Assembly (NCBI GenBank): GCA_903831575.1
Contig: CAIKYB010000037.1
Coordinates: 1 to 64,000 of the forward strand
Length of the DNA: 64,000 nt
Reading direction: 5' to 3'
DNA from: an uncultured Bacteroidota bacterium
Lineage (GTDB): Bacteria > Bacteroidota > Bacteroidia > Chitinophagales > Chitinophagaceae
The translations under genes and the position numbers were made by a program. This document shows, piece after piece, positions 1 through 64,000 of the stretch (positions are counted from its first letter, which is position 1; each line of letters starts with the position of its first letter). The notes under the pieces were generated by a model. That model was given only the letters and a program-made list of their open reading frames with translations, searched no databases and was not told where the DNA came from.

Positions 1-690
1 TGGAATGGAAATTCTTACACAACAAGTGGAATTTATTCCTACACGACGAATAATTCATTAGGGTGTGATAGTTTGACAACTTTGAATTTGATTATCAATC
101 GTTCGTCTACATCAACAGATACGACTTCCGCATGTAACAGTTATTTATGGAATGGAAATTCTTACACAACAAGTGGAATTTATTCCTACACGACTACTAA
201 CTCCGTAGGATGTGATTCTGTTGCAACATTAAATTTGACCATCAAGCGTTCTTCAACATCAACGCAAACTATTTCAGCATGTAACAGTTATTTATGGAAT
301 GGGAATTCTTACACAACAAGTGGAATTTATTCCTACACGACTACTAACTCCGTAGGGTGCGATTCTGTTGCAACCTTGAATTTAACCATCAAGGGTTCTT
401 CAACATCAACGCAAACTATTTCAGCGTGTAACACCTATTCCTGGAATAATACTTCCTACACAACAAGTGGGATTTATTCCTACACGACTAACAATTCAGT
501 AGGATGTGATAGCGTGGCTATATATAATTTAACAATAAAAAATACCTCCGCATCAACACAAACTTCAAGTGTATGCTCTTATAATTTACCCTATTTATGG
601 AATGGAATATCTTGTGCTGCTTCGGGTTCTTATGTTGCACATTTTACAAATGCAGTAGAATGTGATTCTGCTGTAACCCTCAATTTAACA
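1..690 (+). repeat. 147-bp in-frame tandem repeats
   Basis: Near-identical DNA units recur every 147 bp (for example the segments starting at 131 and 278), each coding 49 residues. The last unit (about 540-690) has diverged. Near-identity at DNA level points to recent unit duplication. The repeats continue past the left edge. Confidence 0.9.
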
Positions 691-1299
691 GTGAATAGTT
701 GTGCAGTCACGCTGAATCTAAAATTATTCTTGGAAGGATTTTATATTGGATCAGGTAAAATGACGCCAACCTTATCTTACCTGGAGTTTACAACAAATAT
801 AAATGAGACAGATACCCTAGCAGTTGATTTGTGGAGTCCAGCACATTTAAGCAATCCCATGCCTGATTTTTCAACTAAAGGTATATTGCATTCAGATGGC
901 ACAGTTAGTTTATCTTATCCCGCAACTGCTTATGGGTACTATTATTATCTAGCAATTAATCATAGAAATAGTTTGGAGACATGGTCTGCGGGTCCTATTT
1001 TAATTTCTGCAGTTACCCAGTATGATTTTACAACAAACTATAATAAAGCTTTTGGGGATGGATCTAATCTTCCTATGAAATATATGGGAAGTGGAGTATA
1101 TGCTATTTATAGTGGGGACATTAACCAAGATGGGGGGATTGATATTTTTGATTTACAACAAACGGAGAATGATGCATCAGAGTTCGCCTTTGGATACAAT
1201 TCAAGTGATTGTCAGGGTGATGGTGGTACAGATATTTTTGATTTGCAAATGGTAGAAAATAATGGAACTTTATTCCTTTATTATGCCCGCCCCTTGTAG
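1..1299 (+). CDS. Repeat-rich surface/secreted protein with dockerin-like C-terminus (5' end missing)
   Basis: The frame is open from base 1, so this is the 3' part of a longer gene. It encodes about 4.5 copies of a 49-residue repeat with two conserved cysteines (core C-N-S-Y-L-W-N-G ... G-C-D-S-V), followed by a ~140-residue beta-rich region. The end (about 1114-1263) has two calcium-loop motifs, DINQDGGIDIFD and DCQGDGGTDIFD, which match the DxNxDGxxDxxD pattern of type I dockerins. No T9SS sorting tail is visible at the C-terminus, unlike the next gene, which uses the same repeat. Export route and partner are unknown. An adhesin or cell-surface scaffold role is inferred only from the repeats and the dockerin-like motif. 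Confidence 0.8.
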   Translation, partial: WNGNSYTTSGIYSYTTNNSLGCDSLTTLNLIINRSSTSTDTTSACNSYLWNGNSYTTSGIYSYTTTNSVGCDSVATLNLTIKRSSTSTQTISACNSYLWNGNSYTTSGIYSYTTTNSVGCDSVATLNLTIKGSSTSTQTISACNTYSWNNTSYTTSGIYSYTTNNSVGCDSVAIYNLTIKNTSASTQTSSVCSYNLPYLWNGISCAASGSYVAHFTNAVECDSAVTLNLTVNSCAVTLNLKLFLEGFYIGSGKMTPTLSYLEFTTNINETDTLAVDLWSPAHLSNPMPDFSTKGILHSDGTVSLSYPATAYGYYYYLAINHRNSLETWSAGPILISAVTQYDFTTNYNKAFGDGSNLPMKYMGSGVYAIYSGDINQDGGIDIFDLQQTENDASEFAFGYNSSDCQGDGGTDIFDLQMVENNGTLFLYYARPL

Positions 1300-1422
1300 C
1301 TTTTTCATCTTAATCCATTCTACTATTACTGAAATTTTATTTATTTAAACAGGCGCTATCTTATTAATTTTAATTCGTATATCAAGTTGAGGAAATACAT
1401 TGGATAAGCATGAAAAATAAAT

Positions 1423-1452
1423 TTTGAAAATAATTTTTTAAAGGTATATTTG
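1423..1452 (+). promoter_or_regulatory. Bacteroidota-type promoter for the T9SS repeat protein
   Basis: TTTG at 1423-1426 and TATATTTG at 1445-1452 match the -33 TTTG / -7 TAnnTTTG consensus of Bacteroidota primary sigma factors, with 18 bases between them. Transcription would start near 1457, leaving an A/T-rich leader of about 80 bases before the ATG at 1538. The rest of the 238-bp gap (1300-1537) shows nothing else recognisable. Confidence 0.55.
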
Positions 1453-1537
1453 CTCGCTAATTCCCAACTCTATTTTATAAACTATAGCTGTTTTTGTTGC
1501 TATATTATTTATTATTTAATCTTATTAAAAGAAAAAA

Positions 1538-4500
1538 ATGAAGAAAATTTACAATTTACTTTTATTAACACTTATTTCATTTGTAGCAAATGCTCAAACT
1601 GTTTCAATTGAAAGTGGATTTGGTGGAGGAACCGGTACAAGCGGACTGGTTGTAGTTGGTCCATCCAATTATAATTTTTCAGAGCATATTTATACAAGCA
1701 CAGAACTTGGTTCTAATTTTACTGTTGCAGCTAATAACATTAAAAGAATTGCTATTTCTGTAAATACACTTGGAGACCCTACTTCAATTCCTAGTTTTAG
1801 AATTAGAATGAAGAATGTAGCAGGAACCATTACTGCTTTAACAGCTGGTAATTATAGTTCAACTGCTTATACTACTGTTTTTAATGGTACAATCAATCCT
1901 ACTTCAACAGGATGGTATGTTATTAACTTAACGACTTCATTCACAAGAACAGCTGGTAATAGTTTACAAGTAATGTTCGAAAGAACTGATAATGCAATAC
2001 ATTCAGGGTTTGTATTTGATGCTGCTGTTGGTAATAATTTGTCAGCTTCAGCTATCGTTACTAAAAGATATTATGGTACAACTAATTTCACAACTGCAAC
2101 AGTAGCTACTACTTCTGCTTTTAGACCTATGATTAGGTTTATTAACCCCCCGGCTAATGATGCTTCTATTATTGGTTTTATTAATCCAACTGTTTCTTGT
2201 TATAACTCACCTCAAAGTATAGGTGTGGTTGTAAATAATGAAGGGACGTCAACTATAGCTGTAGGAGCAGCAAGCGTAAATTTAAAAATAAGAGGTGCTA
2301 ATACTTTTACTGGAACATTAACAAATACTGCCGCAATAGCTGCGGGTACTTCTGGTACAGTTACTTTTACGGGAATAAGTTTGAATAATGTTGGGTCAAC
2401 TGTAGATACTGCAGTAGTTACTTTAACGGGAGATACAACTTCAAGTAACAATATAGGTACCTCCTCAATTACTACAGCAACAACTTTATCTTCTTTACCA
2501 CAAACAGAAGATGCTGAAGGGAATTTCAATGTTTTCGCTTATTTAAAAGGAGTAGTTGGAGCTAATGCATGGACTGTATTATCTTTTATTTCTAATACAG
2601 GTGCATTCAACAATGGCTACAGTTTTGATTCTTTAACTCCAAGACCAGGTGGAGGTTCTGATTATTTCTTGTTTGATAGTTGGGATGCAGCACCAGGAAC
2701 AATAAGTAGATTGTACAGCAACTGTGTTGATATACCAGCTACAGGAACATCAAGAGTAAGTTTCTGGATGAGTCATGATAGTGCATTTGCAACTGATTTA
2801 GATAGTCTTTATGTTGTTGTATCTGCTAATAAAGGAGTAACCTGGACAAGAGTAGGTGGTTTCCAAAGACCAGATGATGCTTTATTAGAATATACCTGGT
2901 TACAAGATAGCGTTGATATATCTTCTTACAACGGACAAACTATTCAAGTAGGGTTTGAAGGAGTAGGTGCATATGGTAATGCTATCGGGTTAGATGATAT
3001 AAATATATACAATGTCTCCGCTGCTTGTTTACCTATTTTAACATCAACAACTACATCATCTTGTAATTCTTATACCTGGCCGCTAAATAGTGTTACTTAC
3101 ACTGCAAGTGGAACTTATATCAGAAATTATAATGCTCCTTGTGGTGCTGCCTCTGCAGATACATTGAAGCTAACTATAACGCGTGGTACTTTCGCTGCAG
3201 TTACTCGTACTGCTTGTGGAAGTTATTTATGGTCTGCTAACGGACTAACGTACACTACAAGTGGTAATTATGTAAGAACTTATACCAACACTGATGGTTG
3301 TGCTTCAGCTGATACTTTACATTTAACAATTAATCAAGGTACATTTACATCAACTCCTGTATCAAGATGTGGAAGTTATACATGGCCTGCTAATGGTAAT
3401 ACATATACTGCTACAGGTACTTATATCAGGAATTATACAAATGGTTCATTATGCCCTTCTGCAGATACATTAAAATTAACTATTACACCTGCTGTTAATA
3501 ATTCAACTTCAGTTTCTGTATGCTCTACCTATACATGGGCTACTAATGCTACAACTTACACAACAAGTGGAAATTACACTTATAATAACGTAGCATGTAG
3601 TACAACAGATACTTTACATTTAACAATCAAGCAACCGACTTCTTCAAGCTCATCTCAATCAGCTTGTACTTCTTACGCATGGCATGGTACAACTTATACA
3701 ACAAGTGGCGCTAAAACATGGACAGGCACTAATGCTGCTGGTTGCGACTCTGTTGTTACGTTAAACTTAACCATTAAGCAAGCAACTTCTTCAACAGCAA
3801 GTCCAGTCTCAGCTTGTGGAACGTATACTTGGAATGCCACAACATATACAACAAGTGGAGTGAAAACATTTACAACAACAAATGCTGCTAGTTGTGATTC
3901 TGTTGTTACGTTGAATTTAACAATCAAGCAAGCAACTTCATCAACAGCATCTCCTGCTTCAGGATGTGGTTCATACACATGGCATGGTACTACTTATACA
4001 ACAAGTGGAACTAAAACATGGACTGGAACAAATGCTGCAGGTTGTGATTCTGTTGTTAGTATTACTATAACTATCAATCCAATTACGAATACAGGAGTAA
4101 GTCAATCAGCTTGTGGTTCTTATTCATGGAATGGTACAACTTATACTGCTAGTGGCAATTATACACATGCAAATGGAACTTGTAGTACAGATACGCTTTA
4201 TTTAACTATTAAGCAACCAACATCATCAACTGATGCTCCTGCTTCAGGATGTGGATCATACTCATGGCATGGAACTACTTACACAACATCAGGAACTAAA
4301 ACTTGGACAGGTACTAACGCTGCAGGTTGTGACTCTGTAGTTTCAATAGTATTAACTATCAACCCAATTGCAAATACAGGAGTGACTCGTTCAGGTTGTG
4401 TTTCTTACACATGGTCTGCAAATGGTCAAACCTATTCAACTGGAGGTACTTACACCAATGCAAACGGATGTAGTACAGATACGCTTCATTTAACGATTAA

Positions 4501-5791
4501 TCAACCAACTTCATCAAGCTCATCTTATTCTGCATGTACTTCATACCAATGGCATGGAGTTACTTACACAACAAGTGGTGCTAAAACATGGACTGGTACT
4601 AACGCTGCCGGTTGTGACTCGGTTGTCACATTGAACTTAACCATTAAGCAACCAACATCATCAACTGATGCTCCTGCTTCAGGATGTGGATCATACTCAT
4701 GGCATGGAACTACTTACACAACATCTGGGACTAAAACTTGGACAGGTACTAACGCTGCCGGTTGTGACTCTGTTGTTTCTATAATAATAACCATCAACCC
4801 AATTGCAAATACAGCAATTACTCGTTCAGCTTGTGTCTCTTATACTTGGACTGCAAACAGTCAAACGTATTCAACTGGTGGCACTTATACCAATGCTAAT
4901 GGATGCAGTACTGACACTTTGCATTTAATAATTAATCAACCAAGTTCATCAAGTTCTTCTTATTCAGCTTGTACTTCTTATGCATGGCATGGCACTACTT
5001 ACACAACTAGTGGTGCTAAAACATGGACAGGTCAGAACGCAGCTGGTTGTGATTCTGTTGTTACGTTGAACTTAACCATTAATCAGCCAACATCATCAAT
5101 TGATGCACCTGCTTCAGAATGTAGTTCATACTCATGGCATGGAACTACTTTCACAACATCTGGAACTAAAACATGGACTGGAACAAATGCTGCAGGTTGT
5201 GACTCTGTTGTTACAATAGCCATCACGATTAAGCAACCAACCTCTTCAACAGAAACTCCATTTATTGCATGTGGATCATACTTATGGCATGGAACTACAT
5301 ACAATACAAGTGGAATGAAAACATGGACTGGTACGAATGCTGCTGGTTGTGATTCTACCGTAACATTGAATTTAACTGTTAATGAGAATAAAGATTCTAT
5401 ATATACTATTTCTTCACCAGGATCTTACACTTGGTCAGTTAATGGTATAATTTATTCAACAAGTGGTACTTATTCTGATAATAGTTGTGGAAATAAAACA
5501 CTAAAACTTACAATTATATCTGATGTTGTTGTTTATCCAAACCCAACTAATGATGGTAAAGTGACTATTAATTGGGCTAATGCTAATATTACACTTGGTA
5601 CAAGAGTTTCAGTAACAGTCTATGATAGGGTTGGTAGAGTAGTGAGTAAATTACCTAATTTTCTAGCTTCTAGTGAAGTTGTTGATTTATTAATCAAATC
5701 TTACTCAAATGGTCTCTACTTCATCAAAATACAAACTGCTGTAGGTGAATCGGCTACCTATTCAACTAAGATTATTAAAGGCGGTAATTAA
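1538..5791 (+). CDS. Large T9SS-secreted repeat protein (putative adhesin)
   Basis: A 1417-residue secreted protein. A signal peptide (residues 1-19, cleavage after ANA) is followed by a beta-rich N-terminus, a CARDB-like segment (about 206-315) and a jelly-roll, choice-of-anchor-J-like domain (about 322-492). Then come 17 tandem ~45-50-residue repeats (about 497-1329) with two cysteines each and the core SY-W-HGTTYTTSG. Residues 1330-1417 form a type A T9SS C-terminal sorting domain that begins VVVYPNPTNDG and ends in KIIKGGN. Family knowledge says such tails route proteins through the type IX secretion system to the surface. An adhesive role is inferred. A strong hairpin terminator follows the stop. 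It shares its repeat with the upstream partial gene, so the two are tandem paralogues in part. Confidence 0.9.
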   Translation: MKKIYNLLLLTLISFVANAQTVSIESGFGGGTGTSGLVVVGPSNYNFSEHIYTSTELGSNFTVAANNIKRIAISVNTLGDPTSIPSFRIRMKNVAGTITALTAGNYSSTAYTTVFNGTINPTSTGWYVINLTTSFTRTAGNSLQVMFERTDNAIHSGFVFDAAVGNNLSASAIVTKRYYGTTNFTTATVATTSAFRPMIRFINPPANDASIIGFINPTVSCYNSPQSIGVVVNNEGTSTIAVGAASVNLKIRGANTFTGTLTNTAAIAAGTSGTVTFTGISLNNVGSTVDTAVVTLTGDTTSSNNIGTSSITTATTLSSLPQTEDAEGNFNVFAYLKGVVGANAWTVLSFISNTGAFNNGYSFDSLTPRPGGGSDYFLFDSWDAAPGTISRLYSNCVDIPATGTSRVSFWMSHDSAFATDLDSLYVVVSANKGVTWTRVGGFQRPDDALLEYTWLQDSVDISSYNGQTIQVGFEGVGAYGNAIGLDDINIYNVSAACLPILTSTTTSSCNSYTWPLNSVTYTASGTYIRNYNAPCGAASADTLKLTITRGTFAAVTRTACGSYLWSANGLTYTTSGNYVRTYTNTDGCASADTLHLTINQGTFTSTPVSRCGSYTWPANGNTYTATGTYIRNYTNGSLCPSADTLKLTITPAVNNSTSVSVCSTYTWATNATTYTTSGNYTYNNVACSTTDTLHLTIKQPTSSSSSQSACTSYAWHGTTYTTSGAKTWTGTNAAGCDSVVTLNLTIKQATSSTASPVSACGTYTWNATTYTTSGVKTFTTTNAASCDSVVTLNLTIKQATSSTASPASGCGSYTWHGTTYTTSGTKTWTGTNAAGCDSVVSITITINPITNTGVSQSACGSYSWNGTTYTASGNYTHANGTCSTDTLYLTIKQPTSSTDAPASGCGSYSWHGTTYTTSGTKTWTGTNAAGCDSVVSIVLTINPIANTGVTRSGCVSYTWSANGQTYSTGGTYTNANGCSTDTLHLTINQPTSSSSSYSACTSYQWHGVTYTTSGAKTWTGTNAAGCDSVVTLNLTIKQPTSSTDAPASGCGSYSWHGTTYTTSGTKTWTGTNAAGCDSVVSIIITINPIANTAITRSACVSYTWTANSQTYSTGGTYTNANGCSTDTLHLIINQPSSSSSSYSACTSYAWHGTTYTTSGAKTWTGQNAAGCDSVVTLNLTINQPTSSIDAPASECSSYSWHGTTFTTSGTKTWTGTNAAGCDSVVTIAITIKQPTSSTETPFIACGSYLWHGTTYNTSGMKTWTGTNAAGCDSTVTLNLTVNENKDSIYTISSPGSYTWSVNGIIYSTSGTYSDNSCGNKTLKLTIISDVVVYPNPTNDGKVTINWANANITLGTRVSVTVYDRVGRVVSKLPNFLASSEVVDLLIKSYSNGLYFIKIQTAVGESATYSTKIIKGGN
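3026..5524 (+). repeat. 17 in-frame degenerate tandem repeats (~138-150 bp)
   Basis: The central half of the protein is 17 units. Units 1-4 are divergent, units 5-16 are close to each other, and unit 17 is degenerate and lacks the first cysteine. Two subtypes alternate: a long one (HGTTYTTSG-x-KTWTGTNAAGC) and a short one (TYSTGGTYTNANGCSTDTL). Low-complexity Ser/Thr linkers such as QPTSSTDAP separate the units. Confidence 0.9.
4220..5089 (+). repeat. Higher-order duplication: two 435-bp copies
   Basis: Units 9-10-11 (4220-4654) and 12-13-14 (4655-5089) are the same three-unit block repeated, each exactly 435 bp. Long stretches are identical in DNA. Unit 15 starts at 5090 as the first unit of a third, incomplete block. 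The block order long-short-long is conserved, so duplication happened by blocks and not by single units. Confidence 0.85.
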
Positions 5792-5810
5792 TACTGTTTT
5801 TTAACCGAAT

Positions 5811-5848
5811 AACCAACAAAGCCAATCGTAAGATTGGCTTTGTTGGTT
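5811..5848 (+). terminator. Hairpin terminator, 17-bp perfect stem
   Basis: A perfect 17-bp inverted repeat (arms 5811-5827 and 5832-5848, loop GTAA) lies 20 bases after the stop of the T9SS protein. The right arm is T-rich, as in an intrinsic terminator. Confidence 0.8.
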
Positions 5849-5880
5849 TATAGGAAATGAGGAAAGCTTGCCATTTTCCA

Positions 5881-6088
5881 TGGTACGAACCAGGTACGAA
5901 CCACATTTATTAACATTGTAAAAATTAATATATTAAATGCCGTGGTACGAACCAAGTACGAACCATGTTGACTACGAAGGAACCTTAGAATATAGAGATA
6001 TGAATGGTATTTGCTTCCAGAGCAAATTCAGGCCCTACGTCTAATATAAAAGAGTTGTTTACTTTTGGTACGTACCTGGTACGAATCA
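5881..6088. repeat. Three-copy 23-bp intergenic repeat in a gene-free 312-bp gap
   Basis: In the gene-free stretch 5792-6103, a 23-bp motif occurs at 5881-5903, 5943-5965 and 6066-6088. Each copy is itself a doublet of GGTACGAACCA-like half-sites (the third is variant: GGTACGTACC, GGTACGAATCA). The spacing is 62 bp and then 123 bp, close to one and two units; a TGGTA at 6005 sits where a lost copy would be. No coding potential is seen. Function is unknown; binding sites or a small dispersed element are possible. Confidence 0.7.
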
Positions 6089-6103
6089 TGGTAAGGTATA
6101 ATC

Positions 6104-6805
6104 TTATAGAAAATCCATAATCTCGCTAATCTTATTCAAGCTCATGAAATTATCATGTTCTACCTGATGATGGATTTTTTCGTGTTCCCAGGTAGTATGA
6201 AAGGGAATGTGAATGGCATGCCCCCCAAGAGCTAAAACAGGTAATACATCCGATTTTAAAGAGTTGCCAATCATTAAAAATTCAGAAGGTAAGATGTCTA
6301 AGTGTTTGATGAGTTTTTTGTAATCTTCTTCTTTTTTGTCGCTCATCACTTCTATGTGATGGAAGTGATTTTCTAAGCCGGATCTTTTTAATTTTTGCTC
6401 CTGATCCAATAAGTCGCCTTTGGTAGCAACAACTATTTTGTATTTCGTTTTTAATTGCACTAATACTTGTTCAATGTCATCAATTAATTCTACCGGTTTG
6501 GAGAGCATGTCTTTCCCATATTCAATCGCTCTCTCTATGACATCCATACTGATTGTTTTGTTGGAGATATTCATAGCGGCTTCAATCATGCTTAGCATGT
6601 ATCCTTTAACGCCATATCCATAAATAGAAAGATTCTGTATTTCTGTTTTCAGTAATTCCTGTGAGATAGCGTGATGTGTAGCGAAATCTTCTAGCAATTT
6701 GCAGAATTTACTTTCTATCTGTTGAAAGTAAGGCTCGTTGATCCACATCGTATCATCCGCATCAAAAGCAATTGCTTTTATATTTTTAAAAATAGTAGTT
6801 TTCAT
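6104..6805 (-). CDS. HAD-superfamily hydrolase
   Basis: A 233-residue soluble HAD phosphatase-like enzyme. Motif I is AFDADDTMW near residues 14-22 (nucleophile Asp and acid/base Asp two residues on). Motif II is the Thr in VVATKGD, and motif III/IV is MIGNSLKSDVLP. An alpha-helical cap lies between motifs I and II, as in the phosphoglycolate phosphatase / HAD_2 group. The substrate cannot be told from sequence. It stands alone behind pgi on the same strand (107 bp gap), and no terminator was seen between them, so co-transcription is possible. Confidence 0.85.
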   Translation of the reverse strand: MKTTIFKNIKAIAFDADDTMWINEPYFQQIESKFCKLLEDFATHHAISQELLKTEIQNLSIYGYGVKGYMLSMIEAAMNISNKTISMDVIERAIEYGKDMLSKPVELIDDIEQVLVQLKTKYKIVVATKGDLLDQEQKLKRSGLENHFHHIEVMSDKKEEDYKKLIKHLDILPSEFLMIGNSLKSDVLPVLALGGHAIHIPFHTTWEHEKIHHQVEHDNFMSLNKISEIMDFL

Positions 6806-6912
6806 GTGTGTATAAATATTACTTTTTAGTTGTTACCTTATAGCTTTTTTGCTATTTTATGTTTGGCAGGAGTAGTCTAGTATAGGTATTTTGTGTATGA
6901 CTATTTGTAAGT

Positions 6913-8508
6913 TTAGTCCTTCATTTTTTTATAGGCATTGATTAATCCATTGGTAGAACTATCATGAGTATCGATAATATCGTTATTGCTTAGTTCCGGC
7001 AATATTTTATTGGCTAATATTTTACCTAACTCAACGCCCCATTGATCAAAGCTGAAGATATTCCAAATGATGCCTTGTGCAAATATTTTGTGTTCGTAAA
7101 GTGCAACCAGTTGTCCTAAGGTATAAGGTGTTATTTTTTTAAGTAAAAATGAATTTGTTGGACGATTACCTTCAAATACCCGATGCGGATTTTCATGATC
7201 AGTACCATTCATTAATCCTTGTGTTTGTGCAAAAAAATTGCTGAGTAATTTTTCGTGGTGGTCTCCAATAGGATGGTGCGGTTGTGCAGCTGCAATAAAG
7301 TCGCAAGGAATTATTTGTGTTCCTTGATGAATCAATTGATAAAAAGCATGTTGTCCATTTGTTCCGGGTTCTCCCCAAATTACAGGGCCTGTTTGATAAG
7401 ATACTTTTTCGTCGTTTCTGTCGATAGACTTACCATTGCTTTCCATATTCCCTTGTTGAAAATACGCTGCAAAGCGATGTAGATATTGATCGTAGGGGAG
7501 TATGGCTTCTGTTTGGAAATTATAAAAGTTTCTGTTCCAGATTCCAACTAATGCCATCATGACCGGGATATTATTTTCAAAAGAAGTGCTTCTGAAATGT
7601 TTATCAGTGGCATGTGCGCCTTTCAATAGTGATTCGAAATTGTCGTAACCAATGGTTAATGCAATGGATAATCCAACGGCGCTCCATAAACTATAACGAC
7701 CGCCAACCCAATCCCAGAATACAAACATATTTTTCGGATCGATTCCGAAATTTTCAACTTCAATTTTATTTGTACTTAATGCTATAAAATGTTTAGCAAT
7801 ATCTTTCTTTTTCCCGCCATTGGATAAAAACCATTCTCTCGCAGTATGTGCATTCGTCATGGTTTCCTGAGTGGAAAAAGTTTTACTTGCTATGATAAAC
7901 AAAGTTTCCGTCGCACTTATTTTTTTTAAGGTTTCGGCAATTTGAGAAGCATCGACATTGCTGATAAAGAACGTTTCAATATCGCTTTTCCAATAGGGCT
8001 TTAATGCTTCTGTAACCATTACCGGTCCGAGGTCACTTCCTCCAATGCCGATATTAACGATATACTTTATTTTTTTTCCAGAGAATCCCTGCCAACTGCC
8101 ATCATGAATATTTTGACAAAAAGATTTCATCTGATCCCATACCAATTTTATTTCAGGCATCACATCAACGCCATCATTAAAAACGGCATTCCCGGAGAAA
8201 TTTCTCAAGGCAGTATGTAATACAGATCTGTTTTCCGTCCTATTGATTTTTTCTCCATTGAAGAGCGCTTCTATAGCGTCTTTCAGCTGACATTCTTTTG
8301 CTAGTTCAAGGAGAAGTTTTTTTGTTTCGTTACTGATATTATTTTTTGAATAGTCAAATAAGATGTCTTCAAATGTTATCGAATATTTTTCAAATCGATT
8401 ATTATGCTCAACGAATAGTTGCGTGATGCTATTATTTTGAGCATGAGAAAAGTGCTCAGTTAAAGATTGCCAGGCTTTAGTTGTAGAAGGATTTATTTTA
8501 GGTAGCAT
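6913..8508 (-). CDS. pgi: Glucose-6-phosphate isomerase
   Basis: Interconverts glucose 6-phosphate and fructose 6-phosphate in glycolysis and gluconeogenesis, in the cytoplasm. The 531 residues are close to the ~550 of the E. coli type. Visible signatures are the sugar-phosphate loop [16 protein letters not shown], the family signature [33 protein letters not shown] around the catalytic glutamate and histidine, and the C-terminal WGVELGK. It starts 10 bp after the polysaccharide deacetylase, so it is probably the last gene of the GT87-GT2-deacetylase operon and supplies fructose 6-phosphate for sugar-nucleotide synthesis (inferred). Confidence 0.97.
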
Positions 8509-8518
8509 GATTATTTTA

Positions 8519-9307
8519 TTAATTTAATGCATGAATATAGTTTTTTATTGAAAGAAAATCCCTGATGGTTGAAAATTCCCCTTGATTGGAAAGGTCATTA
8601 ATCAATCTTCCCAGTCTTTCAATTAATAATTTGCCATCTATTTTTTTCGTGTAACCTGGTAATTGATAGTTTTTGAGATCTGTAAATTCCCATGGGTGGA
8701 AATATAAACAGATATAGCCGTCTTTTTTCAAAGTCTGCAAGCACAAAGATTTAAAAAGTGCGTAGGGATAATTTTTAAAGCCAAGCCAAAACAATGGCAA
8801 TCTTATCATTGGTGAAACGCTTGCGGGTAAACGAACAATATTATTTTCATGGTAAATGGTTCTTGATAAATGAAAGTTGTTATACCTGCCTGGGATTAAT
8901 GTTGGGTTAATCGAAGAATCATAGAGGTAGCCGGCATTTTTTACTTCATCGAGATCTACGTTTCTCATTCTAGGCATTCTTAGTCCTACGATGCTCTTAT
9001 TTGTTATGCTTTCTAAAGTAGTTTTAGATTCAAGTAAATCTTTGTTTTCAAATGTAGAATGAAAAAACGTATGAGAAGCAATTTCGTGATGTCCTGCCAG
9101 TTCTTTTATGATGCCTGGAAATGTAATAGCAAAATTTGCAGTGGTAAAGAGGGTAGTGGGAATCGATGTGTTTGATAAGATGGGCATTAATGCTTCTAGA
9201 CCTCTAATGCCAACTTCCATTTGTTCGATATTGCTGATATGTTGTTTGTATTCCAAGGGTATATCAAACTCTTCCACATCAAAACTTAATAGTACATATT
9301 TTTTCAT
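8519..9307 (-). CDS. Polysaccharide deacetylase (NodB-like) family protein
   Basis: A 262-residue NodB-homology domain protein. Motifs of the family are visible: SFDVEEFD near the N-terminus (catalytic and metal-binding acids), SHTFFHS (metal-binding H..H), RMPRMR (motif 3) and a late YFHPWEF histidine. No signal peptide is seen, so it may act on lipid-linked or cytoplasmic sugar, as in the PHA/undecaprenyl-sugar deformylase type. Its ATG overlaps the stop of the upstream glycosyltransferase (ATGA, 4 bp), which means translational coupling. The exact substrate is unknown. Confidence 0.85.
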
Positions 9308-10230
9308 GTTAACTTACTTTCGTTAACAATATAATGAGGTCTGTTTTTACTTTGCATAAATAGTTTACCCAAATATATCCCAATGATACCGAGTATCATT
9401 AATTGTAGCCCTCCAAAAAAAGCAATCGTTACAATTATGGAAGCCCAGCCGGAAATTACATGTCCATAAAAATAACTTACCAGTGCATAAGGTATATAGA
9501 GTATAGAAATTAATGACGATAAAAATCCGATGTAGATAGCAATAGATAAAGGCTTGGTGCTAAATGAAGTGATTCCTCGTAAAGCTAGTTCCAGCATTTT
9601 CTTTATTGTATATTTGGATTTTCCTGAAGCTCTTTCTGCAGGTGAATATTCAATGGATATTTGTTTGAAGCCCAGCCATTTTACCATACCTCTCCAAAAT
9701 AAATCATACTCTTTAATATCTCTAAGTACATTTACAACTTTCTTATCCAACAATCTAAAGTCTGCAGTGCCTCTTTCAAGTTCTATAGAAGACAGTTGGT
9801 TCATTATTTTGTAAAAAAGATTACTTGTTGTTCTCTTGAGCATGGGTAATTCCTTATGGTCTTTTCTTATCGTATATACGATATCGTTACCATTCTCCCA
9901 AAGGTTAATTAATTCAGGAATTACTGTTGGAGAATGTTGCATATCTCCATCCATACTTATTACGGCATCAGCATTACTGCTATCAAAACCTGCTTTAAGT
10001 GCATTTTGATGGCCGAAATTTCTGGAGAAAGAAATATAGCCTACCTCATTATTTTCTTCTGATAATTTTTTAATAATATTTAGTGTTTCATCTTGACTTC
10101 CATCGTTTACAAAAATGATGCTGAAATCATAAGGCATTGATTCGAAAACTTTTTTAATGGCATGTAAAATTATCTTAAGATTGCCGGCTTCGTTATATAC
10201 TGGGATGACTATGGATATTTTTTTACTCAT
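9304..10230 (-). CDS. Family 2 glycosyltransferase, polyprenyl-phosphate type (GtrB/DPM1-like)
   Basis: A 308-residue enzyme with an N-terminal GT-A domain (VIPVYNEAGNL, VNDGSQDET, ISMDGDMQHSP with the DxD-like metal site) and two C-terminal membrane helices (about 225-255 and 262-290). This is the layout of GtrB/ArnC/DPM1 transferases, which move a sugar from a nucleotide to undecaprenyl phosphate on the inner face of the membrane. Its neighbour is a GT87 membrane transferase that could use such a lipid-linked sugar. Its start shares one base with the GT87 stop (TAATG). Confidence 0.9.
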   Translation of the reverse strand: MSKKISIVIPVYNEAGNLKIILHAIKKVFESMPYDFSIIFVNDGSQDETLNIIKKLSEENNEVGYISFSRNFGHQNALKAGFDSSNADAVISMDGDMQHSPTVIPELINLWENGNDIVYTIRKDHKELPMLKRTTSNLFYKIMNQLSSIELERGTADFRLLDKKVVNVLRDIKEYDLFWRGMVKWLGFKQISIEYSPAERASGKSKYTIKKMLELALRGITSFSTKPLSIAIYIGFLSSLISILYIPYALVSYFYGHVISGWASIIVTIAFFGGLQLMILGIIGIYLGKLFMQSKNRPHYIVNESKLT

Positions 10231-11396
10231 TATTTATTTAAATTATTGATGAACTTTTTAAATAATAATTGGGATGCTATTACTAACCAAATAATAAAAC
10301 AGGGTAGAGCTTTAAGGCCATATGGTCTTACATAATTAATTTTCAATGATTTTGGGAATAAATCTGTCGTGGATAGGCCAGTAAGTATAATTGCAAAAAT
10401 CAGTAATACAATTGCCCATTTCTTTTTTTCTTCCTGTGTTGTGTACCATATTCCAACTCCTGTCATAGCTATAACGTATGTTGCGCTTTCTGCGGATGAG
10501 CTGAAGATAACCAAGGCGATCATGACAAAAGCAAGATAAGATAATTGGAATTGAGTTGATTTAAATTGACTAAATCGAATCGCAGGAAAAATTGATAGTA
10601 TTCCTGCAGTTATCATGAAATAAGATTCACTTAAATTAGAAAGCTGCAAGGTTTTTTGAAGCACTCTAAAAGCTGTCATACCTTGTAACATAGAATCGTG
10701 ATTCTGTACATTTTTTTCGGAAAGAGATAAATACCAATCGTGATAACTTTGCAGAACAAATGAGGGGGAAGATATTAGCATTGGTAAGGTAAGACAAACA
10801 ATTGACCAAAAAATAAATGAACCGATAAATACCATCTTTCTATCAGAAAAAAGAAAAAATACCAGTCCTACGATACCGTATATTTTTACAAACATTCCAG
10901 CTACTATAAACAGGGTAGCCCAGAAATCTTTTTTATTATAAACTAAAATGTATGAAAATAAAATCCATGAAGTAAGTATTGGATTGAATTGATTGTTTTG
11001 CATTGATGTAATCATATCAAATGATCCAATAAGTATGATTATATTTTGATTTTTTGCGGATAATTTTAATTTTTTAATTGCATAGTATATAATAAAAGCA
11101 TTTGCTATCCCCCATAAAAAACAACCCAAATAGTCGGGAAGTATTGCAAATGGTGCAATAATAAGACTGAAGAAAGGGCCATAGTGATTCGTATCAAAGT
11201 ATTGTGATGGGTATTCAGTAAATAAATTTGTCTTTTGAACGGTATGCCAAAATACCCCCTTGAAGATTAAGTAATTATTAAAAGTTCCTTTAAATAATTT
11301 AATCAATACAGCAAAGCAGGATATTAAAAATAATAGAGCAGCCGCTGCAGGGATTTTTTTTCCAAATAAAACAAACTCTTTTTCTAAGGTTGCCAT
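10230..11396 (-). CDS. GT87-like (DUF2029) polytopic membrane glycosyltransferase
   Basis: A 388-residue integral membrane protein with about ten hydrophobic segments. The first periplasmic loop has FDTNHYGPFFSLIIAP, which resembles the acidic, catalytic first loop of GT-C enzymes of family 87 (mannosyltransferase-like). Such enzymes use polyprenyl-phosphate sugars as donors, which fits the adjacent GtrB-like GT2. It is the first gene of a four-gene minus-strand unit (GT87, GT2, deacetylase, pgi). Family assignment rests on topology and this loop, so function is probable, not proven. Confidence 0.75.
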   Translation of the reverse strand: MATLEKEFVLFGKKIPAAAALLFLISCFAVLIKLFKGTFNNYLIFKGVFWHTVQKTNLFTEYPSQYFDTNHYGPFFSLIIAPFAILPDYLGCFLWGIANAFIIYYAIKKLKLSAKNQNIIILIGSFDMITSMQNNQFNPILTSWILFSYILVYNKKDFWATLFIVAGMFVKIYGIVGLVFFLFSDRKMVFIGSFIFWSIVCLTLPMLISSPSFVLQSYHDWYLSLSEKNVQNHDSMLQGMTAFRVLQKTLQLSNLSESYFMITAGILSIFPAIRFSQFKSTQFQLSYLAFVMIALVIFSSSAESATYVIAMTGVGIWYTTQEEKKKWAIVLLIFAIILTGLSTTDLFPKSLKINYVRPYGLKALPCFIIWLVIASQLLFKKFINNLNK

Positions 11397-11437
11397 TTCT
11401 TTAAAATTGAAAGGAAATCAAATATTGTTTAATGAGC

Positions 11438-12457
11438 CTAATTGATATTATTAATTAAATCAAGGAGTCTTTCCACCATTTCTGGCGTTACATCCAAATG
11501 TGTTACCATTCTAATTTGTGTCGAGGAAATGGGGATACACAAAATATGATGTTGTTTTAAAAGTTCTGCTAAGGAAGTTGCTGTAAATTTCCCCTTTACT
11601 TCAAAAATAATCATATTGGTTTCAATGGGAAGTATTTCACCAATGAAGTCTTTTTTGCTTAATGCTATTCCAATTTTTTGTGCATGTTGATGGTCTGTTT
11701 CAAGTCTGCTGATATTGTTTTCTAAAGCATAAAGTCCGGCGGCTCCCAAATATCCGGCTTGTCGCATTCCTCCTCCAAATACTTTTCTAACTCTCCGCGC
11801 TTTTTTTATAAAATCTATTTTACCTAATAAGACACTTCCTACAGGTGCGCCAAGTCCTTTGCTCAAACAAATGGAAATAGTATCAAATATTTCCCCGTAT
11901 TGTTTTGGGGATTCATTTTTACAGATAAGTGCATTCCACAATCGAGCTCCGTCCAGGTGAAAATTAATGTTATGACTTAAACATAATTCTTTTATTAATT
12001 GGAGATGATTCATCTCATAACAGCTGCCGCCACCTCTGTTTGCAGTATTTTCAACTGAAACCAAAGCTGTAACCGGCTTATGTATATCTTCAGCATTTAT
12101 CGCTTCAAGTACCTGGTTTGCCTGAATCCTTCCTCGGTTTCCTTCAATTGGTTTGACCTGACAACCACTATTTGAAGCAACTCCGCCTCCTTCATATATA
12201 TATATATGACTCATTTTTTCACAAATGACTTCATTTCCAGGTTGAGTATGGCATTTTATTGCAATTTGATTGGTCATAGTGCCGCTCGGACAAAATAAAG
12301 CAGCTTCCATACCAAACATTGATGCACATTCATTTTCCAATTTGTTTATGCTAGGATCCTCGCCAAAAACATCATCCCCAACATTTGCTTTAAACATCGC
12401 TTCGAGCATCCCTTGGGAGGGTTTTGTAAAAGTGTCTGATCTCAAATCAATTAACAT
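11438..12457 (-). CDS. ltaE: Low-specificity L-threonine aldolase
   Basis: A PLP enzyme that cleaves threonine/allo-threonine to glycine and acetaldehyde. The 339 residues begin LIDLRSDTFTKPSQGM, a hallmark of the family. GTMTNQIAIK is a cofactor-contact region, HLDGARLWNA holds the PLP-binding aspartate and arginine, and the Schiff-base lysine lies in LSKGLGAPVGS. A perfect TAnnTTTG box ends four bases before the ATG, so the mRNA may be leaderless. It is separated from the downstream GT87 by only 41 bp. Confidence 0.95.
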   Translation of the reverse strand: MLIDLRSDTFTKPSQGMLEAMFKANVGDDVFGEDPSINKLENECASMFGMEAALFCPSGTMTNQIAIKCHTQPGNEVICEKMSHIYIYEGGGVASNSGCQVKPIEGNRGRIQANQVLEAINAEDIHKPVTALVSVENTANRGGGSCYEMNHLQLIKELCLSHNINFHLDGARLWNALICKNESPKQYGEIFDTISICLSKGLGAPVGSVLLGKIDFIKKARRVRKVFGGGMRQAGYLGAAGLYALENNISRLETDHQHAQKIGIALSKKDFIGEILPIETNMIIFEVKGKFTATSLAELLKQHHILCIPISSTQIRMVTHLDVTPEMVERLLDLINNIN

Positions 12458-12461
12458 GCAG

Positions 12462-12469
12462 CAAAAATA
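12462..12469 (-). promoter_or_regulatory. -7 box (TATTTTTG) four bases before ltaE ATG
   Basis: On the minus strand TATTTTTG is followed by CTGC and then ATG. With the box centred at -7, transcription would begin at the A of the start codon. No clear TTTG -33 element was found at the usual spacing. Confidence 0.55.
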
Positions 12470-12609
12470 AGCATTGATGCTTAACTTTTAGTGTTCAAAT
12501 TAAATGAACTTTCGCTGTTTTTCGCTGTTAATTGCTTTTAAATTCATGATTTTTCAGCGAATGTGTATATTTTTTTTCATAACTGCTATGAAATGCAAAT
12601 ATTGAATAC

Positions 12610-12617
12610 TACCTTTG
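12610..12617 (+). promoter_or_regulatory. -7 box (TACCTTTG) upstream of rpoD
   Basis: TACCTTTG matches the TAnnTTTG consensus and lies 103 bases before the rpoD ATG, giving a leader of about 95 bases. A good -33 TTTG is not seen at normal spacing, so the call is tentative. Confidence 0.4.
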
Positions 12618-12720
12618 TGAATACTTAAAAAACAAATAATCAACGATTTTTCGTTTCTTTTGAAAATTTCTCCAATAGTCTTATTCATTAAAATATTAAT
12701 TTCTAAAATAATTCCATAAA

Positions 12721-13578
12721 ATGAGACAACTCAAGATAGCTACACAGATTACGAACAGAGATTCACAGGCGGTTGAAAAATATCTTCAGGAGATTTCTAA
12801 AATATCGATGATTACACCAGAGGAAGAAACGACTCTAGCTCAGAAAATTAAAATGGGAGATCAAAGGGCTTTGGATAAATTGGTTCAGGCGAATTTGAGA
12901 TTTGTGGTTTCTGTTGCAAAACAATACCAGCATCAGGGGCTTTCTTTGAGTGATTTGATTAATGAAGGTAATCTCGGTCTAATCAAAGCTGCGCAACGTT
13001 TTGATGAAACCAAAGGGTTTAAATTTATCTCTTATGCAGTGTGGTGGATTCGTCAATCTATTTTACAGGCATTGGCTGAACAAGGAAGATTGGTTCGTTT
13101 GCCTCAAAATAAAATCGGTACTTATAATAAAGCAAATAAAGCATACATGGCTTTTGAACAAGAGCATGAAAGAGAGCCTTCAACTGAAGAGTTGGCAGAA
13201 TTGCTTGAAATGAGTGAAACAGAAATTAATAATATTTTTCAAAGTAATACAAGACATACATCACTCGATGCTCCAGTACACGAAGCTGAAGATGTGGCTA
13301 TGGGAGATTTATTGAAAGGTGGTTCTGAAACTGATGAAGATGTGATGCACGATTCTTTGAAGAATGAAATTCGCAGAGTATTGAAGTCCTTAAGCCCTAG
13401 AGAAGCAGAAATTGTAAATGCTTATTTCGGCTTAGATGGAGAAAATGGAGTTACAATCGAGCAAATTGGTCAGAAATATGATTTGACTAAAGAACGTATT
13501 CGTCAAATTAAAGAAAGAGCCATCAAACGCTTACAAAAAGCAAGATACAGTGGCGCACTAAAAGCTTATCTTGGTTAA
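12721..13578 (+). CDS. rpoD: Primary RNA polymerase sigma factor RpoD (sigma-A/SigABfr type)
   Basis: A 285-residue sigma-70 factor. The short length without a large 1.1/NCR region is typical of the Bacteroidota primary sigma. Region 1.2 is DSQAVEKYLQEISKI, region 2 carries LVQANLRFVVSVA and the -10 recognition helix FISYAVWWIRQSI, region 3 follows QGRLVRLPQN, and region 4 ends with the helix-turn-helix LTKERIRQIKERAIKRL. It should recognise the TTTG / TAnnTTTG promoters seen in this window. It stands alone, with its own terminator 3' of the stop. Confidence 0.97.
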   Translation: MRQLKIATQITNRDSQAVEKYLQEISKISMITPEEETTLAQKIKMGDQRALDKLVQANLRFVVSVAKQYQHQGLSLSDLINEGNLGLIKAAQRFDETKGFKFISYAVWWIRQSILQALAEQGRLVRLPQNKIGTYNKANKAYMAFEQEHEREPSTEELAELLEMSETEINNIFQSNTRHTSLDAPVHEAEDVAMGDLLKGGSETDEDVMHDSLKNEIRRVLKSLSPREAEIVNAYFGLDGENGVTIEQIGQKYDLTKERIRQIKERAIKRLQKARYSGALKAYLG

Positions 13579-13593
13579 TCAGTCAAAAAGTTG

Positions 13594-13618
13594 AACCCCG
13601 AATTTTTCGGGGTTTTTT
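13594..13618 (+). terminator. Intrinsic terminator after rpoD
   Basis: A 9-bp GC-containing stem (AACCCCGAA / TTCGGGGTT, loop TTT) is followed by a T run, 15 bases after the rpoD stop. Confidence 0.9.
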
Positions 13619-13658
13619 ATTGTCGAAATTTATCAGTGAACTTCCAATTAGTTTTAAT

Positions 13659-13666
13659 TATTTTCG
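13659..13666 (+). promoter_or_regulatory. Weak -7-like box (TATTTTCG) four bases before the DUF4249 ATG
   Basis: One mismatch from TAnnTTTG, followed by CTGA and ATG: the same four-base spacing seen at ltaE, the helicase gene, hscB and mtaB. It lies downstream of the rpoD terminator, where a promoter is needed. Confidence 0.3.
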
Positions 13667-13670
13667 CTGA

Positions 13671-14546
13671 ATGAAAAATGTAGTTATTCTATTTTTATTG
13701 TCATTACTCTTTGGCTGTGAGAAAAACATCGATTTTAAATTGGATGAATCAGCTCCTACATTAGTGGTTGATGCTGAAATTGAGAATGGCAAACCTCCAA
13801 AAGTAGTACTTACGAAAAGTATTCCTTACTTTAGTCAGATTACGCCTGAAATACTTGCGAATTCTTTTGTTCACGATGCAGAAGTCTATCTTTCAAATGG
13901 ATTACTAACGCAAAAACTAAAAGAATATACTAATAATTTTATCCCTGGTTTTTCTACTTACTTCTATAGTATTGATACGTCTTTATTAAATACGGCTTTT
14001 GACGGAGTGTTAAATACTTCTTATCAATTGAAAGTAATTGTTGAAGGAAAAGAATACAATGCTGAAACACAGATCCCTGCATTAAATGTTTTTCCTGATT
14101 CTGTTTATTTTAAACCGGCACCAGATAATCCAGATACGAATACAAGAGTTTTGTTTGCCATAATTTCTGATCCTGCAGGATTAGGAAATTATATCAGGTA
14201 TTATACAAAGAGGAATAGCAGTCCTTTTTTCCCGGGTCGCAGATCTGTTTATACTGATGAAATAATCGATGGTACAACCTATACCGCTAAACTTGATCCG
14301 GGATTTGATTATAATAATCCTCCTGCTTCGGGGGAAGATTTTTTTATGAAATCAGATACCATCACTTTAAAAGTGAGTAACATTAATCGTGCTTCTTATA
14401 CTTTTTGGAATACATGGGAATTTGCTTATCAAAGTATTGGTAATCCTTTTGCACAACCCAACAAAGTAATAGGAAATATTTCCAATGGAGCACTTGGCGC
14501 ATTTTGTGGTTATGCTTCCTGGAATAAAACCATCATTGTTCCCTAA
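13671..14546 (+). CDS. DUF4249 family lipoprotein
   Basis: A 291-residue predicted outer-membrane lipoprotein: the signal peptide ends in a lipobox LLFGC (Cys 16). The mature start (FKLDESAPTLVVDAEIENG) is characteristic of DUF4249, a beta-sandwich family of Bacteroidota. Family members usually follow a TonB-dependent receptor gene, but here the neighbours are rpoD and trxB, so it is an orphan copy. Function is unknown. Confidence 0.8.
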   Translation: MKNVVILFLLSLLFGCEKNIDFKLDESAPTLVVDAEIENGKPPKVVLTKSIPYFSQITPEILANSFVHDAEVYLSNGLLTQKLKEYTNNFIPGFSTYFYSIDTSLLNTAFDGVLNTSYQLKVIVEGKEYNAETQIPALNVFPDSVYFKPAPDNPDTNTRVLFAIISDPAGLGNYIRYYTKRNSSPFFPGRRSVYTDEIIDGTTYTAKLDPGFDYNNPPASGEDFFMKSDTITLKVSNINRASYTFWNTWEFAYQSIGNPFAQPNKVIGNISNGALGAFCGYASWNKTIIVP

Positions 14547-14588
14547 ATAATTCTATAAATAATATTTAATAATTAAATTTTTCAAATA

Positions 14589-15536
14589 ATGACACTATCA
14601 ATTTCAGAAAAAGTAGGATGCCTGATTATAGGATCTGGACCAGCTGGATATACTGCTGCTATCTATGCATCAAGGGCTAATCTCCATCCTGTATTATATC
14701 AGGGTATTCAGCCTGGAGGTCAATTAACTATTACAACAGAAGTAGAAAATTATCCAGGATATCCTGAAGGAATTCAAGGTCCGGAGATGATGGAGCATTT
14801 TGAAAATCAAGCAAAAAGAATGGGAGCGGATATTCGTTACGGGTTGGCAACTGCAGTAGACTTTTCTTCACATCCTTTGAAGGTTCAAATTGATGAAGAG
14901 AAATGGATTGAAGCCAATGCTGTAATTATCAGTACAGGAGCTTCTGCGAAATGGCTAGGCTTGCCAAGTGAGCAAAGGTTAAATGGGTTTGGTGTAAGTG
15001 CTTGTGCCGTCTGTGATGGTTTCTTTTTTAAAGGGAAAGAAGTGGTGATTGTTGGAGCAGGAGATACAGCTGCAGAAGAAGCGCTTTATCTTTCAAAATT
15101 GTGTACTGTCGTTCATATGGTGGTTAGGAAAAATCAAATGCGTGCAAGTAAAGTTATGCAGGATCGCGTGTTGAAAACAGACAATATAAAGATGTATTGG
15201 AATTCAGTAACAGATGAAATTCTTGGAGAAAATAAAGTAGAAGCAGTGAGACTGAAAAATAGTCAATCAGGGGAATTGACTACTATCCCGGTAAGTGCTT
15301 TCTTTGTTGCAATTGGTCATGAACCTAACAGTCTTATTTTTAAAGACTATATTGATATGGATGAGACTGGTTATATTAAAACAATTCCCGGAACAAGCAA
15401 AACAAATATTGAAGGTGTATTTGCTGCCGGAGATGTGCAGGATAAAACATACAGGCAAGCCGTTACTGCTGCAGGAAGTGGATGTATGGCCGCATTAGAT
15501 GCAGAAAGATTTTTAGGGGAAAAGGGATTACATTAA
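14589..15536 (+). CDS. trxB: Thioredoxin-disulfide reductase
   Basis: An NADPH-dependent flavoprotein that reduces thioredoxin in the cytoplasm. The 315 residues have an FAD-binding IIGSGPAGYTAAIYASRA, an NADPH-binding VIVGAGDTAAEEALYL, and the redox motif SACAVCDG with Cys139 and Cys142. The C-terminal FAD motif is GVFAAGDVQDKTYRQA. Length and motif order are those of the low-molecular-weight bacterial enzyme. folB follows after 11 bases. Confidence 0.97.
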   Translation: MTLSISEKVGCLIIGSGPAGYTAAIYASRANLHPVLYQGIQPGGQLTITTEVENYPGYPEGIQGPEMMEHFENQAKRMGADIRYGLATAVDFSSHPLKVQIDEEKWIEANAVIISTGASAKWLGLPSEQRLNGFGVSACAVCDGFFFKGKEVVIVGAGDTAAEEALYLSKLCTVVHMVVRKNQMRASKVMQDRVLKTDNIKMYWNSVTDEILGENKVEAVRLKNSQSGELTTIPVSAFFVAIGHEPNSLIFKDYIDMDETGYIKTIPGTSKTNIEGVFAAGDVQDKTYRQAVTAAGSGCMAALDAERFLGEKGLH

Positions 15537-15547
15537 AATTAATAAAA

Positions 15548-15901
15548 TTGTATACCATTCATTTACATCAGTTGTCTTTTTTTTCTTTTCATGGATTACA
15601 TGAGGAAGAGAAAATTCTAGGCAATTATTTCGAAGTATCATTGGATATAACAATGTTAAATGATATTCTTGTGCAGTCAATTGATGATACAGTAAATTAT
15701 GCTGAAGTATATGAAATAGTAAAGTATAAAATGAACAAGCCCACACTTTTGCTTGAAGTCCTTGCAGCAGATATGGCAACAGCTATTTATGCTTTTAATA
15801 ATCGAATAAATAAAATTAGCATCACCATAAAAAAAGTAACACCACCCCTCAAAAATTTTTCCGGACAAGTTGGGGTTACCTTTGAAAAAATATTTGATTG
15901 A
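15548..15901 (+). CDS. folB: Dihydroneopterin aldolase
   Basis: Folate pathway enzyme that converts 7,8-dihydroneopterin to 6-hydroxymethyl-dihydropterin and glycolaldehyde. Visible are FHGLHEEEKILGNYFEV near the N-terminus (catalytic glutamate), LLEVLAADMA in the middle and ITIKKVTPP holding the conserved lysine. I place the start at the TTG at 15548, giving 117 residues (family about 120). An ATG at 15482 in the same frame lies inside trxB and would add a non-homologous N-terminus. The short gap to trxB suggests one transcript. Confidence 0.88.
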   Translation: MYTIHLHQLSFFSFHGLHEEEKILGNYFEVSLDITMLNDILVQSIDDTVNYAEVYEIVKYKMNKPTLLLEVLAADMATAIYAFNNRINKISITIKKVTPPLKNFSGQVGVTFEKIFD

Positions 15902-15921
15902 TATAAAAACATTTTTAGAAA

Positions 15922-16692
15922 TTGAATTTTAAAATCTATCATACTAATTTTTTACTGCTATTTTATTTTATTGCTCTATGTTTAGTGTCAAAAGCGCAGG
16001 ATTTTGATAGCCTATATCAAAAAGGGATACAATTAGAACTTTCCTTAAATGAGAAACTGGCCTTATCTAAATTCAAAGAGGCACAGAAGATACAACCCTT
16101 AAATTTACCCTCATTATATAAATGCAGTGAATTGTGTAATCGAATAGGTGCAAGAGAATCTGACCCTGTTATAAAAGAACATTATTTCAATTCAGCGCTT
16201 GAATATGCAAAAATTGCGTACGCTCATTTTCCGCAGAGCGATGATGCGAATGTAGCAATGAGTATGGCTTTAGGAAGGATTGCACTTACTAAAAGTGGTC
16301 GAGAAAAAATAGTTACTGTAAATGAGATTAAAAGCTATGCTGAAAAAGCGATTAAAATTAATCCTAATAATTTTAAGGCATGGCATATTATAGGCAAATG
16401 GCATTATGAAGTTAGTAGCTTAAATTTTATGGAACAGCTAGCGGTTAAGTATTTTTATGGAGGACTGCCAGAATCTTCATTTGAAGAATCTATTAAAGCT
16501 TATGAGAATGCTAAATCAATCAATCCAAATTTCTGTCTTAATTATCTTGAATTAGCAAAGGCATATAAAAAGATGAATAACATGGAAAAAGCGATATTCA
16601 ATTTGAAAAAGATTAGTGCTATTCCAAATTATAATGAGGATGACAACAGAATTAAAAAAGAGGCATTATTATTATTAAAAAAATGGGATTGA
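15922..16692 (+). CDS. TPR protein, RMD-like (regulator of microtubule dynamics fold), exported
   Basis: A 256-residue protein with a signal peptide ending SKAQ and several TPR-like helical hairpins. The stretch [15 protein letters not shown], then [20 protein letters not shown] and [14 protein letters not shown], is the pattern of the RMD1/RMDN TPR family, which is common in Bacteroidota. The start is a TTG, 20 bases after folB. No enzymatic motif is seen; a scaffold role in the envelope is likely. It is followed by an M1 peptidase on the same strand. Confidence 0.8.
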
Positions 16693-16742
16693 TTTATATA
16701 AGAAGTGTTCCTTTCACTAGATTATTTTTTAAAAATTTATTT

Positions 16743-18698
16743 ATGAATAAAATATTTTTCATTTCTATATTTTCTTTAATCAATTTTACGGATTTTGCTC
16801 AAAGTACTAATGTTGTCCCAAGCTCTAATTATGAACCGCATGATTTATTTCAACCTTTACCTTATCCAACAGGCGACTGTATAGGAAGGTCTGCAACTGG
16901 GGAACCGAATAGCGGTTATTGGCAGAATAAAGCTAATTATATCATCAATGTAAGACTTGATGAAAAGCAAAAAGAAATCAGTGGAGCTGTAATAATAAAT
17001 TATAAAAACAACAGCCCTCACACTTTGGATTTCCTCTGGCTTCAATTAGATCAGAATTTATTTAATAAAAACAGCAGAGGACAATTAAGAATGCCTGCAG
17101 CAGGAAGAAGCAGGTATGGCGATTCGAATTCAGAATTTGAAGGAGGCTTTCATATTAAATCGGTGAAATTATTGGCGGATAACAGCGATGCTGATTATAT
17201 CATTGAGGATTCAAGAATGCAGGTCAGGTTGTCAAAACCAATATTGCCAGATGGGGCTTTTTTTTCTTTGAAAATTGAGTATTCGTATACTGTTCCGAGT
17301 TATGGTGCCGATCGTTTTGGGATTTTGCCATCAAAGAATGGAGCCATTTTCGCCATTGCACAATGGTATCCAAGAATGTGCGTATTTGATGATGTGAGAG
17401 GTTGGAATACAGATCCATATTTGGGGGCAAGTGAATTTTATCTGGAGTATGGCGATTTTGATTTTAGTATTACAGCTCCTGCAAATCACATCGTAGTGGC
17501 AAGTGGAGAATTGCAGAATCCTGCACAAGTATTAACTCCAGACCAAATCAAAAGATTGGCTGAAGCAGCGAAGAGCGATAAGACCGTTACGATTAGATCA
17601 GAGAGAGAAGTTACAGATCCATCCTCAAGACCAATGCTAGCTAAAGAATTGACCTGGCATTTTAAAATGTCTAATGCCAGAGATGTTTCCTGGGCAAGTT
17701 CTGCAGCTTTTATTTGGGATGCTGCAAGAATGAATCTCCCTTCCGGAAAAAAAGCTTTGGCAATGAGTGTGTATCCTTCCGAAAGTAAAGGGAGCGATGC
17801 TTGGGGGAGAGCTACGGAATATACAAAAGGAAGTATAGAAAATTATAGTAAAAGATGGTACGAGTATCCTTATCCGGTAGCGGTGAATGTTGCCAGTAAT
17901 GTTGGAGGTATGGAATATCCAGGAATTGTTTTTTGTGGGTCATTAGCCATGACTGAAGGATTGTTTGGCGTAACGGATCATGAATTTGGTCATACTTGGT
18001 TCCCTATGATTGTAGGAAGTAATGAAAGATTGTATGGCTGGATGGATGAAGGGTTTAATACTTTTATTAATTCATTAGCAGATGATGATTTCAATAATGG
18101 TGAGTATAAATCTAATCCCCAAAATGGAGAAGCAGCAGCGAGTAGATTTTTTAATCCTAACACAGAAAGTATTTTTAATGCGCCAGATGCATTAAGGGAA
18201 GAAAATATTGGGACTGCTTTGTATTACAAGCCGGCTTTTGCGTTAACTATGTTAAGGAATGTTGTACTGGGCGAAAACAGATTTGATTATGCGTTTAAAA
18301 CTTACATCAATCGTTGGGCATTTAAACACCCAACGCCATGGGATTTCTTCAAAACTATGGAGAATGCCTCAGGAGAAGATTTGGGATGGTTTTGGAAATC
18401 CTGGTTCCTTAAAAATTACAAGTTAGATCAGGCTATTCTTTCGGTTGATAATAAAGATCCCTTAGGGCCACTAGTAACTTTAATAAATTTAGAACAAATG
18501 GCCATGCCTGTTGTATTGAATTATGAAACACAGTCGGGAAAAAAAGGAACATTGAAGTTGCCTGTAGAAATATGGAATAATAGAATAGAATTTGATGCCC
18601 GTATTCCTGTAAAAGAGCCACTGGTTTCTGTTGAAATTGATTCCGATAAAGTGTTGCCTGATGTAGATTTTAAAAATAATAGTTGGATAGTGAAATAA
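16743..18698 (+). CDS. M1 family zinc metallopeptidase, secreted
   Basis: A 651-residue gluzincin aminopeptidase-like protein. I chose the ATG at 16743 because it gives a clean signal peptide ([10 protein letters not shown] ... FAQ); the frame is open 20 codons further up. The zinc site HEFGH lies at residues 413-417, with the third ligand Glu436 in WMDEGFNT, the exact HExxH-18-E spacing of family M1. Substrate-binding GGMEYPG replaces the usual GAMEN. The N-terminal domain is the M1 beta-sandwich. It probably degrades peptides in the periplasm or outside. Confidence 0.93.
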
Positions 18699-18751
18699 TT
18701 TTCGAAACGAAAGCTTAAGCTGTTTTAGAAGTTACGTCGCTGCGCTTGTTT

Positions 18752-18860
18752 AATCATTTAACTCTACTAAACAATTTTCAACTAGCCTTCAACCCTTCAT
18801 CTAATCAACCATTCAACTAATTAACCAATCAACCATTCAATAACATCCAACCAACCAATC
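18752..18860. repeat. A/C-rich low-complexity tract (CCAATCAA / CAACCATTCAA type)
   Basis: The gap between the convergent M1 peptidase and MATE genes is filled with short imperfect repeats of AACCAATCAACCATTCAAC. Similar tracts occur in six other gaps of this window. On the coding strand of the MATE gene it reads as TTGGTTGATTGG just after its stop. Confidence 0.7.
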
Positions 18861-20208
18861 ACCCTTTTCTCCATTTCTCTGATTTCATATAAAAATATGC
18901 CATACTTAATATCGTTGTCCAATAGATGAATTCATTACTCCAGGCCATTGCGAGTGAAACGTAATGATATTTCATAAAATACCAAGTGTAGATCAGATAG
19001 AGAAGAATAGCTGAAATTTCTATCAATAAGTTTATTTTAGTTTTACCCGTACCCGTTAATCCATTAAGCCAAATATTAGCAACGCTCATTAGGATCATTC
19101 CTAATGATACGATCCTGATTACAGGAATACCTTCTTCCAGAAAAGTTTCATTTTGACCAAATAATTTAAAGAAATGAATAGGAAAAAGGTTTAAAATTAA
19201 AATGATAATGAAGCACAAGCTTAAACTCCAGTAGCTTATTTTTTTTATTATAGGGATAACCATGTCTTCTCTTTTTTGTCCAATCAAATTCGATACCATG
19301 GTATTGCTAGTCCCTGCAAATGCCCAAATAAAAACACCTGCCAATCCAAATACATTTCTCATGGTATTGCTGATGGCTTTTGCCATAGGACCTTTTGTTT
19401 CTATTAAAAGAAAAAATACTAGCCATGTCGCCAAACTGAGAATAAATTGTAAAATAAGTGGCAAAGCTACTTTTAGAATTTGTTTACTAATGACAACATC
19501 TTTGGCAAAAGATGAGAGCAAGTTGAATTTCTTTTTTAATCCTGAATAAACGATGACTACAAATACAACAATCATTCCAATACATTCTGACAATACAGAT
19601 GCTACAGCTGCTCCATTAAATCCCATTGTTGGCAAACCGAATTTCCCAAAAATGAGAAGATAATCGAAAAAGACATTGCATAAAGCCTCGCAAGCAAAAC
19701 CAATTAATAAATAGCGGCTGTTTAATGAAGCTATTAAAAAGGCATTTCCCATTTGAAATAAATATAGAAAGGGGAGTCCCATTATTCTTATTTTTAAAAA
19801 ACTCATTTCAGCAGGGTAGGATGTGGGGTTGGCCACTTCTTTAAGAATCAAGGGAGCTACCAACCAGGTGAAAAGAATAAAAACTACTGAAAGTTGAATG
19901 CTGATTCTTATCCCTTGTGCCAATACTGTTTTGAAGGCTTCAGGCTTGCCACTTCCTGCATATCCGGAAAATACGGATTGCATAGAACTGTTTAGCCCAT
20001 GACCAGCAACAGCAAAAATGAGGTAGAAAACACCTGTAATGCCCGCATTGCCAAGGGCTTCATGGCTGAGGTGCCCCAGAAATATGCTATTTACCAGCAT
20101 ATTTAATTGTGGAATTAATATTGCTAAGGTTATAGGAAGCGCAATCGACAATATTTGTTTATTGTCAACATGCACTCTTAAGTCATTTATTGTTTCATTT
20201 CTTTCCAT
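18859..20208 (-). CDS. MATE family efflux transporter
   Basis: A 449-residue membrane protein with 12 hydrophobic segments in two MatE halves. The N-terminal signature IALPITLAILIPQLNMLVNS and the VSNLIGQK loop in the second half fit Na+/H+-driven multidrug and toxin extrusion proteins. The substrate is unknown. It stands alone, divergent from the DUF3822-rsmD-lpxK unit. A TATTTTTG -7 box lies 8 bases before its ATG. Confidence 0.92.
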   Translation of the reverse strand: MERNETINDLRVHVDNKQILSIALPITLAILIPQLNMLVNSIFLGHLSHEALGNAGITGVFYLIFAVAGHGLNSSMQSVFSGYAGSGKPEAFKTVLAQGIRISIQLSVVFILFTWLVAPLILKEVANPTSYPAEMSFLKIRIMGLPFLYLFQMGNAFLIASLNSRYLLIGFACEALCNVFFDYLLIFGKFGLPTMGFNGAAVASVLSECIGMIVVFVVIVYSGLKKKFNLLSSFAKDVVISKQILKVALPLILQFILSLATWLVFFLLIETKGPMAKAISNTMRNVFGLAGVFIWAFAGTSNTMVSNLIGQKREDMVIPIIKKISYWSLSLCFIIILILNLFPIHFFKLFGQNETFLEEGIPVIRIVSLGMILMSVANIWLNGLTGTGKTKINLLIEISAILLYLIYTWYFMKYHYVSLAMAWSNEFIYWTTILSMAYFYMKSEKWRKG

Positions 20209-20216
20209 AAAGTCAG

Positions 20217-20224
20217 CAAAAATA
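20217..20224 (-). promoter_or_regulatory. -7 box (TATTTTTG) for the MATE gene in a near-palindrome
   Basis: TATTTTTG on the minus strand ends eight bases before the MATE ATG. With the plus-strand TATTTTG at 20228-20234 it forms a near-palindrome in the divergent gap, so both directions may be served from here. Confidence 0.45.
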
Positions 20225-20253
20225 TTGTTATTTTGCTAGCTCAAATTATATAA

Positions 20254-21066
20254 TTGAAATCAGCTATTCATATACCGTTTAAATCTTCCGCTAAATCTCT
20301 TGTCGATTTGCTCATTGAGGTCGGAGATTTTGGAATTACTTTATTATGGACATCAAATCAATTGGAATCAATTGATGGTTTTGCGGTGTATGTTTTTGAC
20401 GAAAATGACAACCAAGCAGAAAGTATAGAAAGCATTTTAAATTCCAATCAAATTAAGGGGGGGGATTTCAAGTCGGTTAAAATCCGGTACAATTATTCAG
20501 CTTCTTTATTGGTTCCTGAAAAGTATTTTCAATCATCCTTAAATGAAGGGATGTTATCCTTACTGTATGGAAAAAATGATGAAGTAGAAATTAAAAATGA
20601 TTTTGTAGCATTAAACAATATTCATAATATTTATCGTGTGCCAAAGTCAATAAGTCAATTATTGGCAACAACATTTTCTACATCAACTTCTTTGCATTCA
20701 ACTTCTTTACAAATTAATTATAAGAAAGAAGACAGCTCACTTTATTGTATTGTTTTTCATGAGTCTATAAAAGTTATCCTTTATCACGAAGGGAAATTGC
20801 AAATGGTTCAGCAATTTAAATATCAAGTTCCAAATGATGTGGTGTATCATCTGTTGAATGTTTGTCAGCAACACCAGCTCAATCCTTCTATAGTTTCATT
20901 TAGGCTTTCCGGAATGATTGTAAAAGAATCCAATTTATTTGAAGCCTTGTACAATTGTTTTTTGGATATCAGTTTTATGGATACAAAAGAGCATCAGTTT
21001 GCTTCTCATGAATTACCTTCTCATTTCTTCAGTCACTTAATTGAATTAGCAACATGCGAATTATAA
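20254..21066 (+). CDS. DUF3822 family protein
   Basis: A 270-residue protein found almost only in Bacteroidota, commonly just upstream of rsmD as here. The alternating beta/alpha pattern fits an ASKHA-like (actin/hexokinase-like) fold, but no catalytic motif can be assigned. The start is a TTG. Its 3' end overlaps the rsmD start by 13 bp, so the two are translationally coupled. Role unknown. Confidence 0.8.
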   Translation: MKSAIHIPFKSSAKSLVDLLIEVGDFGITLLWTSNQLESIDGFAVYVFDENDNQAESIESILNSNQIKGGDFKSVKIRYNYSASLLVPEKYFQSSLNEGMLSLLYGKNDEVEIKNDFVALNNIHNIYRVPKSISQLLATTFSTSTSLHSTSLQINYKKEDSSLYCIVFHESIKVILYHEGKLQMVQQFKYQVPNDVVYHLLNVCQQHQLNPSIVSFRLSGMIVKESNLFEALYNCFLDISFMDTKEHQFASHELPSHFFSHLIELATCEL

Positions 21067-21593
21067 GTGGAATACATGGAGGGAGAAGAATTTCGCCTCC
21101 TTCAAAAATGCCCAATACAAGGCCTACGACTGATATTGCAAAAGAAGGCCTTTTTAATATCATTGAAAATAATATTGACATTACAACTATTGAATCGCTG
21201 GATTTATTTGGTGGTACGGGCTGTATCAGTTACGAATTGGCAAGCAGGGGCGCAGCACATCTTACCATAGTAGAAAAAGATCCGAAGATGTTTGAGTTTA
21301 TAAAGAATACCGCAAAGGCTTTGAGTTTTGATCATATTGCAGTGGTCAAACAAGATGTATTTTCTTTTATCAATTCCTGTAGCTATCAATATGATTTTAT
21401 TTTTGCAGGGCCACCTTATGCATTAGCTTCGATTGATGAAATACCAAGACTTATTTTTCAGAAGGGGTTATTGAAAAAAGGAGGATGGTTCGTTTTGGAG
21501 CATACGCCAAGAAATGATTACAAAAAATTTGACCATTACAAAACAGAAAGAAATTATGGAACAACCATTTTTTCGATCTTTACACAAGAATAA
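21054..21593 (+). CDS. rsmD: 16S rRNA (guanine966-N2)-methyltransferase
   Basis: A 179-residue SAM-dependent methyltransferase. The start MRIISGIHGGRRISPP and RPTTDIAKEGLFN match RsmD. Motif I is DLFGGTGCISYELASRG and the acidic SAM loop is VEKDP. The catalytic motif IV reads AGPPY where (D/N)PP(Y/F) is canonical. It methylates N2 of G966 of 16S rRNA during ribosome assembly. It lies in the DUF3822-rsmD-lpxK group; lpxK begins 11 bp after its stop. Confidence 0.9.
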   Translation: MRIISGIHGGRRISPPSKMPNTRPTTDIAKEGLFNIIENNIDITTIESLDLFGGTGCISYELASRGAAHLTIVEKDPKMFEFIKNTAKALSFDHIAVVKQDVFSFINSCSYQYDFIFAGPPYALASIDEIPRLIFQKGLLKKGGWFVLEHTPRNDYKKFDHYKTERNYGTTIFSIFTQE

Positions 21594-21604
21594 ATTTTAC
21601 AGCA

Positions 21605-22687
21605 TTGTTAAAAAGTTTCAGATATCTTTTCATTCCTTTTGCCCTTGTTTATGGTGTTATCATAAGGCTAAGGAATCTGCTTTTCGATTTTAATATTATT
21701 AAGTCGGCCAGTTTTAATTTTCCAATAATTTGTATTGGGAATTTAGCTGTTGGTGGCACAGGGAAAACGCCAATGACAGAGTATATTATAGAAGAATTAA
21801 AAAATGAGTACAAGATTGCTACTCTCAGTAGAGGTTATAAAAGAAAGACAAAAGGATTTGCCGTTGCGAATAATACTACCACAGCATTGGAGATAGGAGA
21901 TGAACCGATGCAGTTTCATCGTAAATTTCCTGAAGTTGTTGTTGCTGTTGGGGAAGAAAGGGTAGTTGCCATTCCTCAGATATTATTTCAATATCCAAAT
22001 ACGGAAGCAATTGTATTGGATGATGCCTTTCAACACAGGAGCGTAAAATCAGGGTTAAATATTCTACTCACGGATTATAATAATTTGTACACAAGAGATT
22101 TAATGTTTCCTGCCGGAGACTTGAGAGATATTAAATCAAGTCAAAAAAGAGCAGATATAATTGTTGTTACAAAATGCAAGACTAATCTTGATGATTTTGA
22201 AAAAGCTGCATTAATAAAAGAAATAAATCCATTGTCACATCAGAAGGTTTTCTTTACAAAAATGGTGTATTCCAGACCGTATCATCTTTTTAATCATGTT
22301 GAAATAAATATAGAACCGAAAAATCACATTTTACTTTTGTGTGGTATTGCTAATCCTAAACCGATAAAGAAATACTTGAGTGCAAATGTTCATTCTTATG
22401 ATATGATCAAATTTCCTGATCATCATATTTTTACAACAGATGATCTTTTGGAAATCAAGGCCCAGTTTGGTAAAATTCTTTCTAGCAATAAAATAATACT
22501 TACAACAGAAAAAGATGCCGTAAGACTAGAGAAATTTCAAAATGAATTGCAGTATTTCCCCATTTTTGTTTTGCCTGTTAAGCATGAATTTTTGTTTAAT
22601 GAAAATCTTGAATTCGATAATTCTTTACGAACATTTATAGATTCCTTTAAAAAGAGTACAACGATTTCACAGTCACTTAACAATTAA
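21605..22687 (+). CDS. lpxK: Tetraacyldisaccharide 4'-kinase
   Basis: Phosphorylates the 4' position of the lipid A disaccharide at the inner membrane. The 360 residues have an N-terminal membrane-contact helix, the P-loop VGGTGKTP (about 49-56), the SRGYKRK motif, VGDEP-like IGDEPMQFHRKFP, and VLDDAFQHR with the catalytic aspartates, all typical of LpxK. The start codon is TTG. Its presence shows the organism makes lipid A. Transcribed with rsmD. Confidence 0.95.
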   Translation: MLKSFRYLFIPFALVYGVIIRLRNLLFDFNIIKSASFNFPIICIGNLAVGGTGKTPMTEYIIEELKNEYKIATLSRGYKRKTKGFAVANNTTTALEIGDEPMQFHRKFPEVVVAVGEERVVAIPQILFQYPNTEAIVLDDAFQHRSVKSGLNILLTDYNNLYTRDLMFPAGDLRDIKSSQKRADIIVVTKCKTNLDDFEKAALIKEINPLSHQKVFFTKMVYSRPYHLFNHVEINIEPKNHILLLCGIANPKPIKKYLSANVHSYDMIKFPDHHIFTTDDLLEIKAQFGKILSSNKIILTTEKDAVRLEKFQNELQYFPIFVLPVKHEFLFNENLEFDNSLRTFIDSFKKSTTISQSLNN

Positions 22688-22740
22688 TTAAGAAGCTTGT
22701 CAAATAAATCCAACATCTTGCAGACTTTAAAAATTTAAAA

Positions 22741-25572
22741 ATGAAAAACGTCCTATTTTTGATAAGTTTAATATTTGCAGGTGTGTTAAATGGGTGGGCT
22801 CAGGAGTCAGTTTCATTAACAGGTATAATCAAATCAATAGACGGGAACCCTTTGTCCAATGCAACTGTTATTTTATATGATCTTTCCAATCATGACAGTT
22901 TAAAAACTTCTTCTAAAGAAAACGGATTGTACAGATTTTTAAATGTAAAATCAGATAAGTTTTCTATTTTGGTTTCTTTTATTGGGTTTGATAATTTTTC
23001 AAAGACTTATGATTTTTCATCAAAATCAGGAAGTATATCCGTTGAAGATATTTTTTTGAACCCTGGTAGTAACATGCTTGGAAATATTACACTTGAATCG
23101 CAGAAAGTTCAGATCAAGGAGGATACGGTTTCCTATATTATTGACAGTACGATGTATAGAAAGAATGATAATGTCGAAGCATTGTTGAAAAATTTGCCAG
23201 GTGTACAAGTAGACAAAGATGGTACAGTAACGGCACAAGGGAAACAAGTAACCAAAGTAAAAGTAAATGGCAAAGAATTTTTTAATGGAGACGTAACCAC
23301 TGCTTCAAGAGAGTTAAATGCAGATATGGTTGATAAGGTTCAAATTATAGATGATTATGGCGATCAAGCAGCCTTCACGGGAATAAAAGATGGAGATCCT
23401 TCCAAAACACTTAATATTCAACTGAAGAAAGATAAAAATAAAGGTTATTTTGGAAATGGCACAGCTGGAGCAGGTACAGCTAGCCGTTATCTTGGGTCGC
23501 TTTCATTGAATAGATTTAATGATGACCAACAAATCTCATTGATAAGTAATATAAACAATACCAATGCCAGTCAATTTAATTTCGGTTCTATGGGAGGGGT
23601 TGTTGGTAATTTGATGGGCAGTATGAGTCGATCAATGGGGATTGGGAGTGGCGGAAGTGGAGTGGGGGCTGCAATTGGTAATTTAGGCAATAATGATGGG
23701 ATTAATACAACAAAATCTATTGGATTAAATTACAGAGATAATTTTGGTCCTAATTTAGAGGTGTATGGTAGTTATAGTTTTTCAAATAAAGGAACACTGT
23801 CTTTAAAAAATTCTACCCAGCAAAATATTTATCAGGATAAAACTACTTCCTATATTCAGCAATCAAATAATTTTTCTTTGGTTGACAACCATCGTGTATC
23901 CTTCAATCTAGAATATAAAATGGATTCTATGAATTATTTCAAATTGAATCCTAGTATTACTTATAATAAAACCAGTACAGACTATATTTCAGACTTTGTA
24001 TCCAATGCAGATAGCTACAAAAATTCTGAAGGAAATATGAATGATCAAAGTATATCCAATAGTCCTAATCTTAAGGGGAGTTTATTATTTAATCATCGGT
24101 TTAAAAAAAGAGGCAGAACCATGTCTGTTAATCTTAATGCTGGATTATCTAGAAATGAATCCGATGAAGACTATGACAACTTTATAAAAATGTATTTTCC
24201 CAATGGATCGCTTGATACGTTGCAGCAATTACAGCAAATTACGCAGGATAATAAAAACAAAAATTATGGAGGAAAAATATCCTATACAGAACCTTTATCT
24301 AGAAAAAGAAATTTAGAATTTAACTATTCTTATAATTATCAATACATAGATAATGACAGAAGTGCTTACAATATTAATCAAGCGGATGGGCATTCTAAAT
24401 TTGATACAGCATTAAGTAATATTTACAACAGTACATACAAAACAAATCGTATTGGTTTGAATTTGCGTACTACACAAAAAAAATATAATTATACCATTGG
24501 GCTTTCAGCTCAACCTGCTATTATTGAAACCAAATCAATTACTGGAAAATCAGCGTATATTAGTCATCTCGTAAATTTTTATCCTGTAATTCGACTTGCT
24601 TATAACTTTTCAAAAAGTCGCTCATTGAACATGAATTACAATGGTAGCTCTAACCAGCCAAGTAATGCGCAGTTGCAGCCTGTTGCAGATAAATCTAACC
24701 CTCAATTTATTTCTATTGGGAATCCTGATTTAAAACCTGAGTTTACTAATACCTTCAGTATGCGGTATAATAATTTTGATTTCATTTCTGGTAATGTTTT
24801 TTTTGGAAATATCAGTGCCTCTTTTGTCCAGAATAAAATTGCAAATAGTACAAAGCTATTAAGAGGGGGTGTTCAGGAAACCAAATATGAAAATACAAAT
24901 GGCTATTACAATCTATTTGGATTTTATAATATCTCAAGACCGATTAAAAATAGAAAATATGTATTTAATTTCGGCGGCAATCTTGGTTTTAACAATAACG
25001 TTTCACTTTTAAGAGACAGCTTTGATATCAGTAATAAAAATATTGGAAAGAATTGGGTTGTTGGGCAACGCTTCTCTACTGATATAAAAATAAAAAAATC
25101 GATGGAGACTACCATTGCTGCTAACTATTCTATAAATAACAATAGTTATACCTTACAATCAGAGTTGAATTCAAATACAGTTGCCTGGACGCTGTCTAAT
25201 AACTCCAGATTTTTTCTGCCAAAAGATTTTATTTTAAGTTATGATCTAGATAAAACAATAAATTCTGGGTTAGCTGAAAATGTTAATTCCAATCCATTAA
25301 TTATAAATGCCACTTTAGAAAAACAGTTTTTATCGAAAAAGAATCTTTCTATTAAACTTCAGGTTTTTGATTTATTGAATGAGAATATAGGTTTAAGCAG
25401 GTCAGTTACGGGTACAGGATTTACAGATACACGTACAAACAGATTAGGTAGATATGTTATGATTAGCCTGGTATTTAGACTTAATAAATTTTTTGGCGAC
25501 CAGAAGGGAGGAGGAATGATGGGAATGCCAATGGGAGAGGGGATGCATATGATGAGAGGGAATGGTTTTTAA
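22741..25572 (+). CDS. Outer-membrane beta-barrel protein (CarboxypepD_reg-like, OMP_b-brl_3)
   Basis: A 943-residue TonB-dependent-receptor-like protein. A signal peptide (ending NGWA) precedes a carboxypeptidase-regulatory-like domain (about 25-105), a plug-like segment (about 125-235: NLPGVQVDKDG, VKVNGKEFFNGD) and a long barrel. This layout is the OMP_b-brl_3 group of Bacteroidota. The C-terminus is unusual: a Met/Gly/His-rich tail (MMGMPMGEGMHMMRG) where barrels normally end in an aromatic strand. A second Met/Gly-rich stretch lies at about 280-305. Met-rich segments often bind copper, which fits the SCO and YHYH genes downstream (inferred). Confidence 0.85.
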   Translation: MKNVLFLISLIFAGVLNGWAQESVSLTGIIKSIDGNPLSNATVILYDLSNHDSLKTSSKENGLYRFLNVKSDKFSILVSFIGFDNFSKTYDFSSKSGSISVEDIFLNPGSNMLGNITLESQKVQIKEDTVSYIIDSTMYRKNDNVEALLKNLPGVQVDKDGTVTAQGKQVTKVKVNGKEFFNGDVTTASRELNADMVDKVQIIDDYGDQAAFTGIKDGDPSKTLNIQLKKDKNKGYFGNGTAGAGTASRYLGSLSLNRFNDDQQISLISNINNTNASQFNFGSMGGVVGNLMGSMSRSMGIGSGGSGVGAAIGNLGNNDGINTTKSIGLNYRDNFGPNLEVYGSYSFSNKGTLSLKNSTQQNIYQDKTTSYIQQSNNFSLVDNHRVSFNLEYKMDSMNYFKLNPSITYNKTSTDYISDFVSNADSYKNSEGNMNDQSISNSPNLKGSLLFNHRFKKRGRTMSVNLNAGLSRNESDEDYDNFIKMYFPNGSLDTLQQLQQITQDNKNKNYGGKISYTEPLSRKRNLEFNYSYNYQYIDNDRSAYNINQADGHSKFDTALSNIYNSTYKTNRIGLNLRTTQKKYNYTIGLSAQPAIIETKSITGKSAYISHLVNFYPVIRLAYNFSKSRSLNMNYNGSSNQPSNAQLQPVADKSNPQFISIGNPDLKPEFTNTFSMRYNNFDFISGNVFFGNISASFVQNKIANSTKLLRGGVQETKYENTNGYYNLFGFYNISRPIKNRKYVFNFGGNLGFNNNVSLLRDSFDISNKNIGKNWVVGQRFSTDIKIKKSMETTIAANYSINNNSYTLQSELNSNTVAWTLSNNSRFFLPKDFILSYDLDKTINSGLAENVNSNPLIINATLEKQFLSKKNLSIKLQVFDLLNENIGLSRSVTGTGFTDTRTNRLGRYVMISLVFRLNKFFGDQKGGGMMGMPMGEGMHMMRGNGF

Positions 25573-25661
25573 ACGAGGGTTTTTTACTAATTCTACTTCT
25601 AATGTTTTTGTGATTTTTACTATTATATTCAACATTAATTTCAATTTTAAAAAAAACGCGT

Positions 25662-27398
25662 ATGAATAAGAACCTCATTTTGATTAGTGCTTTTTTATTA
25701 ATCGCTGCTATGTCTTGCAAAAAGAATGATTCAGCAGGATCAACGCCTTCAACAGCAAGTGTTTCATCCTTGTCATGTAGTGGAGTCGTGTTTAATAATG
25801 AGGCGTATATGAACTCGCCATTTTCTGCAACAGCGTCTGTCCCTTATACAGGGGGAAATGGAGTGTCCTATTCAAATGGTGATTCAATTCGATCAACAGG
25901 AGTTACTGGATTAACAGCGGTATTGCAGATGGGGGCATTACAAAATGGAAATGGAAGCCTAACGTATTTGGTTATTGGAATACCAATTGGAACACCTGCA
26001 ATGGATTCTATTGCAAATTTCCCTATAAGTTTTGGCGGTCGGGTATGTAATTTACAATTAATAGTTAAGCCACCAGTTAATGGAGGTGGAGGGGGAGCAC
26101 CTCCTTCAATAACAGCTTTAAATTGCAGTGCTGTTTCCTTTTCAGTATCAACTGCAACAGTAAATACTGCGTATACTGCGACAGCTACTATTCCATATGA
26201 GGGAGGTAACGGAGCTCCTTACACGATAGGTTCTGCAATATCTTCAACGGGTGTGTTGGGATTAAGCGCAGTACTTCAAGCAGGTACACTTGCAAATGGT
26301 AATGGTAATTTTTTATGTTTGGTTTCAGGTACACCAACATCTACTGGTACGGCTATTTTTCCAGTAAGTGTGGGTGGGCAGTTATGTAATATTAGTTTAG
26401 TTGTTAACGCAGTTAATCCTGCTACTCCTTCTGTAACAACATTGGGTTGTATTTCTGCTTCATATTCAGTTTCTACAGCAACAGCAAATACTGCATATAC
26501 TGCAATTGCTACTATTCCTTATGCAGGAGGTAACGGAGCTGCTTATGTGAATGGAACTGCTATATCTTCAACTGGTGTTACGGGATTGAGTGCTGTGCTT
26601 CAAGGAGGGACACTTGCTAATGGCAATGGTAATTTATCATATTCGATTTCAGGTACGCCAACATCAACAGGGACAGCTACGTTTCCAATAAGTTTTGGTG
26701 GTCAGTCATGTAGTATTAGTTTAACTGTAAATACTGGTGCGACTTCTAACAGAACAGTTTACGATTCTATTTATGGGGCTTATAGTATTACTTACACTTC
26801 TACCACCGTTACGATAAAATCATATGATCAGCCTAATCGTAAAAGTGTTTATTGGCCTACTAATAATGTACTTTATGAGGCCTTCTCTGGTCCAACTTTT
26901 CATGATAGCTCTTTTATAAAAGCTCCAGGAACTATTGGTGTCCAAAATATAACATTGACCTTCCCTCTAAATCCAGTTATGGCATCTACTCATGCTGCTA
27001 CACCAATGGGTGTTATCGGAATTGGGTTAGATGGGGTGCCATTTTTTAACCAATATGCAGCAGGAGGAGTTGTTTTAGGTGGCGAGATTCATGGTTTTGA
27101 TCAATACTGGGGGCATCCTCAAATGTCGAATATGTATCATTATCACGTAGAACCTAAATATCTTACAACGGTTCATGCCACCAAGCATTCATTGATGGGT
27201 TTTCTATTGGATGGCTTCCCTGTATATGGTCCTGAAGAAGTAGGAGGGTCAACTCCAACCGGTTTGGATGTTTATCATGGTCATACACATGCCACCACAG
27301 AGTATCCTGGAGGGATTTATCATTATCATTTTACAAACGACTCGCCTTATTTAAATGGCAATGGTTTTTATGGTACAAAAGGTACGGTAACCCAATAG
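25662..27398 (+). CDS. YHYH domain lipoprotein with three N-terminal repeats
   Basis: A 578-residue lipoprotein (lipobox AAMSC, Cys 19). Three ~100-residue repeats (about 35-360; core PYxGGNG ... ISSTGVxGLSAVLQ ... FGGQxC) precede a C-terminal YHYH domain with the motifs MYHYHVEP, DVYHGHTHAT and GIYHYHF. This histidine density suggests metal binding; the family function is not established. A CKK lipoprotein start is typical of Bacteroidota surface lipoproteins. The next gene starts 10 bp after its stop, and a SCO gene follows, which supports a copper theme. Confidence 0.85.
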   Translation: MNKNLILISAFLLIAAMSCKKNDSAGSTPSTASVSSLSCSGVVFNNEAYMNSPFSATASVPYTGGNGVSYSNGDSIRSTGVTGLTAVLQMGALQNGNGSLTYLVIGIPIGTPAMDSIANFPISFGGRVCNLQLIVKPPVNGGGGGAPPSITALNCSAVSFSVSTATVNTAYTATATIPYEGGNGAPYTIGSAISSTGVLGLSAVLQAGTLANGNGNFLCLVSGTPTSTGTAIFPVSVGGQLCNISLVVNAVNPATPSVTTLGCISASYSVSTATANTAYTAIATIPYAGGNGAAYVNGTAISSTGVTGLSAVLQGGTLANGNGNLSYSISGTPTSTGTATFPISFGGQSCSISLTVNTGATSNRTVYDSIYGAYSITYTSTTVTIKSYDQPNRKSVYWPTNNVLYEAFSGPTFHDSSFIKAPGTIGVQNITLTFPLNPVMASTHAATPMGVIGIGLDGVPFFNQYAAGGVVLGGEIHGFDQYWGHPQMSNMYHYHVEPKYLTTVHATKHSLMGFLLDGFPVYGPEEVGGSTPTGLDVYHGHTHATTEYPGGIYHYHFTNDSPYLNGNGFYGTKGTVTQ

Positions 27399-27408
27399 TT
27401 TTTTGCAG

Positions 27409-28053
27409 ATGAATAATCGTATAAAATCAATGAAGGATGCATTTTTTTTGTTTAGTATTGGTATGACACTTTCTTTTGCATCATCTTGTAATAATACTAT
27501 TAAGAATGAGGATATAGCTCATGATATCAAACCCATAAAAATAGAAAAAAAAGTCCCACTTGTATATATAAATTCAACGGACAATCGATTTTCTAACCAC
27601 CAGGATACTGTTTATTATGGGGACTCTTTTTTTACAGGCTATCGATATGGCTTATACGAAACCAGAGATACCTCATTCATTCAGTCTTATTTTAATGGGG
27701 TAGAGGAAGGATTCCAACGGAAATGGCATTCAAACAAACAGTTATCTGAAGAAAGGTTTTACATTAATGGTAAAAAAGAAGGTCTGCACAGAGGCTGGTG
27801 GCCTAATGGTAAATTAAAATTTTATTTTACGGTGTATAATGATAAATATGAAGGAGAGTTTAAAGAATGGATCGACAATGGATTGTTGGTGAAATATTTT
27901 CATTATGAAGATGGGAATGAAATGGGCAGTCAAAGATTATGGTGGGGAGATGGAACAGTGAGAGCAAATTATGTAATTAAAAATGGCAGAAAATACGGAC
28001 TATTAGGTCTAAAAACTTGTATTAATCCTTATGATTCAATTATTAAAAAATAG
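27409..28053 (+). CDS. MORN-repeat variant (YwqK-like) lipoprotein
   Basis: A ~214-residue predicted lipoprotein (lipobox FASSC). Three to four MORN-variant repeats run from about residue 95 on: GFQRKWHSNKQLSEERFY, GLHRGWWPNGKLKFYF, GEFKEWIDNGLLVKYF, GSQRLWWGDGTV. Proteins of this YwqK-like group are widespread in Bacteroidota and often have no known task. The ATG at 27409 is chosen over a TTG six bases upstream; 27430 is another possible start. The 3' end overlaps the SCO gene by 23 bp. Confidence 0.8.
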   Translation: MNNRIKSMKDAFFLFSIGMTLSFASSCNNTIKNEDIAHDIKPIKIEKKVPLVYINSTDNRFSNHQDTVYYGDSFFTGYRYGLYETRDTSFIQSYFNGVEEGFQRKWHSNKQLSEERFYINGKKEGLHRGWWPNGKLKFYFTVYNDKYEGEFKEWIDNGLLVKYFHYEDGNEMGSQRLWWGDGTVRANYVIKNGRKYGLLGLKTCINPYDSIIKK

Positions 28054-28684
28054 GAGCTTTGTTTTTTTGTTAACAACTATACTTGTTGCATGTAATCATA
28101 AGCCCAATATGGGTTCTATGCCATTTATCAATAAGCCAGATTTTACTCCGGAGTGGATTGATAAAGACAATCCTTTATTTGACAGCATTCATCAAATTCC
28201 TGCATTTTCATTTACAGATCAAGATGGGAAATCAGTTACAGAAAAAACGGTGGAAGATAAAATTTATGTAGCTAATTTTATTTTTACAAAATGTGCAAGT
28301 ATTTGTCCAAAGATGACAGCTAATATGAGTATTTTGCAAGAGGCATTTAAAAACGACAATGATGTTTTATTCCTTTCGCATTCTGTTACACCTGGTATGG
28401 ACAGCGTCCTAGTATTAAAAAAGTATGCCAAGGCGAAAGGAGTGATAAGTGGAAAATGGTATCTGTTGACCGGCAATCAAAATGATATTTATCGGTTGGC
28501 CAAAAGAGAGTATTACGCTGGAGATACTATAGGATATTACCAAACAGGTAATGAGTTTTTACACACCGAAAATTTCATTTTACTAGATAAGCACAGACGA
28601 ATTCGTGGTGTTTATAATGGAACATTGCAACTTGAAATGGAAAGGCTTATTGAGGATATCAATATGCTAAAAGAAGAGGATTGA
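28031..28684 (+). CDS. SCO1/SenC family copper chaperone (lipoprotein)
   Basis: A 217-residue thioredoxin-fold protein anchored by a lipobox (LVAC, Cys 21). The copper site of the family is complete: Cys88 and Cys92 in KCASICPKM and His178 in FLHTENF. SCO proteins deliver copper to the CuA centre of cytochrome c oxidase or act in envelope redox and copper homeostasis. No oxidase genes are in the window. The overlap with the MORN-like gene and the YHYH gene upstream indicates one operon. Confidence 0.92.
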   Translation: MIQLLKNRSFVFLLTTILVACNHKPNMGSMPFINKPDFTPEWIDKDNPLFDSIHQIPAFSFTDQDGKSVTEKTVEDKIYVANFIFTKCASICPKMTANMSILQEAFKNDNDVLFLSHSVTPGMDSVLVLKKYAKAKGVISGKWYLLTGNQNDIYRLAKREYYAGDTIGYYQTGNEFLHTENFILLDKHRRIRGVYNGTLQLEMERLIEDINMLKEED

Positions 28685-28712
28685 TGCTCTATAATAATTC
28701 CTTAAAAGTCAT

Positions 28713-30044
28713 TTACCTCGCAATTGCAATTTTTACTTTTTTATTCTTTATTTTTTCATCTTTCACAGATTCAATTACTTGTCCGATTTTTGATTTCCTA
28801 ACAGCTACAAATGCAGAGAAGTCTTTTACATCTATTAATCCTATTTCATCCTTTTTTAAGTTACCTTTTTGCATTAAAAAGCCAACGATGTCAATTTTAT
28901 TGATTTTATCCTTTTTGCCTGCAGCAATAAACAACGTACTCCATTTTGGTTTTTCAGGTAATTCGTATTGGGTTGGCAAAGCCATTACAACAGAGCTTCC
29001 TGCAATATAGTCTGGCATTTCTTCTTCAGGGCCAAAAATTACAAAAACGGAACCTGTGGCATCCATTCTTGCAGTTCTGCCATTTCTGTGGGTGAAGGCA
29101 TCTTCAGTTAGCGGCAAGTGATAATGGACAACACTTCTGACATTCTCAATATCTAATCCTCTACTAGCTAAATCTGTCGTAATCAATACGTTAGAAGTTT
29201 TATTTCTAAATTTACATAAGGCTGTTTCTCGATCTTGCTGCTCCATTCCACCATGATAAAAAACATTCAAAATCCCTTTTTCTAAAAGTAGATTATGTGT
29301 TCGCTCTACTGCATCTCTGTGGTTACAAAATACAATAGTAGAAGTGTCTTTTAAAGAGCAGATCAAAATAAATAAGGTATCAATTTTGTCATTTTCAGGA
29401 GAATGTAACCGTTTGATACTCAATTTTATAGCATCTATATTCTCATCGGTCAGAAAATTAAGCGTATGAACGGCGTTCATTTTAACAAAAGCTGGAATTT
29501 CTACAGCATGGGTTGCAGAAGTAAGGATTTTATGTTTTACTGATGGTAATTGAGAAAGAATATATTCCATTTCTTCCTGAAAGCCAAGTTCAAGAATTTT
29601 ATCAAATTCATCCAGGACTAAAAAGGAGATTTGAGTTGTTTTGATATTCCCGCGTCTTAAATGATCAGCCATCCGTCCAGCAGTAGCAATAACAATAGTT
29701 GGGGCCTGAATCAAATTGTTTTCTTCGATTTCACGTTTATGTCCGCCATAGCAGCATGATATTTTGCAGCCTGGTTGAATTTGTTTTAGTACAGACTCGA
29801 TTTGCAAAGCAAGTTCTCTGGACGGAACAAGAATAAGGGCTTGGGTTTGATTAAGATTGTTGAGATCTAGCGAATGGATGAGTGGGATTAAAAAAGCCAA
29901 GGTTTTGCCAGTGCCAGTATTCGATAAAAGGACAATTTCTTTATTTTCAATAATGGCATCTTGAGTAGCCAATTGCATTGGGTTCAACGACTTTATTTTC
30001 AAGTTATTTAAAATCGTTTCGGTATTCATTAAAATTTCCTTCAT
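28713..30044 (-). CDS. DEAD-box RNA helicase, DbpA-like
   Basis: A 443-residue superfamily 2 helicase. Motifs in order: Q motif region NPMQLATQDA, I SNTGTGKT, Ia PSRELALQ, GG, Ib TAGR, II DEFD (variant of DEAD), III SAT, IV FCNHRDA, V TDLASRGLDI, VI HRNGRTARM. The last ~75 residues (from about KWSTLFIAAGKKDKIN) resemble the DbpA C-terminal RNA-binding domain, which targets 23S rRNA in DbpA/YxiN proteins. It probably helps 50S assembly. The ATG at 30044 sits four bases after a TAnnTTTG box; an in-frame ATG at 30029 is the alternative start. Confidence 0.9.
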   Translation of the reverse strand: MKEILMNTETILNNLKIKSLNPMQLATQDAIIENKEIVLLSNTGTGKTLAFLIPLIHSLDLNNLNQTQALILVPSRELALQIESVLKQIQPGCKISCCYGGHKREIEENNLIQAPTIVIATAGRMADHLRRGNIKTTQISFLVLDEFDKILELGFQEEMEYILSQLPSVKHKILTSATHAVEIPAFVKMNAVHTLNFLTDENIDAIKLSIKRLHSPENDKIDTLFILICSLKDTSTIVFCNHRDAVERTHNLLLEKGILNVFYHGGMEQQDRETALCKFRNKTSNVLITTDLASRGLDIENVRSVVHYHLPLTEDAFTHRNGRTARMDATGSVFVIFGPEEEMPDYIAGSSVVMALPTQYELPEKPKWSTLFIAAGKKDKINKIDIVGFLMQKGNLKKDEIGLIDVKDFSAFVAVRKSKIGQVIESVKDEKIKNKKVKIAIAR

Positions 30045-30048
30045 GTTG

Positions 30049-30056
30049 CAAATTTA
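30049..30056 (-). promoter_or_regulatory. -7 box (TAAATTTG) four bases before the helicase ATG
   Basis: Minus strand reads TAAATTTG, CAAC, ATG. If this promoter is used, the transcript starts at or next to the start codon. Confidence 0.5.
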
Positions 30057-30415
30057 CTTTAATTAAATTCAGTAAAGGGATAATAAAAAAGATAAAGAGT
30101 AAAACGTATATTTCGATAATGGCAGAATTGTTTAATTAGGTAGAGAAATGGATTGTAAAGAATAAATAAACTTCAGTGGAAATCTTTGGCTGTTATTTTC
30201 GGGTATTCGTAATATTGCAATATTAAACAACGATCAAAAGTAATACAGTACCAGCTCATTATTTTTTTAAAGTCGCTATCTGGCCATTGATCCAGTATCT
30301 TTCTGGCTTATAATTAATATTATGTTAAATAGAATAATTTAAATGTTCTGGCATGCTCTATTTCTATAATTAGCTACAGATAATCATTACAGTCTTTTAT
30401 CTTATATTAGTATAA
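30057..30415. other. Gene-free stretch between helicase and gyrA
   Basis: Very A/T-rich, with no ORF of note, no repeat and no RNA gene recognised. It ends in the gyrA terminator on the right. Confidence 0.6.
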
Positions 30416-30452
30416 AGAAAAAGCTACTCAATATTATTGAGTAGCTTTTTCT
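30416..30452 (-). terminator. Terminator after gyrA, 17-bp perfect stem
   Basis: Perfect inverted repeat (arms 30416-30432 and 30436-30452, loop of three) with core AAAAAGCTACTCAAT. It lies 20 bases after the gyrA stop and its distal arm ends in a T run on the minus strand. Confidence 0.85.
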
Positions 30453-30472
30453 GGTGAAATTTTTTGAAGAAT

Positions 30473-33112
30473 TTATGCTGTGGGATCTTCTACATCATTA
30501 TCAGCGGGTTCGATATCGTCGTCTGCTTTTGGATTGATTTCTGTATTGTTTTCAGTATCTGTAATCTCTGCAGAATTTTCTAAAGATTGATCTATTTCCA
30601 ATTCTTCCTCCATTTCATCCAATTGTGTAATGGCTGCAATTTCGTCGCCATCATCAACTTTTATCAATTTTACGCCTTGTGTAGCTCTGCCTTGTTCGCT
30701 AATGCCACTTACAGGCATTCTTATGGTAACGCCACTTACGCAGGTAATCATCAAATCTTCTTTTTCTGTTACAGCTAATAAACCAACTAGTTTTCCTGTT
30801 TTTTCTGTAACATTGATTGTTTTTACGCCTTTTCCGCCACGATTGGTTATCCTGTAATTTGCTTCGCCTGTTTCTGGGTCATCAAGGAAAGTTCGTTTGC
30901 CGTATCCCTTTTCACTTACCACTAATACCGTTTTTGACTTATCATTTTTATTCACACAAATCATTCCAACTGCTTGATTATTAGTCTCATCTACTTCTAT
31001 TCCGTATACGCCAATTCCGCCTCGTCCAGTACTTCTTACTGCAGATTCATGAAAACGAATTGCTCTGCCACTTTTAACCGCTAGCATTATTTCACAATTG
31101 CCATCCGTAAGTTCTGCAGCTAATAATTGATCTCCTTCCAAAATATTGATTGCATTAATACCAGATTGACGTGGTCTGCTGAAGTCTTTCAGATCAGTTT
31201 TTTTGATAATGCCATTCTTGGTGCAAAGGACGATATAGTGATTTTTTACATATTCTTCATCATCAAAATTCTTAACATCTATTATCGCTCTTACTTTATC
31301 ATCTGGCGGAATTTGAACCATATTCTGAATGGCTCGTCCTTTACTCGTCTTATCTCCTTCTGGAATTTGATATACTTTAAGCCAGAAACAACGGCCTTTT
31401 TCAGAGAAGAATAATAAAGTATGATGTGTGGAAGCTACAAACAAATGTTCAATGTAATCTTCTTGTCTCGTGCTGCTTCCCCTTGCCCCACGACCACCTC
31501 TTCTTTGCTGGCGGTATTCATTAGCAGAAGTCCGCTTGATGTATCCCAAATGAGAGATTGTTACAACCACATCTTCTTCTTCAATCAAATCAAGCATATC
31601 AATTTCGTCATCGGCATAAATGATTTCAGATTTACGCTCATCGCCAAATTTTGCTTTTACTTCTAAAAGCTCAGTTTTGATGATTTCGAATCTTAATCCT
31701 TCATTTGCTAAAATCTCTTTTAATCTTTCAATTAAACGCATGATTTCAGCATGCTCTTCACGAATTTTATCGATTTCCATTCCTGTTAAGCGCTGTAAAC
31801 GCATTTCTAATACAGCTTTCGCTTGAATCTCACTCATTCCGAATACGGTTTGTAAGCCTTCTTGAGCAATATTAGGAGTAGAACTTTCTCTGATTAATTT
31901 AATTACTGCATCAAGATTGTCTAATGCAATAATATAGCCTTCCAATATATGCGCTCTTTCTTGTGCTTTACGCAAATCGTATTTAGTTCGCTTAATCACA
32001 ACTTCATGCCTAAATTCGACAAACTCTGAAATAAGTTGTTTGACATTTAATTGTCTTGGTCTGCCTTTTACTAAGGCTACATTATTGATTCCGTATGAAG
32101 TTTGAAGCTCTGAATATTTATAAAGCTGGTTAATGACTACCTGTGCTACAGCATCTTTTTTTAATTCAATTACAATACGAGTCCCTTCTTTATTATTGCT
32201 TTCATTATTTACATCACTGATGCCTTCAATTACTTTATCATTAATTAATTCTCCTATCTTTTGTGTTAATGTATCCCTGTTTACTTGATAAGGAATTTCA
32301 GTGATAATAATTTTTTCTCTTCCGCGTGAATCTGATTCGATTGTTGTTTTACCTCTTAGAACAACACGGCCACGTCCTGTAAATAATGCAGTTTTAACGC
32401 CTTCGTATCCATAAATAATACCTCCAGTTGGAAAATCTGGTGCTTTAACATGCTTGATCAATTCGTCAAGTGTAATATCATTGTCTTCGATATAAGCAAT
32501 ACATCCATCAATAACTTCATTCAAGTTATGAGGCATCATATTTGTTGCCATACCTACTGCAATCCCACTACTTCCATTTAATAGTAATTGAGGAATGCGT
32601 GTAGGCAATACCGTTGGTTCCTTTAGTGAATCGTCAAAATTGAATTGGTAGTCTACTGTTTCCTTCTCTAGATCTTCCATCATGGCTTCAGCAAACTTTT
32701 CCATTCTAACCTCCGTATAACGCATAGCTGCCGGAGGATCTCCATCCTGGCTTCCGAAATTACCCTGACCATCTATCATCTTATATCGCATAGACCATTC
32801 CTGTGCCATACGTACCATCGTGTCATAAATAGAAGCATCTCCATGCGGGTGATATTTACCCATCACTTCTCCTACGATACGTGCAGATTTTTTATAGGCT
32901 TTGTTGCTATAATTACCTAATTCGCTCATTCCAAATAAAACTCTGCGATGAACTGGTTTTAATCCATCTCTCACATCAGGTAAAGCCCTTCCGACAATAA
33001 CGCTCATCGAATAATCGATGTAAGACGTCTTCATTTGTTCTTCAATGTTTACCGGAATTATTTTGCCTCTGTTATTTAGGTTTGATCCTTCGAAATTATC
33101 TTGATTTTCCAT
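30473..33112 (-). CDS. gyrA: DNA gyrase subunit A
   Basis: Subunit of the ATP-dependent topoisomerase II that adds negative supercoils. The 879 residues include the catalytic tyrosine (Tyr132 in AAMRYTE), the tower and coiled-coil region, the GyrA-box QQRRGGRG that marks gyrase and not topoisomerase IV, and six C-terminal beta-pinwheel blades, then an acidic tail. In the quinolone-determining region the residue equivalent to E. coli Ser83 is Ala93 (HGDASIYD); the Asp87 equivalent (Asp97) is kept. Single gene with its own -7 box and terminator. Confidence 0.97.
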   Translation of the reverse strand: MENQDNFEGSNLNNRGKIIPVNIEEQMKTSYIDYSMSVIVGRALPDVRDGLKPVHRRVLFGMSELGNYSNKAYKKSARIVGEVMGKYHPHGDASIYDTMVRMAQEWSMRYKMIDGQGNFGSQDGDPPAAMRYTEVRMEKFAEAMMEDLEKETVDYQFNFDDSLKEPTVLPTRIPQLLLNGSSGIAVGMATNMMPHNLNEVIDGCIAYIEDNDITLDELIKHVKAPDFPTGGIIYGYEGVKTALFTGRGRVVLRGKTTIESDSRGREKIIITEIPYQVNRDTLTQKIGELINDKVIEGISDVNNESNNKEGTRIVIELKKDAVAQVVINQLYKYSELQTSYGINNVALVKGRPRQLNVKQLISEFVEFRHEVVIKRTKYDLRKAQERAHILEGYIIALDNLDAVIKLIRESSTPNIAQEGLQTVFGMSEIQAKAVLEMRLQRLTGMEIDKIREEHAEIMRLIERLKEILANEGLRFEIIKTELLEVKAKFGDERKSEIIYADDEIDMLDLIEEEDVVVTISHLGYIKRTSANEYRQQRRGGRGARGSSTRQEDYIEHLFVASTHHTLLFFSEKGRCFWLKVYQIPEGDKTSKGRAIQNMVQIPPDDKVRAIIDVKNFDDEEYVKNHYIVLCTKNGIIKKTDLKDFSRPRQSGINAINILEGDQLLAAELTDGNCEIMLAVKSGRAIRFHESAVRSTGRGGIGVYGIEVDETNNQAVGMICVNKNDKSKTVLVVSEKGYGKRTFLDDPETGEANYRITNRGGKGVKTINVTEKTGKLVGLLAVTEKEDLMITCVSGVTIRMPVSGISEQGRATQGVKLIKVDDGDEIAAITQLDEMEEELEIDQSLENSAEITDTENNTEINPKADDDIEPADNDVEDPTA

Positions 33113-33128
33113 ATGTTTTAATAGTGAG

Positions 33129-33136
33129 CAAATGTA
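33129..33136 (-). promoter_or_regulatory. -7 box (TACATTTG) for gyrA
   Basis: Perfect TAnnTTTG on the minus strand, ending 16 bases before the gyrA ATG, which leaves a leader of about 10-12 bases. Confidence 0.5.
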
Positions 33137-33346
33137 ATGAATCTAAAGTGTTTTTATACTTAAAATAAAGGTTGTTTTAAGATTGTTTTTGCACAAATTC
33201 GTGCACATTGTGGACAAGTTATAAAGTTTGAAAAATCGAATCAAAATAAGTGATAAACTTTGGCAAAGTCTATCCAAGATGATATCTTGCTAAGGATTAT
33301 AAAAAGGGGTGATTTTTACAAAAAAAATCCTTTCAAAAAAATAAAA

Positions 33347-34801
33347 ATGCAAAATAAAAATATCCTGCTCTTTGGTGCAGGAAAGTCAGCTACAGTACTA
33401 ATCGATTATTTAATTAATGAAGCTGGGCGTAATCATTGGAACGTTATTGTAGCAGATGCAAATCTTGATTTAATAGAGCAAAAGACGAGAAATAGGCCCT
33501 TTTCAGAAGGCATTCAGTTAGATATCATGGATGAGGATAAAAGACAAGAATTGATATCCAAAAGTAGTATTGTGATTTCAATGATGCCCCCTGCCCTCCA
33601 TATTCTTATCGCAAAAGATTGTTTGAAATACGGCAAATCACTGCTTACTGCATCTTATGCAGATGAGGAGATAAAATTATTAGAACAAACAGTTAAAGAA
33701 AAAGGCCTTCTTTTTTTATGTGAAATGGGACTCGACCCGGGGATTGATCATATGAGTGCCATGCAATTATTGAATGAGATTAAAAGTAAAGGCGGAGAAA
33801 TTACCTCTTTTAAAAGTCATTGTGGTGGTTTGGTAGCTCCTGAAAATGATAATAATCCGTGGCATTATAAAATTAGCTGGAATCCTAGGAATGTAGTTCT
33901 TGCTGGGAAAGCTGGAGCTATTTATAAATCTGGTGGAAATATTATCGAAGAAAAATATGAACAATTGTTTGATGGAAATCGTACTGTTGTTTTGGAAGCT
34001 GAAAATAATGCAAATTTTAGTTATTACCCCAACAGAAACAGTCTCCCGTATATTGAACTTTATGAATTGACAAAGGCGGATACTTTTATTAGAACCACAC
34101 TCAGGGATGCTGATTTTATGAAGGGATGGAATAATATTATTGAACTTCATTTAACTGATGAAACTCCAGCGTATCAAACTGATGGGCTATCGCTTCAGGA
34201 TTTTTATAAACAGCATTTTTCTAAAAATGGGTTTAATAAATGGTTGGATGAAAAATTAGAACAGCAGTTTTCCGGAGTAAATGAAAGTATTGAAAACATG
34301 ACCAAATTAATTGAATCGGCAAATTCAAAAGAAGATCTGGATGCAATAAAATCTGATGCCACAAATATGGTATCAAATAAAATGGTTGAAGCTAATTTGA
34401 TGTTGAAGCAATTGTTTTTCCTTGGATTAAATGATGCTGAAACGTTTATTGATAAAGGCTTGTGTAGCGCTGCAGATGTGCTTCAATTTGCATTGGAGAA
34501 AAAACTGGCGCTTCAAGATGGGGACAAAGACATGATTGTGATGCTTCATGAAATTGAATATTTACTTCATAATAAAAAGTATTTAGTCAAAAGTTCTTTA
34601 ATGGTAAAAGGAGATGATGAATTGCATACAGCAATGGCAAAAACGGTTGGTCTTCCATTAGGAATTGCTGCAAAAATGATGTTGAATGGAACGATTACAT
34701 TAACCGGTATTCACATTCCTATTTGTAAAGAAATATATGATCCTGTATTGGAGGAATTGAAAAAGTATGGTGTAGTGTTTAAGGAGACCTTGATTGGTTG
34801 A
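33347..34801 (+). CDS. Saccharopine dehydrogenase (glutamate-forming type, SDH half of LKR-SDH)
   Basis: A 484-residue NAD(P)-dependent enzyme. The N-terminal Rossmann motif is LLFGAGKSATVLIDYL, and the family-specific CEMGLDPGIDHMSAM and CGGLVAPENDNNPWHYK follow. This is the Lys9-type enzyme that splits saccharopine into glutamate and 2-aminoadipate semialdehyde. A separate gene at 45878 encodes the matching lysine-ketoglutarate reductase half. I start at the ATG 33347; the frame is open to a TTG at 33260, but the added 29 residues are lysine-rich and unlike the family. It stands alone. Confidence 0.87.
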   Translation: MQNKNILLFGAGKSATVLIDYLINEAGRNHWNVIVADANLDLIEQKTRNRPFSEGIQLDIMDEDKRQELISKSSIVISMMPPALHILIAKDCLKYGKSLLTASYADEEIKLLEQTVKEKGLLFLCEMGLDPGIDHMSAMQLLNEIKSKGGEITSFKSHCGGLVAPENDNNPWHYKISWNPRNVVLAGKAGAIYKSGGNIIEEKYEQLFDGNRTVVLEAENNANFSYYPNRNSLPYIELYELTKADTFIRTTLRDADFMKGWNNIIELHLTDETPAYQTDGLSLQDFYKQHFSKNGFNKWLDEKLEQQFSGVNESIENMTKLIESANSKEDLDAIKSDATNMVSNKMVEANLMLKQLFFLGLNDAETFIDKGLCSAADVLQFALEKKLALQDGDKDMIVMLHEIEYLLHNKKYLVKSSLMVKGDDELHTAMAKTVGLPLGIAAKMMLNGTITLTGIHIPICKEIYDPVLEELKKYGVVFKETLIG

Positions 34802-35063
34802 TTGGTTGATTGAAAATGGGGAGTAAAGCTAAATAATATATCCATTCATTATAAAACATACATTCATTTTATGTCTTAATATCGTTTTTAAAGTTTGGTC
34901 ACATGCTATAGCCTTAATTATCTTTATCAATTGGTTTGAGGCAACTCTTATGGCTATTTCATGTAGCATATTTTTAAAATAAACCAAGCTCTAATTCAGT
35001 AATTTTCGAATTTGATATTGAACTAGTTAATTAATCAACAAATAAACCAATCAACTAAATACC
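34799..35063. repeat. Gap bounded by inverted TTGGTTGATT / AATCAACC tracts
   Basis: Directly after the SDH stop the plus strand reads TTGGTTGATTGG-like repeats (34792-34815). Before the EVE gene it reads AATCAACAAATAAACCAATC (35033 on). The two ends are roughly inverse complements. The middle is A/T-rich without ORF or known motif. Confidence 0.55.
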
Positions 35064-35474
35064 ATGGCATATTGGCTCGTAAAATCAGAACCTTTCAAAT
35101 ACAGCTGGGATCAGTTTGTAAAAGACAAGCAAACCTTTTGGGATGGCGTAAGAAATTATGGCGCGCGAAATAATTTGAAAGCAATGAAAAAAGGTGATGA
35201 AGTATTTTTTTATCACAGTAATGAGGGTGTTGAAATTGTCGGTATTGCCAAAGTGGTAAAAGAATTTTATCAAGATCCTACAACTGAAGAAACGGCCTGG
35301 GTTGTTGTTGATTTTAAACCTGTAAAAAAGCTAAAGAAATCGGTGCCTCTTTCTCTAATAAAAGCAGAAAAGAAATTGGCAAATATGGATCTGGTAAGGT
35401 TAGGAAGATTATCTGTTCAAACCGTAAAGCAGGATGAATGGGAGTTGGTGATGCAAATGGCCGGAGAAAAATAA
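35064..35474 (+). CDS. EVE domain-containing protein
   Basis: A 136-residue single-domain protein of the PUA-like EVE fold (thymocyte nuclear protein 1 type). Typical features are the start YWLVKSEPFKYSWDQ, FWDGVRNYGARNNL and GDEVFFYHSNEG. EVE domains bind modified bases in DNA or RNA. The sirtuin gene follows 20 bases on, so both may share a transcript. The target base is unknown. Confidence 0.92.
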   Translation: MAYWLVKSEPFKYSWDQFVKDKQTFWDGVRNYGARNNLKAMKKGDEVFFYHSNEGVEIVGIAKVVKEFYQDPTTEETAWVVVDFKPVKKLKKSVPLSLIKAEKKLANMDLVRLGRLSVQTVKQDEWELVMQMAGEK

Positions 35475-35494
35475 TTTCAATAAATAAAACCTTC

Positions 35495-36181
35495 ATGAGC
35501 AAAATGCATATTGTTGTGCTTACAGGAGCAGGTATTTCTGCTGAAAGTGGATTGAAAACATTCAGAGACAGTGATGGATTATGGATGGGACATAACATTG
35601 AAGATCTGGCCACTCCCCGAGCGTTTGAAAAAAATCCTCAATTGGTTTTGGATTTCTATAATAGGAGGAGGAAAGAGGTGGCTAATGCTTCTCCCAATAC
35701 AGCACATTTTGGATTAGCAAAATTGGAAGAACATTATCACGTAACTATTGTAACGCAGAATATTGATGATTTACATGAAAGAGCGGGATCTAAAAACATT
35801 CTTCATTTGCATGGAGAAATATTTAAAATGCGAAGTGAAAAAAACGAGTCTTTGATTGCTGAAATTAGAGGAGATATAAAGCTTGGTGATGTTGCAAGAG
35901 ATGGTGCACAATTACGTCCGCATATAGTTTGGTTTGAAGAACCTGTGCCACTGATAGAAGATGCAGCAGCAATAATGAATACCGCAGATATTTTTATTTT
36001 GGTAGGAACTTCTTTACAAGTCTACCCTGCTGCTGGGTTGATTCATTATTTAAAAGATGAAACACCTAAATATGTTATCGATAAGAAAATACCTGTTACA
36101 GGCAATCTCAAAAATCTGACGTTAATTGAAAAATCCGCAACTGAAGGGATTGTTGATTTGGTTAGCATGTTGAATGGTTGA
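35495..36181 (+). CDS. Sir2 family NAD-dependent protein deacylase (CobB-like)
   Basis: A 228-residue sirtuin: GAGISAESGLKTFRD (NAD site), TQNIDDLHERAG, HLHGEIF with the catalytic histidine, and RPHIVWFEEPVP. DFYNRRR contains the Y-x-x-R pair of class III sirtuins, which prefer succinyl- or malonyl-lysine. There is no cysteine in the whole protein, so the usual zinc-binding Cys4 is absent. The ATG 35495 is chosen because the family begins right there (SKMHIVVLTGAG); an upstream frame extension overlaps the EVE gene. Confidence 0.9.
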   Translation: MSKMHIVVLTGAGISAESGLKTFRDSDGLWMGHNIEDLATPRAFEKNPQLVLDFYNRRRKEVANASPNTAHFGLAKLEEHYHVTIVTQNIDDLHERAGSKNILHLHGEIFKMRSEKNESLIAEIRGDIKLGDVARDGAQLRPHIVWFEEPVPLIEDAAAIMNTADIFILVGTSLQVYPAAGLIHYLKDETPKYVIDKKIPVTGNLKNLTLIEKSATEGIVDLVSMLNG

Positions 36182-36292
36182 ATAAGTTCTATTTGTTTAA
36201 GAAGTTTCATAGGTTTCATGAGTTGAATAAGTTCATGATTAACCTTTTGAACAATTTGAACCTCTCAACCCTCCCCAACCTTTAATCCTACC
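36178..36292. repeat. Convergent gap with T/G-rich then A/C-rich tract
   Basis: After the sirtuin stop the plus strand is TTGAATGGTTGAATAAG-like. Before the end of the LutA-like gene it is AACCTCTCAACCCTCCCCAA-like. The halves could pair into a long imperfect hairpin and may end transcription from both sides. Confidence 0.5.
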
Positions 36293-37007
36293 ACCCCATA
36301 GCCAAGACATCTGCTAAGTGAAGCGTTTTCATGTTGATGCTGTTTTTTTTGATGTAGCCATCTATTTGCATCAGGCAACTTAAATCTGTGGAAATAATAT
36401 ATTCGGCACCGGTAGCTAATGCATTTTGTACTTTTTGTTCTGCCATTCCAATAGATATACCTTCAAACTTCACAGAAAAAGTTCCGCCAAAACCACAGCA
36501 GGTTTCATTGTCATTCATTTCAATAAGTTCAAGTCCTTTTACATGACGTAATAAATTTCTAGGACCTTCTTTTATTTTACATTCTCTTAAAGCAGCGCAA
36601 CTATCGTGATAAGTGGCTTTTGTATTCAACACCGCATCAAAGTTTTCAATCTTTAATATTGATGTTAGAAATTCCGAAAATTCGTATACTTTTTTACTTA
36701 TTTCTTTTGCACTATTTTGGTAGGTTCCGTTTTCAAATAATTTAGGATAATAATTTCTTACAAATCCCACACAACTGGCGCTTGGAGCAACTATATAATC
36801 GGATGTATTAAAATCAGAAAGAAATTTTGTCGCTACCGCTCTTGATTCATCACAGAAACCTGCATTGAAAGCAGGCTGACCACAACAAGTTTGATTCGTA
36901 TTGTAAGTGACTTTACATCCGGCTTTCTCCAGTACTTTTATCATATTGAATCCCGTTTCAGGATATAACTGGTCAACAAAACAAGGGATGAACAACTGTA
37001 CGTTCAC
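36288..37007 (-). CDS. CCG-domain (Fe-S)-binding oxidoreductase, LutA/YkgE-like
   Basis: A 239-residue protein with two cysteine-rich CCG domains: TCCGQPAFNAG and SASCVG in the first half, HDSCAALRE, TCCGFGG and STDLSC in the second. This is the LutA/YkgE/glycolate-oxidase GlcF type, which takes part in lactate oxidation with LutB and LutC, but those are not in the window. Start codon is GTG. It follows ribH by 10 bp and ends a pdhA-TPR-ribH-lutA-like run on the minus strand. Confidence 0.88.
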   Translation of the reverse strand: MNVQLFIPCFVDQLYPETGFNMIKVLEKAGCKVTYNTNQTCCGQPAFNAGFCDESRAVATKFLSDFNTSDYIVAPSASCVGFVRNYYPKLFENGTYQNSAKEISKKVYEFSEFLTSILKIENFDAVLNTKATYHDSCAALRECKIKEGPRNLLRHVKGLELIEMNDNETCCGFGGTFSVKFEGISIGMAEQKVQNALATGAEYIISTDLSCLMQIDGYIKKNSINMKTLHLADVLAMGW

Positions 37008-37017
37008 GTTATGATTT

Positions 37018-37509
37018 TTATTTTTTAAATGACTGGGATAGTGAAATCATTTTCAATGCTGTCCAGGCGGCTTCTTCTCCTTTATGACCATGCTTGCCCC
37101 CTATCCTTTCTAATGCCTGTATTTCCTCATCGACAGTAAGGATTCCAAATATTGTAGGTACGGGTAAACTTAGGTTTAATTGCAACACCCCATCGGTGAC
37201 TAATTTGCAAACGTAATCAAAATGTGGGGTATCACCTTTTAAGACACAACCTAATGCAATAAATGCGATTGCTTTGTGATGAAGGTGATGCGTATCCCAA
37301 TAATGCTTTATCCCAAATGGGATTTCCACAGCCCCGGGAACATTGATTACTATAAAAGGAATATGATGTTGTTGCAGTATTTTAGCGCAGCCTGATTCCA
37401 ATTCATCTACAATGGAAGCATTCCATTCAGTTCGTACAATAATAACAAAGGCATCCTTATCTAATTGGATGCCTTTTGTTTGATTCATTTCCGGAGCGTG
37501 AAGCGACAT
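37018..37509 (-). CDS. ribH: 6,7-dimethyl-8-ribityllumazine synthase
   Basis: Penultimate step of riboflavin synthesis, from 3,4-dihydroxybutanone 4-phosphate and the ribitylamino-uracil; forms icosahedral or pentameric shells. The 163 residues show VRTEWNASIVDEL, VPGAVEIPFGIK (substrate loop), ALGCVLKGDTPHFDYV (catalytic histidine) and PTIFGILTVD. RibH next to a TPR gene is a recurring Bacteroidota order. Start fits 30 bp after the TPR stop. Confidence 0.96.
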   Translation of the reverse strand: MSLHAPEMNQTKGIQLDKDAFVIIVRTEWNASIVDELESGCAKILQQHHIPFIVINVPGAVEIPFGIKHYWDTHHLHHKAIAFIALGCVLKGDTPHFDYVCKLVTDGVLQLNLSLPVPTIFGILTVDEEIQALERIGGKHGHKGEEAAWTALKMISLSQSFKK

Positions 37510-37539
37510 ATATTTTGTGCTTTTAAAAACAACTTGAAA

Positions 37540-38238
37540 TTATTTAAACTCACCTAAACGAGCCAGACGTTTGTCGATTTCACCATTGCTCGCGCCCATA
37601 TAATTAGGATAATTGTCTTTTATTTTTTTGTAAGTTTCGATCGCTTCTTCATTCTTGCCGTTTACGTCTGCGTATGTTGCATAGATCATCAATGCATCAG
37701 GAGTTATTGCTTCATCCTTTTGATTTACTTCACCTGCCTTTTTGTAATAATTCATGGCTTCAGCAGTATTATTTTTTTCAGCATATGCGTGACCCAACAT
37801 AAGGTATGCTTTACATTGAACTTGATCAGCGCCATTACCATCGAAATCTTTAAGATATTTTATTGCTTTGTCAAACTCTTTGATATGTAAATAGCAAGCA
37901 CCTACCATGTAGCGAGCACGATTGGCCGTTAGCGTACCATCAAAATTGTTGATTATTTTTAATAATCCTGTAATGGAATTGCCATCTGTCTGACCACCAT
38001 TTAAAACTATATTCACAGAGTCTTTGTTAAAGCCACTAGTAGCCATTTTGTCAAATAGACTTTCTGCAAGAAAAACAGTTTCTCCAGCTTTTAATTCCTT
38101 AGGTTCTTTGATTAATTTTTGATATCCAATCCAACTTAAAAGCAATACGATGACGCCACCACCTACATAGGTAATAATCTTATTGTTATTAGCCCAAAAA
38201 CCTTTTGCTTTATCTAACAACTCGTTTGTTTCTGTCAT
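37540..38238 (-). CDS. Membrane-anchored TPR protein
   Basis: A 232-residue protein with one N-terminal transmembrane helix (about 20-38: IITYVGGGVIVLLLSWIGY) and TPR-like repeats behind it (ARYMVGACYLHIKEFDKAI, AYLMLGHAYAEKNN, EEAIETYKKIKDNYPNY). The topology is like YfgM/AncA proteins, which hold a TPR domain in the periplasm near the translocon; whether it is an orthologue is unsure. It lies between pdhA and ribH. Confidence 0.82.
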   Translation of the reverse strand: MTETNELLDKAKGFWANNNKIITYVGGGVIVLLLSWIGYQKLIKEPKELKAGETVFLAESLFDKMATSGFNKDSVNIVLNGGQTDGNSITGLLKIINNFDGTLTANRARYMVGACYLHIKEFDKAIKYLKDFDGNGADQVQCKAYLMLGHAYAEKNNTAEAMNYYKKAGEVNQKDEAITPDALMIYATYADVNGKNEEAIETYKKIKDNYPNYMGASNGEIDKRLARLGEFK

Positions 38239-38289
38239 TTTGTTTTTTTTAAACTTGTTATAAACTATTATCCAATACTCTAAAGTTCA

Positions 38290-39282
38290 CTAATCCATTA
38301 TGAAAGGATAGTCTTCCTGAATATAAACATCTTTTAGTAATTCACTATCATCAGGCCAAGGGCTTTCTTCTGCAAATGTAACAGATTCATCTACTTCCTT
38401 TTTTACTCTTTCATTGATAGTTTCAATTTCAGCTTCTGGAACTTTGAATTCATCCTGAAGTACTTTCAATACATGTTCTATAGGATCTTTTTGTTTGTAT
38501 TCTTCCAATTCCTCTTTTGTTCTGTATTTCTGCGGGTCACTCATACTATGACCTTTATAACGATATGTTTTAATCTCCAAAAGACTCGGTCCACCTTTTT
38601 CTCTTGCTCTGTTTACCGCTCTTAGGATTCCGTTATGAACATCTTCAGGACTCATGCCATCAATAGTATCAGCTGGCATTTCATAAGCATCAGCGGTTTT
38701 ATAGATATCAAGTGTTTTACTTGTTCTTGCAACAGAAGTTCCCATTGCATAATTATTGTTTTCACAAATAAAAATAACTGGTAAATCCCACAACATCGCC
38801 ATGTTGAATGTTTCATGTAACATTCCTTGACGGGCAGCTCCATCTCCAAAAAAACAAAGCACGACATTTTTTGTGCCGCGATATCTTTCAGCAAATGCCA
38901 ATCCAGCTCCGGTACCAATTTGAGCACCTACAATTCCATGACCTCCAAAGAAATTCTCTTTGAGTCCGAAAAAGTGCATACTTCCACCCTTTCCTTTACT
39001 ACAGCCAGTTGCTTTGCCGTACAATTCAGCCATACAGCTTTTTGCACTTACGCCTTTTGCAATAGCCAAGGCATGATCACGATAAGCCGTAATAAATTTA
39101 TCATCCGAATTTGTTGCAGTCATACATCCAGCAGCTATAGCTTCTTGTCCGATGTACAAATGACAAAATCCACGAATTTTCTGCATACCGTACAATTGCC
39201 CAGTTTTTTCTTCAAAACGACGCAATAAGAGCATCAGCTCGTACCAGTATAGATAAGTTTCTTTAGAAAACTTTGTTGCCAA
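38290..39282 (-). CDS. pdhA: Pyruvate dehydrogenase E1 component, alpha subunit
   Basis: Thiamine-diphosphate enzyme subunit that decarboxylates pyruvate in the PDH complex. The 330 residues have CHLYIGQEAIAAG, GKGGSMHFFG, the TPP/Mg motif GDGAARQG ... ENNNYAMGTS, and the phospho-loop region YRYKGHSMSDP. The beta subunit and E2 are not adjacent. The start is TTG (MATKFSKETYLYWYEL is the conserved beginning). A TATATTTG box lies 20 bases upstream. Confidence 0.95.
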   Translation of the reverse strand: MATKFSKETYLYWYELMLLLRRFEEKTGQLYGMQKIRGFCHLYIGQEAIAAGCMTATNSDDKFITAYRDHALAIAKGVSAKSCMAELYGKATGCSKGKGGSMHFFGLKENFFGGHGIVGAQIGTGAGLAFAERYRGTKNVVLCFFGDGAARQGMLHETFNMAMLWDLPVIFICENNNYAMGTSVARTSKTLDIYKTADAYEMPADTIDGMSPEDVHNGILRAVNRAREKGGPSLLEIKTYRYKGHSMSDPQKYRTKEELEEYKQKDPIEHVLKVLQDEFKVPEAEIETINERVKKEVDESVTFAEESPWPDDSELLKDVYIQEDYPFIMD

Positions 39283-39302
39283 TGGTTTATAATTTTAGGT
39301 TG

Positions 39303-39310
39303 CAAATATA
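39303..39310 (-). promoter_or_regulatory. -7 box (TATATTTG) for pdhA
   Basis: Perfect TAnnTTTG match on the minus strand, ending 20 bases before the TTG start of pdhA; predicted start of transcription near 39297. Confidence 0.5.
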
Positions 39311-39605
39311 AGGAAGAAATAGTGAAAAATACCACTACCCAAACTTCGATTCGCTGCTTTTTTTATTATAAATCATTATTATTCAACTTAATACCCAATT
39401 TTTATTCTGTTTTGTATTATAATTTCAAAGTTGTCTTACTATTAAATTTCTCCTTTTTAAGTGATCGAATGATTAATTGTGTATAAATCGTTGAAATTTA
39501 AAAGGCTTATCCTCAATACTACATGAAGCATAGTCATCAAAGTGCATTATTTTACAGCTTTTGTAATAAACAGTTATTTAAATACTCCCAAAAAGTAATA
39601 ACCCG
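39311..39605. other. Gene-free divergent gap between pdhA and the IMPDH/GMPR gene
   Basis: About 300 A/T-rich bases. Apart from the pdhA box I see no ORF, RNA or riboswitch-like structure and no convincing promoter for the plus-strand gene. Confidence 0.5.
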
Positions 39606-40613
39606 ATGATAAATCTTACCTACGACGATATTCAATTAGTTCCGGGCTATTCTGAAATTAGTTCCAGAAAAAATATTGATTTAAAAACAAAAATCACAAC
39701 CCGCTTTGATTTGCAAATGCCATTGGTTGCTGCTCCAATGGGAACAGTTTGTGATTTTGCAATGGCTAATGAAATGCGAAAAATGGGCGGTGTCGGATGT
39801 TTGCATCGTTTTATGTCGATTGGTGAACAGGAATCCGTGATCAAAAAATTAGTCGCTTCAAGAACTGAAGATCATATCAATATGCCTATCATGGCTGCAG
39901 TTGGGGCTAATGGTGATTTCTTTGAAAGAGCACAGGCTTTGATTCAGTCAGGTGCTGAAATTGTTCTGATTGATGTTGCTCATGGTCATCATAAAAATGT
40001 TAAAGATGCAATTGAAAAAATAAAAACAATTAAATCAAGTGTTGATGTAATCGCTGGAAATATTGCAACAGCAAAAGCTGCAATTGATTTACAGAATTGG
40101 GGTGCAGATGCGCTCAGAGTTGGTGTTGGTGGAGGAAGTTTATGTACTACAAGAATTAAAACAGGTTTTGGTGTGCCAAATGTTACTTGTTTGACAGAAA
40201 TATTAAAAGTAGCGAACGTGCCAGTGATTGCCGACGGCGGCATACGTACAAGTGGAGATATTTCAAAAGCATTGGCATTAGGTGCATCAACGGTAATGTT
40301 AGGATCATTACTCGCAGGAACTGAAGAAGCACCGGGGTTACTGATTCAAAAAAATAACGGCTTATACAAAAAATACAGCGGCGCGGCTTCTTTTGATACG
40401 AAAGTTACTTATGGTCAGGAAATCAGAAATATCGAAGGGGAAAGTACAATCATATCTTATAAAGGCAAACTAGATATGGTAGTCTCTTCTTTGTTGGATG
40501 GCGTAAAATCAGCTCTCTCCTATGCTGGTGCCAATAATCTTAAAGAGTTCAGGCCTGAGTATATTCAAATCACCAATTCGGGAATCAATGAAGCAAAACC
40601 ACATTTGATCTAA
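39606..40613 (+). CDS. IMP dehydrogenase/GMP reductase family protein, CBS-less
   Basis: A 335-residue (beta/alpha)8 enzyme of purine nucleotide metabolism. Visible are LTYDDIQLVPGYS, PLVAAPMGTV, the catalytic loop GGGSLCTTRIKTGFG (Cys nucleophile) and the phosphate loops IADGGIRTSGDI and MLGSLLAGTEEAPG. The ~110-residue CBS insertion of typical GuaB is missing, and the loop starts GGGS where GPGS is usual. Length fits GMP reductase (GuaC), so GMP to IMP is the better guess; a CBS-less IMP dehydrogenase remains possible. Confidence 0.85.
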   Translation: MINLTYDDIQLVPGYSEISSRKNIDLKTKITTRFDLQMPLVAAPMGTVCDFAMANEMRKMGGVGCLHRFMSIGEQESVIKKLVASRTEDHINMPIMAAVGANGDFFERAQALIQSGAEIVLIDVAHGHHKNVKDAIEKIKTIKSSVDVIAGNIATAKAAIDLQNWGADALRVGVGGGSLCTTRIKTGFGVPNVTCLTEILKVANVPVIADGGIRTSGDISKALALGASTVMLGSLLAGTEEAPGLLIQKNNGLYKKYSGAASFDTKVTYGQEIRNIEGESTIISYKGKLDMVVSSLLDGVKSALSYAGANNLKEFRPEYIQITNSGINEAKPHLI

Positions 40614-40686
40614 ATTATTTTAAAACAGAAACATCAACACTTATTGTTTTCGTATTTGCTGATGTGAATCGTATATTGTAAATCAA

Positions 40687-41775
40687 ATGCTTTTTCTTCA
40701 AAAAATAATTATCACCCACTTTAAAAATTACGAGATCAGCTCTTTTGATTTTTCTTCCAGAGTTGTTGGGATATGTGGAAGAAATGGAATTGGCAAAACT
40801 AATCTCCTTGATGCCATACATTATTGTTCCTTTACAAAAAGTTATTTTTCCGGAACTGATTTAGTTAATACCGGAACTAATAAAGAAGGGTTTCGTTTGC
40901 AAGCGGAATTCAAACAAAATGACTTCACTCAACAAGTCGTTTGTATATATAAAATTAATGGTAAGAAAGATTTTTTTTTGGATGAAGTGCCTTATGAAAA
41001 ATTATCTCATCATATCGGACTCCTTCCGTGTGTGATGATTGCACCTGATGATATAGATATTATTAATGGAGGAAGTGAATTGAGAAGAAAGTTTTTAGAT
41101 ACTTTGCTGAGCCAGCTGGATAAGGAATATCTACAGCACCTGATTGTTTACAATAAAGTTTTACTGCAACGAAATAGTTTTTTAAAACAAGCTGCTGAGA
41201 AAGGAAATTTAGATAAGGCTTTACTTGAAATATTTGATGAGCAACTCTCGAAACCTGCGGCATTCATTTATAAAAAACGTGTCGAATATACCACACAGTT
41301 ATTGGAATTGGTTGACCAGTTTTACAAACAAATCTCACAAAATGAGGAGCAATTGAACATAAAATATGTGAGTCAATTACATGAAGATAAAATGGAATCG
41401 TTGTTGTTGAAAAGTAGAGAAAAAGATCGTATCCTAAATCGAACCAATGTGGGCATTCATAAGGATGATGTAGTGATTGAATTTGAGGAGTATCTTTTTA
41501 AAAACATTGCTTCACAAGGTCAGAAAAAAAGTTTATTGTTTGCGCTTAAACTTGCAGAATATGAAATGATAAAATCATCAAAAGGTTTTTATCCTATTTT
41601 AATGCTTGATGATGTATTCGAAAAGCTGGATCGCAATCGTATGGACAATTTATTGGATTGGGTTTGTGTGAAAAATAATGGACAAGTTTTTATTACAGAT
41701 ACGCATAAAGAAAGAATTGAAGATACTTTTGTCCGATTAGGAATTGAAGGGCAGGTTGTTGAGTTGGAGGGTTGA
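40687..41775 (+). CDS. recF: DNA replication and repair protein RecF
   Basis: SMC-like ATPase that helps load RecA at gaps through RecOR. The 362 residues have the Walker A GRNGIGKTN (31-39), the ABC signature region ASQGQKKSLLFALKLAE and the Walker B PILMLDDVFEKLD. The start MLFLQKIIITHFKNYE is the conserved family N-terminus. A DUF721 gene follows on the same strand after ~200 bp. Confidence 0.95.
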   Translation: MLFLQKIIITHFKNYEISSFDFSSRVVGICGRNGIGKTNLLDAIHYCSFTKSYFSGTDLVNTGTNKEGFRLQAEFKQNDFTQQVVCIYKINGKKDFFLDEVPYEKLSHHIGLLPCVMIAPDDIDIINGGSELRRKFLDTLLSQLDKEYLQHLIVYNKVLLQRNSFLKQAAEKGNLDKALLEIFDEQLSKPAAFIYKKRVEYTTQLLELVDQFYKQISQNEEQLNIKYVSQLHEDKMESLLLKSREKDRILNRTNVGIHKDDVVIEFEEYLFKNIASQGQKKSLLFALKLAEYEMIKSSKGFYPILMLDDVFEKLDRNRMDNLLDWVCVKNNGQVFITDTHKERIEDTFVRLGIEGQVVELEG

Positions 41776-41806
41776 ATAGATAATCAGTTGAATGGTTGAT
41801 TTGGCA
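41766..41806 (+). repeat. T/G-rich TTGAATGGTTGATTTGG tract after recF
   Basis: Low-complexity tract directly after the recF stop, of the same kind as those at 34792, 36178 and 47081. Further on, GTCAC-N6-GTGAC at 41832-41847 forms a short hairpin. No gene is seen before 41973. Confidence 0.5.
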
Positions 41807-41972
41807 ATTCTTATTTGTTTTGTGATCCTTTGTCACTACTTCGTGACTTTGCGCTTGTGGCATATATTATTTTACCGCTGAGAAATAAGAACGCAGAGAT
41901 TCGCATAATTGTTGATTTGGATACTTTTCCTGTCCAAAATCCATTAAAATTTTTAAACTATCTTTATACTCC

Positions 41973-42254
41973 ATGGCAGAATTATCAATACAAGAAGCAA
42001 TGCAGCAATTTTTGAAACACAGCCGTTTAAAATATGGTATTCAGGCTGTTCAAATTGAAGAAGTGTGGGCTGAAATAATGGGTGCAACTATTGCTAAATA
42101 TACCGATAGTATTAAAATTACCGGAACTACCCTATTTATATCTTCAACTGTTGCACCTTTGAAAAACGAATTGTTGTATCAAAAGGAAACCATTATACAA
42201 AGAGTGAATGAGGCACTTGGAGAAAAAGTAATTAAAGAAGTGGTGATTCTTTAA
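41973..42254 (+). CDS. DUF721 protein, DciA-type helicase loader candidate
   Basis: A 93-residue DUF721 domain: LKHSRLKYGIQAVQIEEVW, then GTTLFISSTVAPLKNELLYQ. The DUF721 family includes DciA, the replicative-helicase (DnaB) operator of bacteria that lack DnaC. Its position beside recF recurs in Bacteroidota and Actinobacteria and supports a replication role. Only the short KH-like core is present, without the extended C-terminus of proteobacterial DciA. Confidence 0.85.
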   Translation: MAELSIQEAMQQFLKHSRLKYGIQAVQIEEVWAEIMGATIAKYTDSIKITGTTLFISSTVAPLKNELLYQKETIIQRVNEALGEKVIKEVVIL

Positions 42255-42257
42255 TCT

Positions 42258-44120
42258 TTATTTTAATTTTTTGTAAACACTCCCACCCTTGTTGAAATAT
42301 TTCTCAATATTTTTTTCAACTTTCGCATTTTTTTCTACTACAGGTGCATGATGCGGCTTTATTCTTGCATCAATAACAAGCGGTCCATTGCAACCCCAAT
42401 GTTTGTTTTTGATAAATGAGCTTATTCCATGAATATCATGAGAAGGATTACATCGTGTAAAAGTTGCCCACAAGAAATTATTGAAATCTGCCGCAAAAAA
42501 AGCTGCATCATCACAAATAATAATCATCGCTATTTCATCAGGAAGATGGTCATTTGAATGCCATTCATTTTCAATGCCTTTTAATTGTTCATTTAATACA
42601 GCCATTTCTTTTTGTGCATTTTCATAATTGGTAAATGCATTTGTTTGAATGGCTACTATTCCCGGAATAACCATTTTGCAGGAGTCAAATCCTGCAACTG
42701 ATTTTAATCTTTCATGCGGTTCTTTAGCAAGTGTTCTTATGGGTTGGCCATTAGCTGCTAAAACGACTTTACTTCCTGTATTTAAACCTTCTCCGGAATA
42801 GTCTAATGTGTCAATAGTAGTATTGGTATAAAAATGAACGTCTCTGTTTAAATGGATTCTTTCTAAAATAAATTGAAAGTATGCAGGGATATTTTTAGTA
42901 TGCAGCTTATTACTGTCGTCTGAAGTAATGAATAAAAATTTAGCCAAACTTAATTGTCCTGTTCCCAGCATATGGTTCGCAATGGTAAGTATTTCTGCCG
43001 GTTGTTTTGTAATGGCATAAGGAGTATACCGCTCACTTCCAATTGCTAACAATAAGGGATGTACGCCAGTTGCATCAACGGCATGTAATTCTTTTAATCC
43101 GGGTATCTCCTGCTGAATGGCAGATCCTGTCATGGAGTGAATTAATTGTCCGAAGCTGGTATCTTCTTGTGGTGGTCTTCCCACAACAGTGAATGGCCAG
43201 ATTGCATTTTTTTTGGCAAATACTTTATGCACTTTCATTAAAGGGAAGTCGTGTTGCAAACTGTAATAGCCCAGATGATCACCGAAAGGACCTTCTGGTT
43301 TATTTTCTCCCGGCATGACTTCTCCTGTGATGACAAAGTCCGCATCAGTGCTGATACAATATCCATCGATGTATTGATATCGAAATCTTCTTCCTCCCAA
43401 TACGCCAGCAAAAGTCATTTCGCTCATGCCTTCTGGAAGTGGCATTACTGCAGCAACGGAATGCGCTGGTGGACCTCCAACAAATATGCTCACTTTTAGA
43501 GGCATTCCTTTTTTATTGGCTTTCGTTTGGTGTACTCCTATTCCTCTGTGTAATTGATAATGTAATCCAATTTCTTCATTCAATATATAATCATTGCCAC
43601 TGAGTTGGATTCTGTACATACCCAAATTCGCGTGCATGATACCGGGTTGGTCTGTATCTTCTGTATACACCTGAGGAAGTGTTACAAAGGCACCACCATC
43701 CATTGGCCAATGCTGAATTAAGGGTAAATCGCTAATCTTAATTTCATCGAAAAGAGAGTTGGTATGGCTGCTGTTTTTTTTAGGTAATGCTTTTAATGCT
43801 GCAAGTCCTAAAGAAAAATTGGTAAGCGGATGTTTGATCGCTTTAATAGGATCCTTCTTTAATTCGATGAGCTGTTCAACTTTTTGTATAGTGTCTTTGA
43901 AAATAAATCTGCTTCGGTCTAATGTGCCAAAAATATTTGATACAGTTCTGTAACTGGAACCTTTAACTTTTTCAAAAAGTATCGCTGGCCCCTGTGCTTC
44001 ATGAACGCGTAAATGTATGGCAGCCATTTCAAGATAAGGGTCAACTTCTTCTTTGATTCTTATTAATTGGCCGTTTTTTTCCAAATCGAGTAAACAAGCT
44101 TCAAGTGAAATATAAGCCAT
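42258..44120 (-). CDS. UbiD family decarboxylase (probable menaquinone pathway)
   Basis: A 620-residue prenylated-FMN-dependent decarboxylase. Recognisable parts are LEKNGQLIRIKEEVDPYLE, IGLHYQLHRGIGVHQTKA, FVGGPPAHSVAAVMPLPEG, EGPFGDHLGYYSL and the C-terminal TRCNPSHDI. It is longer than E. coli UbiD (~500), as are the UbiD homologues assigned to menaquinone synthesis through futalosine; that role is inferred, since no mqn genes are near. It is convergent with the DUF721 gene, 3 bp apart. Confidence 0.88.
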   Translation of the reverse strand: MAYISLEACLLDLEKNGQLIRIKEEVDPYLEMAAIHLRVHEAQGPAILFEKVKGSSYRTVSNIFGTLDRSRFIFKDTIQKVEQLIELKKDPIKAIKHPLTNFSLGLAALKALPKKNSSHTNSLFDEIKISDLPLIQHWPMDGGAFVTLPQVYTEDTDQPGIMHANLGMYRIQLSGNDYILNEEIGLHYQLHRGIGVHQTKANKKGMPLKVSIFVGGPPAHSVAAVMPLPEGMSEMTFAGVLGGRRFRYQYIDGYCISTDADFVITGEVMPGENKPEGPFGDHLGYYSLQHDFPLMKVHKVFAKKNAIWPFTVVGRPPQEDTSFGQLIHSMTGSAIQQEIPGLKELHAVDATGVHPLLLAIGSERYTPYAITKQPAEILTIANHMLGTGQLSLAKFLFITSDDSNKLHTKNIPAYFQFILERIHLNRDVHFYTNTTIDTLDYSGEGLNTGSKVVLAANGQPIRTLAKEPHERLKSVAGFDSCKMVIPGIVAIQTNAFTNYENAQKEMAVLNEQLKGIENEWHSNDHLPDEIAMIIICDDAAFFAADFNNFLWATFTRCNPSHDIHGISSFIKNKHWGCNGPLVIDARIKPHHAPVVEKNAKVEKNIEKYFNKGGSVYKKLK

Positions 44121-44196
44121 TGCGATTTTTAAAGTAAAATTAAGTTAGAATTGCTAATACTAGAGGTACATTTCTTTTTGTTTTCAGGTTATCAAA

Positions 44197-44232
44197 AAGA
44201 AATGGCAATCTTTCAAAAGATTGCCATTTCTT
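44197..44232 (-). terminator. Hairpin, 16-bp perfect stem, after the Zeta-like unit
   Basis: Arms 44197-44212 and 44217-44232 (core GAAATGGCAATCTT), loop of four, T-rich distal arm on the minus strand. It lies between the 53-codon gene and ubiD, both on the minus strand, and separates the two units. Confidence 0.8.
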
Positions 44233-44303
44233 ACTTTCTGTGCACTTAACTTCCGTCAGTGCGGAGGGAATAGCGCATTTAATAATAAGTTTAAATAGCC
44301 ACC

Positions 44304-44465
44304 CTATGATTTCAAGTCAAACGGACTAATAATTTTGATTATACCATTTTCACTAACAACCATTTGCTGACCTAATGCTTTTTTCTTCAGTATTAATTTT
44401 TCAGAAGAAATCTTCATGGCATTTTTAATTTTTTCTTTGAGAATTTCTTTCTCTTTATTGCTCAT
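44304..44465 (-). CDS. Small 53-residue protein overlapping the Zeta-like gene
   Basis: ATG at 44465 lies inside the last codons of the Zeta-like gene (11-bp overlap) and the frame runs 53 codons to TAG. The product starts MSNKEKEILKEKI, is lysine-rich (a helical first half), and ends with a short hydrophobic strand part (VVSENGIIKIISPFDL). The tight overlap and the shared terminator indicate translational coupling. It might be an antitoxin or regulator of the kinase; no family is recognised, so this is inference. Confidence 0.65.
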   Translation of the reverse strand: MSNKEKEILKEKIKNAMKISSEKLILKKKALGQQMVVSENGIIKIISPFDLKS

Positions 44466-45039
44466 TGGATATAGCTTTTATTGTTTGAAATTTCACCAAT
44501 TGATGTATTTGAAATTCGCTATTCAATTCTTTTTCTGCTACTAGCTGGGCATTGGCATTAGAATTATCATAAATCAAAAGATAATCAACCTGTTTTTCAT
44601 ACAAATGAAAAAGATTTTTTATGCCATTTTTATATCTTCTTTCTATCACTACCTCTTCTATATTATGTCCACCTTCAGAAACTCTTTTCAATACCCTATC
44701 CTTTGCTAATTCAACTGATTCTAACCAAAAGAAAATCAAAGTTACATAATATCCCCTTTCCTTTGCATAAATGATTGTTTGGATAAATGACTTAGATGAT
44801 AAAGTTGTTTCAAATGAAAAATCTTGACCTGAATTCATCAACTCGTCTATTCTTTTTAGCATTAGTCTGCCAGCCTCAATAGATACTTTTTCTGGTTGAA
44901 ATGGTGAAATTCCTCTTGCAATCTCATCCGCATTTACAAATTCCTTACACTGAAGCAAATCAGGAAGTATATTAAAAGACGCTGTTGTTTTGCCTGCTCC
45001 ATTACAACCACTTATAATATAAAGCTTCTTTTCGGACAT
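44455..45039 (-). CDS. Zeta-toxin-like P-loop kinase (COG4185 type)
   Basis: A 194-residue P-loop protein: Walker A SGCNGAGKTTAS near the N-terminus, NADEIARGISPFQP, the substrate motif FETTLSSKSF, and the lid RVLKRVSEGGHNIEEVVIERRY. These match the zeta-toxin / predicted ABC-type ATPase group, whose toxins phosphorylate UDP-GlcNAc or other small substrates. I start at ATG 45039, three bases after a TAACTTTG box; the two codons upstream would lie within that box. A 53-codon gene overlaps its end. Confidence 0.87.
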   Translation of the reverse strand: MSEKKLYIISGCNGAGKTTASFNILPDLLQCKEFVNADEIARGISPFQPEKVSIEAGRLMLKRIDELMNSGQDFSFETTLSSKSFIQTIIYAKERGYYVTLIFFWLESVELAKDRVLKRVSEGGHNIEEVVIERRYKNGIKNLFHLYEKQVDYLLIYDNSNANAQLVAEKELNSEFQIHQLVKFQTIKAISNEQ

Positions 45040-45042
45040 ATC

Positions 45043-45050
45043 CAAAGTTA
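45043..45050 (-). promoter_or_regulatory. -7 box (TAACTTTG) three bases before the Zeta-like ATG
   Basis: Perfect TAnnTTTG on the minus strand, then GAT and ATG. This decides the start at 45039 and suggests a leaderless or nearly leaderless mRNA. Confidence 0.5.
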
Positions 45051-45132
45051 AGTATACTTTTTACTAGATGAATACTTTTAAAATAAATCAAAATCATCAT
45101 AGTAAAAGTATGTTAATCCCTTTTTAATACAA

Positions 45133-45163
45133 AAAGAGGCTGCCCTTTTGAGACAGCCTCTTT
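45133..45163 (-). terminator. Terminator after tRNA-Leu
   Basis: Stem AAAGAGGCTG / CAGCCTCTTT (45133-45142, 45154-45163), loop of 11, T run on the minus strand, 50 bases downstream of the tRNA. Confidence 0.8.
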
Positions 45164-45213
45164 ACTTTTTTTGTTATTTTATAAAACAACTATTGTCTTT
45201 TAAAATAACAGCG

Positions 45214-45297
45214 TGCCCAGAACAGGAATCGAACCTGCACTACCTTGCGATAACCAGATTTTGAGTCTAGCGCGTCTACCAATTCCGCCATCTGGGC
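45214..45297 (-). tRNA. tRNA-Leu (anticodon CAA)
   Basis: An 84-nt class II tRNA. Acceptor arms GCCCAGA / TCTGGGC pair fully and are followed by discriminator A. The D-arm carries the GG of AATTGGTAGAC, the anticodon loop is CTCAAAA (anticodon CAA, reads UUG), a variable arm of leucine type follows, and the T-arm has GGTTCGATTCC. CCA is not encoded. Confidence 0.95.
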
Positions 45298-45325
45298 AAT
45301 AAAATTAGAGGGATGCGAAAATACA

Positions 45326-45814
45326 TTAATCAGCCAATCTATCCAAAATACGCTCTAAATATTTTTTCTTATAATAATATACTTTCATTTTTAAGAATTC
45401 TTGTTCTGAGAAATTGCTGCTGTAGTTTTCAACATATTCTTTAATCTCAGTATAAAAAGCTTCATCATATTGGTGTATTCTTTCCATTGCTTTGGAGGAA
45501 TCTATATCTGTGAGTTCTTCATTGAATTCCATCATTTCCATTAAAAAATCATTAGGTAAAATGTACTTTTCATTTGGCAAAATGATTTTCTTCTTAATTA
45601 GAAAATATTCAAGTGTTTTTTGATTATTCTTGAATATTATAAATGCCTTATTAATTTCAGCAGATAAAGCCAATGCCTCTTCTTTTTCACTTTCTGTAGC
45701 ATTCGTAAAAAAATCAGGATGATTTTTTTTCTGTAAATCAAAATACCTTCTGGCTAATAAGCTTTTGTCTACTATAGGAGCAATTGGTAAATCAAACAAT
45801 TCAAAATAGTTCAT
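45326..45814 (-). CDS. hscB: Fe-S cluster assembly co-chaperone HscB
   Basis: A 162-residue J-protein that passes the IscU scaffold to the HscA chaperone. The J-domain carries His32-Pro33-Asp34 (KKNHPDFF). The C-terminal helical bundle has the acidic ILPNDFLMEMMEFNEEL, typical of HscB. I choose the ATG at 45814 (MNYFELFDL, the family start); the frame is open 16 codons further but a TACCTTTG box lies four bases before 45814, so those codons are probably not transcribed. It is divergent from the lysine-ketoglutarate reductase gene. Confidence 0.9.
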   Translation of the reverse strand: MNYFELFDLPIAPIVDKSLLARRYFDLQKKNHPDFFTNATESEKEEALALSAEINKAFIIFKNNQKTLEYFLIKKKIILPNEKYILPNDFLMEMMEFNEELTDIDSSKAMERIHQYDEAFYTEIKEYVENYSSNFSEQEFLKMKVYYYKKKYLERILDRLAD

Positions 45815-45818
45815 ATTC

Positions 45819-45826
45819 CAAAGGTA
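45819..45826 (-). promoter_or_regulatory. -7 box (TACCTTTG) four bases before hscB ATG
   Basis: Minus strand reads TACCTTTG, GAAT, ATG. It predicts a leaderless hscB mRNA and fixes the start codon. Confidence 0.55.
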
Positions 45827-45877
45827 TGCATGACAATAATAATTTAAAAATGTAAATTGCAATCAAATAAAAACGAA

Positions 45878-47083
45878 ATGCTTAAAATTGGCCTCATTAG
45901 AGAAGGTAAAATACCTGCTGACAATCGGGTGGCACTCACTCCCGCTCATTGTAAATTTATCAATAAAACTCAGGAAGGATTAGAAGTTATTATTCAGCAA
46001 AGTCTTGCTCGTTGCTATACTGACGAAGAATATATAATGGCTGGTGTTGAAGTGAAAGATGATGTTAGTGATTGTGATATTTTATTAGGGATCAAGGAAG
46101 TGCCTCTTGACATGTTGATTCCCCATAAAACGTACTTATTTTTTTCACATACTAAAAAAATGCAACCGTACAATCAAAAATTAATTAAAGAGGTCATAGC
46201 CAAAAAAATAACGCTAATTGATTATGAATGTCTAGAGCATGAAGACGGTAAAAGAATTATCGGGTTTGGTTTTTTTGCAGGAGTAGTAGGTGCCCATAAT
46301 GGAATAATGGCTTATGGAAAAAAAACAGGTGCATTTGATTTGGGAAGAGTCAATTCGAATGAAAGTTTTAACGACTTGATTCACACTTATTTCGGGTTAA
46401 ATATTCCGCCAATAAAAATAGCGGTAACTGGCAGTGGTCGTGTTGCGCATGGTGTTTTAGAAATAATGAATTTATTAGGTATTCATGAAGTTGAACCTGA
46501 TGAATATTTGGAGAAGCAATTCCCCTATCCTGTTTATGTGCATCTTAAAGGAAGAGATCTGTATGTGCATTCAAATAAAAACACCTACAATCGTAATGAT
46601 TTTCATCAACATCCTTCCTCGTATAAATGTACTTTTGATCAATACATTCCACATACGGATATTCTAATGAATGGTATTTATTGGGATCATGATATTCCAA
46701 GATTATTTGAAAAAGATGCATTGCAAAATGCTGATTTTAATATTAAAACTATCGCTGACATTACAGACGATAGGTATGGTTCTGTTCCTTGTAATCTTGG
46801 AGACTCTACTATCGAAGATCCAGTTTATGGAGTAGATAAAAAGACTCTTGAAAAAACTGCCCCTTATCTTCAACATACAGTTGATATGATGTCTGTAGGC
46901 AATTTGCCTAATGAACTTCCAAGAGATGCAAGTCGATATTTCGGCCAGCAGTTAATCAAACATGTATTGAAAGATATTATTGATGGGAATAGTTCAATTA
47001 TTGATAAAGCTACCATAGTTAAAAATGGAGTGCTAACAGAACATTATAGTTATATGAAAGAATATGCGGGGGTGTCTAGTTGA
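45878..47083 (+). CDS. Lysine-ketoglutarate reductase type saccharopine dehydrogenase (LKR half)
   Basis: A 401-residue protein of the AlaDH/PNT fold. GLIREGKIPADNRVALTP, KTYLFFSHTKKMQPYN, LIDYE, FGFFAGVVGAHNGI, AVTGSGRVAHG and ILMNGIYWDHDIPRL closely follow the LKR domain of the animal/plant LKR-SDH enzyme (AASS), which joins lysine and 2-oxoglutarate into saccharopine. Alanine dehydrogenase is less likely because the FFSHT and NGIYW motifs are LKR-specific. Start at ATG 45878; a TTG seven codons upstream is the other choice. The SDH partner lies at 33347-34801. Confidence 0.85.
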   Translation: MLKIGLIREGKIPADNRVALTPAHCKFINKTQEGLEVIIQQSLARCYTDEEYIMAGVEVKDDVSDCDILLGIKEVPLDMLIPHKTYLFFSHTKKMQPYNQKLIKEVIAKKITLIDYECLEHEDGKRIIGFGFFAGVVGAHNGIMAYGKKTGAFDLGRVNSNESFNDLIHTYFGLNIPPIKIAVTGSGRVAHGVLEIMNLLGIHEVEPDEYLEKQFPYPVYVHLKGRDLYVHSNKNTYNRNDFHQHPSSYKCTFDQYIPHTDILMNGIYWDHDIPRLFEKDALQNADFNIKTIADITDDRYGSVPCNLGDSTIEDPVYGVDKKTLEKTAPYLQHTVDMMSVGNLPNELPRDASRYFGQQLIKHVLKDIIDGNSSIIDKATIVKNGVLTEHYSYMKEYAGVSS

Positions 47084-47113
47084 TTGGCTGATTAGTTTAT
47101 CAGTTGATTTTCT

Positions 47114-47833
47114 TTATAACTTTAAATAGTAGTCTTTCAATAATGCTGCAAATTCTGTTGTATAATTTCTATTTGCATCATGGATGACAATTTCCTTCCT
47201 TTCAAACTTTTCGATTTTGGTTTTCGAAAATATTATCATTGCTCTAAAGTATGGATGATGGGGAGTTTGTTTCACCAATGCAAGTTTATTGAAATAGAAA
47301 TCAAGTTTATTTAATTGTGATTGAAAATAATCAATTCTGTGATAAGGAATAATTACAGCACCACTTCCATTAAGGGTCAGATGTATTGAGATGAAAGAAA
47401 TTAACTCCTGAAGTGTTATTGCCGTACTATGTTTAGCGTTATTTTTTTTACTATTACTTGCTTGCAAATCATCTTCAAAAAAGGGAGGATTGGAAAATAT
47501 AAAGTCGTATTGATGTATCGGAATAAATTCTTGCAAAGATTTATTGATGATATTAATACGATGATGCCATGGTGAAAGTAAAGTGTTTTCTTTAGCTTGT
47601 TCAGCCGCAGCAGTATCTATTTCAATAGTATCAATTACAGAAGTGTTTTTTTGCGCAAACATCAGACTTAATAAACCAGTTCCTGCTCCAATGTCCAAAG
47701 CGGTTGCAATTTCATGCTCTTTCATTTGTTCAGTCACCCATGCTCCAAACAGACAAGAATCTGTACAAACTTTCATGGCGCATTTGTCCTGATGAATTAT
47801 GAATTGTTTGAATTGAAAGTATTGATTCGACAA
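47114..47833 (-). CDS. tRNA1(Val) (adenine37-N6)-methyltransferase-like
   Basis: A 239-residue SAM methyltransferase of the TrmN6/YfiC type: FKQFIIHQDKCAMKVCTD at the start, motif I ALDIGAGTGLLSLMFAQK, acidic loop IEIDTAAAEQA, and the amino-methylating motif NPPFFEDDL. E. coli TrmN6 modifies A37 of tRNA1Val. The start is TTG. It is the last gene of a minus-strand series after tsaD (53 bp). Confidence 0.88.
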   Translation of the reverse strand: MSNQYFQFKQFIIHQDKCAMKVCTDSCLFGAWVTEQMKEHEIATALDIGAGTGLLSLMFAQKNTSVIDTIEIDTAAAEQAKENTLLSPWHHRINIINKSLQEFIPIHQYDFIFSNPPFFEDDLQASNSKKNNAKHSTAITLQELISFISIHLTLNGSGAVIIPYHRIDYFQSQLNKLDFYFNKLALVKQTPHHPYFRAMIIFSKTKIEKFERKEIVIHDANRNYTTEFAALLKDYYLKL

Positions 47834-47886
47834 AATGAAAAAATAAATATTGATTTTAGAATAAGTTTAAAGAAAAAGTAGTCTAT

Positions 47887-48927
47887 TTACCACTCTGCTC
47901 TTGCTGTTGGCGTTGCACTTAAATCAGCAAAGTCACCGGCTAAATATTTGTAATATCCAGTTGTCGCAATCATTGCAGCATTGTCTGTACAGTATTCAAA
48001 TTTGGGGATATAAACTTCCCAGTTTTTTTGCTCACCCATTTTAAGAATGGAATTTCTCAAACCACTATTGGCACTAACTCCTCCGGCAATGCAAATTTGA
48101 TTTATACCTGTTTCTTTTGCAGCTTTAGCAAGTTTATTTAATAAAATACTTACAATGCGGTTTTGTACTGAGGCGCAGATGTCTGCAAGATTATTATCGA
48201 TAAAATTTTTTCTTTCTTCGCTTGTGGCAACAAGTTCTTCTTTAAATACATTACTTCTTCCAGCATTATTTATAAAATAAAGAATAGATGTTTTTAATCC
48301 AGAAAAACTAAAATCTAAACCTTTAATCTGGGGCTCGGTAAAAGTGTATGCATTAGCGTTACCATCTCTAGCATGCTTATCTATTAATGGACCACCAGGA
48401 TAAGGGAGCCCCAATATCTTAGCAGTTTTATCAAATGCCTCTCCAGCTGCATCATCAATAGTTTGTCCAATGACCTTCATTTTTAAGGGAGATTCACATA
48501 ATACGATTTGCGTGTGTCCGCCACTTACTGTTAAACATAAAAATGGAAATTTCGGCCTTGGATCTTCGATCAAATTTGCAATAACATGCGCTTGCATATG
48601 GTGTACTGCAATCAATGGTTTGTCCAATGCTAATGACATAGATTTGGCAAACTGACCTCCTACTAACAAAGCGCCAATCAAACCTGGAGCCTGCGTAAAA
48701 GCTATTGCATCTATGTCTTCCAACTTACATCCAGCATTTTTGATGGCAACATCCACAACAGGTACAATGTTCTGCATATGCGCTCTGCTTGCCAGTTCTG
48801 GTACAACTCCACCATATTCTTCATGTATTTTTTGCGACGCGATTACATTAGAAAGGATCTTACCATCTTTACAAATAGCGGCAGAAGTTTCATCGCAGGA
48901 AGATTCTATGGCAAGTATTGTGGGCAT
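47887..48927 (-). CDS. tsaD: tRNA N6-adenosine threonylcarbamoyltransferase TsaD
   Basis: Universal ASKHA-fold enzyme that transfers threonylcarbamoyl to A37 of ANN-decoding tRNAs with TsaB/TsaE. The 346 residues show ILAIESSCDETSAA, VVPELASRAHMQ, the iron-binding HHMQAH, LTVSGGHTQIVL, and GGVSANSGLR. In the same window mtaB (54755) encodes the methylthiolation of this very modification, so two steps of ms2t6A synthesis are present. Confidence 0.97.
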   Translation of the reverse strand: MPTILAIESSCDETSAAICKDGKILSNVIASQKIHEEYGGVVPELASRAHMQNIVPVVDVAIKNAGCKLEDIDAIAFTQAPGLIGALLVGGQFAKSMSLALDKPLIAVHHMQAHVIANLIEDPRPKFPFLCLTVSGGHTQIVLCESPLKMKVIGQTIDDAAGEAFDKTAKILGLPYPGGPLIDKHARDGNANAYTFTEPQIKGLDFSFSGLKTSILYFINNAGRSNVFKEELVATSEERKNFIDNNLADICASVQNRIVSILLNKLAKAAKETGINQICIAGGVSANSGLRNSILKMGEQKNWEVYIPKFEYCTDNAAMIATTGYYKYLAGDFADLSATPTARAEW

Positions 48928-49028
48928 TTAATTTGAAATTAAAAAATAAAAATTAAAAAGTAAAAAATAGCTTGTTTACCAAATTATTCAATCAACCCAT
49001 TAACCAAGCAACTAGTTAATTCTTCACC

Positions 49029-50273
49029 TCAACTCCTAATCGCTTTTACCGGATCCATATTCGCAGCTCTTGATGCAGGAATGATTCCGGCAAGTATTCC
49101 TACAACCAAACAAATAATTACTGTAGTAATAATCATCGGTACAGAAAGGAATACTGGGAATTCTAAAGGGCCCGAAAGTATTAAAGTCAAAATGTAAACA
49201 AATAATAAACCAATAGCTCCTCCAAGAATACATAGAATAGAGGCTTCCAATAAAAATTCAAAAAGAATGGTTCCTTTCCTGGCACCAATTGCTTTTTTTA
49301 ATCCTATGATTGATGTCCTTTCTTTTACAGTTACAAACATAATATTTGCAATGCCAAACATGCCTACAATCAAGCTTATTCCACCAATGATAGATCCTAC
49401 AATATTTATAGTGACAAAAGAATCAGAAATGGCTTTACTAAATGCTTCAACACTGTTTAGTGAAAAATTATCTTCCTGTAAAGGACTTAATCTTCGTATT
49501 TGTCTCATTATCCCTCTAAGCTCCTGACTCAATGCATTGGTCGTAATATTGGGTTTGCCTTTTACAATCAGAATTGGGTTGGAAAATTCCGGATCAAAAA
49601 TTTGTCTGGCGAATTTATTGGTAATCATGATGGATTTATCATAATCCCAGCCAATAAAACTTTTACCTTCTTTTCTGATAATACCAATGATAGTTGCTTT
49701 TTTCCCTTTAATATCAATTTGTTTCCCAAGGGCCCTATCTGCGACACCAAATAAATCTTCTGCATTCGTATAGCCTATGATGCAATTGTTTGTGCCGTTT
49801 GAAAATTCTGAGGTGGAAAAATATCTTCCTAATTCAAATTGAATGGGTTGTATCGTAATCTGATCTTCATTAATACAATAAACAGTAGCATTTTCAATAA
49901 GGTCATCTTTGTAGGAAATGTTGCCACTGGTCTGCATTAAAAAAGTAGCTGATTCAGTAAGTATGGATCTTTGCTTGATCAAACTCGCTTCTTCATTTTT
50001 CATTACAGGTCGGGATCTCATTTTCCACATTGGGCCATTAGGGCCCCCACTATAATCCCATTTATCTATATAGATGGTATTACTCCCTAAACTTTTTACT
50101 TCATTTTGGATATTCTGTTCTAAGCTATTTACAGTGGTGAGTACACCAATTATACAAAAAATGCCAAATGCAACTCCTGTCAGACTTAATGCTGTACGAA
50201 GTTTATTTACCCTCAATTCTTGAAAAGTAAGCCGGATTGAATTTTGAAATATACTAAGTGACTTCAGCATCAT
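49029..50273 (-). CDS. ABC transporter permease, MacB/FtsX type
   Basis: A 414-residue membrane subunit: an N-terminal helix (LRTALSLTGVAFGIFCIIGV), a large periplasmic MacB_PCD domain (about 50-270), and three C-terminal helices of the FtsX domain, with the conserved IGLKKAIGARKGTI coupling loop and the ending PASRAANMDPVKAIRS. MacB-like permeases with four helices act as mechanotransmission exporters. The partner ATPase is not next to it. ATG-ATG start. Confidence 0.9.
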   Translation of the reverse strand: MMLKSLSIFQNSIRLTFQELRVNKLRTALSLTGVAFGIFCIIGVLTTVNSLEQNIQNEVKSLGSNTIYIDKWDYSGGPNGPMWKMRSRPVMKNEEASLIKQRSILTESATFLMQTSGNISYKDDLIENATVYCINEDQITIQPIQFELGRYFSTSEFSNGTNNCIIGYTNAEDLFGVADRALGKQIDIKGKKATIIGIIRKEGKSFIGWDYDKSIMITNKFARQIFDPEFSNPILIVKGKPNITTNALSQELRGIMRQIRRLSPLQEDNFSLNSVEAFSKAISDSFVTINIVGSIIGGISLIVGMFGIANIMFVTVKERTSIIGLKKAIGARKGTILFEFLLEASILCILGGAIGLLFVYILTLILSGPLEFPVFLSVPMIITTVIICLVVGILAGIIPASRAANMDPVKAIRS

Positions 50274-50322
50274 GTAAAAATACCAATCTTGTGTGATTAT
50301 TACGGTGTGATTAGAGTTAGTT

Positions 50323-50428
50323 TAATAAGTTGATTTGTTGATTAAGTTGAGTCCCTATGTGGTTAATGATGAGTCAACGAATAAACCAATGAACCAATGA
50401 ACTAATTAACTAACCAACTAACTACTTC
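50323..50428. repeat. Inverted T/G-rich and A/C-rich tracts between permease and rseP
   Basis: Plus strand TTGATTTGTTGATTAAGTTGAG (50332 on) and CCAATGAACCAATGAACTAATTAAC-like sequence (about 50385-50420) face each other in a 148-bp gap and can fold back. The A/C half directly follows the rseP stop on its coding strand as TTGGTTAGTT-like sequence. Confidence 0.55.
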
Positions 50429-51801
50429 CCCCAACCAAACCAATCATTACCATTTGCATAAAGCATCAATGCAAGTAATATAAACATTCCTACGACTTGG
50501 GCATATTCTAAAAATTTCTCACTTGGTTTTCTGCCGGTAATCATTTCAATTAATGTAAATAATACATGACCTCCATCTAAAGCTGGTATAGGCAATAAAT
50601 TCATAAAGGCTAATACTATAGAGAAAAATGCTGTGATAGTCCAGAAATGTTCCCAATCCCAACCATTACCAGAGAAAACGGATCCCATTGCTTTAAATCC
50701 ACCAATTCCTTTATAGGCACCAGTTTTAGGGGATAATATTTTTTTAAATTGATCTATGTAAAAGCTCAATTCACTCCCGGCACGTTTGATTCCTGCAGGA
50801 ATAGCAGCAAAGAAACCATATTTTTTTTCTGTGTATTTATAGATGCCTAAGCTGTCATATTGCTCAGGTAAGTTTGGTGCTCCAAATCCTACTATTCCAT
50901 CTTCCTGCAAAGTAGTTGCAATAGTTATGTTATTGTTGTTCCTATTAACAATTAAAGAAATGGCTGCTCCTTTTTTTCTTTGCTCCATCGCTGCATCAAA
51001 CTGGTCACGGAATTGTGTATTTACAGAATCTATACTTACGATAAGATCGCCTTTTCGAAGTCCATTTTTATAAGCTATAGAAGTATCGTATATATCCAAA
51101 ACGATAACGGGTACACGAGGACTAATAATTGGTTTGTCAGATTTTTTTCTTTTTTCAACCAGCTTGCCAATAAGATCCACCGGCATAGCTAATTGCATTT
51201 GCTTTCCTTCTCTTTCAATGGTTACATTACTATCAACAACCAATAATTTTTTTAGTACATCGGTATAATCATCAATATGTTTACCATCTACTGCGAGTAT
51301 TTTATCGCCATTTTTAAATCCTAGTTCTTTAAAAATGGGGTCGTTAAAAGAAATGCCATATTTCAAAGAATCCGCTTTTATGTTTTTTTCGCCCCATACC
51401 ATTAAAATCATGGCGTAGATGATAAAAGCCAGTAAAATATTTACAGTTACGCCCCCTATCATGATGATCAAACGTTGCCAGGCCGGTTTGCTCCTGAATT
51501 CCCAAGGTTGAGCTGGTAGTTTCATCTGTTCTTTATCCATGCTTTCATCAACCATACCGGAAATTTTCACATAACCACCAAGCGGTAACCATCCAACACC
51601 ATATTCGGTATCTCCAACTTTCTTTTTAAAAATAGAAAACCAGGGATCAAAAAATAAATAAAATTTTTCAACTCTGCATTTAAACCATTTCGCTGTTATG
51701 AAATGTCCAAATTCATGAAGGATAACCAGTATAGAAAGAGAAAGTAGAAGTTGTGCAGCTTTAAGTCCTACACTTGACCATTCAATTACTAGAAGACTCA
51801 T
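50422..51801 (-). CDS. rseP: RIP metalloprotease RseP (site-2 protease)
   Basis: A 459-residue intramembrane zinc protease. The active site ILHEFGHF is in the first membrane helix (His29, Glu30, His33), the third ligand in NLLPIPALDGGH near the C-terminus, and one or two PDZ domains lie between (KNGDKILAVDGKHIDDY, LRKGDLIVSIDS). It cleaves anti-sigma factors or signal peptides in the membrane. It follows dxr by 39 bp, a common Bacteroidota gene order. Confidence 0.95.
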   Translation of the reverse strand: MSLLVIEWSSVGLKAAQLLLSLSILVILHEFGHFITAKWFKCRVEKFYLFFDPWFSIFKKKVGDTEYGVGWLPLGGYVKISGMVDESMDKEQMKLPAQPWEFRSKPAWQRLIIMIGGVTVNILLAFIIYAMILMVWGEKNIKADSLKYGISFNDPIFKELGFKNGDKILAVDGKHIDDYTDVLKKLLVVDSNVTIEREGKQMQLAMPVDLIGKLVEKRKKSDKPIISPRVPVIVLDIYDTSIAYKNGLRKGDLIVSIDSVNTQFRDQFDAAMEQRKKGAAISLIVNRNNNNITIATTLQEDGIVGFGAPNLPEQYDSLGIYKYTEKKYGFFAAIPAGIKRAGSELSFYIDQFKKILSPKTGAYKGIGGFKAMGSVFSGNGWDWEHFWTITAFFSIVLAFMNLLPIPALDGGHVLFTLIEMITGRKPSEKFLEYAQVVGMFILLALMLYANGNDWFGWGK

Positions 51802-51840
51802 AATATTAATTAATCAGTTTATTAGTATGCAATCATTTAT

Positions 51841-53010
51841 TTAAATGTTTATTAAAGATGCTGCAAAGTTTCGTGCTTCGCCATCTGTATCGAAATATTC
51901 TTGTAAAGTGGGTTTTTGAATAAAGGCAATTGCGTCCATTGTTTTCTCAACGACAGCCGTAATATCTAAAAATCCGATCCTATTTTTTAAAAATGCCCAA
52001 ACTGCAATTTCATTAGCCGCATTTAAAATACAAGCTTTATTACCTCCACTTTGAAGTGCATCAATCGCTAGACCTAAATTTCTGAACGTCTTATAATCGG
52101 GCTCTTCGAAATTTAAAGAAGGATATTTTTTAAAGCTGAATCTTGGGAAATCATTCTTTATGCGTTGAGGAAAGCCTAAAGCATATTGAATGGGTAATTT
52201 CATATCGGGCAAACCCATTTGGGCTTTTATGCTACCATCTTCAAATTGAACCATACTATGTATAATGCTTTGAGGATGAATAACTACTTCAATTTGATTG
52301 CAATTTAAATTGAAAAGCCATTTGGCTTCTATCATCTCTAAACCTTTGTTCATCAGTGTTGCAGAATCGATAGAAATCTTAGCTCCCATACTCCAATTAG
52401 GATGTTGTAAGGCATGATCCCGTTTTACATTTACTAGAAAATTTGGTTTTTTTCCAAGAAATGGCCCACCACTTGCGGTAAGTATAATTCGTTCTATTGG
52501 ATTTCGCGCCTCACCAATCAAACATTGAAAAATGGCTGAATGCTCACTATCAACCGGAATGATAGGCGATTTGTGTTCAATGGCTTTTTGCATAACAATA
52601 TCACCAGCCACAACTAAAGTTTCTTTATTCGCCAAAGCGATAATTCTACCCTTTTCAACGGCCTTTAATGTGGGTTTTAATCCTGCAAATCCTACAATAG
52701 CCGCAATCATAATATCATAGGTGTCAAAATCGGCTACTTCTTCTAAGGCCAATTCTCCAGCAAAAACTTTGATATCAGTAGAAGAAAGTGCAGCTTTAAC
52801 CTTTTCGTATTTGGCCTCGTCTACTATAACAACCGCATTGGGCTTGAATTCTATGGCCTGATTGATAAGCAGTTCATCGTTGGTATGAGCCGTAAGAATC
52901 TCTACTTCAAATAGCTCTTTATTGGATCTGATGACGTCCAAAGCCTGGGTGCCAATGGAACCCGTTGAGCCAAAAATGGCTACTCTTTTCTTTGGAAAAT
53001 CTGCCGACAT
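51841..53010 (-). CDS. dxr: 1-deoxy-D-xylulose 5-phosphate reductoisomerase
   Basis: Second enzyme of the MEP isoprenoid pathway (DXP to MEP, NADPH). The 389 residues contain IFGSTGSIGTQALDVI, ALANKETLVVAG, the metal-binding PVDSEHSAIFQCL, LTASGGPF, and the C-terminal ANEIAVWAFLK. So isoprenoids here come from the MEP route. It is the first gene of dxr-rseP. CCAATAA-N6-TTATTGG at 53055-53074 upstream is a short hairpin of unknown meaning. Confidence 0.96.
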   Translation of the reverse strand: MSADFPKKRVAIFGSTGSIGTQALDVIRSNKELFEVEILTAHTNDELLINQAIEFKPNAVVIVDEAKYEKVKAALSSTDIKVFAGELALEEVADFDTYDIMIAAIVGFAGLKPTLKAVEKGRIIALANKETLVVAGDIVMQKAIEHKSPIIPVDSEHSAIFQCLIGEARNPIERIILTASGGPFLGKKPNFLVNVKRDHALQHPNWSMGAKISIDSATLMNKGLEMIEAKWLFNLNCNQIEVVIHPQSIIHSMVQFEDGSIKAQMGLPDMKLPIQYALGFPQRIKNDFPRFSFKKYPSLNFEEPDYKTFRNLGLAIDALQSGGNKACILNAANEIAVWAFLKNRIGFLDITAVVEKTMDAIAFIQKPTLQEYFDTDGEARNFAASLINI

Positions 53011-53161
53011 ATTATAATGGTAGTTTTAGTAATTAAAATCTGCTGCAATTTAATCCAATAAATGTTGTTATTGGCAAAAACAGTTAAAAATGCAATATTC
53101 TTTGTAATTATTGTTGATTTGAAATGAAGCCCTTGTCGATGTGTATTGAGATTGCTGTGTT

Positions 53162-54658
53162 TTATATTAAAACAAAAGGGCTCAGTCCGTCAGCAATATT
53201 TCTGTCGTTGGATAATCTTGGGACTTTATTCTGCCCGCCCAATTTTCCAATACTTTTCATGTAATCTATAAATCCATTTTTTTGAACGACAGTAATTTTG
53301 AGCGTTTGTAAAATATTGCCGCTAATCAAGTCATCATAATATACATTTTTCTGACGAAGTTGACTATCCAGTTTTTCTGAAAATGCTGTAAGATTATCTG
53401 GTGCTGTTTCAAATTCAATAAACCATTCATGGTAACTTTTACCCTTATCTGAACTAATAAATGGCGCAACTGTAAATTCTGTGATGTGAACATTCGACTC
53501 TTTAGAAACAGTCATCATAGACGATTCTACTTCTTCTGCAATTACATGTTCACCAAATGCAGAAATGAAATGTTTTATTCTTCCCGTTACAATAATTCGA
53601 AATGGTTTTAGAGAAACAAATTTAATTGTATCTCCAATATTGTATGCCCACAATCCAGCATTAGAGCTGATAATTAAGGCATAATTAATGCCAATGCAAA
53701 CATCTTTTAAGCTTAATCTTGTTGGATTTTCACTATTAATTTCTTCTACAGGGATAAACTCATAGAATATGCCACTATTGGTATTTAATAACATACCTGG
53801 TTCTGTTAGCGAATCTTGAAAGGCAAAAAAGCCTTCACTTGCAGGGAATAATTCTATGGTATCAATTTTTCGTCCAATGCTTTCCGTTAGTTTGGCTTTA
53901 TAGGGTTCGTAATTTACGCCACCTTGAACCATTACGTTAAAATTAGGGAACAACTCTCCTATTTTCTTTCCTGATTTTTCAATGAGTCTGTCAAAATACA
54001 TTTGTACCCATGGTGGGATACCGCTAATCAATGTCATGTTTTCATTGATGGTTTCTGCTACAATCTTTTCAAGCTTTTGTTCCCAGTCTTCCATGCAATT
54101 GGTTTCATAAGACGGAAGCTGGTTGGATCTTAAATATTTGGGGATATGATGATTCACAATGCCACTTAATCTTCCTGTTGGTATTCCTCCTACTCTTTCT
54201 AATTCTGGGGAGCCACTTAAGAAAATTAGTTTGCCATCTGCAAATTGAGTGTTGCCTGTTTCTGCCATATAACATAAAAGCGCATTACGGGCAGTATTGA
54301 TATGATTGGGAATAGAATCTTTTGTAATGGGAATGTATTTGACTCCACTGGTGGTACCACTTGTTTTAGCAAAGTAAATCGGTAGGCCTTTCCATAAAAT
54401 ATTATGCTTCCCGGTTTTTATTTTTTCAATATAAACTTTGAATTTTTCATAATCACGAATAGGTACTTGCTTTAGAAAATCTTTATGAGATTTTATTGTT
54501 CCAAATTGATGATCAATTCCAAATGCTGTTTTACTCCCGATCTTGATTAAATGATTGAAAATGGATTGTTGGTCTTCAATAGCATTAACCATCGATTTCT
54601 TAATCTGGCGATGAATAATGTTGGCAAATGGCTTTGCTAGTAATGATTTTATCTTCAT
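53162..54658 (-). CDS. GH3 auxin-responsive promoter family protein (acyl-adenylating)
   Basis: A 498-residue member of the GH3 branch of the ANL adenylating enzymes. The ATP loop reads YFAKTSGTTSGVKYIPIT, followed by LSGSPELERVGGIPTGRLSG and ELFPASEGFFAFQ (usual acyl-adenylate motif region), and WAYNIGDTIKFVS. Plant GH3 proteins join amino acids to acyl hormones; the bacterial substrate is unknown. Divergent from mtaB. A TACATTTG box lies 51 bases before its ATG. Confidence 0.9.
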   Translation of the reverse strand: MKIKSLLAKPFANIIHRQIKKSMVNAIEDQQSIFNHLIKIGSKTAFGIDHQFGTIKSHKDFLKQVPIRDYEKFKVYIEKIKTGKHNILWKGLPIYFAKTSGTTSGVKYIPITKDSIPNHINTARNALLCYMAETGNTQFADGKLIFLSGSPELERVGGIPTGRLSGIVNHHIPKYLRSNQLPSYETNCMEDWEQKLEKIVAETINENMTLISGIPPWVQMYFDRLIEKSGKKIGELFPNFNVMVQGGVNYEPYKAKLTESIGRKIDTIELFPASEGFFAFQDSLTEPGMLLNTNSGIFYEFIPVEEINSENPTRLSLKDVCIGINYALIISSNAGLWAYNIGDTIKFVSLKPFRIIVTGRIKHFISAFGEHVIAEEVESSMMTVSKESNVHITEFTVAPFISSDKGKSYHEWFIEFETAPDNLTAFSEKLDSQLRQKNVYYDDLISGNILQTLKITVVQKNGFIDYMKSIGKLGGQNKVPRLSNDRNIADGLSPFVLI

Positions 54659-54709
54659 TAAGTTGATTTTCTAACTTCGGATTTGGAAATCATCTCTTTA
54701 ATTAGCCCA

Positions 54710-54717
54710 CAAATGTA
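54710..54717 (-). promoter_or_regulatory. -7 box (TACATTTG) for the GH3 gene
   Basis: Perfect TAnnTTTG on the minus strand with a predicted leader of about 45 bases. It lies back to back with the mtaB box 25 bp away. Confidence 0.5.
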
Positions 54718-54742
54718 TATAAACTGAAGAAAAAATAATACT

Positions 54743-54750
54743 TATTTTTG
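54743..54750 (+). promoter_or_regulatory. -7 box (TATTTTTG) four bases before mtaB ATG
   Basis: Plus strand reads TATTTTTG, CCAA, ATG, so transcription would begin at the start codon. Confidence 0.55.
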
Positions 54751-54754
54751 CCAA

Positions 54755-56023
54755 ATGAATAAATCGGTAGCCTTGCACACTTTGGGTTGTAAGTTAAATT
54801 ACAGCGAAACGACTGCAATGGCCAGAATGCTGGAAAATGATGGCTTTATTAAAAAGGATTTTGATGAGGTCGCAGATTTGTATGTAATCAATACTTGTTC
54901 GGTTACGGATAATGCAGATAAGGAATGTAGACAATTGGTAAGACGTATCCAACGAAAAGCCCCTGAAGCACTTGTTGTCATTACCGGATGTTATGCTCAA
55001 TTAAAGCCACAGGAAATTGCTGCAATACCGGGAGTGAATTTGGTTTTAGGTGCGGCTGAAAAATTCAATATTGCTTCGCATTTAAAAGAGCTGACTAAAA
55101 ATGATTCAGGCAAAATTTGCAGCTGCGATATAGAAGACGTTAATATTTTTATTCCATCTTTTTCATTGAAAGAAAGAACCCGAATCTTTTTAAAGGTTCA
55201 GGATGGCTGTGATTATAATTGCAGTTTTTGTACCATTCCTATGGCAAGAGGAAAAAGTAGAAGTGACAGTATTGAAAATGTATTAAAAAATGTAGCAGAA
55301 ATTACATCAGCTGGAGGTAAAGAGATTGTATTAACCGGGATTAATTTGGGCGATTTTGGTAAAGGATATTCTGGTGGAAAGAAACATGGGGAAGATTTTT
55401 TCGAGTTAATGAAAGTGCTTGAAGCAGAAAGTCAAATTGAGAGGATTAGAATTTCATCAATAGAGCCCAATTTACTAACAAATGACATGATAACATTTGT
55501 TAGTAATAGTAAAAAGTTTATGCCGCATTTTCATATACCCTTGCAAAGCGGGAGCAATAAAACGCTAGCGGGTATGCGTAGAAGATATAAAAAAGAATTG
55601 TATGCAGAAAGAGTGGATCTGATAAAATCATTAATGCCACATGCTTGTATTGGAGCGGATGTTATCGTGGGATTTCCTGGCGAAACAGATGCGGATTTTC
55701 AGGAAACAGCTGATTTTGTAGCAGGATTAGATATTTCATATTTACATGTCTTTACCTATTCCGAAAGAGATAATACCCAGGCACTAGAAATACAAACAAT
55801 TGTTCCAATTACTGTAAGAAATGAAAGGAATAAAATACTTCGTAATACCAGTTACTTAAAAATGCAGGCTTTTACTGATAAGCATATTGGCCAAACCCGA
55901 AAAGTTTTATTTGAAGGGGAAAATAAAAACGGAATGATGGAAGGGTTTACAGATAATTACATCAAGATTATAGTTCCTTATAATTCAGCACTGGAGAATA
56001 AAATAGCAGATTGGGTAGTTTAA
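54755..56023 (+). CDS. mtaB: tRNA t6A37 methylthiotransferase MtaB
   Basis: Radical-SAM enzyme that converts t6A37 to ms2t6A37 in tRNA. The 422 residues carry the auxiliary cluster cysteines Cys12, Cys48 and Cys79 (UPF0004 domain; HTLGCKLNYSET) and the radical-SAM cluster Cys152, Cys156, Cys159 (GCDYNCSFCTIP). A TRAM-like domain ends the protein. The HTLGCKLN start marks MtaB over MiaB (which has TFGCQMN). It works downstream of TsaD, also in this window. Confidence 0.95.
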   Translation: MNKSVALHTLGCKLNYSETTAMARMLENDGFIKKDFDEVADLYVINTCSVTDNADKECRQLVRRIQRKAPEALVVITGCYAQLKPQEIAAIPGVNLVLGAAEKFNIASHLKELTKNDSGKICSCDIEDVNIFIPSFSLKERTRIFLKVQDGCDYNCSFCTIPMARGKSRSDSIENVLKNVAEITSAGGKEIVLTGINLGDFGKGYSGGKKHGEDFFELMKVLEAESQIERIRISSIEPNLLTNDMITFVSNSKKFMPHFHIPLQSGSNKTLAGMRRRYKKELYAERVDLIKSLMPHACIGADVIVGFPGETDADFQETADFVAGLDISYLHVFTYSERDNTQALEIQTIVPITVRNERNKILRNTSYLKMQAFTDKHIGQTRKVLFEGENKNGMMEGFTDNYIKIIVPYNSALENKIADWVV

Positions 56024-56071
56024 TAAAGCTCAATGAATAAAAAAGTAATGGAGATCATAGTAGTTACTTTT

Positions 56072-56809
56072 CTAAAAAAAATCATTCCAATTTCGATGAG
56101 ATAGATATTTATGAAATTCTTTTATGCTTCTGTCGTCTTTAAGAACAGACATATGTCTTTCATGGTGAAGGTCGGTTCCTAAATAAGCAACTAGATTATT
56201 TTCTAGCATATAATGAGCTGCTTTTAAAGCTTCTTTCCCATAATAGCCAGTAAGGGATAATAAATTTACTTGTAGAAGAAAACCTAAATCTGATAAATGG
56301 TTATACATTTTATAGTTTCCATAATAAAAAGGGTATCTCTCAGGGTGAGCTAAAATTGGTTTATATCCTGCCGTAATGATCTCAAAAGAAATTTTACCTG
56401 GTTCTTGAGGTGTTGAGGCATAGGAAAATTCTGTCAATATAAGATTGTCCTTTATCGTTAATAGTTGTTCTTTTTTCTGAATCAATTCCAGAAAATAAGT
56501 ATCAATCATATATTCTGCTGCTGCACTAATTTCGAAGTTAATTTCTTGACTTTTTAATTCCTGTTGAAGTAGTTCTAAGGCATTATTTATTGTATTAGGT
56601 GTATTCCGGTATAAATCACTGATAATGTGAGGTGTTGCGATTGATTTGGTAATGCCTAAATCAATTAACTCTTTTATCAATTTAATGGAAGTGTCAAGAT
56701 TAGGTGATCCATCATCTATCCCAGGGAGAATATGGGAATGCATATCCGCAGAAATTGGAAAATATCCTTTGTGATTTGTTTCTTTTTCTTTTCTAAAAAA
56801 GGAGAACAT
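56072..56809 (-). CDS. PHP-type tyrosine-protein phosphatase, CpsB/YwqE-like
   Basis: A 245-residue PHP-domain phosphatase: ADMHSHILPGIDDGS (metal-binding HxH and D), ATPHIISD, LILTEFSY, ILAHPERYPFY and YLGTDLHHERH. CpsB/Wzb-like enzymes dephosphorylate the Wzc/CpsD tyrosine kinase and so control capsule chain length. It is the most downstream gene of the polysaccharide cluster, 32 bp after a GT2. The kinase itself is not in the window. Confidence 0.9.
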   Translation of the reverse strand: MFSFFRKEKETNHKGYFPISADMHSHILPGIDDGSPNLDTSIKLIKELIDLGITKSIATPHIISDLYRNTPNTINNALELLQQELKSQEINFEISAAAEYMIDTYFLELIQKKEQLLTIKDNLILTEFSYASTPQEPGKISFEIITAGYKPILAHPERYPFYYGNYKMYNHLSDLGFLLQVNLLSLTGYYGKEALKAAHYMLENNLVAYLGTDLHHERHMSVLKDDRSIKEFHKYLSHRNWNDFF

Positions 56810-56841
56810 AATTGGAAATTATATTGTGATCTTGAGAAGAA

Positions 56842-57591
56842 TTATTTTTTATAATATTGATGCAATTTGCTTAATGGTTTTAATATAGAAACAAAAAATG
56901 CAAAGGGGATATTATTATTTTTCATGGCAAGGTAATCTCTTCGGTTTGCCCTAAATCGCTTTTTTAAACTGCTGTTGCTTTGTCCTCCTCTTCTCATTTT
57001 TACAATAAGTTTTGGAATATAATAGGCACTAGCTTTGAGCTTGTATAAATATCTAGCCATTAATTCATAATCAGCAGCTGAATAAAAATGATTTTCATAT
57101 CCTCCATATTTTTGGAATAACACTCTCTTAAAATAAAATGTAGGATGGGCAGGCATCCATCCTGTCCTGAATAAACTTCTTTTGTAAGGTTTGCCTTTCC
57201 AGATTCTATATATCTTATTAGTATCTATAGCATCCACATATTGTAAATCACCATAAATACTATCAACTTGCTTTTCGATAAAGGTATCAACAACACTTTG
57301 AATGACATCATCACTTGCAAATGCATCATCACTGTTTAATATTCCAATGATTTCACCAGTAGCCATTCCCATCCCTTTATTAATACCATCATACATGCCT
57401 CTATCAGTTTCAGAAATCCAATAGCTTATATGGTTCTCGAATTTCTTAATAATACTTATTGTATTATCAGTTGATTTCCCATCGATAATAATGTATTCAA
57501 TATTTTTATAGGTTTGATTTATAACAGACTGTATGCAACTTTCCAAATGTTGCACAGAGTTGTGAGTGACTGTTATTATAGAAACCTTCAT
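56842..57591 (-). CDS. Family 2 glycosyltransferase
   Basis: A 249-residue GT-A enzyme: SIITVTHNSVQHLESCIQS, IIIDGKSTDNT, WISETDRGMYDGINKG and the metal motif NSDD. YGDLQYVD and HPTFYFKR are as in WcaA/PGL-type transferases of capsule clusters. No membrane helix, so cytoplasmic. It adds one sugar of the repeat unit (inferred). Separated from the acyltransferase gene by a 114-bp gap without features. Confidence 0.92.
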   Translation of the reverse strand: MKVSIITVTHNSVQHLESCIQSVINQTYKNIEYIIIDGKSTDNTISIIKKFENHISYWISETDRGMYDGINKGMGMATGEIIGILNSDDAFASDDVIQSVVDTFIEKQVDSIYGDLQYVDAIDTNKIYRIWKGKPYKRSLFRTGWMPAHPTFYFKRVLFQKYGGYENHFYSAADYELMARYLYKLKASAYYIPKLIVKMRRGGQSNSSLKKRFRANRRDYLAMKNNNIPFAFFVSILKPLSKLHQYYKK

Positions 57592-57705
57592 GATATTGAC
57601 TTGATTGGAGGTACAATAATAACTTAGGATATTAATCTTTCAAAAAATAATATTTGGAGAGCATTACGTTCAATAAATCCGTAATATGTGTATTTAAAAA
57701 AAGGG

Positions 57706-58254
57706 TTAAGATAAAATTTCTCTATTTTTAATTTTTATAGCTGGGTTACCTTTATTTATGGAGTAAGCAGTTAAATCATTTGTAGCAACAGAGCCTACAG
57801 TTAAAACTGAGTGAGACTTTGCGATCACACCACCTACTACAATGGATTTAGCTCCTATCCAAACACCATCCTCAAGAATAATAGGTTTTGTAATTAAATT
57901 GAATGTAGTCGATTTATAATTATGATTTCCAGAAATAAGCATCGCCCCTTGTGATATACAAACATTGTTTCCTATCTGCATTTGATCAAGATTATCTATC
58001 CACACTCCTTCTCCAATCCATACATTATTCCCAATATTTAACCTCCATGGATATTTTATATTTACATTAGGTTTGATGAAAATATTTTTCCCAATAGTTG
58101 AACCAAATAATTTCAAGAGAAAAGTCTTAAGCCAATAAAAAGGGAAAAATCCGGAATTAAAAAAAATAAGATTTATAAAATACCAAGTTCCTCTTTTTAA
58201 AAAAGAACCAGGTTGAAATTCCTTATTTCTGTATTTAGACAAATCAACTTTCAT
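57706..58254 (-). CDS. WcaF-like left-handed beta-helix acyltransferase
   Basis: A 182-residue hexapeptide-repeat acetyltransferase. After a hydrophobic N-terminal segment, isoleucine-rich hexapeptides (IGKNIFIKPNVNI, IGNNVWIGEGVWI, IGNNVCISQGAML, VWIGAKSIVVGGV) and the catalytic-type SGNHNYKS histidine follow. Similar to WcaF of colanic acid clusters, which O-acetylates the polymer repeat. Its start overlaps the exosortase stop by 11 bp. Confidence 0.88.
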   Translation of the reverse strand: MKVDLSKYRNKEFQPGSFLKRGTWYFINLIFFNSGFFPFYWLKTFLLKLFGSTIGKNIFIKPNVNIKYPWRLNIGNNVWIGEGVWIDNLDQMQIGNNVCISQGAMLISGNHNYKSTTFNLITKPIILEDGVWIGAKSIVVGGVIAKSHSVLTVGSVATNDLTAYSINKGNPAIKIKNREILS

Positions 58255-58804
58255 TTTTAGTTATTGATTTTTCATAAAAAAATATCATTAAAAAAATTGC
58301 TGTATAAGCAAATATGTTAAACCATGTATGATGGTCAATACCCAAAGGCATTTTCCATCCTTTATTTATAGCAACCAAAAATAGACCAATTCTTATTACA
58401 TTGATCATCCAAATAATTAACAGACCTGAAATGCACCAGATTGTTTTTCTTGTGAAATTATGCTGACTTGACAAAATAAATGCGCACCAAAAGCTCATTA
58501 CTCCATATCCAACACATCCTTGGGATATTATTACCCCTCTTCCATTTGCTATTCTAAGAATAAAATGCTCTTCTTTTAATGAGTTGTACCCAAATAGTTT
58601 AACGACTAATTGGGCTCCATTCATAAGAGAACTTTTTATCCAGCTTACATAATCAAAATAATTATGAATGAATTGACTGTAAAATCCGCCTGGATTAGAT
58701 AATCCAATTATTAATTTTGTGCCAAAGTAGATGAAACAAAAAATAAAGATAAATTTCAAAACGAAATATATAAAAATCTTATTAGAGAATATTTTTGACA
58801 TCAT
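58244..58804 (-). CDS. Exosortase/archaeosortase family protein (XrtY-like)
   Basis: A 186-residue membrane protein with about five to six helices. The catalytic triad of exosortases is visible: Cys97 (SQGCVGYG), Arg138 (NVIRIGLF) and His158/159 (DHHTWFN). Exosortases cleave and anchor proteins with a C-terminal PEP/GxxP-type sorting tail, usually together with exopolysaccharide genes. The setting (Wzy-like gene, GT4, WcaF) resembles the exosortase Y loci of Bacteroidota; the XrtY assignment is from memory and moderate. No substrate with a sorting tail is in the window. Confidence 0.85.
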   Translation of the reverse strand: MMSKIFSNKIFIYFVLKFIFIFCFIYFGTKLIIGLSNPGGFYSQFIHNYFDYVSWIKSSLMNGAQLVVKLFGYNSLKEEHFILRIANGRGVIISQGCVGYGVMSFWCAFILSSQHNFTRKTIWCISGLLIIWMINVIRIGLFLVAINKGWKMPLGIDHHTWFNIFAYTAIFLMIFFYEKSITKNES

Positions 58805-58816
58805 TAATATTGCTTT

Positions 58817-59929
58817 TTAGAAAAACATTTTCTTATATTGTAAATCAAGTTCTTCTTTATTGATAGCATTTTTTGAATAATCTAAAGTAGACTTTGAATA
58901 TTCATGATATTCTTCATTATTTTGGGTTACAAAAAAATCAATAGCATTTTTTATTTCAATTGTATTGACTTCGACATTTAGTCCAGCCTTATTTTCCTTA
59001 AGCTTATTCCATGGTGTATGCCTAGAAGTAATAACTGGTTTCCCTCCTGATAATGCCTCAATTATAGCATGTCCGTAATTTTCACTTTTACTAGGCATAA
59101 TAAAAACATCTGCTTCACTTAAATAGGTTGAAATATTTAACGGATCAACTTCTCCATGAATGATTACTTTGATATGTGAGGGCATTTTTTCGATGATACG
59201 TAGACAAGTTTGCCAATATGATTGATCTTTCACTGCTCCAATAATATGGTATTCAATTTCGCCTTGACATAGCAATAATGATTCTAATACTAATAAATGG
59301 TTCTTCATCGGACTGATAAGTGCAATAGTAATCAACTTCAGCAATCCCTTTTCTTTATAAATTATTTTATTGGGGTTAATTAATTTAGGGTAATTTCCTG
59401 CTACATGAATTTTAGATTTATTCCCAAAAATATTTTGTATGAATAATTTTTCAGCATCATCTGTTGCATGGAATGCAATTCTTTTTTGAATGCTTATTAA
59501 TTTCAAAAAGGTTAAAAATATTTTCTTTTTAAAGGGTTTTTGCGATAATGCTCCTGGATGAAGCATCCCTCTTACTGATAGGATTATATTGTTTGAAGAT
59601 GAAAATAATAAAGGAATAATATTGTATTTTAAAGAATAAATTCCAATGATAAAAAGCGTATTGTAATTATTTTCGGATCTCCATTTATTTACAAAGTATT
59701 GTAATCCCTTTTTTTTGTAATAAAATACTTCCGTGCAATTATTATATTTTATCCATTTGTCTGTTTCAATATTTAAGATTGCCTTGTTATCTAAATCAGT
59801 GTTTCCACAATGAATCCTGTATGCTATTTCCTTGTTAAATGAGTTGACTAAATTTGTTATAGATTGTATTGGCCCGCCAGCTTTAAATGCTGGGGAGAAC
59901 CAAGGAGTTGATATTGAAATAGTTTTCAT
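58817..59929 (-). CDS. Family 4 glycosyltransferase (exosortase-associated type)
   Basis: A 370-residue GT-B enzyme. FSPAFKAGGPIQSI at the start is an acceptor-loop, LSVRGMLHPGALSQK follows, and the C-terminal donor site has MPSKSENYGHAIIEALSGGKP with the E-x7-E-like pair. It lies 12 bp before the exosortase and 2 bp after the Wzy-like gene, so it belongs to the same operon; it may be the XrtY-associated transferase (XYAG1) seen in similar loci. Confidence 0.85.
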   Translation of the reverse strand: MKTISISTPWFSPAFKAGGPIQSITNLVNSFNKEIAYRIHCGNTDLDNKAILNIETDKWIKYNNCTEVFYYKKKGLQYFVNKWRSENNYNTLFIIGIYSLKYNIIPLLFSSSNNIILSVRGMLHPGALSQKPFKKKIFLTFLKLISIQKRIAFHATDDAEKLFIQNIFGNKSKIHVAGNYPKLINPNKIIYKEKGLLKLITIALISPMKNHLLVLESLLLCQGEIEYHIIGAVKDQSYWQTCLRIIEKMPSHIKVIIHGEVDPLNISTYLSEADVFIMPSKSENYGHAIIEALSGGKPVITSRHTPWNKLKENKAGLNVEVNTIEIKNAIDFFVTQNNEEYHEYSKSTLDYSKNAINKEELDLQYKKMFF

Positions 59930-59931
59930 AC

Positions 59932-61305
59932 TTAATTCTTATCAATAAAATGAAATCTATTTCCCCAAATTTGAATCATTACAAAAATCAAAAAACAAGA
60001 CTTGATTAAATGACCTAATATCGTTTGTAGTTCACAGTCAGGCCGAATTGGATAATAGAATACTAATGGTACAAATAAAATTAAAGTTGGGTAATATTTA
60101 CTGTGTTTTTTAAAGCTATTAAGAACTTCAGAGTAGAACAATCCTAAAAGAAACATAAAAATACAGCCTCCAAAAATACCAAAATTTATATAAGCATCTC
60201 CAACAGAGCTTAATCCCATTGACGTTCCTATTGATAAAGGTATTCCTGAATATTTTGTAAATAAAAATTTATCGCCAGCATTTAATTTATTTTGAGCTAT
60301 AATTCTGGGTAGTACTGCTGCTTCAAGCAATTGATACAATTCAGCGCCATGAGCAAAAGGTACTTTTTCAGGGACATTTGTCATGATGTTTGTTATGATG
60401 AAACCCTGATTAATTCTAACATTAGATGAAGCTAAATTTGTAAAATTGAATATTCCTTTTTCGTTGTTTTCCTTTTCATATAATTTCAAAAAAGATTGTA
60501 ATCCAACTTCTTCATTACTTTCATTTTTTAAATTTCTAAAATTTGCTTTAAGTAATTGAATAACTGTTGCCATTAAAATAAACAGAATTATACCTATTAT
60601 TTTTTCTTTTATTCCAAATTTGTATTTTATAGCTAAAACTGAAGCTATATAAATAATCCATATTAATAAGTCATGAAACATTCCATTTCCGAAGGATGTT
60701 GAAATTATGGATCCTATAACAATTATTATCGGGAAGATTTTAATTTTTTCATCACTTAGGATAATCATTATTAATCCAATAAATTTAAATCCACCTAATA
60801 AATAAAAAACAAATGAAAAAGATGTAGAAAAATAAATTGATATTACGCTAGATAGAAATCCAATTCCTATTAATTTATAGGGAAGTAATTTATTTTTTGA
60901 TATGAATTTGGAAATTCTATCTAAATCAACAACCTCGCCTTTATTGCCACTTCCTCTTAAATGTAAACCTAAAATAAATAATAAAATAGCAGGGATGGTA
61001 TATGTAAAATATTCTAATTCTGGCAATCTCATTTTGTACATGAAATACTGGTATTGATCTAGGCCATTATAGGCAAACATTGGACCAATAAAAAATTGAA
61101 CGCACATAAAACAACTTAGCAAATGTCTCGTAGGTATTGTTTTGCTAATATTATTGAATAATAAAGTAAATTGATAAATTGAAAATATAGTTACAAAATA
61201 AGAAGTAAAGGATAAATCAATAAAAAGAAATTTAATAACAATTATTGTAATTAAATAAACACTCCAATTGTAATTTCTAGGAAATAAATCTTTTAAATAC
61301 GGCAT
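59932..61305 (-). CDS. Wzy-like polysaccharide polymerase
   Basis: A 457-residue polytopic membrane protein with about eleven to twelve helices and one larger loop (about residues 270-340, NFRNLKNESNEEVGLQ onward), the topology of O-antigen/capsule polymerases. Sequence motifs are poor, as in all Wzy proteins. Location between two GT4 genes and the exosortase supports the role. Its start overlaps the upstream GT4 by 13 bp. Confidence 0.75.
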   Translation of the reverse strand: MPYLKDLFPRNYNWSVYLITIIVIKFLFIDLSFTSYFVTIFSIYQFTLLFNNISKTIPTRHLLSCFMCVQFFIGPMFAYNGLDQYQYFMYKMRLPELEYFTYTIPAILLFILGLHLRGSGNKGEVVDLDRISKFISKNKLLPYKLIGIGFLSSVISIYFSTSFSFVFYLLGGFKFIGLIMIILSDEKIKIFPIIIVIGSIISTSFGNGMFHDLLIWIIYIASVLAIKYKFGIKEKIIGIILFILMATVIQLLKANFRNLKNESNEEVGLQSFLKLYEKENNEKGIFNFTNLASSNVRINQGFIITNIMTNVPEKVPFAHGAELYQLLEAAVLPRIIAQNKLNAGDKFLFTKYSGIPLSIGTSMGLSSVGDAYINFGIFGGCIFMFLLGLFYSEVLNSFKKHSKYYPTLILFVPLVFYYPIRPDCELQTILGHLIKSCFLIFVMIQIWGNRFHFIDKN

Positions 61306-62465
61306 AATGATACGGTCTCCTCAATTGTTTTACAGATATTCTCAAAACTCCAATGGCTAATGAGTTTTTTTGCATTATTTCCCATCTCTTTTGTTAATTC
61401 CATATTTGAAAGCATATAATTCATTGAATCTAATAATCCTTGTTCATTATTACTCTTGAAAATCAAACCGGTTTCATAATTTTTTACAATATCATAACTA
61501 CAACCACACTTATCACTTACAATTACAGGAATCCCACTAGCCATGGCTTCATTTACCGATAATCCCCATGTTTCTTCAGGGCCTTGAGAAGGAAGTACAA
61601 ATGCATTTACATTTTGATAGATGTAAGGCATTTTACTTTGGTTTTGAAAATCCATGAAATAAATTCTATCTCTTATAGATTTGTCTAAGTTCAAACAGAA
61701 ACTTTTCAGCTTTAATTCTAATTCACCATTGCCGACAAAAAGTAATATTGCTTTTTTATATGGAAGCTCAATAAATGTCTTTAATAATAACATTGGATTT
61801 TTTTTATTTTCAAATTTCCCTGCAAATAAAAAAACAAAATCATCCGCGGTTATTTTTAATTCATTTTTACTATTCTTTTTAGCTTCATCATCGCCAAATC
61901 TTTTGTTATCCACAGCATGAGGTGCAAATACGAGTTTATTTTTTTGAACTCCATTTTTTAAAAAATACTCTTTATTTGCTTTGCCAACATAAAAAAAAGT
62001 ATCGATTTTTTTATAGATAGGTTTTAAAATTATTTTTTTGATGAATAAATAAACTTTATTTTTCTTATCTAATAAAGTAGAATCACCTCTAAAATATATG
62101 GGGATTTTTTTATGAAAATAGTTTATACATTTTAAGTGGCTATTAAATTTCCATCCATAAACTAGTAAACTGTCAGGCCCCCAATTTTTTATTTCTTCTA
62201 TTAATGTTGGATTTATAATTCCATTATAATGATTGGAGCCAGGGCAGGTAGAAATGTTTTCAACAAATTGATAATCATATCCTTCAAGTAGAGGGATATC
62301 CCATTCAATTGTTTTTTTAAATCCTGGATCATATTTATTCTGTAACACTTGATCTCCCCAGGTATAAAAAACTTTAATTTTAATGATGCCTCTTTCAGTT
62401 AATAATTTATATAATGGAGCATTATATTGAATAGGATGAGTTGTTATAATAGCTAATCGTTTCAA
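61293..62465 (-). CDS. Family 4 glycosyltransferase
   Basis: A 390-residue GT-B transferase: TTHPIQYNAPLYKLL at the start, IYFRGDSTLL, FAGKFENKKNPMLLL in the donor half, and PEETWGLSVNEAMASGIPV with the E-x7-E pair. Start TTG, one base after the FkbM gene stop region, so coupled. It contributes one linkage of the surface polysaccharide (inferred); sugar specificity is unknown. Confidence 0.9.
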   Translation of the reverse strand: MKRLAIITTHPIQYNAPLYKLLTERGIIKIKVFYTWGDQVLQNKYDPGFKKTIEWDIPLLEGYDYQFVENISTCPGSNHYNGIINPTLIEEIKNWGPDSLLVYGWKFNSHLKCINYFHKKIPIYFRGDSTLLDKKNKVYLFIKKIILKPIYKKIDTFFYVGKANKEYFLKNGVQKNKLVFAPHAVDNKRFGDDEAKKNSKNELKITADDFVFLFAGKFENKKNPMLLLKTFIELPYKKAILLFVGNGELELKLKSFCLNLDKSIRDRIYFMDFQNQSKMPYIYQNVNAFVLPSQGPEETWGLSVNEAMASGIPVIVSDKCGCSYDIVKNYETGLIFKSNNEQGLLDSMNYMLSNMELTKEMGNNAKKLISHWSFENICKTIEETVSLCRI

Positions 62466-62466
62466 T

Positions 62467-63222
62467 TTATTTTTTTAAATCATCTCTTATAAACATAACA
62501 TCACACCAAGCTAATTTAGATTTTCCATAAATTGGGTGATAAATATCTTGAATTACATATCCAAATTTCGAAAGGAATAATACAATTTCAGTAAACAAAG
62601 GTTGATTTTCGTATTGTTGTATAAAATATGCTTCAGTATAAATAAAATCTATTTTTTTTTCTTTTAAAGATTGTTCTGCACCTATTAACGCTTTAAGTTC
62701 ACTTCCTTGAATATCTAACTTCAAAATATGAATTCTCTTATTTGAATCTTGTTCTAAATAATGATCAATTGTATTTGTCGGAACAGTTATTTGATTAATA
62801 GTTTTAACTTGTTCATCTGAATTTAAACCTGTATTTTTTGAGTTTAAAAAAGAGCTTGTGTCTATGCTTTTATTGATATTAAAAGTGAAATTTCCAACTT
62901 CATTTGATATTCCGTAAGAATTAATTTTTATTTTCGGATTAGATGAAAATTTATTTGTTAAAATAGTGTAGTAAGGAGGATAAGCTTCAAAAGCATGAAT
63001 CGTTGCATTTGGAAAAAGAGACAGGAAATTATGAATAGTTATTCCTTGGTTTGCTCCAACATCGTAAATATTTAATGCCTCATTTTCTTTAAAAAAAGCA
63101 TTGTAAATATTTTTTTCATCATTTTTAAATTCATTTTTTGATAAAGCTTGTAAGTACCCTAATCCATGTATTTCAACATTGAATTTTCTAAGATATTTAT
63201 TTATTTTGTTTTTTAAGTTCAT
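62467..63222 (-). CDS. FkbM family methyltransferase
   Basis: A 251-residue SAM methyltransferase: motif I NIYDVGANQGITIHNF, acidic loop HAFEAYPPYY, and LKLDIQGSELKALIGA, the FkbM hallmark. In polysaccharide clusters such enzymes O-methylate sugars. Start at ATG 63222; a TTG two codons upstream is possible. It sits 9 bp after the GT11-like gene. Confidence 0.9.
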   Translation of the reverse strand: MNLKNKINKYLRKFNVEIHGLGYLQALSKNEFKNDEKNIYNAFFKENEALNIYDVGANQGITIHNFLSLFPNATIHAFEAYPPYYTILTNKFSSNPKIKINSYGISNEVGNFTFNINKSIDTSSFLNSKNTGLNSDEQVKTINQITVPTNTIDHYLEQDSNKRIHILKLDIQGSELKALIGAEQSLKEKKIDFIYTEAYFIQQYENQPLFTEIVLFLSKFGYVIQDIYHPIYGKSKLAWCDVMFIRDDLKK

Positions 63223-63231
63223 GCCCAATGT

Positions 63232-64000
63232 TTAAAAATCAATTTTATTCAAAGAATTTATTAATTCATTTGATGCTGTAAAATCATTTTCATTCCATCT
63301 TATTTCTTTATACGAATTTTTATTTTCTTTAATTTTAATTTGCCAATCATTTGAAGGAATTATTACTAATGAATCGGATAAAAATGCAGCCCAATAACTA
63401 AAAGAACTACTTTGAGAAAGGAATATTATTTTACTTTTACTCATTAATAGAATGTCAACAATATCTGGGTTTCTATTTGCTAATTTTACATTATCTATTT
63501 CTAATAAAGGTTGAATTTCATTTAAATCAGCATCTGAAAAAATAGTTACCGACAAATTTTTATTTGTATGTTTTCTAATTAATTCAATACCTTTTAGGTA
63601 GTGTGATAATGGGGTTATAGGGTTGCCTTTTTTAAAATCCCCTCTCCTAACATGGATACTAATACAACTAATTTTTTCTTTGTCAATTATTTTTTTAATT
63701 CTATAGTGTAATTTTTCTTCAATTTTTATTTTGATATACGATTGATAATCTCTTAACCCATAAAATAAATCGTTATGAATTTTATTCTTATTGAATATAT
63801 AAATCTTGTTATTATTTAAATCAACTTCTTTTAAATCTGGCTCATAAATAATTGTAGAAAATATTTTTTTGATATTTATTAATAATTTAGAAATAAAAGA
63901 AGACTCAATAAAATATTTATAATAAAATCTATTTCTAGATTCTCTTCTAATTAATGCACCCCACCTGAATCCACACCAAGATGAAGTGGTAAGTTCTAAT
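63232..64000 (-). CDS. GT11-like (alpha-1,2-fucosyltransferase type) glycosyltransferase, 5' end missing
   Basis: The frame stays open to the right edge, so only the last ~256 residues are seen. ISIHVRRGDF is the nucleotide-sugar (GDP-fucose) motif HxRRGD of family 11, followed by PLSHYLKGIE, VTIFSDADLN and IIFLSQSSSFSYWAAFLS, in the order seen in FutC-like enzymes. It is the most upstream visible gene of the exosortase/Wzy operon. Base composition is very A/T-rich, like the rest of this locus. Confidence 0.78.
   Translation of the reverse strand, partial: LELTTSSWCGFRWGALIRRESRNRFYYKYFIESSFISKLLINIKKIFSTIIYEPDLKEVDLNNNKIYIFNKNKIHNDLFYGLRDYQSYIKIKIEEKLHYRIKKIIDKEKISCISIHVRRGDFKKGNPITPLSHYLKGIELIRKHTNKNLSVTIFSDADLNEIQPLLEIDNVKLANRNPDIVDILLMSKSKIIFLSQSSSFSYWAAFLSDSLVIIPSNDWQIKIKENKNSYKEIRWNENDFTASNELINSLNKIDF

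What the first reader, a model, noticed from the sequence alone, without database searches (positions are those of the whole stretch)
12455..54757. Several genes have a TAnnTTTG box ending exactly four bases before ATG: predicted leaderless mRNAs
Minus-strand ltaE (TATTTTTG-CTGC-ATG), the DbpA-like helicase (TAAATTTG-CAAC-ATG), hscB (TACCTTTG-GAAT-ATG) and plus-strand mtaB (TATTTTTG-CCAA-ATG) share the same spacing. The Zeta-like gene has three bases, and the DUF4249 gene (TATTTTCG-CTGA-ATG) fits with one mismatch. If the box lies at -12 to -5, +1 is the A of ATG. A six-base motif at a fixed offset should rarely hit by chance even once among the ~45 gene starts here. It also settles start codons (hscB at 45814, Zeta-like at 45039).
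Basis: partly seen in the sequence, partly recalled or inferred. Interest (0 to 1): 0.75.

Follow-up and report, generated by a model that had tools for sequence, protein, structure and literature searches.

The report
Conserved leaderless-mRNA promoters in Bacteroidota
Several genes in this Bacteroidota genome have their main promoter box so close to the start codon that the messenger RNA should begin at or next to the start codon itself; this is a known minority class of genes, and here it is statistically real and preserved between related species.

Summary
TANNTTTG ends exactly 4 nt before ATG in ltaE, dbpA, hscB and mtaB. In 40 other stretches of the same genome (795 kb), 8 of 552 ATG genes show it, against 0.49 in shuffles. 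Distances peak sharply at 4-5, are nearly absent at 8-13, and form a broad hump at 14-37. Same-genus orthologs keep an exact box at 3-7 nt: mtaB 17 of 21, ltaE 13 of 20, dbpA 12 of 18, hscB 10 of 16, DUF4249 15 of 19 (shuffles: below 0.2 each). The box is the -7 element of the Bacteroidota primary sigma factor, whose gene lies in the window. In Flavobacterium johnsoniae transcription starts 4-5 nt past it (PMC6847099), so +1 falls on the A of ATG. Leaderless mRNAs in this phylum are already published. What I did not find in print is the depth for mtaB: an exact box 4-8 nt from ATG in 66 of the 80 best named loci, though mostly at 6-8 nt, i.e. nearly leaderless. No RNA data exist here.

The parts
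12462..12469 (-). -7 box TATTTTTG, 4 nt before the ATG of ltaE
   Evidence: exact box at 4 nt in 13 of 20 same-genus rows, 17 of 20 with one mismatch allowed
11438..12457 (-). ltaE-like threonine aldolase (Beta_elim_lyase), predicted leaderless
   Evidence: Pfam PF01212 E 4.5e-96
30049..30056 (-). -7 box TAAATTTG, 4 nt before the first ATG of the DbpA-like helicase
   Evidence: exact box at 4-5 nt in 12 of 18 same-genus rows; the second in-frame ATG at codon 6 is absent in orthologs that keep the box, e.g. L073, L076
28713..30044 (-). DbpA-like DEAD-box RNA helicase, predicted leaderless
   Evidence: Pfam DEAD, Helicase_C, DbpA
45819..45826 (-). -7 box TACCTTTG, 4 nt before the ATG of hscB
   Evidence: exact box at 4 nt in 10 of 16 same-genus rows; 3 of 16 have the box 37-38 nt away instead
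45326..45814 (-). hscB Fe-S co-chaperone, predicted leaderless; start 45814, not the longer TTG ORF start 45862
   Evidence: Pfam HSCB_C; same-genus orthologs begin at the same residue, mostly MNYF
54743..54750 (+). -7 box TATTTTTG, 4 nt before the ATG of mtaB
   Evidence: exact box at 4-6 nt in 17 of 21 same-genus rows; at 4-8 nt in 66 of the 80 best named loci
54755..56023 (+). mtaB-like tRNA methylthiotransferase (UPF0004 + Radical_SAM), predicted leaderless
13659..13666 (+). variant -7 box TATTTTCG, 4 nt before the ATG of the DUF4249 gene
   Evidence: 15 of 19 same-genus rows have the exact box at 4-7 nt, 19 of 19 with one mismatch
13671..14546 (+). DUF4249 gene, predicted leaderless
   Evidence: Pfam PF14054
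45043..45050 (-). TAACTTTG, 3 nt before the Zeta-like ATG; not supported as leaderless
   Evidence: no box within 8 nt in any of 7 homologs with a readable N-terminus, and none within 80 nt in the two nearest
12721..13578 (+). primary sigma factor gene (regions 1.2, 2, 3, 4; 285 aa; no region 1.1 hit), divergent from ltaE
33129..33136 (-). control: -7 box TACATTTG, 16 nt before gyrA (leadered mode)
   Evidence: exact box at 16-17 nt in 10 of 21 same-genus rows, 14 of 21 with one mismatch

Best explanation
The TANNTTTG boxes are -7 elements of the housekeeping sigma factor, placed so that transcription starts at the A of the start codon or within about 2 nt of it. The genes are therefore transcribed as leaderless mRNAs, and the ribosome would start at the 5'-terminal AUG. 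Other genes of this genome with the same box mostly carry it 14-37 nt upstream and would give mRNAs with leaders of roughly 10-33 nt. Shown by sequence: the box, the fixed spacing, the enrichment, the two modes and the conservation. Inferred: the +1 position (from F. johnsoniae) and leaderless translation.
For: Peak at 4 nt outside the window: 8 of 552 against 0.49; replicated in relatives. The N positions avoid G as in mapped sigma-A promoters: 1 of 21 boxes at 3-7 nt and 10 of 77 at 14-37 nt, against 114 of 336 in coding DNA and about 25% expected from upstream composition (P 0.02 and 0.007). Boxes at 3-7 nt sit at likely first genes of operons: 15 of 336, against 1 of 185 genes less than 60 nt behind a same-strand gene (P 0.014; 31 genes at stretch edges left out). 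Conservation in orthologs with differing spacers: exact in 10-17 of 16-21 rows per gene against at most 0.17 in shuffles; a non-window gene, mnmE, has 17 of 19. Two leadered controls keep 15-18 nt (gyrA 10 of 21 rows, mnmA 16 of 18), so the method does not force 4 nt. Published spacing of 4-5 nt from the -7 box to the start in F. johnsoniae.
Against: No transcript data for this organism. TTG shows no visible enrichment at the -33 position (also weak in F. johnsoniae). G-avoidance is weaker evidence than the coding comparison suggests: boxes 40-79 nt upstream also hold little G (6 of 39). Spacings of 6-8 nt, the commonest for mtaB outside the genus and 9 of 17 within it, imply leaders of about 1-4 nt rather than none. 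hscB has the box at 37-38 nt in three same-genus genomes. Outside the genus a close exact box (8 nt or less) is found for ltaE in 0 of 10 loci, hscB 0 of 3, mnmE 2 of 11. Ortholog rows are related and not independent.
Confidence: 0.88

Rival explanations
1. The boxes are chance or weak promoters, and the genes are really expressed from other promoters further upstream with ordinary leaders.
For: The raw pattern is not rare in this AT-rich DNA (5 against 2.3 in shuffles), and boxes off the consensus would be missed by my count.
Against: Enrichment at 4-5 nt with near absence at 8-13 nt, and conservation across orthologs. ltaE, hscB and mtaB each face a divergent gene 63-263 nt away, so no read-through from a same-strand neighbour is expected.
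Confidence: 0.06
2. The box is a translation-initiation signal in the mRNA (Kozak-like or S1-binding) rather than a promoter.
For: F. johnsoniae uses Kozak-like sequences (PMC6847099, title and passages; positions recalled); A is frequent at -3, -6, -11 and -12 here.
Against: The same box recurs as a second mode at 14-37 nt and is rare before genes inside operons. Genes with the box at 3-6 nt hold almost no A at -5 and -6, though that follows from the box itself lying there.
Confidence: 0.02
3. Transcription starts at the ATG but the real start codon is a later in-frame ATG, so the mRNA is leadered.
For: dbpA has a second ATG at codon 6, which would give a 19-nt spacing.
Against: Orthologs with the exact box at 4 nt lack that second ATG (L073, L076, L078). 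Window ltaE, mtaB and hscB have no second ATG within 15 codons and their conserved sequence begins at once.
Confidence: 0.03

Closest known systems
Leaderless mRNAs of Flavobacterium psychrophilum (PMC9723704; passages read)
   Same: Same phylum, sigma-A motif TAnnTTTG at -12 to -5; leaderless mRNAs are 5.5% of the mRNAs of 890 CDSs.
   Different: Mapped by RNA there, predicted here. Here 21 of 107 likely first genes with a TAHHTTYG box within 61 nt have it at 3-7 nt; that denominator leaves out long leaders, so the two figures are not directly comparable.
F. johnsoniae promoters (PMC6847099; passages read)
   Same: Revised -7 consensus TAHHTTTG, 4-5 nt to the start; G avoided at the H positions, as here.
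   Different: 87% of leaders there exceed 10 nt; the authors stress leadered mRNAs.
Bacteroides thetaiotaomicron dRNA-seq map (PMC7366714; passages read)
   Same: Same promoter type; about 3.7% of 5' UTRs shorter than 10 nt.
   Different: The examples named in the passage are transposases, sensor kinases and transporters, not the genes found here.

Membership tests
Bacteroidota sigma-A -7-element promoter | TAHHTTTG with G avoided at the two H positions | tested here: met
   1 of 21 boxes at 3-7 nt hold G, against 114 of 336 in coding DNA (P 0.003) and 25% expected from upstream composition (P 0.02); the four window boxes hold none
Bacteroidota sigma-A -7-element promoter | Genome encodes the short primary sigma factor | tested here: met
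   285-aa protein with Pfam regions 1.2, 2, 3 and 4 and no region 1.1 hit at 12721-13578
Bacteroides fragilis-type promoter with a -33 element | TTTG near -33 | tested here: not met
   TTG not visibly enriched 10-34 bases before 21 and 77 boxes (no formal test); PMC6847099 also finds it weak, so it is not needed for the entry above
Leaderless mRNA | Promoter spacing puts +1 at the start codon | tested here: met
   4 nt in four window genes; 8 of 552 genes outside the window at 4 nt against 0.49
Leaderless mRNA | 5' end of the RNA mapped at the AUG | not testable with these tools
   no RNA data
Leaderless mRNA | AUG preferred as start codon | tested here: inconclusive
   box at 3-7 nt in 21 of 598 ATG genes and 1 of 85 GTG/TTG genes; too few
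Leaderless mRNA | Translated from the 5'-terminal AUG | not testable with these tools
   needs ribosome profiling or reporters

The most novel reading that the evidence does not exclude
Leaderless or nearly leaderless initiation in Bacteroidota is not a leftover but a gene-specific trait kept by selection. mtaB keeps its promoter box 4-8 nt from the ATG in genomes of at least 15 families of the class. In this genome leader length falls into two discrete modes with leaders of about 4-9 nt avoided, i.e. two separate initiation routes in a phylum without Shine-Dalgarno sites.
Probability: 0.4. Interest if true: 0.55.

Novelty: new member of a known kind. Interest (0 to 1): 0.4.

Why it matters
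It shows that leaderless genes in Bacteroidota can be predicted from DNA by a six-base box at a fixed offset, and that this helps fix start codons. If mtaB is leaderless or nearly so across the class, it is a ready reporter for how ribosomes that work without Shine-Dalgarno pairing start on a bare AUG.

Tried and rejected
Raw pattern counts were not enough: 67 hits genome-wide against 43 for the reversed pattern, and in the 859-kb sample 27 hits, of which 12 sit at called starts, against 14 reversed. In-frame internal ATGs were a poor control for 4 nt: the box at 1, 4, 7, 10 or 13 nt lies in frame and hits none of 4583, which reflects codon usage. I considered whether ORF calling favours ATGs just after an in-frame TAA: only 3 of the 12 boxes at 4 nt begin TAA, and other in-frame offsets show no peak, so no. 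The -33 element gave nothing. The valley at 8-13 nt is clear in this genome (1 of the 65 boxes at 3-25 nt outside the window, P 7e-8) but weaker in relatives (4 boxes in 254 genes and 7 in 290), and mtaB in other genera often falls at 8 nt and sometimes at 9-13, so I do not claim it as general. A functional theme (tRNA modification: mtaB, mnmE, a Methyltransf_4 protein) was not tested against a background and is not claimed. Literature searches; among the listed titles (20 of 75 papers, 20 of 32, all in the others) none describes leaderless mtaB or leaderless genes in Chitinophagaceae. These are listings, apart from the passages named.

Rows used and dropped: mtaB 21 of 30 loci; dbpA 18 of 30 (paralogous helicases, truncated N-termini and one other-family locus left out); ltaE 20 of 30; hscB 16 of 19; mnmE 19 of 30; DUF4249 19 of 20 (one lost to N bases); gyrA 21 of 30 (22 genus loci, one lost to N bases); mnmA 18 of 30 (genus loci with a missing N-terminus or too little upstream DNA left out). 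Apart from such losses the dropped loci are other families. Each set includes the window genome's own row. In one search, 5 of 38 loci could not be anchored; one search gave loci for 30 (own included) of the 56 genomes with a match.
Full report
What was checked. The window lies on contig 37 of an unnamed 2.44-Mb genome in 46 contigs. The mtaB protein matches best records titled Chitinophagaceae bacterium, Chitinophaga or Ferruginibacter. Two same-genus genomes have contigs of 96,767 and 588,184 bases, the lengths of two listed records, one titled Ferruginibacter sp. and one only Bacteroidetes bacterium. The genus is therefore most likely Ferruginibacter or near it (inference; lineage).

The observation. 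TANNTTTGNNNNATG occurs at 2376, 12455, 30042, 45812 and 54743. Four of the five are gene starts; the one at 2376 lies inside the ORF 1538-5791. Pfam supports the names: a Beta_elim_lyase (ltaE), a DEAD helicase with a DbpA domain, an HscB C-terminal domain, a UPF0004 plus radical SAM protein (mtaB), a Zeta_toxin domain and DUF4249. Gene starts were called by a script of mine with a dicodon score that does not look at upstream boxes: 687 genes in 859 kb, 52 of them in the window.

Is it more than chance? Outside the window the box ends 4 nt before ATG in 8 of 552 genes, against 0.49 in dinucleotide shuffles (largest of 100 shuffles: 3). The counts by distance outside the window are: 3 nt 1, 4 nt 8, 5 nt 4, 6 nt 2, 7 nt 1, 8-13 nt 1 in all, 14-37 nt 76 in all. 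The window adds 4 at 4 nt, 1 at 3 nt, 1 at 8 nt and 1 at 16 nt. Samples of relatives repeat the peak: 5 of 254 genes in four same-genus genomes and 5 of 290 in five genomes of other families, at about 0.22 and 0.25 expected.

Is the box a promoter? Boxes near starts avoid G at the two free positions (1 of 21 at 3-7 nt, 10 of 77 at 14-37 nt, against 114 of 336 in coding sequence). Part of this is the low G of non-coding DNA: composition alone predicts 25%, which leaves P 0.02 and 0.007, and boxes at 40-79 nt show 6 of 39. F. johnsoniae shows the same: the authors revise the element to TAHHTTTG and find 4 or 5 nt to the start (PMC6847099, passages read). Close boxes occur at likely first genes of operons (15 of 336) and hardly inside operons (1 of 185). 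The window itself encodes the primary sigma factor at 12721-13578, next to and divergent from ltaE.

Conservation. In same-genus rows an exact box at 3-7 nt is present in mtaB 17 of 21, dbpA 12 of 18, ltaE 13 of 20, hscB 10 of 16, DUF4249 15 of 19 and mnmE 17 of 19, against 0.05-0.17 per set in shuffles. With one mismatch allowed the counts are 20, 16, 17, 13, 19 and 18, against 1.2-2.1 in shuffles. Spacers mostly differ, and columns outside the box mostly show pairwise identity of 0.2-0.45. The rows are related, so they are not independent events. The control genes gyrA and mnmA have an exact box at 14-18 nt in 10 of 21 and 16 of 18 rows. Switches exist: hscB has the box at 37-38 nt in three genomes of the genus, and mnmA at 4-5 nt in one genus member and in two other families. 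Beyond the genus a close exact box (8 nt or less) is found for ltaE in 0 of 10 loci, hscB 0 of 3, mnmE 2 of 11 and mtaB 3 of 9 loci of the same order.

Depth for mtaB. Of the 80 best named loci, 66 have an exact box 4-8 nt before the ATG (9 at 4, 4 at 5, 21 at 6, 18 at 7, 14 at 8), 8 more a one-mismatch box at 3-4 nt, 5 neither, and 1 no ATG. Most titles name Chitinophagaceae or genera I recall as such; 16 of 80 name only a wider group. In 38 loci outside the genus (all but one outside the family), 16 have an exact box at 3-8 nt (3 at 4 nt, 13 at 6-8 nt), 3 a one-mismatch box, 1 a box at 25 nt, 13 none of these (5 of them with a box at 9-13 nt), and 5 could not be anchored. By the handles the 16 come from 15 families. 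Where the spacing is 6-8 nt the RNA would carry a leader of about 1-4 nt, so 'leaderless' there is approximate.

The weak cases. The Zeta-like gene has 3 nt, one less than the mapped spacing. None of 7 homologs with a readable N-terminus has a box within 8 nt, and the two nearest (60% and 58% identity) have no exact box within 80 nt. Its start at 45039 agrees with the N-terminus of the nearest one. The DUF4249 box with a C is likely real: relatives have the exact box at 4-7 nt, and the TTCG form also recurs at the gyrA promoter position in relatives.

Known or new. Leaderless mRNAs in this phylum are published: 5.5% in F. psychrophilum (890 CDSs), about 3.7% of 5' UTRs under 10 nt in B. thetaiotaomicron, and 13% of leaders at 10 nt or less, by subtraction, in F. 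johnsoniae. An earlier survey based on Pribnow-like boxes found them in 1 of 37 Bacteroidetes/Chlorobi genomes and named that limit itself (PMC3160421, passages read). In this genome, 21 of 107 likely first genes with a TAHHTTYG box within 61 nt have it at 3-7 nt (19.6%, bootstrap 12-27%). This share leaves out long leaders and promoters off consensus, so it is an upper-side estimate. The finding is therefore a well-supported new instance of a known class, with gene-specific conservation that I did not see described in the searches listed.

Noticed in passing
window 45853-45860 (+), upstream of the AlaDh_PNT_N gene 45878-47083, divergent from hscB: A TAnnTTGY box (TAAATTGC) 17 nt before the ATG; 16 of 16 same-genus loci examined (window's own included) have TAnnTTGY at 16-20 nt, while the 3 loci outside the genus hold no such neighbour. 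It resembles the SM5 motif of F. psychrophilum (PMC9723704), which its authors ascribe to an alternative sigma factor.
   Followed up: partly
window 20217-20224 (-), before the MatE gene 18859-20208: TATTTTTG 8 nt before the ATG, one of two genes of 598 in the otherwise empty 8-13 nt range.
   Followed up: no
window 12610-12617 (+), before the sigma factor gene at 12721: The primary sigma factor gene has a TACCTTTG box about 100 nt upstream, a possible long leader.
   Followed up: no
L132, L135, L136 (hscB) and L313, L322, L328 (mnmA): Orthologs switch between close (4-5 nt) and distant (15-38 nt) promoter boxes, natural material for studying leader gain and loss.
   Followed up: no
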